Part shown: piece after piece, positions 1-64,000 of the stretch | Layout of the letters: the number at the start of each line of letters is the position of its first letter | Numbering within the stretch: the stretch's first letter is position 1 | From: Malania oleifera | Lineage: Eukaryota > Streptophyta > Magnoliopsida > Santalales > Ximeniaceae | DNA: 64,000 nt | NCBI RefSeq assembly: GCF_029873635.1 | Contig: NC_080426.1 | Coordinates: 54,946,093-55,010,092, forward strand | Direction of reading: 5' to 3' | Notes under the pieces: generated by a model | The model's input: the letters and a program-made list of their open reading frames with translations, nothing else | The model's database searches: none | Told to the model about the DNA's origin: nothing | Program-made: the position numbers and the translations under genes

Positions 1-84
1 TTGTGCAGTAGTGCTTGATGTGCTAGCAGGTGAAGGCTGAGCACCAAAGGCTGGAAGGAAAATTACAACCACTTTTCATTCTTG

Positions 85-1156
85 AATGGAAGTGGGACCA
101 CGTATCCATGGATTTTATTACTGGGCTACCGCCGACACCGCATGGTTAGAATGCCATTCGGGTGATTGTTGACAGGCTAACAAAGATGAATCATTTTCTG
201 CCCATTAAGGTTAGCTACCCTATGAACAAATTAACATAAATTTATATACAGGAGATTGTTGGACCCCATGGAGTGCCGATATCCATAGTCTCAGACCGTG
301 ATCCACGTTTTACGTCGCGGTTATGGAGGAGCTTGTAGGAGGCTTTAGGGACTCAGTTGGCATTCAGTACTGCTTTCCATCCTCAGACAGATGGTCAGAC
401 AGAGAGAATAATCCAGGTGCTTGAAGATATGCTGCAAGTGTGTGTGTGTTGGATTTTGGGGGTAGCTAGACCCAATATTTGCCGCTAGTGGAATTTTCCT
501 ACAACAACAGCTATCAGGCTAGCATAGGCATGACACCTTATGAAACGCTTTATGGTAGGAGGTGTTGTTCTCCTTTATACTGAAGTGAGTTAGGAGAGAG
601 GCGAGTTTTGGGGCCAAAAATGGTACAGCAGGCATATGATAAAGTCTGACTTATTCGAGATAGAATCAGTGCAACACAGAGTCAGCAGCAAAGCTATGCA
701 GATACTCGCCGTCGGGAATTAGAATTTGAAGTGGGTGATCATATATTTCTAAAAATAGCACCACTGAAGGGAATCATGAGGTTTGGGAAGAAGGGTAAGT
801 TGAGCCCTAAGTTTATTGGCCCATTTGAGATACTCAAGAAGATTGGGCCGGTTGCCTATCGGCTAGCCTTACCACCATCTTTATTCAGGATTCATGACGT
901 ATTCCATGTTTCCATGTTAAGAAAATACGTCTCAGATCCTTCCCATATCATCAGCTATGTAAAATTGGAACTCAGTGATGCTTTAGCATACGAGGAAGCT
1001 CTAGTGCAGATCCTAGATAAAAAAAGAACATAAATTGCGCAATAAGAAGATACCACTAGTGAAAGTTTTATGGAGGAATCACGAGATAGAAGAAGTTTCT
1101 TGGGAGCTTGAAGATGAGATCATACAGAAATACCCCCACTTGTTTCATGAATTATA
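85..1156 (+). pseudogene. gypsy integrase C-terminal remnant
   Basis: Plus-strand translation gives classic chromovirus integrase text: [15 protein letters not shown] near 90-135, a [11 protein letters not shown]-type core near 287-320, AFHPQTDGQ near 366-395, and an uninterrupted stretch at 731-1033 with [17 protein letters not shown] and [11 protein letters not shown]. The end near 1130-1155 (KYPHLF) matches the usual tail of the family's chromodomain-like region. The remnant is broken in several places. Its lineage is assigned from these motifs, not from a database search. Confidence 0.85.
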
Positions 1157-1411
1157 GCAGTGATGTATATGTTAAGATAATAATAATTTTATTTTGTTTA
1201 GTACCGTGTAATTGTAATGTAGAGTATAGGATAGGTAGTACTTTGGTTTTGGGGGAATTTTCTTTTGTATAATTTTAATCTCCTAGAGCTACTTATGTAA
1301 CCACGGTATTCCTCCGCCATAAGTGAGGGTAAGTAATAAAATAAGTAGACTGTTTTGCCTTTAAGGGATGATGAGTTATATGAATAGTAAATTTTGAGGA
1401 TGAAATTTTAT

Positions 1412-1424
1412 AAGGAGGGGAGAA
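1412..1424 (+). promoter_or_regulatory. polypurine tract of the gypsy element
   Basis: A purine-only run, AAGGAGGGGAGAA, lies directly before the LTR start TGTAATGACC at 1425. This is the expected position for the plus-strand primer of reverse transcription and fixes the LTR boundary and orientation. Confidence 0.8.
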
Positions 1425-1503
1425 TGTAATGACCCGAAGATTAATGGTATTTAAATAATAAAGAGAGAGGGAAATGGAAACAGAACAAAAGGAGGTAGCA
1501 GAC

Positions 1504-1722
1504 TTCGTCGACGAACGCTTCACGTTCATCAACGACGTTGCACTTTAGGCTCGTCGACGAGGGTATGCTTCGTCGACGAGTAGATACTAAGAGGATACAT
1601 GGGTGACTTTGAATTTTGTGAACGAGGGGGGAGGGGGGAAGTTCGTCGACGATTTGCCTTTTTGACCTCGTTGACGAGGTGATGTGGCTCGTTGACGAAG
1701 GTGACGTGGCTCGTCGACAAAG
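1504..1722 (+). repeat. array of TTCGTCGACGAA-type palindromes in the gypsy LTR
   Basis: About eight near-palindromes with core TCGTCGACGA lie in 220 bp: 1504-1515 (perfect 12-mer TTCGTCGACGAA), 1551-1560, 1569-1580, 1642-1652, 1665-1680 (ACCTCGTTGACGAGGT, one mismatch pair), 1688-1700 and 1711-1720, plus a weaker one near 1524-1536. Spacing is irregular, roughly 15-70 bp. The array ends 8 bp before the TATA box, so it occupies the core-promoter-proximal part of U3. It is strikingly CG-rich against an AT-rich background. Confidence 0.85.
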
Positions 1723-1729
1723 GCTAGTG

Positions 1730-1737
1730 TATAAATA
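1730..1737 (+). promoter_or_regulatory. TATA box of the gypsy LTR
   Basis: TATAAATA directly follows the palindrome array and precedes a CT-rich transcribed-leader-like stretch (AAACCCTCTCTCTCCCC near 1778-1795), as expected for the U3/R boundary of a plant LTR. Confidence 0.65.
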
Positions 1738-3213
1738 GTGTTAAACTCGGATTTTACGCAGAAATTTTCAGCCGAAAAACCCTCTCTCTCCCCTTTATAG
1801 TTCCTCCCTCTTCTCTTTTGAATTTCGGCCCCGTTAGTCACTGAATCGACGATCAGAGGCCACCACGACACTCTTGGGGAGGTTCTCTCCAAGTTTGTCA
1901 GAGAGGATCGTTCGTGGAACTGAGTTGAATTCCATCCCAGATTCAGAGTAAGACAATTTATTCAAAGTTAGACTTTCTAGCAGTTGTAGAAAATATAGTA
2001 GACGTAGAAATAATGATATTTTGTTCTGGAAAATGTTGCTTTCATGGTGTTGAGTAGGGAACCCTGCAGGTGTAGGACCCATCATAGTAGGGGATTTTAG
2101 TAGGAATTAGGTAAGGGAATATGCTAGGCTAGGAAGTTCTAGTATGATTTTCAATATGATATATATATTTTTACCAGATTATTATTCACAACAGGAATTT
2201 TATACAGTTATCAATTATGTTTAAGATGTTTTAATTACTGTGTGGCATGAGAATATGGATACAATATAACAATATGTTTTATAGTATTTTCAGGATTGTG
2301 TTTTATAGAATATACAGACAGGGGACATATTTTATAGTATTTTTCAGAATACCATGACTATTTAGTTTTACAGTACCATGACATACAAGTTTACAGTTAA
2401 TTTCAAAAACACAGTTAATATAGATACAGTTAATTACAACGTCATGGTTAATACAGTTATTACAGAATCATGGTGAAACATATAGTTGTATATAGAAACG
2501 TAATATATAGTATCAAACCCTAATGGACCATTACATATACAGTTTACAGAGCACAGTATCGTAGCTATATACAGTTCAGAGTGCAACCACATATTCAGAT
2601 AATATGTGGTATACAGAGTCGATCGTGCCTATGTTGTGGACAGGCTCTCCATTAGATATGGGTTGAGGGGGCCGATTTTACTGATGGAGTATAGTGATTT
2701 ATCCTGGTAGGCTAGCCAGTGATAGATCCCGCCTATGGGCCGCACAACCCTGTCATGAGGGGTTAAATTATGACATACAGTTATTCATAGGGAAGTTTTT
2801 CAGTATTTATATGTATATACAGTTTACAGAAATAGAGGATGTACTTATGTATATTAGAAGTATTATGAATAGAAAACTTATAAAATTAGTTATGTTAAGC
2901 AACGTGAACAAGGTGATATTATATATTATTTGTACCTGTATTCCCAGCTTCAATTATTTATGATTTTATAGAATAAGATTTTTGTAGAAATGTAATTCAC
3001 TTGCCACACACTAGCAATAACATATTTCGTCTTACTAAGCGTCGTCTTATCCCATTAAATTAACATTTTTTAGGTGATCCAAGTAGGCGAGCAGATCAGG
3101 CTCACAGGTAGAGGGGCTACAGTGCTGCACTGTCAGTAATGTGAGTATTTTTGGGAGCTCACCTCTGTATAGCCTAGTTTCAGCTGAGGGTATTTTGGGA
3201 ACATTAGTATATG

Positions 3214-3390
3214 TTGACCTGGAAAAATGGATAAAAATCCATTAATTCGAACCGTATCCAATTCGTTTTAACCGACTCATAATCATCCGTTTGCTAAATG
3301 AGTCGAATATGAGTTTTCATTTTCATATCCGCCCCCTTAGCGGGTCAGGTCGGATTTATCTGGTGGATATCCGCCAACCCGCTTATGAAA
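3214..3390 (+). repeat. left terminal inverted repeat and subterminal repeats of the hAT
   Basis: Begins TTGACCTGG. Motifs GGGTCAGGTCGG, ATCCGCC and AACCCGC repeat here and recur inverted at the right end (8090-8247), which ends CCAGGTCTA. They are likely transposase-binding sites by analogy with Ac. Confidence 0.75.
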
Positions 3391-5156
3391 TATAAACCCA
3401 AACCCATGAAAGCCTGCTGCCTAGCCCGCTATAGCAGCCCACTGCCCCCAAAGCCCAAAGTCCCAAGTGCCTTCACACACACATCCCGCACGCGGCACGC
3501 CCTACCCCACTCCCAGTCCCAGCCCCCAGCCCAGCCTAGGCCAGTCCTAATGCCAGATTTCCAGCCCCATTTGATTTCAGCCATTCCCATTCCCATTCGA
3601 AAAGAGCCCTAGCCGGCTAGACCTTCCTCATCGTCTTCATTTGAGCCTCAGCCTGAGCCAACAGAGACTTAGAGAAGGAGAAGAGAGCCAGTCGGTGGCC
3701 GCACAAGAACCCTTCTTCGACAGTTCGACCCTTCGAAGCCCTCTACCCTCCAAGTGTCCAACGACTCTGATCCTTCTTCTTCAACGCTTTGAACCAGCAA
3801 CACCTTTATTTAGAACTGGCAAGTCACGGGTGTTCTTCATCTCCTCTATCCGAAGGGGCTTCAGATCTCACTTCTCAGAAGGTAGTCCCGACTCTGAGCT
3901 CCAACCTTTCACCATTTTGTTTGTGTCTTCACATGCCGACATTGAAATTGACATTGAAATAAAAAATTTCGTACTTTCGGAGCTTCAAAATTTGAGTCGA
4001 AATCGGAATTTAAGACCTTGTTCATATGTTTGTAATATGAGGGCTTTACAATAGATATAATTTTTTGACTCTTTCTACAGTTACCAGCTAATTTTGTAGG
4101 TTTATATTATAGATGTTCATGAAAAAAACAACATACAAATTCACTTTTCATATTTATTTATGTATTTAGTAGAATCTTATGGTCTTCAACTCCCCTCACT
4201 GTACGATCCAATTCTGCAAACTATTCCTGCAAACTACATAGGATCCTGATTTTAAAAACCTCGTTTGTGATATTTTGGAAACTCTTTTAAGGTCACAGTT
4301 ATTTCAAATTTTTTTGAACTTTGCTTTTACTCGTACGAGGCTCCCACGAATTAGACCAGTTTTCTGTTGTTGTTCCTTCTGTTGGTCAAAATGAGGGCTT
4401 TCATAATGCAGTCTTGGTTGGGACTCCCTTTCTTGATGCTAAAGAGGTTGTGATTTCATTAATTTATCTTGTTATGTTTTTAATGTCTTGATTGTATAAT
4501 TGAATAGGGTATTATGCATTTTTTTTTGTTTTGTTTGTATGGCATACTGTTTTAGTGATTTAATTTGGTTAGAATGTTATCTTTTACTCCAGCCTTTCAC
4601 CATTTTGTTTGACTGACCTGAAAATCATATTTGCTTGCATATTGGAATCCTTTTCTAGAATTAGTCTTCCAGGAAAACCCTCATGGAGGAAAAATACCAA
4701 ATCAGAGTGACTACGTGTTTTATTAGTAAAAAAAATCAAATGATCGGTGGTAAAGTTATCTCTTTAAGTACTCAAGTGATTGTATTTGGTAATAATCATG
4801 ATAAAAGTATGGTGGCATTAATCGTATTTCTCTTTAACTTGTTAAAATTATTACTATAAGCATTAATCCTTTTAACATTTTGAGTTTTTCAAAGGAGAGT
4901 TTGTGATATGATAAGAGGAAAAGTACACAAATATAGTAGTTCATAAAAAGTACAGAGGACTAAGGGAAACTAAGTGTATACCTTTGTCATTTTAAATACT
5001 TTGACATGATGACATCTCTGCATTGCTATTGTTGTAGGCCTGCATAGTAGCATTGTTTCTGTTTCAAGATGAATTTAATCATTCGCTGGGCAATGAAAAC
5101 TTTTAATCCCATTTCTTAATTTTTTGCAGTGCATTACAAGGATTTGAGAAAAAAAA
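3391..5156 (+). promoter_or_regulatory. 5' untranslated and promoter region of the hAT gene
   Basis: A GC-rich, proline-codon-rich block (about 3400-3800) lies between the left subterminal repeats and the transposase. It is followed by AT-rich sequence ending in a good splice acceptor (TTTTTTGCAG at 5120-5129) 27 bp before the ATG, so this probably holds a non-coding first exon and a long 5' intron. The short open frames here match nothing I know. Confidence 0.45.
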
Positions 5157-7402
5157 ATGTCTCAGTTAGTAGCGAATTCAATTGATCAAAATGATGAAAT
5201 GAGTGAAGAAGAAGTTCAGTTGCCAGATTCATCAAACATAGAACCTACAAAAGAAACAACTCCATAGGTAAAAAGAGCTAGGAAAAAAACATCTATTATT
5301 TGGACAGATTTTGAGTTGATGGAAAATGGAGATAAACAATATGCCCAATGTAAGTATTGTCCTAAGAGATATCTCTACCGTAGTAAGAACTCTGGGACAT
5401 CAAACTTACATTGTCATATAAAAAAATGCATGGAAAAGAAAAATAATGATCTGAAACAAATGCTAATGAGTCAAGGTGATGGAAAGTTGTCTTTACATAC
5501 ACGAAAACTTGATCAAGTTGTACAACGTAGGAAGTTGGCAATGGCAATTGTGAGACACAATTTGCCCTTTTCTTTTGTTGAGTATGAAGGAATTCATGAA
5601 TGGGCTTTAGAATTAAATCCAGAGACAAAATTTGTGACAAGAAATACTGTAAAAGCTGATGTTATGAGGGTTTTTTTCAAGGAAAAAGAGCACATTCGTG
5701 AGCTTTTATTGAATAATTATAGTAGAATTTCTCTTATTTCGGACTTATGGACTTCGTTAAATACTGATGGCTATTTATGTTTAACTGCACATTTTGTGGA
5801 TAAAAATTGGAAGTTTTAGAAGAAAGTATTGAGTTTTTCAAGCATGCCTCCTACACACACTGGTCTAGCACTTAGTAACAAAGTTATGGACTTATTGGTG
5901 AATTGGGGTATAGACAAGAAATTATTTTCCATAACATTGGACAATGCTTCATCCAATGACTGTTTTGTAGAGTTTTTGAAATCTAAACTGAACTTGAAAA
6001 ATGCTTTGGTAAGGGAAGGACAATTTTTTCATGTTCGTTGTTGCACTCACATATTGAATCTCATTGTCCAAGATGGCCTAAAATTATCTCATTTCGCTGT
6101 GGACAAAATACGAGATTATGTCAAATATGTGAAGCATTCACAACATCGAAAGTTTAGATTTCATGAATGTTGTGAAAAGGTGAGAGTGCCATGTGTGAGA
6201 GGATTTCGCCAAGATTGTCCTACTAGGTGGAATTCTACTTATATAATGCTTGAAAGTGCTTTATACTATAGAGATGCTATTTGCCAATTCAGGTTTAGTG
6301 AGGAGAATTTCAAGTTTTACCCAAACGATGATGAATGGAAGGAAATTGAGAAAATTGCTAGTTTCTTGAAGGTTTTTTATGACTTGACAAATCTTTTTTC
6401 TGGGACATCTTATCAAACTGCAAATTTGTACTTTCAAGGAGTATGGAAGGTACAAGTAACTTTACTTAATGCGGCATTGGGTGATGATGTCTTTTTAAGG
6501 GATGTGGCTACTCAAATGTAAGGGAAATTTGACAAATACTAGTCAGATTATAGTAAAATTTTGGCAATGGCTGTTATTCTGGATCCTCGTTTCAAGATAC
6601 AATTTGTATCTTTTTGTTTAAAAGAAGTGCAACCAATGTCTTGGAAAGATCGAGTAAACGACATCCAACGTGAGATGCATTCACTTTTTGATGAGTATGT
6701 GAAGCACCACTCTCCTTCGACTTCTAAGAAAATGCATTCCTTTGAAGCAACTATTAGTCATGACCGTGGTCATATGACACCTATTGCAACATCAGTTGAT
6801 GTGACACTAAAAGTAAGATTTTTTTTTGAAGTACAACTTTTATTTTACTTTTATTATACATCTATAGAATTTTTATATTTCTATTGTTATATACTTGTTT
6901 TTAGGGTTTTAAAGCTTTTGCTAAGGAAGATGAAGAAGCTCCTATGTCAGAACTAGAAATGTTTTTTAGAGAGAGGATGGTAGATTGTGATAAAGAATTG
7001 GATATTTTGGACTTTTGGAGGAGTCATGAATATAGGTATCCGATTCTTTCTCGAATGGCAAGAGATATCTTATCAATTCCAATATCAATTGTTGCATCGG
7101 AATTAACATTTAGTATTGGAGGAAAAGTGATAAATATGTCACGTAGTTCTCTTACGCCTGATAATGCTGAAACTATCATTTTAACTCGTGATTGGCTGTA
7201 TAGTCAAGGAGGTATGCTTATTTAATTATATTTCTATGTTATTATAATTATTATGTATTATGCAATATTTATTTATTTATTTATATTTTGAATTTTGAAT
7301 GCAGTTGAAGATTTTGTAGATAAGGAAGAACTTGCTGAAGATATTGCTCAAGCTGAAAGAGCAGGTCGTACCTCATCTAGTGTATCATCTTGCTCTATTT
7401 GA
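5157..7402 (+). pseudogene. hAT transposase (BED zinc finger, RICESLEEPER/DAYSLEEPER type)
   Basis: The gene moves the element by cut and paste. The ATG at 5157 is followed by an acidic leader, then a BED zinc finger (C-K-Y-C at 5349-5360 with H and C about 20 residues on), the hAT catalytic core (SLISDLWTS and NGYLCLTAHF-like text near 5730-5800, CCTHILNLIVQDGL near 6040, DCPTRWNSTY near 6210, MAVILDPRFK near 6570) and the C-terminal dimerisation domain (DFWRSHEYRYPILSRMARDIL near 7010). Two introns fit GT-AG rules and keep the frame: 6813-6904 and 7212-7304. The last exon runs from 7305 to TGA at 7400-7402. Four in-frame stops break it: TAG 5265, TAG 5817, TAA 6519, TAG 6540. No frameshift was seen, so decay is recent and by point change. 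The TAGs could come from CAG or TGG by cytosine deamination. Confidence 0.9.
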
Positions 7403-8089
7403 CCTTATTTGAATATTACTACACTAGCACAGGCTGTGCAGCTAGTGCTTCTATTTATTTTTGAAAATTATGTAGTCAATAAATTATTGTTTATTTGTTG
7501 TTTTAACTTGTAGTGTTGAATAAATTATTTGTAATTTTTTTTCCAATTTGATAACTTGTAACTTTTGAGATACTAATTAATAAGTTCAATTTATGTTATT
7601 CAATTCATAACTTAAATTATATTTTGAATTCTTTCATAATAGGCACACGAGGAGAAGAAGATGAAAGCTTTGATGTCACAAATGAAAGCATTTCAATTAA
7701 TTCAAGGCATTCAAATGATTTTGAAGTTATTTGAAGGATGGATTGAGATTTTTTTTTAGTTTGTTGATAGTTTTATTTTGAGAGATTCACACGATTTGAA
7801 AATAGTTGTATTTAAAGAAACTCACATGCTGTAAGAACAATTATAATGTTTAGATTTTAGACTTACAAGAGTCACACAGTTTGAGTTTTTATTTTGAATT
7901 GGATTAAGATTAATTTATTATGTTTTATTGCTTACAATTTTACTTGCATGAATTAGGAGTTGTTAATTAATATAAATGATTGAATGATTGATATAGTTAC
8001 TAAAAAAGTTAATACACAAACTAATTACAAGTTATTGTATACAATTTAAATTATTATGACAAAAATAAATTATTAATAAAATTATATTT
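7403..8089 (+). other. 3' untranslated part of the hAT
   Basis: AT-rich sequence between the transposase stop and the right subterminal repeats. A short piece near 7643-7733 (GAGGAGAAGAAGATGAAAGC onward) follows another acceptor-like AG and could be an alternative last exon. Nothing else is recognisable. Confidence 0.4.
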
Positions 8090-8247
8090 GAGAATGGCGG
8101 ATTATCCGCCCATCTGCCATGAATTATCCGACCCGAAACCGCCTAATCCGCCACTTAAACGAGTCGAATATGGATTATGATTTTTTCACCCGATAATCTC
8201 CCTTATCCGCCACGGATAAACCGACCCGATCCGCTTTGCCAGGTCTA

Positions 8248-8342
8248 AGTATATGTATTTGGGAGCATTTTAGCACTCTAGTATTGTATATTTGCATTTT
8301 TGGTTATATGAATTCAACTTACCACTGCATAGGTTGATAGTT

Positions 8343-8372
<30 letters not shown>
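8248..8372 (+). repeat. gypsy LTR, part right of the hAT, ending in a CATA microsatellite
   Basis: The LTR text resumes with the duplicated AGTATATG and runs to (CATA)n at about 8345-8368. Beyond it the sequence becomes LINE-like. No TG...CA end is visible, so the LTR's right end is missing or too diverged. Confidence 0.6.
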
Positions 8373-8375
<3 letters not shown>

Positions 8376-8384
8376 TTAGAAGGT

Positions 8385-9833
8385 ATCGGATTAGTGGAAT
8401 TTCATAGTATCTATCATCTGAAAGCTTGCCCCTGACGGCAATTTCTCTACAAAAATGGCATGAGAGGCAGTGAGGAGTAGAAGTGATAATTTTGAGTGAA
8501 ATGAGTGGTTTTGACATTCTCTATTGTCTAGAAGAATCTCAATGTGTTTATGAAAAACCTAGTTTAGATGCTTGGCAGTAGATGATAGAATTCAAGTAAA
8601 AGGAATATCGATAGCTTCGGCTTGTGATTACTGGGTGCAGAGAAGTTAGGAAAACATTGATCACATTCTTTTTTTAGGCGAGGTGGCTTCAGAGGTTTGA
8701 CATCGGACTAGTGTGGTGTTAGGGATTCCTTTCCAATGGTTCCTTCCCTGGAAAAACAAAATTGCAAACTGGTTCCACTATGCTCGAAAATCATCTATTA
8801 AAGGTATTTTAATTAGTCTGATTTCGTGTTTGATTACGTGGTGCCTCTGAAATCGAAGATGCAAAGTAAGAATAGAAGGAATTTACCAAAGTGCAGATCA
8901 TACGTGGAGAAGTGTTCAATACTGGGTTAGTTCTTTAACTAAGAGCTCTATTTCTTTTTGAAAATCGAAGATATCAGACATTACGATTTTGAAAGAGTTT
9001 CAAATTCAGCATCAGGGAGTTTGCTCTAGGCCTGAAAAAATTATGTTGTTGGTTAAACCTCCAATAGGGTGAATAAAACTTAATTGTGATGGGAGCTGTA
9101 GGGGCAATCTGGGTACTTCAAGAGGTGGAGGAATCATTCGGGACTGCTATGGCATGGTGAAAGCGGCTTTTTCAAGCTATTTTGGCAATGGTATGAACAA
9201 TAGTGCAGAATTAAAAGTAATCCTGGAAGGAATTCATTTATGTAAATGACTTCATTATTTTAATGTGATTATTGAGAGTGACTTGAGAATTGTTGTTGAT
9301 TGGTTTCGGGAAGGTAAATGTACCTTGTGGTATCTTTAAGATTTTTGGGAGGACCTTGTGGCGGAGCTAGAAGGAGTGGACTTCATGGTGATCTATCAAT
9401 ATAGGGAATGCAATAGTGCGGTTGATTTTCTCACTAGAGAAGGAGAAATGGGAAATAATGTCATCTACGAAGAACAACATCTTTTACCACATTCTCCGAA
9501 AGGTATCCTTGGTATGGATAGGTTGGGTCTCACTTTCCTTCATCATTAGTTCATCCTCTCGATTTTTGTTTGATTGGTTTAGATTTTTTGATTTGAGTTT
9601 ATTTTATTATTTTTGTTTTTGTTAGGTCTGTTTAGATTTGTTTCTTATTTAGTTTTGGTTGGATTTGTAGTCCTGTTTTGGTTGGTTGTTGGTGTTGTTT
9701 TTGAGAGGCCTTTAATGTCTTTTTTATCTGCAATCTCCCAATGATTGTCATGTAACCACGGTATTTTTCCTCCAAAAGTGAGAGTATATCAATAAATAAT
9801 TGGAGGTGGCGCCCTCATTTAGTTAAAAAGAAA
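8385..9833 (+). mobile_element. L1-type LINE, 5'-truncated (zf-RVT and RNase H region)
   Basis: Plus-strand translation shows the 3' part of a plant L1 ORF2. Near 8615-8700 there is a zinc-finger-like segment (NIDHILFLGEVAS). Near 8750-8960 comes the linker (WKNKIANWFHYARKSS). An RNase H domain spans 9070-9450 with the usual acidic residues in KLNCDGSC (9078), NSAELKVILEG (9200) and IIESDLRIVV (9268). Stops interrupt it at several codons, for example TGA 9070, TGA 9248 and TAA 9337, so it is dead. The 3' untranslated end closes with an A-rich tail near 9815-9833. Loss of the 5' half is usual for target-primed insertion. No target duplication was found. Confidence 0.8.
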
Positions 9834-10522
9834 AACCCATTATTTTCACTAATTTTGATATTTTATGCTAGATGGTACACTGATCACTAATGCCTTTGGG
9901 TAATTGATAAAATTTAATGGTTACATTTTTTTAAAAATAAACTTTTAATTTTGTCTAATAATAATATATTATTTTTATTTATGAATATTCACTAAAATAC
10001 ATAACAAAAAAATTGTTAATGTATAACAAAACTTTGTTTATGCGATTTTTTAATTTTATTAAACAATATTGTTCTGCATAGTTCAGAGGGTCAAAATTAA
10101 TAAATAATGGATATTCAAATATTAGATATCAAATAGACAAAATAATTAGTATTAAATTTAAAAAATGGGCGTTCAAGTTAAAATTTAAAGTTTGTTTATA
10201 GAATCATATTTGAATTCAATATTTAACACTTATTACTTAATTAATTTTAATAAAACTAATTTTAGTAAAACTCCCCTTAAAAAATTAGGAGTTAGGACCA
10301 AACGATATGGTATTTAATTGGTTCACTAATTTAGTGCACCAATTCAGACATAACTTTTATTTATAGACATTCAAGATCAAACAAACACCCCTTAGGCTAT
10401 ACAAGAAAAAGAGTCGTCTTTTGTCACATCCCATGCCTTTATCCACCCCTCAAAGAATTTGAACACGATACTTAAAATAAGAAATTGTCAAACTTTAATC
10501 ATTGCAATGTTTCGGGCATTCG
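9834..10522. other. AT-rich intergenic DNA
   Basis: No open frame, repeat end or RNA gene is convincing. Simple A/T runs dominate. Confidence 0.6.
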
Positions 10523-10527
10523 ACATC

Positions 10528-13002
10528 TGTAACGTCCCTCAATTTCTTAACATAAAATGTCACATAATAAATCAAATGGTCAACCCTAACCCATGGGTAG
10601 CGGGGACACCTGTCAAACACAGCGGAAAACCTAGCAGCAGTAAACATAAAATCTCAAACATCCAATTATAAAACATAATACCAGAGCTTTCTATAACATC
10701 AAAATACTGTTATGATATACAACCTCCAAAAGTCAAAATAACACTAGGATTAAATAACAAAAACTCCCGATCCTAGTTCAATGCTTACCCTTCTAGTAGG
10801 GAAGCTCCAATCACTCAACGGCGGCTTTAGCCCGCCAGTCTCACTGGATTTCCTGAAAATCAATTAATGTTCAGGGGTGAGACACTTCACAGTAAGGGAA
10901 AATAAACTAAATACAGCTGTGTAGCAACATGAATATTTAATGCATTTATACATATATAGTACATTTCATAATTCCATAAACATCATCATATCGTACTGGG
11001 TAAACATATATTTTCACATCTGTTAATAATTCATATCATACATAAAATCATCTGTTATAACTGTAGTACTGAAAACAAACCTAGGATGAATAACTAGCTG
11101 GTGTCATGTATTACCCCCCATGACGGGTTGTGCAGCCCGAAGGCGGGACCCGACAATGGTTGGCCGACCACTGCCGAATCAAATATGTCTGTAAGTACGA
11201 TGGGCCCGCCACACCCTGGTCCGGACTGCCAGGTGGACGTCCACACTCTACTGAAAGCCACATCGACTATCCATCTCCCATCCCCTCGTGGGACGGTAGC
11301 ACTAATAAGGCCTTGTGCCAAAATTAACCCATAGTTATGGTACCGAACTCCTGGTCTGAACTAAACTAACATCCTGATTGTGAAAACATATAATACATGA
11401 TCATATATATAACATCATTACGGTCTCGTGCCGAAAATATAGTAATTACGGCCTCGTGCCGAAAACATAAATACGTGGCCTTGCGCCAATAACAAAAATA
11501 CGGCCTCATGCCGATAACATAAATACAGCCTCGTGCCGATAACATAAATACATGGCCTCGCACCAATAACATAAATACGACATTGTGCCGATAACATAAA
11601 TATATGGTCTCGCGCCAAAAACATAACTACGGCCTCGTGCCGATAACATAAATATATGGCCTCGTGCCAAAATTGTTTCAGGTATATATATACTGAAAAT
11701 ACATCATTTATCACATAATCGTCAAAACCATCACAACATAACTCATATTTTCATAATACCTGAAATCATGCTTTGTTCGTAAAATCTTTCACATCATAAT
11801 ACATTTCACACAAAATAATATTCATGCCACACATATACTGTGAAAAGTCATACTTCATATTCTAAAATCGTGAATTACTTGCATCTCATACATACATATA
11901 CATTTTAATCATCATAGCAGTATTTTCCCAATCGTACATTTCATTCGTAATACACAATATAACATATGCTTTTCTGAAAATAAATTTACTCATAATCAAT
12001 AATAATTTGTATGGAAAATTACTGCTTTAGTTTATTCCCTTACCTGACTACTGAGAAATTCCTTAGGACCCAAAATTTCACACCCTTGGCGCCCGAAATT
12101 TAATTCCTACAATTTACATTTTTCCCTAGATTAATTAATCTATTTCTTCAAAATAATACTCATCTAGCCTTCCTTAGGCTTCATATACCTCAAATTAACA
12201 TTTAAACTATTATTTAACATCCCCACTTAATTTTTCCAAATTTTGCCTGCGGGTCCCAAAATTACACCCGCGGCGCTCACCCGAGGCCTAAATTCCAGAA
12301 ATCCTACTTCAGTCCCAAATGCTTAATATTTTAACATTTCTAAATTAATGCTAATTAATTAAAAATAAGCCCCTTAATAATCGCCGCACCCCAAATTTGG
12401 AGTTTTGGCCCGACACCCCCACGAGAATTTCGTCCCACTAGACTTGTAGAGAATCATCTCTAGATTCTCGTGATGGTGTCCGTTCGTCAATTGGGCTTAT
12501 ATTTTGCAAGAAATTAAAGAAAAAGAAAAAAATGGCTTACCCCAGTGAATACGTTTACGCCGCTCCTATCACCGATCCGCTCGGGTAGAAATGACGGCAG
12601 CAGCGAATGGAGTCCAGTGGTATCTTCGGATTTTTGATCGGGTGAAAATCCATCACGAAATCGAGGAGAGAGGGAGAGAGAACGTGAGGAGAGAGAGAGA
12701 GTTCTGAGAGTTGCAGGTAAAAGAAAAAAAAAATAAATAAAAAAGAAGAAGAAGATAGAAGAAGAAAAGGAACTTTGAATAGGAGGATAATAATAATAAT
12801 AATAATAATATATTTAATTAATATTAATAATAATATATTTTATTAATAAATAAAAATAAATTTTAATTAATTTTTTTTCTTTTTAAATCTGATTAATTAA
12901 TTAATTAATTAATTAATTTTTTTTAAAAATTTTTAATTCTTTAATTTTTTTTTTAGAAATCAATCCACTAATCTTTTATATCTCTTTTTTGGGATTTTTA
13001 CA
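10528..13002 (-). mobile_element. solo LTR of a gypsy-type element
   Basis: A 2,475-bp unit begins TGTAACGTCCC, ends GGGATTTTTACA, and is flanked by an exact 5-bp duplication ACATC (10523-10527 and 13003-13007). No internal region is present, so it is a solo LTR left by recombination. Orientation is minus: its segment at 11100-11160 is the reverse complement of 2700-2770 in the plus-strand gypsy LTR, and read on the minus strand it has a CT-rich leader near 12710-12660. It contains a tandem array (11417-11690) and, at its 5' side on the minus strand, a very AT-rich block with a TAA microsatellite (12786-12812). Confidence 0.88.
11417..11690 (-). repeat. tandem repeat of GGCCTCGTGCC units in the solo LTR
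   Basis: About ten copies of a 23-29 bp unit, of the form CGGCCTCGTGCCGATAACAT plus AAATA with small changes, stand head to tail. Each carries the inverted pair GGC...GCC. Short open frames on the minus strand here are only the translated repeat. The LTR at 28011 has a different repeat in the matching place. Confidence 0.85.
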
Positions 13003-13007
13003 ACATC

Positions 13008-14270
13008 ATTCAACATTCTCAAGATGTGATGACCTTGACATCTCATTCACATATTTGTTTGGGCTTTAAAGTCTAATGTGGGTTGTTTGAGATCATTGTA
13101 AAAAAATAAAATAAAATATGAAAACAAAAACAAGCAACTACTAATTTAAAATTGAAAATGAACAATCCATTTGGTCAATGTTTTTAAAATTAAAAAAAAA
13201 TTGATTAAAGAGATCCAATTTTTTTGCCCTTAAAACACATAACAATCAAAAATCATAAAAATAAAAAAAATACAAATTAAAAGTAATATAAATTCTTATA
13301 GTTATTTTACTTAACTTCAAAGCTCATTTTATAAAAATAATTTTACTTCTCATCACAATTGAAAAATAGTAAAAATAGTGGTTTTTATTATTATTTTTTT
13401 CAAAATAAAGATGATATATATATATATATATATATAATATTTTAGCTTTAAAATGTCATTTTATTTCAATTTTAATTAAAATTATGTACAAAATGAATGG
13501 TTTACTCCACTTTTGAATATAAAAAAATATTATGATAATAGATTGTAAAAATAATTGAAAATTATAAAATTTAGTTTTAGATTTTTTCTAAAGTAGTTAA
13601 AAAATTTCTCAAAACCAATAACATTGACATGCGTATTTTCATAATCTAGTTTTTCATTTTATAAAATCAAAAACTTAAATAAAAAAATAAAATTGATACT
13701 AAACAAAAGTTGGGCGACCGTTTAGTATTATTATAAAAAAATATAAAAATAAAAAATAAGAAAACTAAAAATAAAAAACAAAAATTGAAAATCGAACCAA
13801 CAACTTATTCGGTTAACATTTATAAAATTAATACAAATTATAATTTTGATTGAAGGAATACTCATTTTTATTCTTCAGTAAAATAAAAAATAAAAATATA
13901 ATTCAAAAATACTATAATACAAAATTTTATAATTTTCCATCTTTAAACTCATCTTTTAGCACCAAAAAGATGCTAGCTATGGTACATGAGAAAAAAAAAA
14001 GTAAAACTAATTTTCTTTTATTTTTAAAGAAATTACATGAGTATTTTTATTTAATTATATTTAAAGTTCACATAATCATTTTATTTTAATTTTAAATTAC
14101 GTGTAAATTTAATTTTACATATGAAAGTTTTCTGATTACAAGTTGTTAAAACCGTTAAAAATTATATAAAATTTTAATTTCTTAAATTTAAAATAATTAA
14201 AAATTGATAACAAAAATAAAAAAATTAATAACATAACCAACTTTCTACCTTGTTAGATGAAAGAGATCGG
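13008..14270. other. AT-rich region upstream of the PORR gene
   Basis: Very AT-rich with an (AT)n run at about 13413-13436. The short open frame at 13850-14089 is low-complexity Lys/Phe/Ile and has no recognisable domain. I see no gene. Confidence 0.6.
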
Positions 14271-14475
14271 AGAACGCAAAACTGCAAGCTGCGGTGCCGG
14301 AAAGGGTTTTACCAGAAACACAAACCCTAACTCGGACTTTGCTTTCAGTCCTCCACTATATTCAAGCAGAGGTGGTGAGTCATCTTCGTAAATTTTGTAT
14401 TTCTTTTCCTCTACACTTTTCTAATGTTCTCTCATCATCATAATTTTTTATCGAACTCAATCCCTTGAAGCTATC
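14271..14475 (+). promoter_or_regulatory. PORR gene promoter/5' leader with telo-box
   Basis: Base composition becomes less AT-rich here. A telo-box AAACCCTAA (14322-14330) and a nearby GGGTTTT (14304-14310) lie upstream of the ATG at 14476. Telo-boxes are common in promoters of plant genes for translation and organelle biogenesis, usually close to the transcription start. A clear TATA box is absent. Confidence 0.55.
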
Positions 14476-16068
14476 ATGGAACCCAATCTCTGCCTTTCTT
14501 CCCCAAAAGCTTTAGCATGTACTCATTCTCCCATCTTTCTCCCATACAAGGCCCCTTTCCTTGAAAATTCGGGACTTTCTGTGAAGTCCCATCTCTCCTT
14601 CCCATCAAAACAAGCGGAGAGGACACAATTTTTTGGCCAAGGTTTGATTTTACGAGAGAAAAACGCTGCTTTGGTTAGTTCGAGAAAGGCCCATGTCCCA
14701 TTTCACCCAATAAGAGCTTTTGTGAAGAGAAGAAAAGAGCTTCCCTTTGATAATGTTATCCAAAGAGACAAAAAGCTCAAACTGGTTTTGAGGATAAGGC
14801 ATATTTTGTTGAGTCAACCTGATAGGATAATGTCGCTTCAGTACTTGGGTAGATTCAGGCGGCATCTTGGTATTAAGAAAAAGCGAAGATTCACTGCTTT
14901 ATTGAAGAAGTTCCCTGCGGTCTTCCAGATTGTGGAAGAAGGGGCTTTTTCACTTAAATTCAAATTGACTCCGGAGGCTGAGAGACTCTACTTGGAGGAG
15001 TTGAAAGCTAGGAATGAAATGGAAGATTTAGCAGTTGTCAAGTTGAGGAAATTGCTGATGATGTCGGCAGAGAAGCGGATTCTTTTAGAGAAGATTGCTC
15101 ATTGGAGAACTGATTTTGGGCTTCCATTTGAATTTCGCGATACAATCTGTCGAAGGTATCCCCACTATTTTAAGGTCGTACCAACTGCGCGAGGCAATGC
15201 TCTAGAATTAACTCATTGGGATCCCAGGCTTGCTGTTTCTGCAGCTGAGCTCTATGAAGAAGAAAAGCGCGCGAGAGTGTTGGAAGAGAAGAATCTAATT
15301 ATAGATAGACCCCTTAAATTTAATAGAATTAATTTACCAAAGGGTCTTAATCTTCCTAAGGATGAGATGAAAAGGATTTGTAGGTTTAGAGACACGCCTT
15401 ACATGTCGCCATATTCTGATTTTTCTGGATTGAGGTCTGGTACAATGGAGAAAGAAAAGCATGCTTGTGGGGTTGTTCATGAGATCTTGAGTCTCACTAT
15501 TGAGAAGAGAACACTTGTGGATCACTTCACTCATTTTCGAGAGGAGTTCAAATTTTCGCAGCAGCTGAGGGGGATGCTGATAAGGCATCCTGATATGTTC
15601 TATGTGTCCTTGAAGGGGGATAGGGATTCAGTTTTCCTCAGGGATGCATATCATGATTCTCAGCTGATTGAGAAGGATAGGCGGTTGCTCATTAAGGAAA
15701 AATTTCGTGCACTTGTTGAGTTTCCCAAGAGGAGTGCACATAAAAGTGATATAGATGGTGTAGAAGGATCTGACAATCCCGAAGGTGGAAGTGCTGGGGA
15801 GGAGGAAGAAGAATGGTCTGATGTGGATACTTTATTGATTGATGGACTGGATGAAGAAGAAGAATATGATGACGACGATGACGAGGCTGACTATGAGGAT
15901 GATTGGAGTGATGAAGATGATGATATGCCACCAGATTTCTATGGAGATGATAGAACCCCGAAGCTTGAATCAGATCAAATGATTAAACAGGCTAAACACT
16001 TAACTAAAAATGAAGAGAAGGTGCTTGTTCCTGCATTTCCTGATGGTCGGAGAAGAGAACGGTGGTAA
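14476..16068 (+). CDS. WTF1: PORR-domain chloroplast RNA-binding protein, WTF1-like
   Basis: A 530-residue intronless gene. Residues 1-80 are Ser-rich, basic and poor in acidic residues, like a plastid transit peptide. Residues about 83-415 form a PORR domain (plant organelle RNA recognition): FVKRRKELPFDNVIQRDKKL, then KFPAVFQIVEEG, FRDTICRRYPHYFKVV, and HPDMFYVSLKGDRDSVFLR. Residues about 437-492 are an extremely acidic tail of Asp/Glu runs ending MPPDFYGDD, followed by a short basic end. In maize, WTF1 is known to act with RNC1 in splicing of many chloroplast group II introns. PORR proteins as a family serve group II splicing in plastids or mitochondria. The acidic C-terminus and transit-like N-terminus are what point to WTF1 rather than RPD1 or WTF9. 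The ATG at 14476 is the first in the frame and gives the targeting peptide. No damage is seen, so the gene is probably functional. Confidence 0.88.
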   Translation: MEPNLCLSSPKALACTHSPIFLPYKAPFLENSGLSVKSHLSFPSKQAERTQFFGQGLILREKNAALVSSRKAHVPFHPIRAFVKRRKELPFDNVIQRDKKLKLVLRIRHILLSQPDRIMSLQYLGRFRRHLGIKKKRRFTALLKKFPAVFQIVEEGAFSLKFKLTPEAERLYLEELKARNEMEDLAVVKLRKLLMMSAEKRILLEKIAHWRTDFGLPFEFRDTICRRYPHYFKVVPTARGNALELTHWDPRLAVSAAELYEEEKRARVLEEKNLIIDRPLKFNRINLPKGLNLPKDEMKRICRFRDTPYMSPYSDFSGLRSGTMEKEKHACGVVHEILSLTIEKRTLVDHFTHFREEFKFSQQLRGMLIRHPDMFYVSLKGDRDSVFLRDAYHDSQLIEKDRRLLIKEKFRALVEFPKRSAHKSDIDGVEGSDNPEGGSAGEEEEEWSDVDTLLIDGLDEEEEYDDDDDEADYEDDWSDEDDDMPPDFYGDDRTPKLESDQMIKQAKHLTKNEEKVLVPAFPDGRRRERW

Positions 16069-16734
16069 ATGATAAAAATGGCCCTTGTCTAGAGGATAAA
16101 AATGCTTTGGTAAATTGAGTTACAAGGCCTTCTTATGTGCCTTGGAGTACCAGTGCACTTTACTGCTCTCTGAGGTTCTTTATCCCTTGATAAATGCAAG
16201 ATGCAAGATCTGGTTCTTCATTCTTGCATGAGGTTCAGGAAAGTGCTCGAGGAAAGAAGCAGAGATTGATAATAAATATTTTTTTCCTTTGTCTTTATGC
16301 AAGATAATTAAAGGTTTTAGTTGCTCATGAAAGCACTCAACAGAAACTAGCATAGCTCATCTCTACTGTGTAACAATATATGACTTTTGTTAATATAATT
16401 GATTAATATCCTGTAAGAGCACTGAACAAGTATCTCTGTGTGAATGGCATGTCAATGTGAAGCTTTTCTTTTTCTTTAACATAATGTCCTTTTGTGAATT
16501 ATGCTTGCGTAAAATTCTTTTTTATTACTCTTTTTTTTTTTTCTGTGAAATGGACAAAGAAATGCTCAAGCTTGAGCTTGGGATGTTTGAAAGATTGTTT
16601 TCATTGGCCTTGAGCTTCGAAATCCTACTTGTAGGTAATGTATCTTTTGGACTAGTTACTTGTAAAATCATTGAATGGTGGAGGTTGGGAAGCAATAAAA
16701 CTACCTTGTTTGTGTTGTTAAAATGCATATTGGA
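16069..16734 (+). other. 3' flank of the PORR gene
   Basis: Non-coding. AATAAATA near 16271 could serve as a polyadenylation signal. No repeat or RNA gene is visible. Confidence 0.5.
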
Positions 16735-16865
16735 CATGAAGGTATTGACATATTCTCTTGTAATGGCTGCTCCATGGACATGAAGGTATTGACATTTTCT
16801 CTGGTAATGGCTACTCCATGGACATGAAGGTATTGACATTTTCTCTGGTAATGGCTACTCTATGT
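16735..16865 (+). repeat. 44-bp tandem repeat, about three copies
   Basis: A unit beginning CATGAAGGTATTGACATTTT and ending CTACTCCATGGA occurs at about 16735, 16779 and 16823. Copies two and three are almost identical and the first differs at a few bases. The open frames across it on both strands follow the repeat and are not genes. Confidence 0.9.
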
Positions 16866-17890
16866 ATTGTCTTGACCAAGGTGTTAGGAAACCTGCATTA
16901 TAACCTTCATGAAATGTATGATGGTCCATAGTTTGAGAAGGAATGACTAATCAAGCTATAGCATTTGACTTATTGCTCTCACAGTTTTTCCTTCAAAATG
17001 ATAAAGCTTCTTAGCTGCTTACTAGTCTTGTTTACTTTCTTTCAGTTTTTAATTGCTGACATTTCAAATCATTTCATTTATTTACTTGTTTGATAGTTAC
17101 TCTATACTTCACTTTTCCAGTAAAAAAGGTTTTCACGAATTGTTCTCAGTTATTTTGTGGACAAAGATGATATCATAAATGTTTGTTCAGCTCTATTTAC
17201 CTAGTTGATATGAAATGTTGTCATATCTATTTGTATTTCTTGTATTTGCCAGCTACTAACCTGTATTGGGTCAAGTTTCTATTGGATTTCTTGGAAGGCA
17301 TTGGGTTTCTATAAATTCTTCTACAGTTTAATAAGCAGAAGTATAGGTGTGGGAGCGATGCTGATGGCATGAGCTGTTGCGACTAGCGAGCAAGTAATAT
17401 ATCTATCAAAATCTTAGAATAATGATCATGAATGCAGTTTGGTTTTGCAATATATATAGAAATTATAAATGTATTTTAGTTTTCTAAGATTTACTTAAGT
17501 TTATCATGAGACTATTTGTGATAGATTTGAAGTAAAATTAAATTTTAGAATCGAACATTTTAAAGATGGCATGCAATAATTTGGCTAGAGAGATCTTTTT
17601 GTCTCACATAAATTTGAAGAATGCTTTGACAATCAACATCATTTAATTTTAGTTTCTTGTTTTTTTGGTTATTTTACAAAATGCTGCACCACTTGTAAGG
17701 GAAGTATTTTTGGCCGGTTTGGTTGATCAGATTGTAATTTTAAGTCACACAATTTAACAAAACTGTATTGCAGTGCTGTAGGAAGATAGATAAAGTTGGT
17801 CATGAATGCAAAATCTGTTTAGGTGAAAGTCTTAAATGCTTGGGAAAAAATGGGGAGGATTATTAGTAAGGTTACTCCTTACTCAACATT
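16866..17890. other. unassigned non-coding DNA
   Basis: No open frame or recognisable repeat. A and T runs with normal complexity, possibly old intergenic DNA. Confidence 0.5.
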
Positions 17891-18179
17891 AAGGCGATCA
17901 TTGATAAAATTTAGATTATGGCTGGAATAATTGAAATATTTTTCTCAGCATTGTGAGCTTATGTCTTCAAATCTTTATTAAAAGGAGGAAAATTTTTTTG
18001 CTTTAGAGAAAATGACCCTTGATTTATTAAGAACTCATATATCTTCTCATCTAATTGGGATCCTCTATTGGAAGGTCGAAGAATAAAGTTGTCTTTTAAG
18101 AGCATGAATTTTGGACCGTGAATTTGGATTTAGATAGATTTGGACAAATTTCAACACAATTTTATATTACGTCTCATTT

Positions 18180-18560
18180 AAACTCAATACAAATTTGAAA
18201 CTAAGGTCTCTTCAAACCTAGGATAAAAGGTGATGAGATCCCAATATGGATTAAATATCATAATATTCCATGAATTTATTAGACTTCAAATGGATTGAGT
18301 TTGTATTGTAAGTGTTGTTGGAGTTCCTTTGTTTTTAAGACTTTTATTAAGCAATTGAGAAATTTTTCATATGCAAGAGTCTGTTGAAATTAATATTGAT
18401 GATGAGTTGCATGTTTCCGTGGAATTGAAAACTCCTTATAAACTTTATCACGGTTTAAATTGAGTATGCTTGGAGGCAAAAAAAAAATGTCAAAAATTTT
18501 CTACATCTTGGACTTGCTACAAGAAGATATGCTAAATCAAAATGGATAAAAAAAAGGATA
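18180..18560 (+). pseudogene. LINE ORF1 remnant (DUF4283-like)
   Basis: Plus-strand translation from about 18236 reads I-P-I-W-I-K-Y-H-N-I-P, then T-S-N-G-L-S, then in shifted frames a SYARVCVEIN-like stretch and a IEYAWRQKK-like stretch near 18455-18485. That order is the signature of the DUF4283 plus zinc-knuckle ORF1 protein of plant L1 LINEs. The piece has lost its frame in several places. The flanks (17900-18180) may belong to the same LINE but show no clear motif. Confidence 0.55.
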
Positions 18561-18659
18561 TTAATGCTGATTTTGCTAATCTATTCAAAAGGTAATGTGA
18601 AGGAAAGGAAAAGAAGGAAACTATGGTGATGGCTTATAATAACCAGGATGCAGTGATAA

Positions 18660-19650
18660 CCGTTGGTCCACTGAGGCATCAAAGGGGGTGAATTGAGTTT
18701 TAAAAAATATCTATTAAGTTAAAAACAACAATTTTAGTGCACACTCTACTTTTCTGAAATGATGCTCACCAAGTTTTAAAATAGGGCAAGAAACATAATG
18801 CAGACCATAATCACCCACATAATTATCTCATATCAATCACTAATGCATAGTTTAGAGAGAGTGAGATAGTTAGAGTGATATATAAAGAGTGACATAAAAT
18901 TTATAGTGGTTATGTCACTAGATAGACATTTACTCACCAAGTTAATTGACTTGAATTTTTCATTAATTCTAATTTTTATTCTTTTTTATACAAGATAATC
19001 ACTCTTCTCAAGACAATTGAGTTGTGCCTTTGAAAAATCACTAGACATTTACTCACCAAGCTAATTGATTTGAATTTTTCATTAATTCTATTTTTTACTC
19101 TTTTTTATACAAGAGAATCACTCTTCTCATGACAATCGACCCACGAGCTATAACTTCGAAGGATCACTATCCTTCACTTATTGAGCCCCCCTTGGCTTCA
19201 AGACTTCAAGTCCTAAATTCACTCGAGCCCACTAAGCTAACTTCTTAAGACAATCGTCCAGTCAAGTCAACTAGATTACCCTCTTGACATACTTCAGTTC
19301 TTGATTGATTGTGATTGTGTCATCTTTGTGCAGCTCCTCAAAATATGATGGTGTTTGTTCAATTAAGATAGTCGTCATAAAAACATAGGTCGTTGAGCTA
19401 AGGAGAATCATATGTTGCCTATTCACCCCAGTGACTAAGTGGAGAATCGTTTAGAAGAATCAAACACTACATGAAAGGCACAAATAATCTAATGGATGAA
19501 ATTGCTTATCATCCAGGCGATAGAGAATATGGAGTCATTAGTCGAAGTTTGTTGATTATATTTAGCGATAATGGTCGATTATATCATCAAGTGAAGGTCG
19601 CCCATCATTAAGCGACAAGGCAAATAAGCATTGGGTAAGAATGTCAACTA
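18660..19650 (-). repeat. LTR-like fragment, probably copia, minus strand
   Basis: The segment begins with GGCATCAAAGGGGGTGAATT, the reverse complement of a text common near the 3' end of plant copia LTRs. It contains an internal direct duplication of about 110 bp (18913-19020 and 19035-19131, both with TTTACTCACCAAG). Neither terminus is clear and no coding region is attached, so this is a moderate-confidence call. Confidence 0.4.
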
Positions 19651-19755
19651 CAATAAATTAGACATTTAATGTTATAAAATGATCCCTTGTGATTAGGTTT
19701 TAAATGTTTCATAAACTTCATTTGTTATTAGGAGTTTTTTGAATTTATGCTTTGT

Positions 19756-20283
19756 TGTGCAAATAGTATACACCAATGCACAACGAAAACATAAATTGAA
19801 TCAGACGTGCAATGCAGCAACCAAGGATGAATAATATGAAACAATCAATCACAAAGATAATAAAGGAAAGCAATAAAATCACACGACACAAGAATTTACG
19901 TGGTTCGACAATATGCCTACATTCATAGGAGCAAGTGACTAGATTTTCATTATTAATAATCGAAGCTTACATCAAGGTTTATAAAGTTTTATTATTTATT
20001 CTAATCCTATACGTACAAAAGGCTTAGAAACTTCGTAAAGTACCCCTGTAGCAAATCTCAAAGGAAAATCCTTCGAATCCCCCAATCTACTGATCTTACC
20101 AATTCAAATTCCATAATTAGCGCCAAACAAAACTGTCGACAGTTTCAACAAACCATCGATGGTTTCATACTAAAACTAATTCCTACAGAATGAATCCATG
20201 AACAATTATCTCCCAAGGGCAAATCGTCGATCATACCGTCGACCAAATAGTCGATGGTTTCTTCCTCCAGCACAACTTCCTTA
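19756..20283 (-). repeat. left (3') LTR of a minus-strand copia element (family C)
   Basis: About 530 bp align almost collinearly with 22576-23110, including a shared stretch from GAATAATATGAAACAATCAA through ATCACACGAC. Because the coding remnants between them read on the minus strand, this is the 3' LTR. It carries the palindromes AAACTGTCGACAGTTT (20130-20145) and AAACCATCGATGGTTT (20150-20165), both perfect. Confidence 0.8.
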
Positions 20284-20606
20284 TTCTTTGGTCCACCGAG
20301 AGGTGTCTCACCCCAGCGAATTATTGTCTTTTGTCCTTCTGGTGATTGAGCTTAGAAAGCTCAGGGGCAGGGTTAGAATTTTGGTGACTTGTGAGTGGTA
20401 GTAAGAATTGAAATATGTATAATTATGTTTTAGAATTTTTGGTTATGTAATATATGTGGATGGATACTCTTTTTTGGGTTGTATATAGTACTTTGGTATT
20501 TTATTTGAGGTTGTTCATTATTTTTCCGCTGCGTGAATGGTATTAGAGACAGTGATATTGGTCTCATCACACCCTAGACCCCACTTGGCAGGTTTGGAGC
20601 GTGACA
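20284..20606 (+). repeat. fragment of a gypsy LTR (3' part)
   Basis: Plus-strand text GAGAGGTGTCTCACCCCAGC, then GTATATAGTACTTTGGTATT and an end at GAGCGTGACA. This is the 3' portion of a gypsy LTR of the kind also seen at 1425 and, inverted, at 10528 and 28011. It lies between the left copia LTR and the copia coding remnant. Confidence 0.55.
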
Positions 20607-22570
20607 CCTAGACACCCAAATACTCTTAACTCAGAGTAGTCTACCACATTACCTCTACAACTTTCTCATCTAGTGATGCCCTTGGTGATTGGTTAACCAA
20701 GAAACATGTCTTATTTACTGCTTTTGCCCCTAGAAGTTCCTTGCAAGCGTTGTATTCAACCTAAGACACGGACCGCTTTCAACTAGAGTTCGGTTCATCC
20801 TTTCCGTCACACCATTCTGTTGTGGTGTCCGGTGTACTGTAAAATGTCTCCTTATGCCATGCTGCTCACAAAGAACCTCGAATCAGTGTGCTTAGTTTCG
20901 TTGTCAGACCTGAGGCATTTAATCTTTCTCCCGGTATAGTTTTCCACCTTAACTTTCCACAATTTAAACTTGGCAAAAGTCTCTGACTTGTGCTGCATGA
21001 AGTACACCTAGACCTTACGTGAGTAATCATCAATAAAGCTCATGAAATACATATATCCTCCGTGTTATGCTACTCTTATGTGTGGCTACATATATCCTAA
21101 ATGTAGTCTAGGATTCCCTTCGTCTTGTGTGTGGTTGTCTTGAACTGCACCCTATTTTGTTTTCCCATAACACAAAACCTACAGAAGCTCAGCTTGCATG
21201 ATTTGACCCCCTTCAAAAGATTTTTTTTATGAAACTCCATCATTCCACGCTCACCTATATACCCTAGCCACATATGCCACAAGATCATATCATCCGACTC
21301 AGACTCTGCAATTACAACTCCACCTATAACTGTAGTACCCAGCAGTGTGTACATATTCCTTGGTACTTTCTGCCGCTTCATCACAATCAGAACACCTTTA
21401 CTCACCTTTATTACCCCACTCTCAGACTTGTAACTAAACCCGCTACAGTCTAAAGTGCATAATGGAATCAAATTCTTTCTCAGTTTCGGTATGTGCCTAA
21501 CTTTACATAACGTCCTCACTACACCATCGAACATTTTGATTATGATATTCCCTATTATGACAATTTTGCATGAAGCATCATTCCCCATCAGAATAGTGCC
21601 ATAATTTACCAACCTGTAAGTGGTGAACCAGCCTTTGTTGGGCGTTATGTGATACGAACACTCCGAATCTAAGATCCAAGAATCTGTGAGACCATATGAA
21701 CAGGATGAAACCGAAAGCATATCACCATCACCGCTCCCTGAGTATCCTTCTTCCACTACATTTGTCGTGTTTGATGAACCCTATTTATTTTAAGCATTCC
21801 CTTTCTTCCTTCCTGGACAATCGGGTTTTATGTGCCCTTTTTTCCCGCACTTAAAATACCGCACGTCCTTCCTCTTCCTAAAATTGGACCGAGCCCTATT
21901 GTTGCTTGGTCCACTAAGGAACTTGCTTCTCTCATGATCCTGGTTCTCCTTCACCTTGCGAACTCTCATCGGTGACCTTATTCCTCTGATGAAACCCCAA
22001 CAATGCACTTGTGATATCCTTCAACTCTAGGGTTTCTTTCCCCAATGTCAAATTCATAACCAGATTCTCATACGTAGGAGACGTAGGTAGAGAATTCAGC
22101 AACATCAACACTTTGTCTTCTTCCTTGAACTCCAAATCAACCCGCTTCAGATCACTGATGATTTGATTGAATACGTTGATGTGTTGATTCAGATATGAAC
22201 CCTCTGTCATCTTAAGCCTATAAATTTTTTACTTAAGATACAACTTGTTCGTTAATGACTTGCACATATACCGGCTCTCCAGTTTTAGCCAAACTACCGC
22301 TGGAGATTCCTCATTTATGACGTGATACATCATGCCATCAACCAGACAAAGACTGATAGTAGCCACAACCTTCGCTTCCAACTCCTTCCAACTCATGTCG
22401 TCCATGCCTCCCAATTGTTTTATGTATAGTGCCTTCACCATACCTTACTGCACTAAAAAGCCCTTAACCCTCCTCAACCAAAGTTTGAAATTTCCCATTC
22501 CATTGAACTTAACAACATTGAACTTCGCTGAAGAAATCCCAGCCATTGCAACCGATAGCTCTGATACCAA
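20607..22570 (-). mobile_element. copia element family C, gag to integrase (minus strand)
   Basis: Reading the minus strand from the right: a primer-binding site TTGGTATCAGAGC (22557-22569), a gag with start MAGISSAKFNVVKF near 22550, the gag domain (SDLKRVDLEFKEEDKVLMLL near 22130), a CCHC zinc knuckle (CGKKGHIKPDC near 21820), the protease/pre-integrase region (WILDSECSYHITP near 21680) and integrase pieces down to about 20610. RT and RNase H are not present between the LTRs. A fossil with numerous breaks. Confidence 0.85.
22557..22569 (-). promoter_or_regulatory. tRNA-Met primer-binding site of copia family C
   Basis: The minus strand reads TTGGTATCAGAGC, the complement of the initiator tRNA-Met 3' end, a few bases inside the 5' LTR. 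This sets orientation and LTR boundary. Confidence 0.8.
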
Positions 22571-22575
22571 TTTTT

Positions 22576-23145
22576 TGTGTAAAGAGTATACATCAATGTG
22601 CAACGGAAACACAAATTGAATCGGATCGTACAATGCAACAACCAACGATGAATAATATGAAACAATCAATCACAAAGATAATAAAGGAAAGCAATAAAAT
22701 CACACGACATAAGAATTTACGTGGTTCAGTAATATGCCTACGTCCATGGGAGAAAGTGATTGGATTTTCACTATCAATAATCGAAGCTTACATTAAGAGT
22801 TACAAAATATTTTTTTTATTCTAAACCTATACGTACAGAAGACTTAGAAACTTCCTAAAGTACCCCTATAGAAAATCTAGAGGAAAAACCTCTAAATCCC
22901 TCAATCTACCGATCTTCCTAATTCAAATTCTGTGATAAGTGTCAAACAATACTATCGACGGTTTAATACCAAGACTGATTCATGCAAATTGAAACCGTCG
23001 ATGGTTATCTCCCGAGGGCAAACCATCGATCATACCGTCGACCAAATAGTCGACGATTCTTCCTACAACCTAACTTCCTTGTTCTTTGCCCCACCATGCT
23101 TTCCCGGTGCATGTGTTCCACTAAATATGAGCCACATATCCAACA
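22576..23145 (-). repeat. right (5') LTR of the minus-strand copia element (family C)
   Basis: Pairs with 19756-20283. The outer end is set at the TGTTGG (minus strand) at 23145, which is an inference. No 5-bp duplication matches across the pair. It contains a palindrome cluster at 22953-23068 with GTCGAC and ATCGAT centres (for example AACCATCGAT near 23022 and GTCGAC near 23037 and 23050). The two LTRs differ at perhaps one base in ten, so the insertion is old. Confidence 0.75.
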
Positions 23146-23700
23146 TGCTTATAGCCATATAATTGATGTAGGTTTAACCCCAAAAGGGCATAAATATGTG
23201 CAATGGTTATTATAAGAGGATCTCCAACCCAACTTAATAAACATTATGTAATAATGTAACACTAAATAGGCCTTAATGCCTTTTTATCCATCTTATCTCT
23301 TTATCTATTTCTCTTTCACTTTCATATCCACTTGGTCTCATCCCTCTCTATCATTCCTTACCTCTTATAATTTAAGTCTTTTCATCATCCTCTTTTCTCC
23401 CTTTTATGTTTTCTATGATTTCTACTATTCTTACTATTGCTATCCTCACACTTTTGATAAGAGTTGACGTAATGAACAACCAATCCATCATTTATCCATC
23501 TAAGTCCAACACCATGCCTTAAATATTATTTGAGTTTTGATAAAATAGATTGTTAGGATCCTTTGAAAGACAATTTGCACTTGAAATTACAAAATATTGT
23601 AAATTTCTTGAAGTTTAACCTATAACTTTCAATTGATTCATTGTCCATAAAATTTGTGCACAACAACGACCAACGGTAACATATTTTTACCTCTTGGTCC
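23146..23700. other. unassigned DNA, pyrimidine-rich in part
   Basis: A CT-rich stretch (23280-23420) with a short low-complexity frame. No gene or repeat end is recognised. Confidence 0.5.
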
Positions 23701-23929
23701 TTAAAGCAAGTGGATCTTACTTATACTAAACCAACTAATTAAACAAAAACCTATAAACTGGCAAGTTCCATTTATGCTTTCCATATCAATCTTAGATCCA
23801 ACAAATCAACATCAAGGTATCCTAATAATTTAAATTTAGTGTGTTTTAGATTCCATAGTCCCAGATCAGTTGTTCCTAGGACATAATGCATTATATCACA
23901 CTATACATTATATCAAGTCTATTAGTAGT

Positions 23930-24290
23930 GAGACATAGCTAAATCCAACCATGCTATACGTTTTTTGTTAACAAATTTCTCTACTTTATTCATATATATA
24001 TTTTCAGAGAACTACTCATTAGAGTTCTAAAAGTTCTACATTTATCAATTCCAAACTTTTTCATGAGCTCCTTAGCATATTTAAACTGACTAATAAATGT
24101 TCCCTCATCATATTGCATAATTTGCAATCCAAGACAATAATTTAAGTCTCCCATTAAACTCATTTTTCATCAAGTCAGGGAATACTTTACACAGGCTAAC
24201 ATGATCAGCACCAAAAACTATATCATCAATATATATTTATACAATCAATTTCAATGCTACAAGACTTGCCATTGCTCAAAGAGTGAGTGA
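23930..24290 (-). pseudogene. copia reverse transcriptase remnant
   Basis: Minus-strand text contains D-D-I-V-F-G-A-D-H-V near 24200-24230 and then YAKELMKKFGIDK near 24040-24080. These are the region just after the RT active site and the RT to RNase H connection of copia polyproteins. The piece is short, broken and has no LTR of its own in view. It may belong to the LTR-like material to its left. Confidence 0.7.
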
Positions 24291-24527
24291 GAGAGACATA
24301 ATATACCAAGATTTGATGCGTAAGGTGGTTATGGTAAGGCATTAAACTATCAATGAGCTGCATGAGAGAAAGAGAGTAGCAGGTTCCTAACGTAACCTTT
24401 TCTTAAGGGGAATTTCCTAAGCTTCTCTTTAATTAGGGATAACATCTCCTTTAAACTGTCCACATCCTTTAAGGGAGTTACAATTGATTCAAACGTTACT
24501 TTGCTTACATGCTTAGCAAGTTTGATC

Positions 24528-24530
<3 letters not shown>

Positions 24531-24583
<53 letters not shown>
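24531..24583 (+). repeat. (GA)n microsatellite
   Basis: About 26 uninterrupted GA dinucleotides. Confidence 0.95.
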
Positions 24584-24584
<1 letters not shown>

Positions 24585-25627
24585 TAAAGTAAATGATAGT
24601 TGGCAACATTTCTTAAGAAACCCTAAACATTGGCATTTGGCTAGGGGTGTGAAGGTGTTTCTTCTAAGTGATTGTGTTCTTGTTCCTCCATCGTCTACTT
24701 GTGAAACCCTTTAGCTTCTCTTTCTCATAGCATCTTTCATACTGTTGCAATACAACCCTTTGAGTTTTCTTTAACACGTTCTTTTATCAAACAATATGGC
24801 TAACTTTTTCTCGGGAGGGGCAGAGGTTGATTTGCTAGTGCTAGAGACTAAGGATAATTCTTTCTTATGTTCTTGCCAAGGAATAACAATATTGTAGTTT
24901 AAATTGTCAAGTAAGTTAGGGCTTTGTTATCACTATTTAAATTATGAAAAAAAAGAGAAAAATGAAAACTAAAAGCCACATCAAAACATAAACTAAAACA
25001 AAAAACCAACGGCCTACTTGATTAATATTTTTAAAATACACAAAATTAAAAACTTGATTAAACCAATTCATTTTTGTCCTTGACTCAAATAACAATTTTA
25101 AAAAATGATTAATATAATGAAAATATAAAATAATTTAATTTAAAAAAACTATAATAAAAAAAGATTATTATAATTATTTTACTTAATTATTATATTTCAG
25201 AATTTCCCTTTACAAGAATAACCTTATTGTACATGATGATTAAAAAATAATAAAAAATATTTTATAAATGATGTAATATTTTTATTTTCAAATTTTATAG
25301 ATATTTTAATTTTAATTAGATTTTAATTTCATATGATTATTTTATTTTATTAAAAAGAATGTATAAAAATAAATGATTTAATTAAAAAAAGTGTTAGTTT
25401 TAGTTATCAAAATATTTTGTCAAGAAGTTGGTAAGACAATTGAAAATTATGGAACTTAATTTTTAATTCTTCCACAAATAACTTAAAACTCAAAAACAAA
25501 AAAACTGAAACATAAATAAATACACTTCCTAATCTATTTATTTAATGTGCAAAAAAAAAAAAAAACAACAAAAAAGAAAAATAAAATCATACCAAATTAG
25601 AGTTTTTTTTCTAAAATTAATTTTAAT
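24584..25627. other. AT-rich DNA
   Basis: No gene or repeat terminus is recognised. A/T homopolymer runs dominate from 24940 on. Confidence 0.55.
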
Positions 25628-26080
25628 TTAATTAAAAATATTTAATAAAAATACGGGTAGAACTTTACATCGATGCTTAGAAGCAAAAATTTTGGAAAGC
25701 CAGCGGGAGAGAGTGGTGGACCCTTGACGTTCAGATGACAGCCAGCTGGATTGCCGAGTTGGGTGGAGGCGGCTGCCGAGGGATTTGGGCTCGAATCTCT
25801 TAACAAAGGCGGCGACGCCGCGCATGGTGGTGTCGAAGAGGTAGGGTACACCGTCGTGCGTGGTGCCAGTGGCGTCGAGGAAGACACGGCAGGGCTCTCG
25901 GCGAGACGCGATTGGAAGTAATTGATGAGGCGCTCCGTCTTGTGGGTGGTCTTGCCGGCGAGGTTCTGGGACATGTGCACCCCCATCGCGTACCAATTGC
26001 GCGGCTGCATCGCGTACTTCTTGTCCCTCCGGACCCCTTTCTTCACGTCCCTGTGCACCAGCTTCTCCATTCCCCATTTC
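25628..26080 (-). pseudogene. GC-rich exon of an unrecognised host-like gene, frame broken
   Basis: A strongly GC-rich island in AT-rich DNA. It starts after a good splice acceptor on the minus strand (CATGTAG, 26081-26087), so it looks like a 3' exon. From 26079 down to about 25900 one frame (KWGMEKLVHRDVKKG, then RNWYAMGVHMSQNLAGKTTH, then ERLINYFQSRLAE) has G or C at nearly every third position. From about 25895 down to 25665 the adjacent frame does (PCRVFLDATGTTHDG, then YLFDTTMRGVAAFVKRFEP). The switch lies within a few bases of 25895 and is best explained by a one-base loss or a two-base gain, since nothing there looks like a plant intron. Upstream exons are missing: a copia LTR begins only 228 bp away. 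I do not recognise the protein family. It may be a disabled gene or a sequence error. Confidence 0.6.
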
Positions 26081-26307
26081 CTACATGCATTGAAGTTTTA
26101 CCACAATTAATATTACAATCTCTGCCAGATCAAACCAATTAGGCTTCCAATACTATTTCAGAGGGAGGGAAAAAATGATTAAGGAAAATTGCAAGTAGAA
26201 TAATGGGTCTTGGGAAAGCTTTTCGTCATGAGGAACTTCGTTTTTAATGTTCAAACAAAAGAATCGAACAGAATAAATGAAAAAGCAGAAAATAATATAA
26301 TTAAAGA

Positions 26308-28010
26308 TGTTAATGTGTATTAGACTTTGTGCCGAAACACAACTCTTATTTACTTGTAATACACTCTTATTACTTCAACTGCACTCATATTTATTTGTAC
26401 AGCACTCGGTGCCTCCTATATAAATAGACACCCATGTATACTCTTAGGCACAAGAAAAATAATAATACTTGTTCAATATTTCTAACTTAGTACCAGAGCC
26501 ACTGCTCTGACCTTTTCTTAGCAGTCTTATTTTCTTGGTGTTGCTCCTTCCTTATCACGTTTCCGTAGCCAACAAGGAACCACACCACAAACCACTGCAT
26601 CCTCTGTCGTCATTGTGTTCATCATTTCGATCAAACTTCTGCAAGTACCATCAAGATCGTCATTTGCCTATTTACTCATTGGTGGAAACCAAGACGTCAT
26701 CGGAGCTCGCACGCGCCGCCACCATTTCTGCTTTAGAGTCCACGTGCCTCACGCGCCTTACATGCCAATCGCCTGCTGCCTACATGCGCTCCATGCCCCT
26801 GTTTCATCTTTCCATGTCAGCCCTAGCTGACATCATCACGCCACGTTAGCTTGCCACGTTAGCCTGCTATGTCAGCACGCCACGTCAGCACTATTGACCG
26901 TTGCCCCAAGCTTTGACCGTTGACTTTCCTAGGGTTGACTTTTTCAGGCCAGGTTCTCTTTACCTAGTTTTTCGCATAGATTTCTTTTTTTTTGCAGTCT
27001 ATTTTTGCAAATTGTGTCTCTAAATGGATAAAAAAGAAAATTTTTTCCTTACCCCATTAATACTACATTGGAGGGGACTAGGAATTATTTGTCTTGGTCT
27101 CAAGCTATACGCAATTTTCTTAAGGGTCACATGCTTTGACAATATTGTGCTGGTGCAATTACTATTCTTGTCAAGGGAGCAACTAAAAAAGCTTCTGCAT
27201 TCACTGTTCGCATAGTTGATGAGATAGTCATAACCATATGATCCTTACTTGGCTTTGGAACACTTCCATTCCTTCCATCTCCAATCTGTTGGACAGCTTT
27301 GATTATGCAAAATCTGCATGGAATATGTTGGCCAAACAATATTCCACTTCTCACGAATCCATGAAATATCAGCTAGTGGTTGAGTTACATAAGCTCCGGC
27401 AAGAACCAGGGCAATCTATCAATGACTACTATGATCAGCTTTGCTTCCTTTGAGACCAATTGACCTTTCTGATCTAACTTGGGTATCTCAAAAGATGCTT
27501 AACAATATGCTACTATTTGAGGTGAATTCCGTCTCTATGAGTTCTTGATGTCACTTGACAAAGCCTATGAGCCCATTTGAGGTCAGCTTCTTAATTGCAA
27601 TCCTCCTCCCTCTATTGATACTGATGTAAATGAGTTGGTTGGAGAAGAAACTAGTCTTACAACGCTTCAAGCCCAGAATAAGCTAAATGTTCTAGCTATT
27701 GCTCCCTCTGCTCCCACATAGCAACTTTTGCAATCAGGGTTTGATGCCTCTAGCTCTGGCAATCGTCACAAGCAGTCCAACAAAAAGTTTTGCAACTATT
27801 GCAATCGTCCTAGCCACACTATTGAGACTTGTTACCGTTGCAACAAATCTACTGCAGCTGTTGCCAATTTCGAGTCTACTCCGCCAATGCCCTTTGTCTC
27901 AGTTGAGTCTCGGTCTTTTGGATCCTTTATCCACCTCTCCTCAATTGAACTATATGACATAATAGCTAGGCTATTCGTATGACTGGTAATGCATCTCTTT
28001 CCACTGCTCT
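26308..28010 (+). mobile_element. copia element, 5' LTR and gag (fossil)
   Basis: A short LTR (about 26308-26486) begins TGTTAATGTG and contains a TATA box (TATAAATAG near 26421). It is followed by a primer-binding site TTAGTACCAGAGCC (26487-26500) resembling the tRNA-Met type. The leader runs to about 27023. Gag text follows: NTSIPSISNLLDSFDYAKSA near 27254, LRQEPGQSINDYYDQL near 27397, and a CCHC knuckle FCNYCNRPSHTIETC near 27789. Only the 5' part is here; the sequence gives way to a gypsy-type LTR at 28011. Broken in several places. Confidence 0.85.
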
Positions 28011-28800
28011 TGTAACGACCTGCTTATTTTACCATATATATTTTTTTCCATATTAATATCCAATATAATAATTCTGGTAAATCATAATCAACCTAGTAAA
28101 TCACAATCCACCTGAACCCAAGGGTACCAGGGGTATACCTGAAATACAATACTGATATCTAAGTAGCAGGAAGCGTAAAATCATATACATATCAAATTGT
28201 CCAACCAACACAATACCAGAGTCTTACTACACTATCATATACATACACATATCCCAAAATATCCAAAAGTGGCCTAGGGTTACCACCCAAAAATCTGTGT
28301 GACTATAGCAAAATACTTACCTTTCAAATAGGGCAGGTCAGATGAATCCTAACGTTGCGGAGCTCTATCCGCTCTTCTATCTAGGGCTCATGAAATATTT
28401 ATATAACTGGGGTGAGACACCTCTCAGTAAGGGAAATAAACTAATATCAGTGTGTGACAACTTGAGTATTTTCGTGTTATACATATAACAACACATGAAC
28501 ATACTTGATAAAATTGTCTGTATCATATCTAGAGAAACATGTTTTATCATATCATGGTATAACATACTGAATTTTCATACACATAGATCATTTCATATAA
28601 CTGTACATAGAAAACATCTTGGATGGTTAGCTAGCTGGTGTCATGTTTTACCTCCACATAACTGGATTGTGCGGCCTGAAGACGGGACCTAGCAATGGCT
28701 GGCTGACCACACTAGATCAAACAAAAGTCTGTAAGTACGATGGGTCTGCCTCTCTTGGTCCGAACACCAGAGGGACGCCTGTGCTACAATAAACCACATA

Positions 28801-31034
28801 TGTTAGAATTGGTATATTCCCAAGAGGAGGTGAATTGGAAATTTAACTTTTCTCCTAGGTTAAGTCATAAGTTAATATGATTTGGTAACCTAGGATCTTT
28901 ATACACAATTCCAAATGTTTCGATGAATAAAATATGCGGAATTTAAATCATGCACATCATTCATACCATAACATATATGTGCGGTAAATATAAAGTGCAG
29001 AAATGTAAACAAACACACGATATGTTATCGGGGTTCGGCCAACTGTGCCTACGTCCTCACCTCTAGCTCGCAAGCCCGAATTCCACTAAAGGCTCACTTA
29101 AGGGTGGAACGGCACTGATACAAACCAGGTCAATTAGCACAGGGTTGACCTTAATCTTTACAACCAAGTCAATTAGCGGGGCTGACCTCAAACTACACGC
29201 CTTAATAGGATGGCGCACCTAACTTTCCTAACCAGGTCTAAGCCAATCCAAGACTATTTCAAAGGGTTAGTCTTCCTCTTCAGGTCTGTGCCTGGAAATA
29301 CAATAGTATTTGCAATCAAACAATATCAGTATAGTGATTGTGCTTTCGTGTAAAGCAGATATGTACCTGGATGCGCTCAGTCACATACATCACAAGATGA
29401 TTTAATAAGTAAGCTCAGTGTGGTCTAATATTTCAACTCTCAAATGTATTTTCTATTAGTGTAATGAGTGCGTGAGAGTATCAACAAGCAATCTTTGTAT
29501 CACAAGATATTTAATCTACAGATTCACACAAAGATGTCAAGCAAGTTTCAAATGTATCAGTTTAAGGGATATATCAATCACGTAAATAGTAGATAATGTA
29601 TATGCCTGGTTTGCAAAAAATGTATAGTCTTTGTATTCAGAAAATGATATGCAAATAGATATTGCAACAAAGATTATATTACAAACTCAAATATCTTCTC
29701 AAAGATATATCAATATAAATCACACAAAATATTTGAGTATGTTTTAAAAGAGTTTTTGCAACACAAAGACAAATACAAGCTTCCTAAGATATTGCAACAC
29801 AAATGCAATACTCAGAAGCTTAGGCAAGTCTTCTTAGGATAGACTTATGTACAAAGCTCCCTAAGAATACTCCGGTTTAGCTCTCGTTAAAATTGAATCA
29901 ATCAAATACAAATAGGAGAGCAAACCTATAGCAATAAACACTCAATCAACTTACAAAAAGTATGAGCAATGGGAGAAGGTAAGTATGACTGGTTTTAGTA
30001 TGAAAATGAGTATTATAGGTTTTTGGATTATCATAGAATTTTCTCTAATCAAATCCGCTAATCTACTACTAATAATCCAAAATTAGTGGGTACATATAGA
30101 CACCCCATGATATATAACCGTTGGGGACATAGCCGAAATTATTAGAAAAGATTAATGATATTTAAAGTATTTTAACCCTGATAAAAATAAGTTTACCACG
30201 GTAAAAACGCAGGGCAACCCGAGAGACCCGGTCGACCAGAAACCTTTCAGTCGACTGAAGTTCATATTGCTTGGTCGACTAGGCCATTTTTGAACTTGGG
30301 ACTCAGTCAACTCGACATACATGTTCGAGGTGATTTTTCCATTTTATCGAGGTTTGGTCGAACAGGCTATTTTGAACTGGGTGATTTGATCGACCAGATA
30401 GTTGGGATTTCTCTCGAGGACCCTCGGTCGACCAGACAGTTGCAATGCAATTTGGGCTCGATTGACTAGGTGGTCAAAATGTTGACCTCAGGAGGTTTCG
30501 GTCGACCAGGGTGAAATGACTAGACATGGTTTGGGCAACCGAATTGTGGTCAACCGGTTGACCCATATCGGTTTCGATCGATCGAGGCAGAATGAATTGC
30601 CAAGGTCGGTCAACCAAAAGTGCACAAAGTGTGCATTTTGGTCCTGTTTTGGTTCACAAACACCCTATTCAAGTGCCTAACATATATGAGTGCAAAGGTG
30701 AGTGTCCTAAGGTCTCTTTAGGTCCAATTTGAAGGAACCAAAAGAATTCGGTGTTGGTCGACCAAAGGGTAAACTCCAAGGTCATTTTAAAGGTCATTTG
30801 TATTATGAGCTTACATATTTGACCATGCATGTGATGTGTGATTATTACATACAAAAAGCCCTAATTACTATTATAAACCCTTTACATGAATGACATATAT
30901 TATAATCATAAATATAAATTGGTCTTCACATCTTGATCTTGACGATTGATGTTCCTGCACATAATCTCATATACTCATTAGATATTATGAGTATTTATCA
31001 TAATCAAAACCGTGCGTGACCGATAAGGTCAACA
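28801..31034 (-). mobile_element. family-B solo LTR (Sirevirus-like copia), copy B1
   Basis: Runs from TGTTAGAATTGG to GGTCAACA, 2,234 bp, with a target duplication ACATA (28796-28800) / ACATC (31035-31039), four of five matching. Orientation is minus: its left end is the reverse complement of the LTR 3' end seen at 62749 beside a primer-binding site. It shares leader text with copies B2-B4 (for example ATGTTATCG.GGTTCGGCCAA near 29018). It carries a palindrome array at 30210-30765. Confidence 0.88.
30210..30765 (-). repeat. array of GGTCGACC-type palindromes in LTR copy B1
   Basis: A dozen or more near-palindromes with GTCGAC or relatives at the centre. Perfect examples are TTCAGTCGACTGAA (30246-30259), GGTCAACCGGTTGACC (30548-30563) and TTGGTCGACCAA (30754-30765). 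On the LTR's own strand the array comes before the TATA-like TCTATATGT (near 30098), the layout seen in the other copies. Confidence 0.88.
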
Positions 31035-31260
31035 ACATCGATTTCCGATCTCCTATTGCTCCGTATGGCAAGGTGTAGCACTAACATAAACATAATCGTG
31101 ATCATATAGCTATGGTACCGTGTTTCGTGAAAGTCTAAACCAAGCCAACTAGGTTCTGATAACATATAACATATTTCCAAATAATGATATATGACTATTA
31201 CATAATCATATATGTCATGTTAATATTTTCATACATCTTTGTATAACATATTATATAAAA

Positions 31261-31470
31261 TTTACGGCCCTTACGTTGACATTTTGTATTTTATAAATCA
31301 CGGCCTGTATGCCAGTATTTCATATAAAACACTCGACCTGTATTCCGACATATCATATAAAAACCTCGCCCCATATGTGGATATATCATATAAATTCCTC
31401 TGCCCGTACGCTGATATATCATATAAAAACCTTGGCTCGTACACCGACATATCATATAAAAACCTTAGTT
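31261..31470 (-). repeat. tandem repeat in the gypsy-type LTR
   Basis: About six copies of a 34-36 bp unit with the form CGACATATCATATAAAAACC plus a GC-rich spacer. It sits where the solo LTR at 10528 has its unrelated-looking GGCCTCGTGCC array, so position is conserved but sequence is not. Confidence 0.8.
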
Positions 31471-33126
31471 TGAAAAATCCCTGTATCATTTTAACATTTT
31501 CCTGGAAGCAATAAAACATACTTATTTTGTAACCATAATATTCCATCATTATAATCTTCCATGGTAAATTTTACTCATGCCACACAAGAGGTATTAAACA
31601 TATTTCTGATCAACAGCATTATTTTCGACATAATTCTACATTATACATATTTATTTGAAATTAAATACTATACAATAATAAATACATTTTCATGAAATCC
31701 CAAAAATTCCTCCTCGGGAGCTTTTTCCCCATTTAGAAGCAAAGTTAGCATACAAACATAGTAAAACTTAGTTCATTTTAAGCACCTAGGAGTCCAATTT
31801 GGGCATACAAAGTCCAAACTGAATGGGGTCAGTCCCGGCACATCCGTCACATTAACCTGGATATGCCAGAGCTGACGGTGCCTAAAAACTCCTCTTCTAG
31901 AACTTTTTCCCCACTTAGAAGTAAAGTTGTTGGAAATGGTGTATTCCCAAGAGGGGGGGATGAATTGGATATTTAAAAAAATTTCTTCCTAGGTTTAACT
32001 AAGCCAGCAACAGTAATACACAACCTAGGGTTTGTTTAAACACATACTAATTCAACAGATAAATTACTGAGCAGATATTAAATCAAATAAACTATTCTCA
32101 CTAATTCACAATCATTCAAAGTGCATATGTAAAATAATAAGAGCATTAAACAATAACATATAGGTGCGGAAAATAAATTGCAAAAATATAAAGTGCACAC
32201 ACGATATGTTATCGAGGTTCAGCCAATACTGCCTACGTCCCTGCCTCAAGCTCACGAGTAAGATGATTCACTACTAATGCCCACTTACGGGTGGAGCGAT
32301 ACCATTTACAACACCTTATAGGATGGTGCACCTAATTCTCCTAACCGGATCTAAACCAGTATGAGACTTTCTTAATCGGGTCTAAGTCTATCCAGTGCTT
32401 TTCTAACCAAGTTTGAGCAATTCGGGACTTTTCACAGGGCAAGTCTCCCTCTTCCGACCATACGTTGGGAATACAACAAATGATAACAAATGTGTACAAT
32501 AAAGATGCTTCTTACACTAAGCTAATATGTACTACAATATGCTCAATACACTCACGTATGATAAGGATTTATGCTCAAGTGATATTTGGTTAAAACAATA
32601 TATCAACTCACAATAATATGTGCATCTATATGTATATGTGTGAGTGAGTGAGATCTTTGAATCAAAATGGTATGATCACAATATGAATACTCAAAGATTC
32701 TCTACAACCATAAGCAAATATCTCAATAAGATTTTTCAAATATCAAGCACAATAGATATTAGGGTTTATGACTCAAAAATAATTTTGCAAGTACAAGCAA
32801 GTGAGCCTTTGAATCTTGCAATGGATGTGCAAGATTCACAAGCAAAGAATATATTTCTCCACCAAAAATATTTGCCAAAGATAATATGAGAGAAACATGA
32901 ATAATACTCTCAAATAGAATATGAAAAGTAAATGCAATATGAGAGTAAATACTATATGATTTAAAAACAAATGCGCAATATATGTAAAGCACTCTCTTTA
33001 GAAATTGATTTTTCAAAGTAACAATAAAGAGAGGATGAAAAATAGGCTTAGGAAGATGAAGATAGGATATAAAAATTTGAGAAGTTTTTCTAACTAATCA
33101 TCTTGCTAATTATGAATCATGTAGGG

Positions 33127-33136
33127 GTATATATAG
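33127..33136 (-). promoter_or_regulatory. TATA box of LTR copy B2
   Basis: Minus strand reads CTATATATAC within AATTCTATATATACCCC. The same position holds CTATAAATAC in B3 (54630-54639) and CTATAAATAG in B4 (61591-61600), each following the palindrome array. Confidence 0.65.
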
Positions 33137-33249
33137 AATTGGGTGAAAATATGACCATTGGGGATACAAGGGGAATTTTAGAAAAAAGTTTAACAATTTT
33201 AATTATAAATTAACCCTTGTTAACCATGGTAAAAACCTGTTAACTTGAG

Positions 33250-33612
33250 AGGTTCGGTCGACCAAGGTCAAGAGCCGGTCGACCAACCAAGCAAAAGAAC
33301 TGAAATTTTAGGCAAAGCTCGGTTAACTAATGAACGGGTCTTGATCAATCATGAGGCGATTTGAACCCTTCGTGGGTTTGATCGACCAAGCAAAAAGGTC
33401 AGTCGGCTACTCAATTGGTTCGATCAACCATGACGAATTATAGCTAATACTTCGGTCGACTGGGGCAGGTGAACAATGTCTAACACAAGGTTTGATCGAC
33501 CAAGTAAGGTTGCTTCAAAACAATGTCGGTTGACCAACACAAGTCAAACTTTTGACTTCTGGCCAGTTCGGTCGACCAAGGCTCTTATAACACAATAGGA
33601 TGGCCGACTGAG
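33250..33612 (-). repeat. array of GGTCGACC-type palindromes in LTR copy B2
   Basis: About twelve near-palindromes of the form TTCGGTCGACCAAGG, for example near 33252, 33272, 33371, 33457, 33490 and 33567. It lies upstream of the TATA box GTATATATAG (33127-33136, minus strand) with about 110 bp between. Confidence 0.85.
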
Positions 33613-34199
33613 GCACTTGAAAAGTCAAGGTAATACCTCTTTCACCTAATAAGTTTTTATCTCTATCATTTTAAGTATAAGATTTAGGCTTAAGGGATTC
33701 TTATAGTCATTCTATGGTCTTTTGATTTTCCTATGGTCAGACTATGGCCTTTGAGCATTTAATTCTTATCATGCATGAGATGCAGTTATTATATACCATA
33801 ATATAAAAACCAAATGCAATTACAATTAAAATACACAAATGTCTTTTTTCTTCTTTGCTCTTCTACGTGGAATTCTCTTGAAAGGCATAATCTTTAAGTC
33901 CATTAGGCTTCCACTTTCTCGTATCTTATATCCGTATTGAAATGTAAACCTGTTGACACACTAAGTGCACACATAAGATACAGATACTTTATCAACATCA
34001 AAATAGGGATCATACTCAAAAAGCAAACAAAAGTTAGAATACAAACAAACTTAGTAAACTTAGTTTAATTAAACACTTAGCTTACAATTCGGGCATACGA
34101 GGTCCAAACCAAGTGGAGTGAATTCTGACTGATCAAATTTAGTTAGTTACAACTGTATCATTTTTTTACACTATGTCCTAATGTCCGATCATTTGATTA

Positions 34200-34219
34200 T
34201 CAAATCATTTTTAATTATA

Positions 34220-34269
<50 letters not shown>

Positions 34270-35117
34270 GTTCAAACATTATATACTTGTTAATTTCTTG
34301 TACTATTATTATTTTGTAGGATTTGCGGCTGTCAGAATACTACGACGATGCCAAGCACTACAATTAGGTCGGATGCACACAACTTTAAATTTTCCTGTAT
34401 TTCTAGTTATCTTAATAGAATTAATTTGTATATTTTAATTTGAATTTGTATTTGTATGTATTTGAATTTTGAACAATTTGTATTTTAAATTTTACTGATT
34501 TATGAATGTTTTAAAAATTCAAGTTTAATTTTATGTATACTAAAATGTAATTACAGGTTTTTATAGGAATTAAAAAAAATTATTATTTCAAAGCATTAGT
34601 GACGGTTTGCAAAGACAAAGTATTAGTGACGGTTTAGAAACTGTCACTATAGAATCATCATTTTTTTTAGGTCAAATTCATCACTAAAGGCAAAATATTA
34701 GTAACGATTCTACAGCCATAACTAATAATATATTATTAGTGACGGTTTTTATAACCGTCACTAAAAGCGTACCATTAGTGATGGTTTGTTGATTGTCACT
34801 AATGCAGTCATATTAGTGACAGTTATTAAAACCTTCAATAATACTTGAACTTTAGTGACGAATTTGAGCCGAGAATATGTATAATTTATAGTGATGGTCA
34901 TAGGCTACTAGTGACGATTTTTTTCCATTACTATCACTCCACTATTAGTGACGGTTTGTATAATTCGTCCTTAATAAGTATTAGTTGTCGCAGATATGGT
35001 GACTAGTTTAAAATTGTCACCAATATTGACCGAACCATGACTAATACTATTAGTAACAGTTTTTTGATTATTAGAGACTATTTAAAACAATCACTAATAA
35101 CCTTATTTTTTGGGGTG
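34200..35117 (+). mobile_element. CACTA (En/Spm-like) DNA transposon, right terminus
   Basis: From 34590 to 35110 the motif TTAGTGACGGTTT and its inverse AACCGTCACTAA recur about fifteen times in both orientations, the classic subterminal repeat of plant CACTA elements. The element ends near 35117 with TTTTTTGGGGTG, whose reverse complement CACCCCAAAAAA is a CACTA-type terminus with changes. The left part (34300-34400) has an intron-acceptor-like TTTGTAGGATTTG and may be a last exon. No transposase domain is visible and the left end is not in view. An (AT)n run lies at 34221-34266. Confidence 0.8.
34590..35110 (+). repeat. subterminal palindromic repeats of the CACTA element
   Basis: Paired units such as TTAGTGACGGTTT...AACCGTCACTAA (34738-34765) and TTAGTGATGG...TTGTCACTAA (34774-34802) form adjacent inverted pairs. 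These are the presumed binding sites of the element's accessory protein. Confidence 0.85.
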
Positions 35118-35631
35118 ATATATGCACCACTCAAATTCCTCTCTCAAATTTCTTGAAACAACCTTTAGTATTTGGAGCATAACATCTGCTATAGAACTCC
35201 AAAAAGAGCGATATTGGTATCTGCGGAAAGCTAGAAAAAAATCCCACAACCTTTGTGTTAACAATTTTCACAAATGAGAAGGTTTAGATAAAGAAAAAAA
35301 TAGGGCAAATTGTTGATGGTTGGTGAGGTGCATCGACGGTTTTAGGTAGAGAGTTGAATGATTTTTTGCCTGAGGAAACAGTCAATGGTTTGGGGAAACC
35401 GTCAATGGTTTGCGTCAAGACTCAAAGTCCAATGGGTGAAAAATAGCTATTTTCTAAAATATTTAATTATTTTAAATGCCCAACGACCATATAATGGCTA
35501 GTTTGTTAATTTGCCTATATATATAAGCCCAAAGACTTGTTTAAAGATTGATCTTAGTTACTAACATCTTTAGAATATCATTCACAAGCACTTTGCATTT
35601 AGTTCATCATCTCAAGTGCTCAGAATCTCTT
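35118..35631 (+). repeat. LTR of family D, left part
   Basis: Plus-strand promoter half of an LTR: a palindrome cluster (35303-35415), a TATA box (TATATATATAAG, 35516-35527) and a leader. It continues at 39655 beyond a nested insertion and ends at 40191 with TAGGGCCAACA. The left edge meets the CACTA terminus and is not a clean TG start. Confidence 0.6.
35303..35415 (+). repeat. palindrome cluster in LTR family D
   Basis: Four units: TTGTTGATGGTTGG, GCATCGACGGTTTTAGG, GAAACAGTCAATGGTTTGG and GAAACCGTCAATGGTTTG. They are imperfect forms of AAACCGTCGACGGTTT, close to the family-C motif, and end about 100 bp before the TATA box. Confidence 0.65.
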
Positions 35632-36453
35632 TGATGCGAACCTCAAATCGACATGCCTTGAGACCCAGCAACCAATATTGGAATGCTTGCCCAAGAAAGC
35701 TAAAATTCAGATTTTTGATAGGAAACTCCAACCCAACGTTTATAAATGAAACGTGAATCGAAAGTGTAAAATAACAAACCCTGACCCAATGATTATAATT
35801 GCATCAAGAACCAAATGTATAAAACCTCGACCCAATGATTATAATTAAATCACAAACCAAAGGTATAAAATTAGAACGCCACAAGAAGGATTCCTTGATA
35901 AGTTCACAAGTTCTCTAAAGAACCAAGAAGAAACAAAGCCTCACATTTTTATTCCATTATATTGTCCTCTTACAATGGTGAGATATATATAGCTAGTATG
36001 GGAGACAAGGACATTAAACACTTAGCATTTCCCACACAAGCACGAGAGACAAAGACATTAAATACTTAGTGATTCCCACACAAGAATGGGAGACACACAT
36101 AATAAATACATGAACTTACTAGACACATTAATGACTCTCACAACTTACTAAAAACCCATGCAAGCTATGTCTTACAATATTACACCATAAAGTCAAATTC
36201 CATAATTGAATAGCACACCATTAATAAGGAGATTATGACCATTAAACAAGATTAGTTCCATAAAAAACTTGAATTAAGTTTATTAAGCCTTTATCATTCT
36301 CTGGGCCAAGCCTGGAGTGCCCCATTTTTGAATAAGCCCAAATATCTTGAATCAGCCCATGAAGTGCTTCTTTGATCTTTTTGGATCTCACTCTAGTGAT
36401 AGGCCCAACAGGCACATGCAATGGATCCTTTGATTGTGCTTGTTGATTCTCAT
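35632..36453 (-). repeat. LTR of the non-coding element, inverted copy
   Basis: Reverse complement of 38775-39654, from TGATGCGAACCTCAAATCG to GATTCTCAT, with its last two bases at 37515-37516 after the hAT insertion. It differs from the plus-strand copies more than they differ from each other. Confidence 0.85.
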
Positions 36454-37141
36454 TAGGGGTGGCAAAACGGGTCATAACCCGTTTGGCCACTCGGACCCGT
36501 CCATTTTAAACAGGCTCAGGTTTAAGAAAGTCAACCCGTTTAATAAACGGGCGAGTCACGGGTTGACCCGTTTATAAATGGATCAACCAGGTTCGGGTCG
36601 GGTCACCCATTGGGTGACCCGTTTATTTTGCTCATATTCCTATATATATTACACATTAACTTTACTCCATGAAACCCTAAATTTCCTTGTGGTCGTGGCT
36701 GCCTTCCACTGGCTTTCACTACCTTCATTCCTTCTGCTTCGTCGCATGGGAGATAGGCGGCCGTCTTCATCAATCATCCCAGTTGCAGAGTTGCAGTATC
36801 CTTCCCTCTCCGACAAAATCCCAACCCCGACTCCATGGCTCCACCTCTCTCTCGCAGATAACCTCCTCTTATGCGGCATATCCTCTCGCCTCTTAAGCCC
36901 TTGACTCTCGCTCTTTACTCTCGTAATCGCAACCTCGTAGCCTTGTAGGTTAGTTTGAACTTTGACTTCGCAGTTCTTCACTCACGTTTGGTCGATTTGC
37001 TAGAACAAATCTGGTCATTCTTGTGGCTCGCCGGCGTCTTCGTCCCAGTTTCCATCTTCGTCTCCAGCTGAATCGTGGTCATTCAGGCTTACTGGCTTAA
37101 TGGTATACTGATTTTGTTTGAATTTGATAAGTGAGGAAGCT

Positions 37142-37206
<65 letters not shown>

Positions 37207-37506
37207 GACAAGTGAGGAAGCTTAATTCCCCTTCAATTGTGAAAGAGAGATGTGCTGTAATTTGGGGCTTTAATTTTTTAAATAAATAAAAGAGAGATGT
37301 GTTGTAATTTGGGGTTTTCAAATTTTAAAATAATATATTTTTTTAAATGGGTAACTCGCGACCCTCCTGTTTATTAAATGGGCGGGTTAGGGTTTATATG
37401 ATTGACACCCGTTTAACCTCGACCCGTTAAAGACCCGATCCGTTTACGACCCGGCCCGTTGGTGACCCGCACAAACCCGGCCCGCCCACCCTTTTTGCCA
37501 CCCCTA
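36454..37506. mobile_element. non-autonomous hAT element, 1,053 bp
   Basis: Bounded by an exact 8-bp target duplication ATTCTCAT (36446-36453 and 37507-37514). The ends form a 14-bp perfect inverted repeat TAGGGGTGGCAAAA. Subterminal regions are full of ACCCGTTT/GGGTC motifs in both orientations. There is no transposase; the short frames at 36578-36981 are chance. A (GA)n run lies at 37141-37202. The TIR is of the Tip100-like kind and differs from the hAT at 3214. Confidence 0.92.
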
Positions 37507-37516
37507 ATTCTCATCA

Positions 37517-37551
37517 TTCCCCCTCTCTTCAAAAGGATTCGACCTCAAATC
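37517..37551 (-). other. inverted purine-tract stub joining the two LTR orientations
   Basis: Reads on the minus strand as the same text as 38740-38774 (ending GAAGAGAGGGGGAA), i.e. the internal region just before the LTR. It is fused at 37551/37552 to the plus-strand LTR, which lacks its first bases. The joint shares the letters AATC with both partners. Confidence 0.8.
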
Positions 37552-38423
37552 AATGAGCACCATTGAAGGATCCATTGCATGTTTCAGTTGGCCCTATCAC
37601 TAGAGCAAGATCAAAGAAGATCAAAGAAGTACTTCATGGGCTTATTCAAGATATTTGGGCTTTTTAAAAAATGGGGCACTCCAAGTTTGGCCTTAAGAAA
37701 GATGAAGGTTTAATAAAAGTTAATCCAAGTTTTTGATGGAGTTGATCTTGCTTAATGGTTGTAATCTCCTTAATAATTGTGTGCTAATTCAAATATGGGA
37801 TTTGACTTAATGGTGTAATATTACAAGACAACTTAGCTTGCATGGGTTTTTAGTAAGTTGTGAGAGTCATTAATGTGTCTAGTAAGTTGGTGTTTTTATT
37901 ATGTGTGTCTCCCATGTTTGTGTGGGAATTGCTAAATATTTAATGTCCTTGTCTCCCATGTTTGTGTGGGAATTGTTAAGTGTTTAATGTCCTTGTCCCC
38001 CATGTTAGCTATATATATCTCACCATTGCAAGAGGACAACATAATGGAATAAAAATGTGAGGCTTTGTTTCTTCTTGGTTCTTTTGAGAACTTGTGAACT
38101 TATCAAGGAATCCTTCCTTGTGGCGTTCAAATTTTATACCTTTGGTTCATAATTTAATTATAATCATTGGGTTGAGATTTTATACCTTCGGTTCATGATG
38201 CAATTATAATCATTGGGTCAAAGTTTGTTACTTTATACCTTTGGTTCATGATTAAGTTATAATCATTGGGTCGGGGTTTGTTACTTTATACTTTCGGTTC
38301 ATGTTTCATTTATAAACATTGGGTCGGAGTTTCCTATCAAAAATCTGAATTTTAGCTTTCTTGGACAAACATTCCAACATTGTTTGCTGGGTCTCAATAC
38401 ATGTCGATTTGAGGTTCGCATCA
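37552..38423 (+). repeat. LTR of the non-coding element, first plus-strand copy
   Basis: Nearly identical over its length to 38775-39654. It ends GGTTCGCATCA followed by the primer-binding-like TTTAGTATCAGAGC. Confidence 0.88.
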
Positions 38424-38596
38424 TTTAGTATCAGAGCTTAGGTTCTAAAATCAGGTTTACTATCCTTTTATATTTCGTTTCTTGCTATCATTCTATCTTT
38501 TTATCTTTCGTTTTGTTTCATTGTTCTTGTTTTGTGATGTGTACCAAGTTGAAAAAAAAAAAGAAAAAAAAAGATGTTAGTAAAGAAAAGAAAATA

Positions 38597-38632
<36 letters not shown>

Positions 38633-38774
38633 AAAAAGAGACGTCAAAAAAAAAAGAAAGCAAAAATATTTTTTTTTCCTACTCCTTTGATTCGTTGTTT
38701 CTACAATATTTTCTTGTTATATTGGTTTAATATTACATGGATTTGAGGTCGAATCCTTTTGAAGAGAGGGGGAA
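38424..38774 (+). other. 351-bp internal region of the non-coding element
   Basis: Contains the primer-binding-like site at its start, a purine-rich low-complexity block with (GAAA)n at about 38596-38632, and the purine tract at its end. The apparent Lys/Glu open frame is the translated GAAA repeat, not a gene. Confidence 0.8.
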
Positions 38775-39654
38775 TGATGAGAATCAATGAGCACCATTGA
38801 AGGATCCATTGCATGTTTTAGTTGGCCCTATCACCAGAGGGAGATCCAAGAAGATCAAAGAAGCACTTCATGGGCTTATTCAAGATATTTGGGCTTTTTC
38901 AAAAACGGGGCACTCCAAGTTTGGCCTTAAGAAAGATGAAGGTTTAATAAAACTTAATCCAAGTTTTTGATGGAGTTGATCTTGCTTAATGGTTGTAATC
39001 TCCTTTATAATTGTGTGCTAATTCAAATATGGGATTTGACTTAATGGTGTAATATTGTAAGACAACTTAGCTTGCATGGGTTTTATTAAGTTGTGAAAGT
39101 CATTAATGTGTCTAGTAAGTTGGTGTTTTTATTATGTGTGTCTCCCATGTTTGTGTGGGAATTGCTAAATATTTAATGTCCTTGTCTCCCATGTTTGTGT
39201 GGGAATTGTTAAGTGTTTAATATCCTTGTCCCCCATGTTAGCTATATATATCTCACCATTGTAAGAGGACAACATAATGGAATAAAAATGTGAGGCTTTG
39301 TTTCTTCTGGTTCTTTTGAGAACTTGTGAACTTATCAAGGAATCCTTCCTTGTGGCATTCAAATTTTATACTTTTGGTTCGTGATTTAATTATAATCATT
39401 GGGTCGAGATTTTATACCTTCGGTTCGTGATGCAATTATAATCATTGGGTCAAAGTTTGTTACTTTATACCTTTGGTTCATGATTAAGTTATAATCATTG
39501 GGTCGGGATTTGTTACTTTATACTTTTGGTTCACGTTTCATTTATAAACGTTGGGTCGGAGTTTCCTATCAAAAATCTGAATTTTAGCTTTCTTAGGCAA
39601 GCATTCCAACATTGTTTATTGAGTCTCAACGCGTGTTGTTTGAGGTTCACATCA
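38775..39654 (+). repeat. LTR of the non-coding element, second plus-strand copy
   Basis: 880 bp, TGATGAGAATC to GGTTCACATCA, directly after the purine tract. It holds a TATA-like GCTATATATATCTC near 39240. Confidence 0.88.
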
Positions 39655-40191
39655 CTCTCTATCTCTCTAATCTTGTGTTGACCATTACTTGAGAGATTTG
39701 TGTTAGGTTTGTGTTGTATCAAATATCAGCTTGGTTTGTAATTCTTTTTCATCTAATAAAGGCTCTTTGTGAACCAAGTGTTAAAGGGTTTGGTTCCCTT
39801 GTTTGGGCTCTTTGTAAGCAATAGGGATTGGTTCCCGTGTAAAGGTTCTTAGTGAATCGGATTGCAAGGATTCTTGGTGAACCTTACTGAAAGGCTCTGG
39901 GTGAGCAACGTGTAAAGGCTTCTCTGCTGGTAAAGGAGGTTGATACTGGATTGTGGAATCCTTGAGTGTGTCTTAAAGGCGTGGACATAGGCAAGAGGCT
40001 GAACCACATTAAAATTATTTGTCGAGCTTTTTTTCCCCACTCTGTTATTTATGTCTTATGCATGATTTATATTTTATATATTGTGATATAATTACTTCTA
40101 TCTTGTCAAAACTTATATTTTGTAGAGAAAAACAAAAATACACAAAAGAGACTATTCACCACCCCCTCTAGACTCGACTTTAGGGCCAACA
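39655..40191 (+). repeat. LTR of family D, right part
   Basis: Continues the LTR of 35118-35631 after the nested element and ends with ACCCCCTCTAGACTCGACTT...TAGGGCCAACA, a form frequent at copia LTR ends. No primer-binding site follows, so this is a solo or cut-off LTR. Confidence 0.65.
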
Positions 40192-40600
40192 TAATCCATT
40201 GCCCTACCCATCCATGATAGGAGAAAGTTGTAATGATAGGAAGGTCTTATTTAGTGGAATTCCATGCTAGGTTGGAAGATTGATTGATTGTCAACTTCAG
40301 CGGTGGATCAATCCGACACAGAAGTGACAGTGGAAAATTGGATTAAATAAGTGACATGTGCTTGAGTACCTAGTGATGATGAAATCAATGAAATCCAAAG
40401 GACGTTATGAATTCCTTCATTCATGTTAATAAGAGGAATCCGCCCATAAATTCTTTTTGTTCAGATTATTTTGAATTTAAATGAAATAAATTGCATTTAA
40501 GTCTCATCTCATTACATCATCCTTTATTTGTCACATTTTGCCAAATTTTGTCTAGTTTTGCTTGTGTTTCATGTGGGGATACAACAAATAATTTTACTGG
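40192..40600. other. unassigned DNA
   Basis: No recognisable coding or repeat end. It may belong to the Tat/Ogre-type element to the right. Confidence 0.45.
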
Positions 40601-42969
40601 TGCAAAACTTCTAGAGTCGATAATTGGCTTCGAGAATCGAGTCAATGGGGCAATATATATAATTTAAAAAATTAAAAGAATGAAAAAATGAAAAAAAAAA
40701 AAAGGAGAGAAAAAAAGAGAAAGATCTAGAGTTGATAACTGGCTTCAAGAATCCAATCAATGGTGCAATATATATATATATATATATATAATTTAAAAAA
40801 TTAAAATAATGAAAAAATAATAATAATAAAAAAACCTCCTCATTGGTGTCCTAGTAGGGATCCCACTCCAACAGTGCATTCTCGAGAATTTTAAGAAGAT
40901 TAGTTAAAAAGAAGATTTTGACAGTGCATAAGAATCCCTGTGGGAAATGGATTTCAAACTATAAAGGGCTTTATCAAGAGGAGCTATATTGTTAGCTGAT
41001 ATTGATGAATATTATCTACCACACTTTATCAATTCAGATGTTGTAAAAAAGTATTTTGCTTAATGTAATGTATATTGTGAAGATCAATGAGCAAGATTCC
41101 TTGACCTTTTATTCTAAATTATGGTTAGTATTTTATGGGTGTAATGACTATTTTCTAATCAAATGATGGATGACTCATCTTTGGCCAGCCAGTATACCCA
41201 AAAGGATTGAATAATACATTGACTTATCACTCGTTAATTAATTTGAGCCTTAATTTTAAGCTAACTTTTTCTTAAATTTAGTTTACCAAAAATTTAACCT
41301 GGATTTGGGTTCTCTAGTGTCTAGTGATTCATTTGAGGCAATGATTATTGTCAAAAGGAGGGCATACCATCTTTCTTCTACCCAAAATTAATTCAAATAA
41401 GAAATCCCTTGCTTGCCTTGTTGAGCTTGAAAAATTTATTTCTTGACTACGTCATCAAAGGATCATCCCCTACATTGTGGCAATTTCAAGAATATTAGTA
41501 TGAAGCCCTAAGTGAATCCCAAATAAAAAAGGGAACCAAAATCCCCCCAAAAAAGGAAAAGCAAAAGATATAGTAAAAGAAGAAGAAGAAAAGAAAAAAA
41601 ATAAGGAAAAATGATCAGGGGCATACTTTATAGGTGATCCTTGACTAACGTTACCCTAATAAATTGATGACTTTGAGTCTTATTAAATCTTTTCCTTCTT
41701 TAGACTATACCCTCAACCTACAATAGAGTCCAAAATGTAAGTCTTGGCCTGATTGGCATGTGTCAGTACCTCAAATGAATTGCTAAACTTGATAGAGTTT
41801 GAACTACATTATGACACATGATCCTAATAAGGTATGTAGGTAGCTTGTTTAGAGAACAAGTGTGGTCAACTTGCACCACTACAGGCATAAATGTCATTTT
41901 GGGGAGAGGTTTTTAAGCCTTAATTTTCCTATTCTTTTGAAAGCTTGTACCCTTAGCCTATGTTTCATCATGTGTCTTTAAGCTCACCCTGAAATTGGCA
42001 TGCTGATCAAAATACCTGATAAGACATTAATTGCAATTCAGGATGGAAAGACTTATGGAACACAAATCAAGAAGGTACTATTGGAAGTTGGCGTCAAATT
42101 TATAGTGGAATAGTGAATAAGTGGATGTATCATATGGGCAATATTGACTCTACTTTTCCCCATAATAAGAAAATGAAGAAAGGGAGTTTGGGGTACAAAA
42201 AGAGAGAGAGGAGGTGTTCGCTTATTGCCTTGATGGCTACACGGTGTTAAGAGTACTGGTAAAGCCACTTTTTATTCAACAAGTGTTGAAACTAGGAAAA
42301 TATACAAGTTTTTGCATTTCATTTGTATCCCTCATGAGATCGTGTTATCTTTTATTCATTTAACTTCAAAATGATTTAAACATTAAAAGTGCAATCCTTA
42401 AATGGTGCCATAGTCATGAAAATTCAGTAAAAACATTGGTTAGTCAACATTCTTGAAATAAACAGGTCAAGTTGAGTCACACATAGCCTAGAGCAGACGA
42501 TATGCCAAGTTGTGAGAAGAAAAAATCCAGGGGCACTCACATAATACAACACGAGTAGTATTTTCTACTCAAGATCATAATTTATTGAAGGGGCATCATT
42601 GAAAAAACATGAAATTTATTCTCTATAGATTGGAATTTGTAAAATGATAACCAAAATTGAGATATGGAAAAATTGGTTTCAGAATCTAGTCTATTGATTG
42701 GATAGGTGTTGGTTCACAAGCACTTAATTAAGCAGGAAATTTGCGCATCTTCATGCATTATATGCATAACATCAATAGTAATAGGAAGCAATCAACATGC
42801 TTTTTGTAAAATCATTGCATAAGCGGAGTTAGTATGTGTCTTCAATTCACGCATCATAATGTTTATATCATACAAATTTCTTTCATAGATTTTGTGAATA
42901 GTTTTCATTTTACTTATCATTTCTTCAATTTATTGCCTTTCATAAATTGGAATGGTTTTATGTTCTACT

Positions 42970-44115
42970 TAGGCTATGGGGGCATTAGTTCTCAAATCTG
43001 AGTAGTTCTTTCCAAGTTGTTCTGTCTACTTCGAATACTTGGGACATTAGTTCCCAAATATGAGAAGTCACTTCCAAGTTATTATGTCTATCTCGGAGGC
43101 ATGTGACATTAGTTCTCAAATCCAAGTAGCCACTTCCAAGTTATTTTGACTATCTAAGAGGCATGTGACATTAGTTCCCAAAATGGAGTAGTTGCTTTCA
43201 AGTTATTATGGCCATCTCGGAGGCATGTGACATTAGTTTCCAAATCTAAGTAGTAGTTTCCAAGTTATTTTGACTATCTCGGAGGCATATGACGTTAGCT
43301 CTCAAATATGAGTAGTCACTTTCAAGTTATTTTGGCTATCTTGGAGGCATGTGACATCAGTTCCCAAATCTGAGTAGTCACTTCCAAGTTATTTTGGTTA
43401 TCTAGGAAGCACGTGACATTAGTTCCCAAATTCAAGTAGTCACTTCCAAGTTATCTTGGAGGCATGTGGCATTTGTTCCCAAATCCTAGTAGTCGCTTTC
43501 AAGTTATTTTGGCTATCTCAGAGGAATGAGACATTAGTTCTCAAATCCGAGTAGTCACTTCTAAATTATTTTGGCTATCTCAGAGGTATGTGACAATAGT
43601 TTCCAAATTTGAGTTGTCGTTTCTAAGTTGTTTTGGCTATCTCAGAGGCACGTGATATTAGTTTCCACATCCGAGTAGTAGCTTCCAAGTTGCTTTCGCT
43701 ACCTCAGAGGCGTGTGATAGTAGTTCCTAAATTTGGATAGTCGTTTTCAAGTTGTTTTGGCTATCTTGAAGACATTTGGCAATAGTTCCTAAATTTGAGT
43801 AGTCATTTCTAAGTTATTTTAGCTATCTCGGGGGCATGTGGCAATAGTTCCTAAATCCGAGTAGTCGCTTCTAAGTTATTTTGGTTATCTCAGTGGCATG
43901 TGACAATAGTTCCCAAATCTGAGTAGTCACTTCTAAGTTGTTTTGGTTATCTCATAGGCATGTGACAATAGCTCCAAAATCTAAATAGTCGTTTCCTTTG
44001 GTTGTCTTAGAGGCATATTGCATTAGTTCTCAAATCTGAGCAGTCATTTTTAAGTTGTGATGATTTATCTACCTTAATGGCACGAGGCATAGTTCCTAAA
44101 TCCATGGCAGTGATC
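42970..44115 (+). repeat. 62-bp tandem repeat array in the Tat/Ogre-type 3' untranslated region
   Basis: About eighteen diverged head-to-tail copies of a 62-bp unit, with landmarks ACATTAGTTCCCAAATCTGA, AGTAGTCACTTCCAAGTTAT and GGCTATCTCGGAGGCATGTG. 62 is not a multiple of three and all frames close, so it is non-coding. Some units are shorter by internal loss (for example near 43455). Known background: tandem repeats in the region before the 3' LTR are a documented source of satellites in plant Tat/Ogre elements. Confidence 0.92.
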
Positions 44116-44293
44116 ATGTCATAAACTAGGACATTTTACACCTTACTCTATGAGTTTGTTGATTTGACCTAAATTCATCCACCTTAGTAAATCCACATAT
44201 TAACTATTGTTAGGATTTTGCTATATAATGGCTAGTTCAAATTTTGTGTCTTCTATCTTTATAGATTTACTACTATAGGAAGCCAAGGGACAA

Positions 44294-46237
44294 CTATAGA
44301 CACCCAATTTTGTCTATGACTTATATAGCCCATTTAGGTCTTTTGCTTAGCGTATTTTTTAAATTACATACATAATTGTGTAAATTCATTAATTCAATAA
44401 AATGATAAAATACACAAAAAAATAAAAAAAATATTGAGTACATAAAAAATAAAAATAAAAAAAACATGGAAGAAATCTAGTGGGCTAGGATCTTTAAGCG
44501 TGCAAGCACAAAAGGTAAAAAAGAAATTAGACATGTGAGATTGCATAATTAAGATGTGGGTAAAATTAGAGTTTAATGTAGAGTAAATTGAGCTTTCAAC
44601 TTAAATTTGACGTATCAGATAAATTTTGATTAATCAAATCAGAATCGATGGAATGGTTCTACCAGACTTATAAATAATGAACTTCAAAAGGGTAATAGAC
44701 ACAGTTAAAGAGAGGAATTATTCACTGAAAAAAAAAAAAAAAGTTAAGGGAAGAAGATTAGAAAAGGGAATTTTATTAGGCAAATTGGGGAAAAATTAGA
44801 GAAAAGTCTTGGATGTTGAGAGTGTAAGAAAAACTAAGAGACTATGAGTTTGAGAGTATTCAAAAAAATAAAATAAAAATACTCTTGACTAAAGGTCTAA
44901 GCGGAGGAAGAATTGAAGATTGAAAAGGTTCAAGCATAGAAGCTGAAAAAAAGGGCATAACGATAAAGAATTAGAAGAGTTCGTGCAAGCATAAGAGTGT
45001 AATTTTGCAGAAAAAAATTCAAAAATAGAGGTTGATATACATTCTTTCAATTTTGGTTCCTGTTTCAGTTTCTTATATGTTTAAAATTGACTAATTTTAG
45101 ATTTAGGACTTTGTAGTTTAAGTCTGAATTTGAATGAAATCTCTAAGCATAATTCGGTCTTGGTCTAAAATGAATTATTCCAAAATGCTCCAAATAAGCC
45201 TAGGTACTGAATCTAGGTCTCAAAGCCTAGATCCAAAATCTGGATTTGAGTCAAACCCCCAATACTCGCTGAATGATGCCGTGTGGCAGGTTACGTAAAA
45301 AAAAAAAAATACCAGCGCCATGTCACAATCGCTGGGTGACACAAGGTAACCCATTTTCCCAACCGGGTCAACCTAAGTTGACCGTTTGACTCGATTTAGA
45401 TTAGTTGAACTAGTCTGACTCGTTTCGAATCGTCTGAGTCAATTTCTTTAATTTAAATATTTTTTAATTGATTTTTAAATTTTAAAAATTGGGAAAATAG
45501 TATTAAAAAAATCAGAAAAAATATTTAAAAATTAGGAAAAATGAATAAAAAATATTTTAAGTCATTTTTACTCATATAAAAAAAAAATTAAAAAATGGAG
45601 AAAAAGTCTTTAAAAATCCCATAAAATTGTTGATAAAAATTTTCAAAAAATTCTAAATTTTTTTTTTGGAAACTTATGAATGTTTTAAAGACTCTTTTTA
45701 CTCAAATTTGATGAATTTATTTGATTATTATCTGTATATATTCTATTTCATGTATGCATGTCCTAATGATTAAACAAAAGATAAAGAAGTATTTCCGACC
45801 TCACTTATATCAATTGTGAGGGAGAGTTTATTTAATAGAATTCCCTCATTTGGAGATCTTATTAGACATTCCTAAATCGCACCTTATTTTATATTTTTAA
45901 TTTTTTTTAAAAAATATTTAGTTTTTAAGGAGTTAATTAAGACCATTAGATTCAATTTAGGGATAATTCATAGTGAATTAGATATTATTCATAGAACGGG
46001 TATATATGAGGTGCTAGTACATTCTTCTTGTATAACTTAACTTCTTATCCCAATGTTGGTAAATGTAGACTGAGACGACTAGTTCCTTAAATTAGGATTA
46101 GATTAAAAACTAATTAATGAGCAGTAATTAGGTTAACTAAACCATACGTATGAAAATAACAGGTTAGTAGCGACTCCTTGAACCTTTAATGTTTTTATTT
46201 CTCATCATTTCGAATCCTTTTTCGAGATGTTGCGACA
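44294..46237 (+). repeat. LTR of the Tat/Ogre-type element
   Basis: Starts right after the purine-rich AGGAAGCCAAGGGA and ends TTTCGAGATGTTGCGACA. A TATA-like TTATAAATAATG is near 44668. The start is inferred by analogy (TGTAGACACCC in relatives) because it reads CTATAGACACCC here. Confidence 0.65.
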
Positions 46238-47189
46238 TATAATATAAAATAATATTTAATTATATTTAAATCCTAAAATTTATTATTTCAAATACATCGA
46301 TAGTGTTCCAAAAATAGAATATTATGTGACTTTGCATAGAGAAGTAAAAAAAAAAAACTTTCAATTGTCTTCGATATTCTTATCTCCAAACCAACAATCA
46401 TCAAGGATAATCTCATCCATGTGATATAGAATTTATTAGGGAAAAAGTAAAAAGGAAAAGAAAATAAATTTATTTATTAATTTATATTTACTTTTTATAT
46501 CAAATATCACAAAAAATTTAAAAAATATTCTAATATAATAAAAAATAAATTAAATATTAATAATATATAAAATAAAAATTTTATATATCAAATTAATATT
46601 TTTAATTTTCATTTTTTACTTTTCATAATAACTAAATATGGAAAAAAAAAAAATTCTCTTTTACTTCTTTTCTTTTTTTTAATACTTTCCCACCTCTAAA
46701 CATGTCTATAAAGTCTCAAACTTATTACAATTATTTTGAGCCTACTAATACAATGTCGTTGATTTTTCATATATAAAAAATTTTAAAGTACACTAGATGT
46801 AAATTTTGACGCCAAAATAATTTTAATATATATAAAAAATAACCGCAATTACTCAATTTAGTTTAATACATATATGGTGAAATCATGTTAATTTCGATAC
46901 ATACAGTTAATGTACCTAATATGTTTTTTTTTTTTTTCAAAATTAATTTAATATTAGGTAAAAGTAAAAATAAAAAATAAAAAAAATTGTATAAAAACGT
47001 GCAAGAATTATAAAGGTGAATTTCATTCTGTACCAAACAAATCACTGGATAGGCGTCCTTATCCACTAGAAGTCCTGGTTCCAAACCTCAGACGTCTGTA
47101 TTTTCTACGCACTCTGCACCAATGTGGTCTCTTCAATATTGGTTTAACGGCAATTTCTTCACACTTCTGCACGTACACTTCAAGCCTCC
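46238..47189. other. upstream region of the PPR gene
   Basis: AT-rich. No clear TATA box. The composition changes near 47010, which may mark the gene's promoter and leader. A short plus-strand frame at 47122-47364 overlaps the PPR start in another frame and is not a gene. Confidence 0.5.
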
Positions 47190-50018
47190 ATGGAGAAGCT
47201 CACTCCATTGCACCACTTTAGCCCATCTCTCCTTCAATGTCCCCTCACCGACAATCTATTTAGATGCCGTTCCACCACTCTTTATTCTACAGACATCTGC
47301 CCTGAAAATTCACCTTTTTCTTCTTCGTCTTCTTCTTCTTCTTCTTCTTCTTCTTCTTCACTGAGAGTCACGCCAAACTTTCGCTTCCTCAATGTCTCGA
47401 ACGAGCTCAATTCTTTAAATTCAGTAAAAAGAACGCATGCCCAGATAATAAAAATGACGAAGATGTGGAATTCAGATGCCCTGGCAAAGAGTTTGATTAC
47501 ATTTTACTTGAGTTTTGGTGATTTTAAGTCGGCCGCAACAGTTTTCTTTGTGGGTTTTGCACGGAACGATCTATCATGGAGTCCATTCCTAAAGGATTTT
47601 GAAAATGCAGGTGGAAATCCACTTGAAATTCTTGAGGTTTTCAGCGAATTGCATCGCAAAGGGGTGCTATTTGAGAGTAAAGTTCTTGCTTCTGTTTTGA
47701 GAACTTGTGCGGTTTTAATGGACTCATGGCTTGGTGTGGAAATTCATGCTTTGTTAATTAAGAAGGGCTTTGATGTGGATGCTTATTTGAACCGTGCACT
47801 GATGAATTTTTATGGGAAGTGTTGGGCTATAGACAGCGCAAATAACGTGTTCTACGAAATGCCGAACAAAGAAGATGCATTGTGGAATGATGCAATTCTA
47901 GTGAATTTTCAGAACGGGAGACCAGAGAGGGCTCTTCGACTTTGTCGAGAAATGCAGTTGTCATTTGTGAAACCCAACAGCTCTACTATTGTCAAACTAC
48001 TGCAAGCAAGTGGAAAGGAGGGAGCTCTCAATCAAGGAAAGCAGATTCATGGGTATGTTTTACGGTTTGCCCTGGAATCAAATATGTCCATATGCAACTC
48101 TATGATTAGCATGTACTCCAAAAACAATAAACTTGAACTGGCTAGAAAAGTTTTTGATTCAATGGAAATCCGTAATTTATCTTCATGGAACTCTATCATG
48201 TCGGGCTATGCTGCTCATGGTTATTTAAATGATGCATGGAATCTTTTCAAAGAAATTAAATCCGTGGGTATGGAGCCAGACTTGGTATCCTGGAATTGCC
48301 TTCTATCGGGCCATTTCCTTCATGGGTTGTACCATGAAGTCCTCATAATTTTGCGGAGAATGCAAGACGAAGGTTTGAGGCCAAACTCAAGCTCCATTAC
48401 TAGTGCTCTTCAAGCAATCAGTGAAATGAAGTTATTGATATTGGGAAAGGACATCCATGGCTATGTGATAAGAAATGGACTCGACTATGATATATATGTG
48501 GAAACATCACTGGTAGATATGTATGTGAAAAATGATGACTTGGGCAGTGCTCAAGCAGTTTTTGATAATATGAAGAGTAGAAATATTTTTGCCTGGAATT
48601 CTCTAATTTTAGGATATTCCCTCAAGGGCCATTTTGAAAATGCTTTGAAGCTGTTGAATTTGATGGAGAAGGATGGAATTAAACCTGACTTGGTGACATG
48701 GAATGGTTTGGTTTCTGGGCATTCAATGTGGGGCCACACAAGGGAAGCTTTGGCCACGATCCATCAAATCAAAAGTGTGGGCTTGACTCCCAATGTGGTT
48801 TCATGGACTGCTTTAATATCTGGCTGTTCACAGAAAGGAAACTATGAGGATTCCCTGAGATTTTTTACTGAAATGCAGCAAGAACGTATCGAGCCCAACT
48901 CTGTCACCGTGTCTAGCTTGGTTCAGGCTTGTGCAGGCCTGTCTTTGTTACAGAAGGGTGAAGAGGTACATTGCCTCAGTATAAGAAAAGGTTTCATTGA
49001 CGATGTATGTGTTGCAACAGCTCTTATTGATATGTATTGTAGGTCAGGCAGAATAAAGAATGCCCATGGAATTTTTCAGGGGATTCAAAACAAAACATTG
49101 GCCTCTTGGAATTGCATGATTATGGGATTTGCCATCCATGGCCTTGGAAAAGAGGCAATTTTGCTTTTCAATGAAATGTGTAAGTTGGGTATCCAGCCAG
49201 ATGCAATAACCTTCACAGCCATACTCTCTAGTTGCAAGAATTCGGGTTTGTTGGATGAAGGATGGAAGTTCTTTGATTGTATGAGCATTGATTATAAAAT
49301 AGTGCCAACAATAGAGCATTACTCTTGCATGGTTGATCTTCTCGGTAGAGCTGGGTATCTAGATGAAGCTTGGGATTTCATTCAAATGATGCCATTAGTG
49401 CCCGATGCTACTGTTTGGGGTGCTCTTCTTGGATCTTGTCGAATACATAAAAACTTGGAGCTTGCAGAGATTGCAGCAAAGAAACTTTTCAAGTTGGAAC
49501 CATATAATTCTGCCAATTATGTTATAATGATGAGCTTATATGCAATTTTGAAAAGATGGGAGGATATGGATCGTCTGAAACGCATGATGAGAGTTGTAGG
49601 GGTGAAGAATCGCAATGTATGGAGTTGGATTCAAATTGATAACACAATCCATGTGTTTTCAGAAGAAAGGTCCCATCCAGATGAATGGAAGATATACTTT
49701 GAGTTATATCGGCTGGTTTCTGAAATGAAGAAATTGGGTTATGTGCCTGATATTGACAGTGTCTATCAAAACATTGATGAGAAAGAGAAGGAGAAGGTGC
49801 TGATGGGTCATACTGAGAAGTTGGCCATTACTTATGGACTGATTACGATGAAAAATAAGAGACCAATCAGGGTGATTAAAAACACAAGAGTCTGCTCTGA
49901 TTGTCATGCAGCAGCAAAATACATTACGTTGGTAAAAGGTATTGAGATATCCCTCAAGGATGGTGTCCGTTTTCATCATTTTAGGGAAGGGAGGTGTTCC
50001 TGTAATGAATGCTGGTAA
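47190..50018 (+). CDS. DYW-class pentatricopeptide repeat protein, At4g01030-like
   Basis: A 942-residue intronless gene. The N-terminus (1-60) is a Ser-rich organelle-targeting-like segment with a run of about fifteen Ser (from codon 44) encoded by TTC/TCT repeats. PLS-type PPR motifs span about residues 120-750 (for example SWNSIMSGYAAHGYLNDAWNL, SWTALISGCSQKGNYEDSL, SWNCMIMGFAIHGLGKEAI). E domains follow, then a DYW deaminase domain with zinc ligands H874-T-E876 and C902-S-D-C905. The C-terminus is E-C-W instead of D-Y-W. PLS-DYW proteins bind organelle transcripts and usually edit C to U in mitochondria or plastids. From memory, the Arabidopsis protein At4g01030 (PCMP-H65, annotated mitochondrial) shares the repeat order and the phrases IPTIEHCSCMVDLLGRSGYL and GYVPD. 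The target site is unknown. The ATG at 47190 is the first in frame and supplies the targeting peptide. No breaks seen. Confidence 0.92.
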   Translation: MEKLTPLHHFSPSLLQCPLTDNLFRCRSTTLYSTDICPENSPFSSSSSSSSSSSSSSLRVTPNFRFLNVSNELNSLNSVKRTHAQIIKMTKMWNSDALAKSLITFYLSFGDFKSAATVFFVGFARNDLSWSPFLKDFENAGGNPLEILEVFSELHRKGVLFESKVLASVLRTCAVLMDSWLGVEIHALLIKKGFDVDAYLNRALMNFYGKCWAIDSANNVFYEMPNKEDALWNDAILVNFQNGRPERALRLCREMQLSFVKPNSSTIVKLLQASGKEGALNQGKQIHGYVLRFALESNMSICNSMISMYSKNNKLELARKVFDSMEIRNLSSWNSIMSGYAAHGYLNDAWNLFKEIKSVGMEPDLVSWNCLLSGHFLHGLYHEVLIILRRMQDEGLRPNSSSITSALQAISEMKLLILGKDIHGYVIRNGLDYDIYVETSLVDMYVKNDDLGSAQAVFDNMKSRNIFAWNSLILGYSLKGHFENALKLLNLMEKDGIKPDLVTWNGLVSGHSMWGHTREALATIHQIKSVGLTPNVVSWTALISGCSQKGNYEDSLRFFTEMQQERIEPNSVTVSSLVQACAGLSLLQKGEEVHCLSIRKGFIDDVCVATALIDMYCRSGRIKNAHGIFQGIQNKTLASWNCMIMGFAIHGLGKEAILLFNEMCKLGIQPDAITFTAILSSCKNSGLLDEGWKFFDCMSIDYKIVPTIEHYSCMVDLLGRAGYLDEAWDFIQMMPLVPDATVWGALLGSCRIHKNLELAEIAAKKLFKLEPYNSANYVIMMSLYAILKRWEDMDRLKRMMRVVGVKNRNVWSWIQIDNTIHVFSEERSHPDEWKIYFELYRLVSEMKKLGYVPDIDSVYQNIDEKEKEKVLMGHTEKLAITYGLITMKNKRPIRVIKNTRVCSDCHAAAKYITLVKGIEISLKDGVRFHHFREGRCSCNECW

Positions 50019-50544
50019 TAACGGGCATACTTGCTTTAGAGGTATCACTTCAAATCATAGTATGAAAGTGATGGATATGAAGTAGTTGGATAATAACATA
50101 CTTGCAAAGAAGAAAAAATGCAGCAAAGTGTCAATGAAATGAAGAATAGACTGTCCAATAATTGGTGCGGATTTACCAGCATGAGAGTTGTGGCCAAGGA
50201 AGAAATGGGTGCTGCAGGATTCAACTAAAGTACATCTGCAAGCATATAGTTCACAGTTAATGATTCTCAACCGCAGGAGCTGAGTCTGTTAATACTATGC
50301 ATATTATACAACCTATAAAAATGCTGACAAGCGTAATGTGAGAAAAATACATTTAACGCCTTAGAAAGAGCAGCAATGATGGGTGTTTTCGCACTTTCTT
50401 TTACTTTCCAAACTGGAGTCATGTGGCTCCGTTGGAATAGGGCTTTTTTGCAAATTCTTGCTCCCCAAAACCATATTTTTCCCTCATTTTTGGAAGCAAT
50501 TATTTGCGTCTATTTAATTAATTGTTTGTGTTAAAAGTAATTTG
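50019..50544 (+). other. 3' flank of the PPR gene
   Basis: Non-coding. No strong polyadenylation signal. The sequence passes into a copia LTR at about 50545. Confidence 0.5.
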
Positions 50545-51599
50545 TAATTTGCTTGCAGCAATTAATGCCAGCACCTGCCAGCACCCAACCGACATTGCAT
50601 GCCTACAAAGGCATTGCTGCATCATGCATGTAATCAGATGAAATTGAAAAAATATAGCAGCTACTTAGATCCCTGCATACTCCATAATTCTATATATATA
50701 TATATATATATCCTCCGTGTATAGTTTTCGATATTTTTCTCATATCACCCAACATTTTGCGGCATTAGAGCCTACCTCTTCATCTATTTTTCCTTCTATA
50801 ACCCACTTACAAATCAACTAACAAATGGCCTTAACCCGCAGCAAGAATCTCAACTATTCCCAAGTTCTAATCTTTGTTAGAGAAAATTACAATTTACCCA
50901 AAATCTTGAGAATATCATTGAAGAGGAATATAAAGATACACCAAGTCCAGATATTAAAGCAAACTCTTGGCAAAACAGAAGGGGCCATAAAGTGAACAAG
51001 ATGAGAGATGCAAAAGCCTTATCCTTTATGCAATCACAGGGTAAGTAAATCAATCCTTCTCAGAATTATGAGCGCAAAATCGTCTAAAGATGAATGGGTA
51101 ATTTTGAGAAAACAATTTGGAGGCTATGAAAAGGTGATTTCCATAAAGCTTCAAAACGCATGGCGAGATTTTGATAATTTAGCCATGAAAGAAAAAAAAG
51201 GAAATTCAAGATTTTTTTTACCAGAGCAACTATAATTATTAATCAAATTAGAGCTTATGGAGATACAATAGAGGATAAGAAAATTGTTGAAAAAATTTTG
51301 AGAAGCTTGCCTACTAAATTTGAGAATATAGTTGTTGTAATACAAGAATTCAAGGATCTATCAAAGCTCACCCTAGATGAACTCATGGGAAGCCTAGAAG
51401 CTCATGATCAAATGATGAGCAGATTGTCAAACCAAAATTTAGAGCAAGTTTTTCATTCAAAAACAAACACAGAAGAACAAAATAATAAAGAAGTTAGTTC
51501 ATCTCAAAGAATTCCACGTGGAAGAGGTGTTGGGCAAGAAATAAGGCAACAAATGAAAATAATGCAAGGGATAAATCTTTCCCTACCAATAAACTAGTG

Positions 51600-52255
51600 A
51601 AGAGATAAATATCCAACAACGATAACCAATAATCTCAGCCAAAAAGTTCAATTGAGAATTTGCCAGCAGCACATGAAAAATCACACCTAATAGCGTCTCA
51701 TGATTTTAACATGGAAAGTCTCTCCAATATGAAGGGTAAAAACCATGGAACTTATTAGACCTAACAAAAAACTCCACTATAATTTAGGGGAAAGTTTAAA
51801 GTAGCTCAAACACCACAAAATGCTCACAAACCTAGAGCAAGAAAGGTTCCCATATATATATATATACATAAGAATCATAAATAAATAATCACGAGTTTGC
51901 AAGAGATCACCAAAAATGCAGTTCCGACAACAAAACCTAGGTCTCCAAAGCTCCAAAACATATCTCCACCATTCAGATTGAAGGTCGACAAGTCTTGAAT
52001 GTGTTGTCAAAATTTCAACAAAATTGAACTACAAATGACTTTCTAACCGACCTCGTAACCCAAAATGCTCTAACTGAAGTTTTGCAAGTCCTCTTTATTT
52101 CAAAGTTGTCACACTATTCTACCTCTCCTCAAATTCTCTCCAAGTGCATCATTCTTATAAATGATCAGCCCTAATGGACTTCTAGAAATGGGCTTTTAAA
52201 AATAAATAAATAATACTTGGGCTTTTTTTTAAAAAAAAAAAAATTGGGCTAGACC
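51600..52255 (-). repeat. LTR-like insertion inside the gag of copia E
   Basis: The gag remnant is interrupted by about 650 bp that reads on the minus strand like a copia LTR leader (GGTTTTTACCCTTCATATTG, then AGAGACTTTCCATGTTAAAA near 51690-51745). An A/T-rich tract with TTTTTTTTAAAAAAAAAA lies near 52225. Clean ends and a target duplication were not found. Confidence 0.4.
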
Positions 52256-53555
52256 TAGGACGTGGTAAAGTTCAAAATTTTCAAATTCAAGACAAAGCAG
52301 GAAGAAGCAATTCTAACTCTCAATGTCAATTTTGCCAAAAAATATAGGCATGAGACAAAAGTGTGTAGATTTTGGTGTAGAAAATGCAAAAATCCAAATA
52401 ATTTTCAAAATGATTTTTTGGTACAAAGAACAACGAGAAAATAAAGAAGCTAATTATTCTGAAGAAAGTGAAGAAAAAGAAACAAGACAGATATTTTATT
52501 CATGCATGAATGCCTAACAAGAGTTCGAGAATATTTAGTACGTGGCTAATGCATGTCATAATCAACATGTAATAAAGATTTGTTCTTGAAGCTCGATGAC
52601 AAATTCTCTTCTGAAGTAAAACTCAAAGATGGCAAGTTGCCTAAGATTGCTGAAAAAGGAGCAATTGTAGTCCACACAAAGGGATGTAACTCTAAAGTCA
52701 TATCTGATGTACTTTATGCTCCTAACTTGTTTCAAAATTTATTAAGGGTTGGGCAATTACTACAAAAAGGATATAAGCTCCATTTTGATTAGCAGAAAAA
52801 TCTCACTGTGGCTAAAGTAAAAATAAACGTGAATAAAGTTTTTCCTTTATCTATGCCACAGGAAGAGAAAATAGCCTTTCAAAGCCTTAGCAACGAATAT
52901 TCATATTTATGGAACTTGGGATACAAACATTTTAATTTCAAAGGCCTAAAATTATTGAAGGATAAACATATGGTAGTTGGATTGCCCAACATTTCTAAGC
53001 AAGAAAAAATTTGTGAAGACGACATCTATGGAAAAATGTCTAGTTACCATTCCCAAAGACATCTTAGAGAGCAAGAGTTCCATTAGAATTAGTCCATGCT
53101 AATGTTTGTGGATCCACAAGGACTTCATCTATTAACAAGAATAGATATTTTATTCTTTTTGTTGATGATTATACCTGGATGATATGGGTATATTTTTTGA
53201 AACAAAAATCAAAATCCTTCTCCATTTTTCTTCAATTTAAAGCATTTGCAGAAAACCAAAGTGGAAGGAAATTGAGATCTTGAGAACAGATTGAGGCAAA
53301 GAATTTCTATCAACAATATTTAATGATTATTGTAGAAAGGAAGGTATAAAAAGAGAGTTTACAGTGTGATATACTCCACAATAAAACGGTGTAGCCAAAT
53401 GAAAGAATCACTTGGTTGTCTAAATGACTCGAAGCATGTTGAAGGGTAAAAGACTTCCAAATAGTTTCTAGGCAAAAGTAGTTAATGTTGTTGTTTATAT
53501 ATTGAATCATTCTCCTACAAAGGTTGTTAGTTTTGGTGCAACCCCAAGAGGGCCG

Positions 53556-53590
53556 CTGGGGCGGGGGGGGGGGGGGGGTGGTGGTGGTGA
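53556..53590 (+). repeat. poly-G tract in LTR copy B3
   Basis: A run of G interrupted once by C, then TGGTGGTGGTG. The other family-B copies have only five to seven G in the matching place (GAGGGGGG near 31955), so the run has expanded here. Confidence 0.85.
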
Positions 53591-54629
53591 ATTGGGAATT
53601 TAAAATTTGTTGCCTAGGTCTACTGGTTTTATCAATAGTGTAGCACAACCTAGGGCCAGTCTACGCAATCAACAAATAAACATACACGTGCAGTAAAAGT
53701 AAAGTGCAAAAAGTAAACAATACAAGCAATATGTTATCGAGGTTCGGCCAAATTGCCTACATCCCCGCCTTGGCTACACCAGCACAAGGATTCCACTAAA
53801 GCTCACTTAATGGGTGGAGCGGCACCGGTTACAACCAGGTCAATTCAAGGGGCTAACCTCAACCAACACGCCTTACCAGGATGGCGTACCTAACTTTCCT
53901 AACCAGGTATAAGTTAGTCTGGGATTATTCAATAGGGCTAGTCTCCCTCTTTAGGCTCGTGCGTGGAATACAACCAATGTGTATAAAATTTGTACACGGA
54001 AATACGCTTCTACACAAGCTGATATGTACACCAGTACAGCTTAATCAATATTGCAAGCACGAATGATATATAAATATGCTCAGTACTCTAATGTGTGCTA
54101 AACACTCAATCAAGTATAGATTATCAGTATAGATCTAGAGTGTATATCAAAGTAAGATTTGAAACACAATACGTGAATGATACAAGATCAGATCAATGTT
54201 TCAAATATGCTAAACAAGTTGATTCAAACAAACTCAATAAGATATTTCAATATACAAAGCACAATGGAATTGTTTGAAAAACTAGCTTTTGAAAAGGATT
54301 TTTGCACACAAAAATATAGGTTTAGGTGTCTTGCAATGACAATGCAAGAACCACCTTCTAAGTCTTCCCACACAAGATTTATCAAGTAAAATAAGTAGAA
54401 GAACGCTATACTCTCAAATAAAATCAATCAAATAACGCACCAAATGAGAGTATTAGCTAGTAAGACTAAGCACAATCAGTTTAGAAATACTCACAACACT
54501 TGAAAGATCAAGAAATATGGAGTGTTTGAGTGTTTTGGAGTAGTATAGGCTAAACTAGGGTTTTGGAAATTGAGAGAATTTTTGCCTTAATTAAAATGTT
54601 AATCCTTGCTAATTATGACAAATGAATAG

Positions 54630-54639
54630 GTATTTATAG
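54630..54639 (-). promoter_or_regulatory. TATA box of LTR copy B3
   Basis: Minus strand reads CCTATAAATA. It sits downstream, on the LTR's strand, of the palindrome array. Confidence 0.65.
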
Positions 54640-54761
54640 GTAAGGAGGATTTTTTGATCGTTGAGGACACAATGGGAATAATTAAATTTGTTTTAAAAGC
54701 TATTAAGAAAATTAACTTAGTTTACCCCATTAAAAAATCGGTAAACATTATTTTAACTCGT

Positions 54762-55080
54762 GAGGTTCGGGTGCCCAAATAAACTCAGTCAAAAATCCAA
54801 TTTTTAATGGTTCGGGTACTCGAAGAAATGGTCGGTTGGCTGAACACAAGTCAGTAGCATTTGTTTGTTAGTTCGGGTGCCCAGTTCCAAGTTCGGTTAA
54901 CCGAACTGACCAATTCGATCACCCGAGCCTATTTTGAACGTGATCGTTTGGGCGCCCGAGTTGTTGAAAAGGAACCTGACATAGTTTCAGGTGCCCGAGG
55001 GAGATATGCTCAAAAGTGGCTCGGGTGCTTGAACACCAAGTCAACATATTGATTTTTTTAGTCGCCCGAGCCATTTTATG
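54762..55080 (-). repeat. array of TTCGGGTGCCCGAA-type palindromes in LTR copy B3
   Basis: About ten units such as GTTCGGGTGCCCAA (54764), GTTCGGGTGCCCAG (54871), GTTCGGTTAACCGAAC (54892), TCGATCACCCGAGCC (54915), TTTGGGCGCCCGAG (54946) and AGGTGCCCGAGG (54989). The position matches the GTCGAC arrays of the other copies, but most centres are GTGCCC/GCGCCC. Only weak GTCGA-like units remain. Confidence 0.85.
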
Positions 55081-57644
55081 TGGCTTAGGTTTGGTCTCCT
55101 GAACCCTTTCAATATTTTCAATTTAAGTCCATTTTAGCCAAATTTAATGCCCCTGATATGAAGATGATAATGGGGACTTATTAATGCATATGTCTTGGGA
55201 CCTAAAGTCTTTTCAAGTATGCCCAAAAACCTGACGTCGATTGACCAAAGGGCGCCCTAAGGTCATTCGGTCCCTAAGGTCAATCTACGGCAATTCTGCG
55301 CATACCTACCTACCATGCATGATGTAAATTATTACAAGCCATAGGGTGTACAGTCCATAATAAATATTACATCCCATAATGAAGAAATGAAATAATATAT
55401 ACAAATACAGTACAAAATTCTTCGTTCTTTGGTACAAACATTGCACGCCATCATAGTATGTCTTTCAGTCTGAATACACGTACATAGTGAACTTGCATGC
55501 AAGCTTTAGTACAATTATCAGCACCAAGAGTATTTGTCATGATCAAAACTGGGTGTGATCTATCAGGTCAACAAAGGTGGTTCAAAACAAGACTCCATAC
55601 GAAGCTTGGCACAAACGTAAGCCACATGTAAATCTTTTGAAGATTTTTGGCCGCATCGATTACTCACATATACCTTCTCAACAACGAGAAAAGTTTGATG
55701 AGAAAAAAGAAAAATACATCTTTCTTGGGCATAGTAATGAATCTAAAGGATATCGTTTACTAAACCCAAATACTAATGATCTTATAATCTCCCGAGATGT
55801 TATTTTTGATGAAATGACATCATGAAATTGGGAATGAAGTTCTATGCAAAGAACAAAATATTGAATATACCTAGCCCATCCTCAATATTCAACAATCAAG
55901 ATTCTCAATCAAACAACAGCCTAGAAGCAAGTCAAACTCCATAAGAGTTTCTCAGTTCACCAGAAACTACAAGTTCACAGACAAGCACTTCAAGATAGAT
56001 TTATTCAGAGTCATAAAATCCACCGAGAAGGGTACATTCTTTAAAATAAATTTATGAAACTTGTGAAATTGCTTTTTTTTTTTTTCTTTCTTTTTTCTTT
56101 TTGCTTGTGAACCACAGTTCTTTGATGAAGCAGCAAAGGAAGAAATTTAGATAAAGGCCATGGACGAAGAAATTGCAACAATTGAGAAAAACAACACATA
56201 AAAGCTTGTAGATCTACCCGAAAGCAAAAAAGTAATTAAGCTAAAATGGGTCTACAAGATCAAGTACAAAGAAGATGGTTCCATACATAAGCACAAGGCT
56301 TGTCTAGTTGCAAAAGGCTATTCACAGTAGCCTGGAATCGACTTCAGTAAAACTTTTGCACCAATAGCTTGTGCAGAGATGATACAAACAGTTCTTGCCT
56401 TGGTAGCTCAACAAGAGTTACTAATCTTCCAAGTCTATGTCAAATCAACATTTTTTAATGGAGAATTAGAAGAAGAAGTTTACGTGGAGCAACTTGAGGG
56501 TTATTTTGTACTTGGTCAAGAAGACAAAGTATATAGGCTATGAAAAGCCTTATGTGGATTAAAATGAGCTCCACGAGCCTACAATAGCAAGATTAATTCC
56601 TACTTTTGTAAAAAAGGATTTCAAAGAAGTCACAATAAGCCTTCACTTTTCGTGAAAAAAAGGAGGTATGAAAAATTTTCTCCTTATTTGTTTATTTGTT
56701 GATGATGTAATTTACATAGGCATAAATCTAGCAAATGGTGGAAGAATTCAAGGAAGTTATGATGAAAGAATACGAGATGATGGATTTGGGCCTTATGAAA
56801 TATTTCCTTGGAATTCAAGTCCGACAATTAAAAGCGAGATATTTATTTTTCAAAAAAAAAATCTTGAAAATTTATTTAGAAAATTCCAAATGAATAATTG
56901 AAAACCAATTTCTATTCCAATGGCCATAAATGTAAAGCTATAGTTGAATAACGACGCACTGAAGGTCAATGAAAAAATATTCCAAAGTCTGGTTGGTTCC
57001 TTAATATATTTAACCAATACAAGGTCAAATATTGTTTACCTAGTCAGCTTAATTTCAAGATTTATGCATCAACCCAACAGGCTACACAATGCAGTTGAAA
57101 AGAGAATTTTACATTATCTTAAAAAAACTAGGAAATTCAGCGACAAATATGTTAAGAAAAAATAGATGGAATACACTAACAGTGACTAGGCAGGTTCAAT
57201 TGATGACTAAAAAAGCACCTCCGACTATGTATTTGGCATATGATCAAAATAATTTCATGGGCATCCAAAAAGCAAAAATAGTGGCGCTTTCATCAGCAAA
57301 AGTAGAATATATTTCGACAATAGATGTTGCGTACGAAATAGTATCATTATGACTATTGGACCTATAACAAATTTAAGATACTCCTATAATTATTTACTAT
57401 GACAACATGTCCACAATTGCTATGATGAAAAATCCAATATTCCATAGCTGGACCAAACATATTGAGTTACTTCATCACTTCATTTGGGAACTAATCTAAA
57501 AAGGATAAATTCATCTACAGATCTTACACACTAATAAGCAAATGGCAGATTTATTCATCGAGGTAGTGACAATAGAAAAATTAAAGAAGGCAAAGGATCA
57601 CAAAAAAAAAAAAAGGCGACTAAAGAATTTTGTGGAAGGTGAAG

Positions 57645-57887
57645 TGTGTGGAATTGTGTAGATGCCTTAAGAGGTAAGGCATGCATGTAACATGCAAGCT
57701 AGAATTTGCTTGCAGCAATTGATGCTAGCACCCAACGGACATTGCATGCCTGTAAAGGCATTACTGCATTATACATGTAATCAGATGAAATTGAAAAATA
57801 TAGCAGCTCCCTTCTTTACATCCCTATATACTCCATAATTCTATATTTTCATATATATCCTATGTAAATAGCTTCCGTTACCCAACA
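57645..57887 (+). repeat. 3' LTR of copia E
   Basis: Begins TGTGTGGAATTGTG after a purine-containing GTGGAAGGTGAAG and ends TACCCAACA. Confidence 0.75.
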
Positions 57888-58003
57888 TTTTGATTGGTAG
57901 TATTTGCATTCATTGAAAAAATGTCGTGTTTATAGGTTTAAATCCATGTCCACATACTCTTTCTTTTCCCCTTTAAATCACTAAAATCATTGATAGTTGT
58001 GTT

Positions 58004-58128
58004 TGTTAATGTATATAACACTTGTCCCACATCGATTTGATAAACAAATCTTTCCTTTAGACTAGACTATAAATAGGATACCTCTCTTGTATATAAATCA
58101 CACTATTCAATATAATTCAGTTCTCTTG

Positions 58129-58174
<46 letters not shown>

Positions 58175-60664
58175 ATGGTATCAGAGCTGCTATTTTCTTT
58201 TAGTGGTCCTTAGCCTATCCAGAGTTGAGTATGCTCTGTGATTGCCACTATAAGTGGATCTTTCACATCAAAAATACTTCTTGTGCAACCTCAGTATATC
58301 AAGAGTTAAGTATGCTTTGTGATTGCAACTATTATTAGTTCATCCTTCATATTAGAAAAACTTCTTGTATATCCTTTTCCTACTTGTTTGATAGCCTCTA
58401 GCCATTGCCTACCTCCGACCGCCACCATTGCCTTTGATCGCCACCGCTCGTATCTAGTCACCACCTTCGACCGCCCGCCTTTGGTCCCTGCCTCTGACCG
58501 TAGCTGCCCGTCTCCTGTCGCTGCCTCTAACCAAAGTTGCTTCTTTCCATTTGCCACCACCCTCCTCTAGCCACTATCTTCGCCTTCGCACACTATGGAG
58601 CATCTTGAGGCTTCAAAACCCATTGCCATCATTATGGAAGGCCCCAACTACATTGTATAGGCTTAGGCTATGTTGAGTTTTCTCAAGGGCAGAAAGCTTT
58701 GGAGATATCACTGAACCAGAGAAAACTGATGGTGAAGCCAATATCAAATACATAGACCATCTTGTGGAGTGGGATAGAAAAAACCACCAGATCATCACTT
58801 GGATTTGCAACACGTGCATACACTCCATTACTCTCCAGTTTGGGAGATTTAAAACTTCCAAATCACTTTGGGACTTTTTGGAGAAACGTTACACCATTGC
58901 AGATTTGTTTCATCAATATCAACTTCTAGGCACCCTACACCGCATGCAACAACAAGCTGGGCAATCCATCAATAATTTCCTATCTGAGATGCACTATGTT
59001 TGGGATTAACTTGCTTCCTCAGAACCAGAATTTACAGATGCCACTAATGTAGAAAAATTTTCCAAATATTGGGATTGTAACCACTTGGTTCTTTTTCTAA
59101 TGGCCCTCACAAATGACTTTGAGCATGTCTGTGCATCTCTCCTTCATCGCAGTCCCTTACCTACTTTGGATCAAGTTGTCACTGAACTTCTCTCTGGAGG
59201 AAACTCACATTGCCCCTCACAAGACGACCCCTATAGATACTATGTTCGCCACTCCCAGGGGACCTCACGCCAATACAAAGAGCCTCCATTTAGGCTTTCA
59301 AAGAAATTTTGCAATTACTGTAAGAAACTAGGACACATTCTATTGGAATGTACGGTTTGAGTTTACCACTTTTATTAGAGACAAGCCCCTAGTCATCTTC
59401 AACATGATTGTTTCCAAAACCCCAAGAGACATTCCGAGCAATACCTATTTTGTGGTACTCCTAGATCCGCCGCCACTACTGCCGAATATTCATCATCCAC
59501 TACTTCCATTGAAACGTTCTCTGCTTCTAACATAGATCAAATTATCCAACAAGTCCTTTCTCATTATGGTAATCCATCCTCAAATGTTATGTTTGTAACC
59601 TTAGGTAATTCATCTTGGTTCTCTGACTCTGCATGTTGTAATCACATGACACCTGATTCCACCCTCTTTTCCACCAAACATCTTGCTAGCCATACCCGGG
59701 CCATTCAAACTTCTAATGGTTCTCCTATGAACGTGAGACATATAAAAAAAATTTCAACATTAAACACTTCTCTTCCTTATAATTATTGTATTCCTCAGCT
59801 CACTCTCAATCTTATATCTGTTGGTAAATTATGTGACTTCGGTCCAACTATCATTTTTTTTGCTTCTGGTTGTTGCGTGTAGGATCCATAGACGGGACAA
59901 ACTCTTGGATTAGGCCGTAATGTTGGACGACTCTTTGAGCTCATTAATATTCAAATTCCATCTTGTTTCTCCTCATCAGTTCAGATGGCAGCTCCAGTCT
60001 CATCCACACCATCCATCAGTTTTGGCATTCTTATCTTGGTCATACTTCTGTTGGTTGCCTCAAAACCATAGTGTCTAGTGGTCATTTGGGGCTTGTTAAT
60101 AAAAAACAATTTAATTTTCTTTCTTGTCACCCTTCAAAAGTGACTCATCACAAAAGTTTCTCTTCTTCTTCTGCACCATTTGACTTAATTAACTTTGATG
60201 TTTAGGGCCCATCTCCCACTGCTACTATGGAAGGCTCTTAATATTTGTCATTTTTATTGACGATTACTCCGGTTACACCTAGATATTTCTTATGTGTAAT
60301 CAATATGAATTACCCCAATTGTACTTTGATTTTGCTACCACGGTCAAAACTCAATTTTCTTGCAATATCAAAGTATTTCATGCAGACAATGTAGCTAAAT
60401 ACATAGACTCTTGAGTCCTTAACAATCTTCACCAACATGGCTTACTTTCTCATCGTTCATGTCATGACACCTCTTAACAAAATGGGTGTGCTGAGAGCAA
60501 ACACCAAAACATTCTCAATAACGTTCGTGCTCTTCTCATATCTGGTTTGTGTCTTGAACATTTGTGGGGTGAAGCTACTCTTATAGCTGTTTACACCCTC
60601 GGGCTTGGTTTGCCAAGTTTATTACTATTGACTTTTTGAGTCCGTCTCCTATTTTGATTATTAC
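58004..60664 (+). mobile_element. copia element F, 5' LTR, gag, protease, integrase (fossil)
   Basis: A short LTR (58004-58172) starts TGTTAATGTATATAAC, has a TATA box (CTATAAATAGG near 58068) and ends in a (CT)n run. A primer-binding site TGGTATCAGAGC follows at 58176-58187. Plus-strand coding pieces: gag (TWICNTCIHSITLQFGRF near 58797), zinc knuckle (FCNYCKKLGHILLEC near 59310), protease (SSWFSDSACCNHMTPD near 59610) and pre-integrase/integrase (near 59990-60600). It gives way to a family-B LTR near 60670. Broken in many places. It resembles the copia at 26308 in LTR start and gag. Confidence 0.88.
58131..58171 (+). repeat. (CT)n microsatellite at the end of the copia F LTR
   Basis: About 20 CT dinucleotides directly before the LTR end and primer-binding site, so the microsatellite is part of U5. 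Confidence 0.9.
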
Positions 60665-61108
60665 AAACGATAGTATCTCATCAGTGTGCTTAGTGTATGA
60701 ACAGGTCTAGCTTTCTAAAGCGCAGATGACACATTAGAAATAGAAGCTGAAAAGCACTCAAATGAGCACATCTTTCGATGCAATCCATGGAATTCTTGAG
60801 GAGTAGAGCATGAAGCCTTTGTCTGTTTTAAGTTGTATTTTTATATTTATCATTTGGGTCTGTAATTATAATGAAAGGTTTGTAATAATTAATGCATATC
60901 ATGCATGTAGGGATTATAAGCTCAAGACCATAGATGGACCTTTTCGGTCAACCGACACCAGATTTTTAGGACTAATTAAAATGCTCAAAGACCTTTGACT
61001 GACCAAAGGTCCAAATATATTGCATGAAAAAACCCCCATATATTTTAAAAGTGGTAATCATATGAATAGGGGTGACGTCAAATGAAATTAAGACTGAATT
61101 TTACAAAG

Positions 61109-61447
61109 TTGGTGTGTTCGGTCGATCGAACCCCAACATAAAGAGCACTTCGGTTGACCGAACCTCTTTGGTGTAAAAAATTTGACCAATTGGTTGACCA
61201 CTTCTAAAATGAACTGCAATGCCCTGGTCAACTAAAGTGGTACGTGGGGAAACCCTAACGCCCTGGTCAACCGAACTTGTAGTAGAAAAATGGTCTAGTT
61301 GACCGAACGTTCAACTTTGGTCAACCGAACTTGACCTAGTCGACCAAACCTCAAAGATCCAAAAATCGCCTCAAGTCTAGTCGACCATCTCCTTAGTTCA
61401 AAAACAACCTGGTTGACTGAACTGAGCAACCCGGTCGACCGAACCTT
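61109..61447 (+). repeat. array of GGTCGACC-type palindromes in LTR B4
   Basis: About ten units: GTTCGGTCGATCGAAC (61116-61131, perfect 16-mer), TTCGGTTGACCGAACC (61150), GGTCAACCGAAC repeated, CTAGTCGACCAAACC (61338), CCGGTCGACCGAACC (61430). An outlier lies at 60949. The array ends about 145 bp before the TATA box. Confidence 0.88.
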
Positions 61448-61590
61448 ATAAATGGTCAAGCAAACCTCTCGGGTTGCACTATTTTTACCGAGGTTAATTA
61501 CGGTTAAAACAGGGTTAATTTTATTATACTCTTTTAAAACAATTTTAATAATTCCTCTAGTGTCCCCAAATGTCATAATTCTTCCAATGT

Positions 61591-61600
61591 CTATAAATAG
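61591..61600 (+). promoter_or_regulatory. TATA box of LTR B4
   Basis: CTATAAATAG, downstream of the palindrome array. The text before it (GTGTCCCCAAATGTCATAAT) is shared, inverted, with B1, B2 and B3. Confidence 0.7.
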
Positions 61601-62749
61601 GAGTTCATTTTCTCAATTAACACATGATTAGGGATTTTGATTAGGAAAATTTCCTCTGAAATTTTGAGAGCTCTATCTTCCCAAACTAAGCCAAATACTC
61701 TTCCATTGATCATTCTGTTGCAAAACCCTTTTTGAGAGAGAGTATCTTGAGAGATCCTACATTGCTTATACTCTCATTGGCTTGATTGATTGTTAATTTT
61801 GTTAAGAGTTAGGTCAAAAGGTTTTCCCTAAGATTTAATCTATAAATTCATTTTTGGGGAAACATTCTTTAACTTGTGACTCTTAGCATTTTGATTGTAA
61901 GACTCTTAAGCTTGTCATGTATTGTGAAGCAAATATATATATATTTTTTTGACAAGCTTGTGTTACAAATATCTCTTATGCTTAATATTTTTGAAAATCA
62001 TTTTTGAGATATTTGATCATTCTATTGGAAATCTTTGAAACCCTATTTGTCATTGAGATATATTTATATATTGTTTCAAAGATCGATTAATAATACAATC
62101 TTGCACTTGATTGCTTAGTGCCATTAACTTGAGTGTTATTACACACACATTTGCACTGAGCTTATTGTTCCTATCTGCTTGAGGTGCATTAATTATTGCA
62201 TGTGTGTATTGGTACAAATCTTCTTGCATTAGAAGCATCCTTACTTGTACGAAAATTTGTATTTGTTGATTATTGTATTCTAGGCGTGGGCCTGAAGAGG
62301 GAGACTTGCCCTAGTAAAAGTCCTAGATTGACTTAGACTCAGCTAGGAAAGTCAGATGCCCCATCCTAGTAAGGTGTTGTAACTGGTGCCGCTCCACACG
62401 TTAAGTGAGCAATAGTGGTAATCCTCGGGCTTGCAGGCTGAGGCGAGGACATAGGCAATATTGGCCGAACCCCGATAACATATCGTGTGTGCACTTTACA
62501 TTTCAACACTTTATATTTACTACACATGTATGTTATTCTCAATTGTCTGTGAATGCTGCACATGATTTAATTTCCGCAATGCTGCAAATGATTTAATTTC
62601 CGCATATTATATTTATCTGCGCATTTGGAATTGCATAGACAGACCCTAGGTTGTGTATATACTGTTGCTGGATAGTTTAACCTAGGAAATATTCTTTTTT
62701 AAAATACCAATTCACCCCCTCCCCTCTTGGGAATACACCAATTCCAACA

Positions 62750-62763
62750 ATTGGTATCAGATT
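62750..62763 (+). promoter_or_regulatory. primer-binding site of B4
   Basis: ATTGGTATCAGATT directly follows the LTR end and matches the tRNA-Met type used by copia elements. Confidence 0.85.
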
Positions 62764-63140
62764 CTCATTGCATTGACTTAAACGTTTTCCTAAAAGATCG
62801 AGATGGCTCACTTTGGTGTATCCCCATTCGCAGAGGGACAATCACCTTCCAGACCTCCATTGTTTTGTGGTGTTACACCCACTAGAAAAATTCAATGAGC
62901 ATTTTTATAAAATCTATGGACTGGAGGGTCTGGCAGGTGATTGATAAAGGAATTTGTATGCTAGTAGAAAATGATAATAGTTTGATGCATTCAAATTCAC
63001 ATGCCATAGACTTACTGTATTGCGCTTTAGATTCTAATATTTTGCTTGATTTTGTGGTATGTAAGAGTGCACAGGAGATATAGGTTGAGCTTAAAAAGAT
63101 ATATGGAGAGTCCCAGGAGAAGGAGACCACCACTTCGATA

Positions 63141-63725
63141 GTGTCAAGCTCAAATGATCTGGAAGTGGTAAATCACAGGGTTAATGCAATAACAGAACGG
63201 GAGGTATATGATTCTCTCTCTTGCTCGATGGATGATTCTTGTGTTCAATGTTGTATTGCTTCATGTGCTGAATCATATAAAGAATATAGTGATAATCCTG
63301 CTATTGATGCACTTGATGATTCTCATATAGAATATGAGACTAAATTATGCGTTGAATTATCTGTTGAAAATTATGATTATACTGTTGATGTTGCATGCAA
63401 TGATTCTAATAACAAATATTGTGACATATCTTGTGATGATTCATCTGATAGCTCATGTGATGTTTTGGCCGACAATTCATGTAATGATTCATATGATAAT
63501 TATTATGTAAAATTATGTATTGAATCACATAATGAATTTATTGATGAATGCATGTTTTTGAATGAAAAACTAGAAAATACTTTATCGAAAATGCATAAGC
63601 TTCTAGTTAGGATTAATAAACAAAAAGCACTTTTGAAAAATGAGAATAAGGGGATAACTGAACAATTAAAAGAATTAAAGGAACATCATGCTATCCTTGA
63701 GAAAAAAAGATTACGAAAGTCTTGA
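63141..63725 (+). pseudogene. gag C-terminal region of B4 (acidic plus coiled coil)
   Basis: A 194-residue open stretch. Residues about 25-135 are rich in Asp, Ser and Cys with loosely repeated CDDSSDSSCD-like text. Residues about 140-190 form a Lys/Glu/Leu coiled coil (ENTLSKMHKLLVRINKQKAL). Sirevirus gags carry such an acidic and coiled-coil C-terminal part, so this is not a host gene. Confidence 0.75.
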
Positions 63726-64000
63726 AAATCATTTGTTTGAAGAGAAAAATTGAAGACTATTCTGAAATGATTTTCAAAGTCACAAATGAAAGAGATAACC
63801 AAGATTAACCCTTAGGAGTTAAAAGAAGTAAATAGTTCAAAAAGGGTTCATCTTATAAATCTCATTGCCATGCCTCATCAAGTAGAAGTAGAACAAATAA
63901 TGTAATCATTCATGTGCATATAAAACTTGCTTATACATTGGAAAGAAAGGGCACATTAAATACACTTGTTTAGGTAGAGGTGTCAGAAGCATGGATAAAG

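Follow-up and report, generated by a model that had tools for sequence, protein, structure and literature searches.

GTCGAC-centred palindrome arrays upstream of the TATA box in Ty3 and Ty1 LTRs of Malania oleifera

The window analysed here, a stretch of 64,000 nt from Malania oleifera (GCF_029873635.1, NC_080426.1: 54,946,093-55,010,092, forward strand), carries seven arrays of palindromes with a GTCGAC-type core in the LTRs of four retrotransposon families. These arrays probably represent cis-regulatory enhancer boxes of U3, i.e. putative binding sites for a shared host factor, a reading of the sequence to which we assign a probability of about 0.55. In mechanistic terms, clusters of about 4 to 14 GTCGAC-centred palindromes in the U3 part, ahead of the TATA box that belongs to the LTR itself, would be bound by a host factor either as a dimer or per half-site, and this binding would activate transcription of the element. 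Adoption of one core in Ty3 chromoviruses, in Sireviruses and in a further copia lineage may be due to convergence or to takeover from each other, and the common core would then be found across lineages because the same host factor is accessible to every element. After insertion, the host might methylate the CpG-rich boxes, and silent copies would decay by C-to-T change into forms such as GTTGAC, GTCAAC, GTCGAT and ATCGAC. A candidate for the factor, taken from a motif table only, is the AP2/ERF class of the DREB/CBF kind, because either strand of the palindrome matches the PLACE entries CRTDREHVCBF2 (GTCGAC) and CBFHV (RYCGAC).

Abundance of the core hexamer

The observation of palindrome arrays as a whole holds, and all seven are found where an earlier sequence-only reading of the window had placed them. 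The window contains 23 GTCGAC sites versus 2.69 expected (mean of dinucleotide shuffles; maximum 6 among 100 shuffles), and the hexamer ranks third among the 64 palindromic hexamers in a z-like score, behind TATATA and ATATAT. Its supposed rarity outside of the arrays was also borne out, with 22 of the 23 occurrences inside the seven arrays and a single outsider at 51984. Cores of the form RTYRAY reach 31.0 per kb in the arrays (57 in 1,839 bp) versus 5.4 per kb elsewhere in the window (338), and they are richer in outer dyad pairs there (mean 2.14 of 4 versus 1.20; Mann-Whitney p = 2.4e-9).

The enrichment over shuffled sequence is present in the window and likewise in a 72 kb sample from other parts of the 1.49 Gb genome, where GTCGAC is the first of the 64 palindromic hexamers (33 versus 4.3). 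Moreover, sample and genome motif counts reveal arrays spread genome-wide rather than confined to few copies. Intact A-type boxes were counted 121,972 times versus 30 for a control that retains the arms but has GACGTC as its core, and intact B-type boxes 97,533 times versus 147 for the corresponding control, these counts being inflated by copy number and thus measuring abundance, not independent origins. The pattern AACCGTCGACGGTT was found 2,630 times in the genome versus 4 times for its backwards-read version, a control without CpG. A chance origin of the GTCGAC arrays is ruled out by the shuffle enrichment together with the core-swapped genome controls.

Families, arms and distance to the promoter

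Family A is represented by a 3' LTR of Ty3/gypsy chromovirus type on the plus strand (1425..2700, starting with TGTAATGACCC; 2700 is the end of the stretch read, not the LTR end). Its array of 8 cores of the type YTCGTCGACGAR extends over 1504..1722 (+), and a TATA-like site at 1730..1736 (+) follows 11 bp beyond the last box core. Upstream of the LTR, at 650..1154 (+), an integrase C-terminus (SH3_Tf2-1) and a chromodomain remnant are distributed over two reading frames, which were searched as two pieces. The SH3_Tf2-1 match (E 1.1e-28, 99.6 bits, cut-off 30) demonstrates an integrase with a Tf2-1-like SH3 domain, and the Chromo match behind it is weak (E 0.00074, 19.8 bits, under the curated cut-off of 25.1). 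From the LTR start and the domain order, family A may belong to the Tekay lineage.

Family B, of the Sirevirus type, has three LTR copies in the window. Copy 1 (28801..30900, ends approximate, minus strand) contains 14 cores at 30210..30765 (-) and, at a distance of 114 bp, a TATA-like site at 30110..30116 (-). Copy 2 (31930..33700, ends approximate, -) has 10 cores at 33250..33612 (-) and a TATA-like site at 33128..33135 (-). Copy 3 is a 5' LTR (60900..62746, left end approximate, +) with 11 cores at 61109..61447 (+), a TATA-like site at 61592..61598 (+) and a poly-C integrase signal at about 62710-62735, followed by the PBS-like TGGTATCAGA. All three TATA-like sites were read from the sequence. 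By eye, the C-rich signal at the LTR end is clear in copies 2 and 3, and the C run is interrupted in copy 1.

Family C, a copia family that lacks the poly-C signal of Sireviruses, is present on the minus strand with two LTRs, whose extents were defined as repeats. Copy 1 (19751..20297) carries 5 cores at 20130..20262, and copy 2 (22571..23095), followed by the primer-binding-like site TGGTATCAGAGC, carries 5 cores at 22953..23068. Stop-to-stop frames at 21100..22444 (-) contain gag and Pol_BBD/gag-pre-integrase pieces; the profile matches in the window (Retrotran_gag_2, Pol_BBD, gag_pre-integrs) and at another family C locus, L061 (RVT_2, SH3_retrovirus, Retrotran_gag_2, Pol_BBD), assign the family to Ty1/copia, possibly to the Tork lineage by resemblance of a gag motif. 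The Sirevirus-like family D is represented by 4 cores of the AAACCGTCGACGGTTT type at 35303..35415 (+), with a TATA-like site at 35516..35526 (+), read from the sequence about 109 bp beyond the last box. None of the cores of this window copy is GTCGAC; other D copies do contain the hexamer.

The Sirevirus C-rich LTR signal was detected on the element strand in 6 of 8 family B loci (0/8 anywhere on the opposite strand) and in 11 of 30 family D loci, all at 809-909 bp (3/30 on the opposite strand), and in none of the 10 loci each of A and C on the element strand (1/10 on the opposite strand in both families). The sequence AGGGGGAG, which as the Sirevirus polypurine tract would border the 3' LTR, occurs once in the D element L060, in the interior and far from its 3' LTR. 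One D gag piece resembles loci with B-type arrays (L073, L008, L067) at 30-36% identity, which is a weak link, since a C gag matches one D locus at 35% as well.

The sequence-only reading had proposed four families with a GTCGAC-type centre and different arms. The recurring centre stands, but there are only three arm types, because the 16 bp arms are common to C and D despite the poly-C signal in 11/30 D loci versus 0/10 C loci; the arms of B and D are unlike. For the variants AAACTGTCGACAGTTT and AAACCATCGATGGTTT, the simplest reading is AAACCGTCGACGGTTT after symmetric C-to-T/G-to-A changes. According to domains, C-rich signal and TATA position, promoter-near sites of the same kind do occur in unrelated lineages that belong to two superfamilies, Ty3 (A) and Ty1 (B, C, D). 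Blastn detected no similarity between A and B LTRs, by which a common ancestor of these LTRs is ruled out. Palindromic boxes resembling the Sirevirus RM boxes and clustered upstream of the TATA box exist in B and D but also in A and C; hence, they are not a Sirevirus-only marker in this genome. The only other plant Ty3 element found, L001, has no GTCGAC but a different palindrome, so the core is not universal. Its palindrome count (4 versus a shuffle mean of 1.28, maximum 5 among 200) is not significant, and the search for further copies in its assembly gave one match, the locus itself. The only standout in L001 is a nearly identical 16-mer repeated 31 bp apart. Protein scans of viral contigs yielded no relatives.

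The placement of the arrays upstream of a TATA-like site, claimed before for A, B and D, was found with a near-constant distance within each family and is thus not scattered relative to the promoter. Among the best-scoring copies (A 10, B 8, D 30, C 10 out of about 40 scored each), TATAWA lies 11 bp beyond the last core in 9/10 A copies, 114-150 bp in 7/8 B copies, 106-110 bp in 23/30 D copies (19 at exactly 109) and 118-137 bp in 9/10 C copies, though not in the C window copy; this constancy partly reflects mere descent, the sequences being copies of one family. In a control stretch, the next 350 bp, TATAWA was present in 10/10 A (83-141 bp), 1/8 B, 17/30 D and 3/10 C copies. For the spacings in B arrays, which are not independent due to shared ancestry, 10.5 bp is the best-fitting period (all 75 included; 0/2000 jittered sets equally good). 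Intact B places among the matches listed genome-wide display a weaker period of about 10.8 bp (p 0.013), and 8.0 bp scores higher. No significant period was obtained for the A sample arrays (p 0.118) or for C with D (p 0.20). The outcome was unchanged when 13/75 B and 1/30 A spacings were omitted (overlapping cores at 4, 8 and 9 bp, a spacing of 147 bp, and six of the repeated 20-20-33).

Decay, folding and rival explanations

In aligned copies of the four families, 99 of 294 box cells are intact, and the changes comprise 261 transitions and 29 transversions, a spectrum biased towards transitions and constant T2 and A5 by the box calling, for which half or more of the rows had to show RTYRAY. 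In all four families the boxes are more divergent between copies than the spacers. The one-step core variants had been taken as a set of related sites; most of them look like decay of GTCGAC by C-to-T or G-to-A, and this pattern, to which the bias of box calling applies, speaks against them as separate functional sites. Hence, from the earlier interpretation the shared promoter-near site in unrelated lineages remains, without the four arm sets and without the variants as related sites. The density of CpG amounts to 35-110 per kb in arrays versus 15.9 in the remaining window, with three CpGs each in the intact A motif, the intact D motif and the CGGTCGACCG form of B.

The high CpG density and the prevalence of transitions could also be expected if the boxes were mainly a silencing target, i.e. 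a CpG-dense, methylation-sensitive switch read by a host silencing factor or methyl-binding protein. Such a target, however, brings the element no gain and leaves the recurrence of the core in several lineages unexplained; this explanation is regarded as improbable, and silencing is better viewed as a consequence. Even a little less credence is given to the arrays as a by-product of recombination or replication, in which a short U3 unit was duplicated in tandem without own function and the shared core goes back to few founder events. Some arrays do consist of regular units, such as the 20-20-33 bp pattern in L067, and adjacent intact A boxes lie on a lattice of about 22 bp, but the core is combined with three different arms in otherwise unlike LTRs, and the C and D arms are common across lineages.

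It is also conceivable, albeit unlikely, that the boxes are kept for RNA structure. Through pairing of any box with any other, the genomic RNA would form a long, branched hairpin at its 3' end, which would serve in RNA protection, packaging or processing and supply small RNAs as a side effect, as has been suggested for maize Sireviruses, where small RNAs are reported at the LTR palindromes (PMC5311732, PMC10760457). The arrays fold better than dinucleotide shuffles, with z values of -7.1 for A, -4.7 and -5.0 for B copies 2 and 3, -3.0 for C copy 2 and -6.6 for D. When the boxes were kept and the spacers shuffled, native sequences retained a folding advantage in B (mean z -2.62, 8 copies) and, to a lesser degree, in D (mean z -1.39, 28/30 copies used), which goes beyond the boxes. 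In contrast, the spacers contribute nothing in A (mean z -0.49, 10 copies) or C (+0.57, 10 copies); hence, the boxes alone account for the fold there, a separate RNA role is weakened for these families, and RNA structure beyond the boxes is ruled out as their sole account. Furthermore, loop-less even palindromes form poor single hairpins, and the location of the arrays upstream of the TATA box suits a promoter role better.

Relation to known LTR boxes and meaning for the elements

Enhancer boxes for a host factor would have parallels in Tnt1-type elements, whose U3 boxes, of different sequence, are repeated or symmetric host-factor sites upstream of the LTR promoter and resemble the present arrays in this respect. 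U3 activator boxes are named for Tnt1 and its relatives in PMC2829016 and PMC10760457, whose passages on them mention no core common to superfamilies. The closest precedent are the RM boxes of Sireviruses (Bousios et al. 2010, PMC2829016). Like the boxes of the present arrays, they are numerous, palindromic and rich in CpG and lie in the first LTR half upstream of the TATA box; according to that survey, they are Sirevirus-specific and missing from the other Ty1/copia elements examined. Its grapevine box, CGGTCGACCG, corresponds to family B in core and inner arms, and the Tnd-1 box is ACAATCGATTGT. Thus, Sirevirus LTR palindromes had been reported as the sequence-only reading stated, even with the GTCGAC core in grapevine, and this part is known already. 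Unlike in that survey, the same core is found here also in copia family C without Sirevirus signal and in the Ty3 chromovirus-type family A, the comparison for A being limited by a set apparently without Ty3 elements; the arms of the Sirevirus-like family D are absent from its Table 3. The maize Sirevirus palindromes CACCGGACNNNGTCCGGTG are likewise clustered in the LTR regulatory region and tied to predicted structure and small RNAs, but have another core and belong to a single lineage in a monocot host (PMC5311732, PMC10760457). Palindrome preference at insertion is a matter of target sites, not of LTR arrays (PMC6911290). Among the listed papers that contain such motif strings, judged by titles, none but PMC2829016 concerns LTRs, and no Ty3/chromovirus LTR palindromes were met in the literature covered (including passages of PMC6911290, PMC10794571 and PMC3212565; most subscription journals lie outside). 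The occurrence of one core in LTRs of both Ty3 and non-Sirevirus copia elements within a single genome appears to be new.

More tentative than a role as enhancer boxes is the proposal that one host factor is the shared activator of unrelated lineages, in which Ty3 and Ty1 elements would have converged on or exchanged GTCGAC with lineage-independent arms, the intact sites numbering over 220,000, whereas a different palindrome is used by a Ty3 relative in another plant. If true, the LTR box would act as a key specific to the host, which the elements have to fit. If a single factor drives several superfamilies via a common box, this would help to explain the co-expansion of families in a genome. 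Moreover, decay of one motif probably accounts for many such sites in old copies. In this genome, palindromic boxes in LTRs are not peculiar to Sireviruses, in contrast to the conclusion that the survey of 2010 drew from its own set.

GTCGAC boxes in the window and across the genome

All seven LTR palindrome arrays with a common GTCGAC core that the sequence-only reading had named in the four families A to D are present, and its statement that GTCGAC is scarce elsewhere in the window holds, 22 of 23 sites lying inside arrays (together 1,839 of 64,000 bases) and one outside at 51984. By a z-like score GTCGAC ranks third among the 64 palindromic hexamers of the window, with TATATA and ATATAT higher, and of the 16 that are centred on CG it alone is a strong outlier. 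The core RTYRAY is sixfold denser in the arrays than in the rest of the window, and the outer flanks of such cores pair at a mean of 2.14 of 4 in arrays versus 1.20 elsewhere. The proposed enrichment over shuffled sequence was found in the window, where 100 dinucleotide-preserving shuffles averaged 2.69 sites and never exceeded 6, against the 23 observed, and likewise in an outside sample of twelve 6 kb stretches, each starting at a round coordinate on a different large contig of this genome. There, 33 sites were counted against 4.32 expected (maximum 10 over 60 shuffle sets), and GTCGAC was first of the 64 palindromic hexamers. Four of the twelve stretches held these sites (L067 19, L073 8, L070 5, L063 1) and the other eight held none; L067 and L070 carry A-type and B-type arrays, L073 B-type.

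Pattern counts over 1,494,336,490 bases of the genome gave 121,972 matches to YTCGTCGACGAR versus 30 for a control with a GACGTC core, 97,533 to YBGGTCGACCVR versus 147 for the core-swapped control, and 2,630 to AACCGTCGACGGTT versus 4 for the letters read backward, a control without CpG. The 222,135 matches to the three box patterns mirror family copy number and not equally many independent origins; first-look candidate copies numbered 7,295 for A, 7,574 for B, 1,188 for D and 729 for C.

The window also holds two ordinary host genes on the forward strand, at 14425-16068 a 547 aa open frame bearing a PORR (plant organelle RNA recognition) domain, and at 47148-50018 a 956 aa frame that combines PPR repeats with a DYW deaminase domain. 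Self-matches that are 72-77% alike point to a tandem array at 42981-44104, its unit about 62 bp long. A segment of roughly 850 bp occurs three times (35632-36448, inverted relative to 37548-38423 and 38782-39654; 82.5-95.4% alike); it starts directly past the family D stretch and was perhaps inserted in the D LTR. Between 34600 and 35100 lie many copies, in both orientations, of a motif like TTAGTGACGGTTT, which resemble DNA transposon subterminal repeats.

Lineages, arms and array anatomy

The family A LTR is preceded by the C-terminal part of an integrase, whose SH3 domain is Tf2-1-like (E 1.1e-28), and a chromodomain match scores under the curated cut-off. Of the 10 A loci, three (L040, which is the window copy; L044; L046) have this integrase piece close to their A-type arrays, as does the sampled L067; in the other seven it was not found within 1.5 kb on each side. 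Family C carries copia gag, Pol_BBD, gag-pre-integrase and reverse-transcriptase domains. The element strand shows the C-rich integrase signal, which marks Sirevirus LTRs according to PMC2829016, in 6/8 B and 11/30 D loci, all D matches at 809-909 bp, and in none of the 10 A and 10 C loci; the opposite strand shows it in 0 B, 3 D, 1 A and 1 C loci. Judged by domain matches and signal counts, B and D are Sirevirus-like, C is a copia family without the Sirevirus signal, and A is Ty3. Putative finer lineage names are Tekay for A and Tork for C.

Blastn detected no similarity between A and B LTRs. With box templates of our choice, C-to-T and G-to-A changes permitted, the 16 bp arms AAACCGTCGACGGTTT reach a density of 3.3 per kb in C and 3.6 in D, with none in A, B or the sample. 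B arms number 6.2 per kb within B and no more than 0.13 in any of A, C and D; A arms number 1.9 per kb within A and are absent from the other three families. Arm type does not track lineage, because C and D arms match while B and D arms differ. The earlier view that arms differ between all four families thus applies to A, B and C/D, but C and D have AAACCGTCGACGGTTT in common.

Array anatomy was examined in the best-scoring of 40 first-look candidates scored per family (10 A, 8 B, 30 D, 10 C). Family A has eight called boxes and B thirteen; D has three, with a further half box recognised by eye, and C three of about five recognised by eye. The first TATAWA follows the last core by 11 bp in 9/10 A, 114-150 bp in 7/8 B, 106-110 bp in 23/30 D and 118-137 bp in 9/10 C copies; 28/30 D copies have TATAWA within 350 bp, and the window's own C copy has none within that distance. 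In the next 350 bp, as control, TATAWA occurs in 10/10 A (83-141 bp), 1/8 B, 17/30 D and 3/10 C. The constant distance inside a family is partly descent; the telling point is a TATA-like site downstream of the arrays in all four families.

Intact neighbouring A boxes, drawn from the first 100 places listed, form a lattice near 22 bp, 20 of 54 distances below 160 bp falling at 19-25, 11 at 44-46 and 11 at 63-71 bp. The 75 B spacings are fitted best by a 10.5 bp periodicity (R 0.45), equalled by none of 2000 jittered sets, a test on which the common ancestry of the B arrays bears. Among intact B places listed by genome search, a period of about 10.8 bp was weaker (p 0.013) and 8.0 bp scored higher; periods were not significant in A sample arrays (p 0.118) or C plus D arrays (p 0.20). 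Helical phasing is a hint only. In L067 (5655-5982), the boxes of a B-type array repeat at 20-20-33 bp, a higher-order unit of 73 bp.

Decay and folding of the boxes

In aligned copies GTCGAC is intact in 99 of 294 box cells. Box changes comprise 261 transitions, 109 of them at the central CG, and 29 transversions, a ratio representing an upper bound because boxes were called where half or more of the rows read RTYRAY, a rule biased towards transitions. Spacers are more alike than boxes between copies in all four families (boxes versus spacers: A 0.80 vs 0.88, B 0.77 vs 0.88, D 0.74 vs 0.83, C 0.76 vs 0.82), a result independent of the calling rule. Deamination of methylated cytosine is the simplest reading. 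One-step core variants are present as the sequence-only reading had claimed. Two C-to-T/G-to-A changes separate AAACCGTCGACGGTTT from either of its perfect variants, AAACTGTCGACAGTTT and AAACCATCGATGGTTT. Given this decay, conservation between copies is unusable as proof of selection on the boxes; the case for function draws on their position and on the fact that they recur in LTRs of unrelated families. In A and B arrays, CpG decay turns GTCGAC into GTTGAC or GTCAAC, both containing TTGAC, which we take to be the W-box core. As an idea only, old copies might switch regulator by gaining such W-box-like sites.

RNA structure was considered by folding five arrays, all of which folded better than shuffled sequence (z: A -7.1, B copy 2 -4.7, B copy 3 -5.0, C copy 2 -3.0, D -6.6). 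Against sequences with shuffled spacers and fixed boxes, native arrays kept part of their advantage in B (8 copies, mean z -2.62) and D (28/30 copies, -1.39) and had none left in A (10 copies, -0.49) or C (10 copies, +0.57). Beyond the boxes themselves, a role in structure is accordingly unlikely for A and C and may exist for B and D.

Putative role and relation to known elements

We put the probability at slightly above one half that the arrays are U3 enhancer boxes, putatively bound by a host factor common to the families. Such a factor would bind the GTCGAC boxes in U3, and the boxes would act as enhancers. The first candidate, by motif match, may be an AP2/ERF protein of the DREB/CBF class, because the PLACE entries CRTDREHVCBF2 (GTCGAC) and CBFHV (RYCGAC), as listed in PMC9138379, match the boxes.

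When contigs of bacterial and archaeal genomes were scanned with the A integrase piece, a single locus was retrieved, L001 (NZ_VCHY01000045.1, a 4.9 kb contig of a Labilibacter sediminis assembly), which is probably plant contamination. It encodes a plant-type Ty3 element related to A, 54% identical across 114 residues; GTCGAC is missing from its LTR. Two near-identical 16 bp palindromes with another centre lie in that LTR at a spacing of 31 bp, a short way upstream of a weak TATA-like site, and the LTR's palindrome number is within chance (4 vs mean 1.28, maximum 5). This single case suggests that the architecture may be common and the core differ between hosts.

Palindromic repeated motifs that lie upstream of TATA and form CpG islands were described in 13 Sireviruses (Bousios et al. 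2010, PMC2829016); the authors declare the motif Sirevirus-specific and absent in the other copia elements of their set. Since its grapevine motif is CGGTCGACCG and Sirevirus motifs lie upstream of TATA, family B counts as a further member of this group. The general principle is not new, because PMC10760457 describes regulatory regions of transposable elements as often repeat arrays, sometimes palindromic. A partial literature search found no prior report of such boxes in Ty3 or non-Sirevirus copia LTRs. Family C carries the box in a copia element, where absence had been stated, and family A in Ty3, apparently outside the set of Bousios et al.; set against what that source covers, families A and C widen the range of the box beyond Sireviruses.
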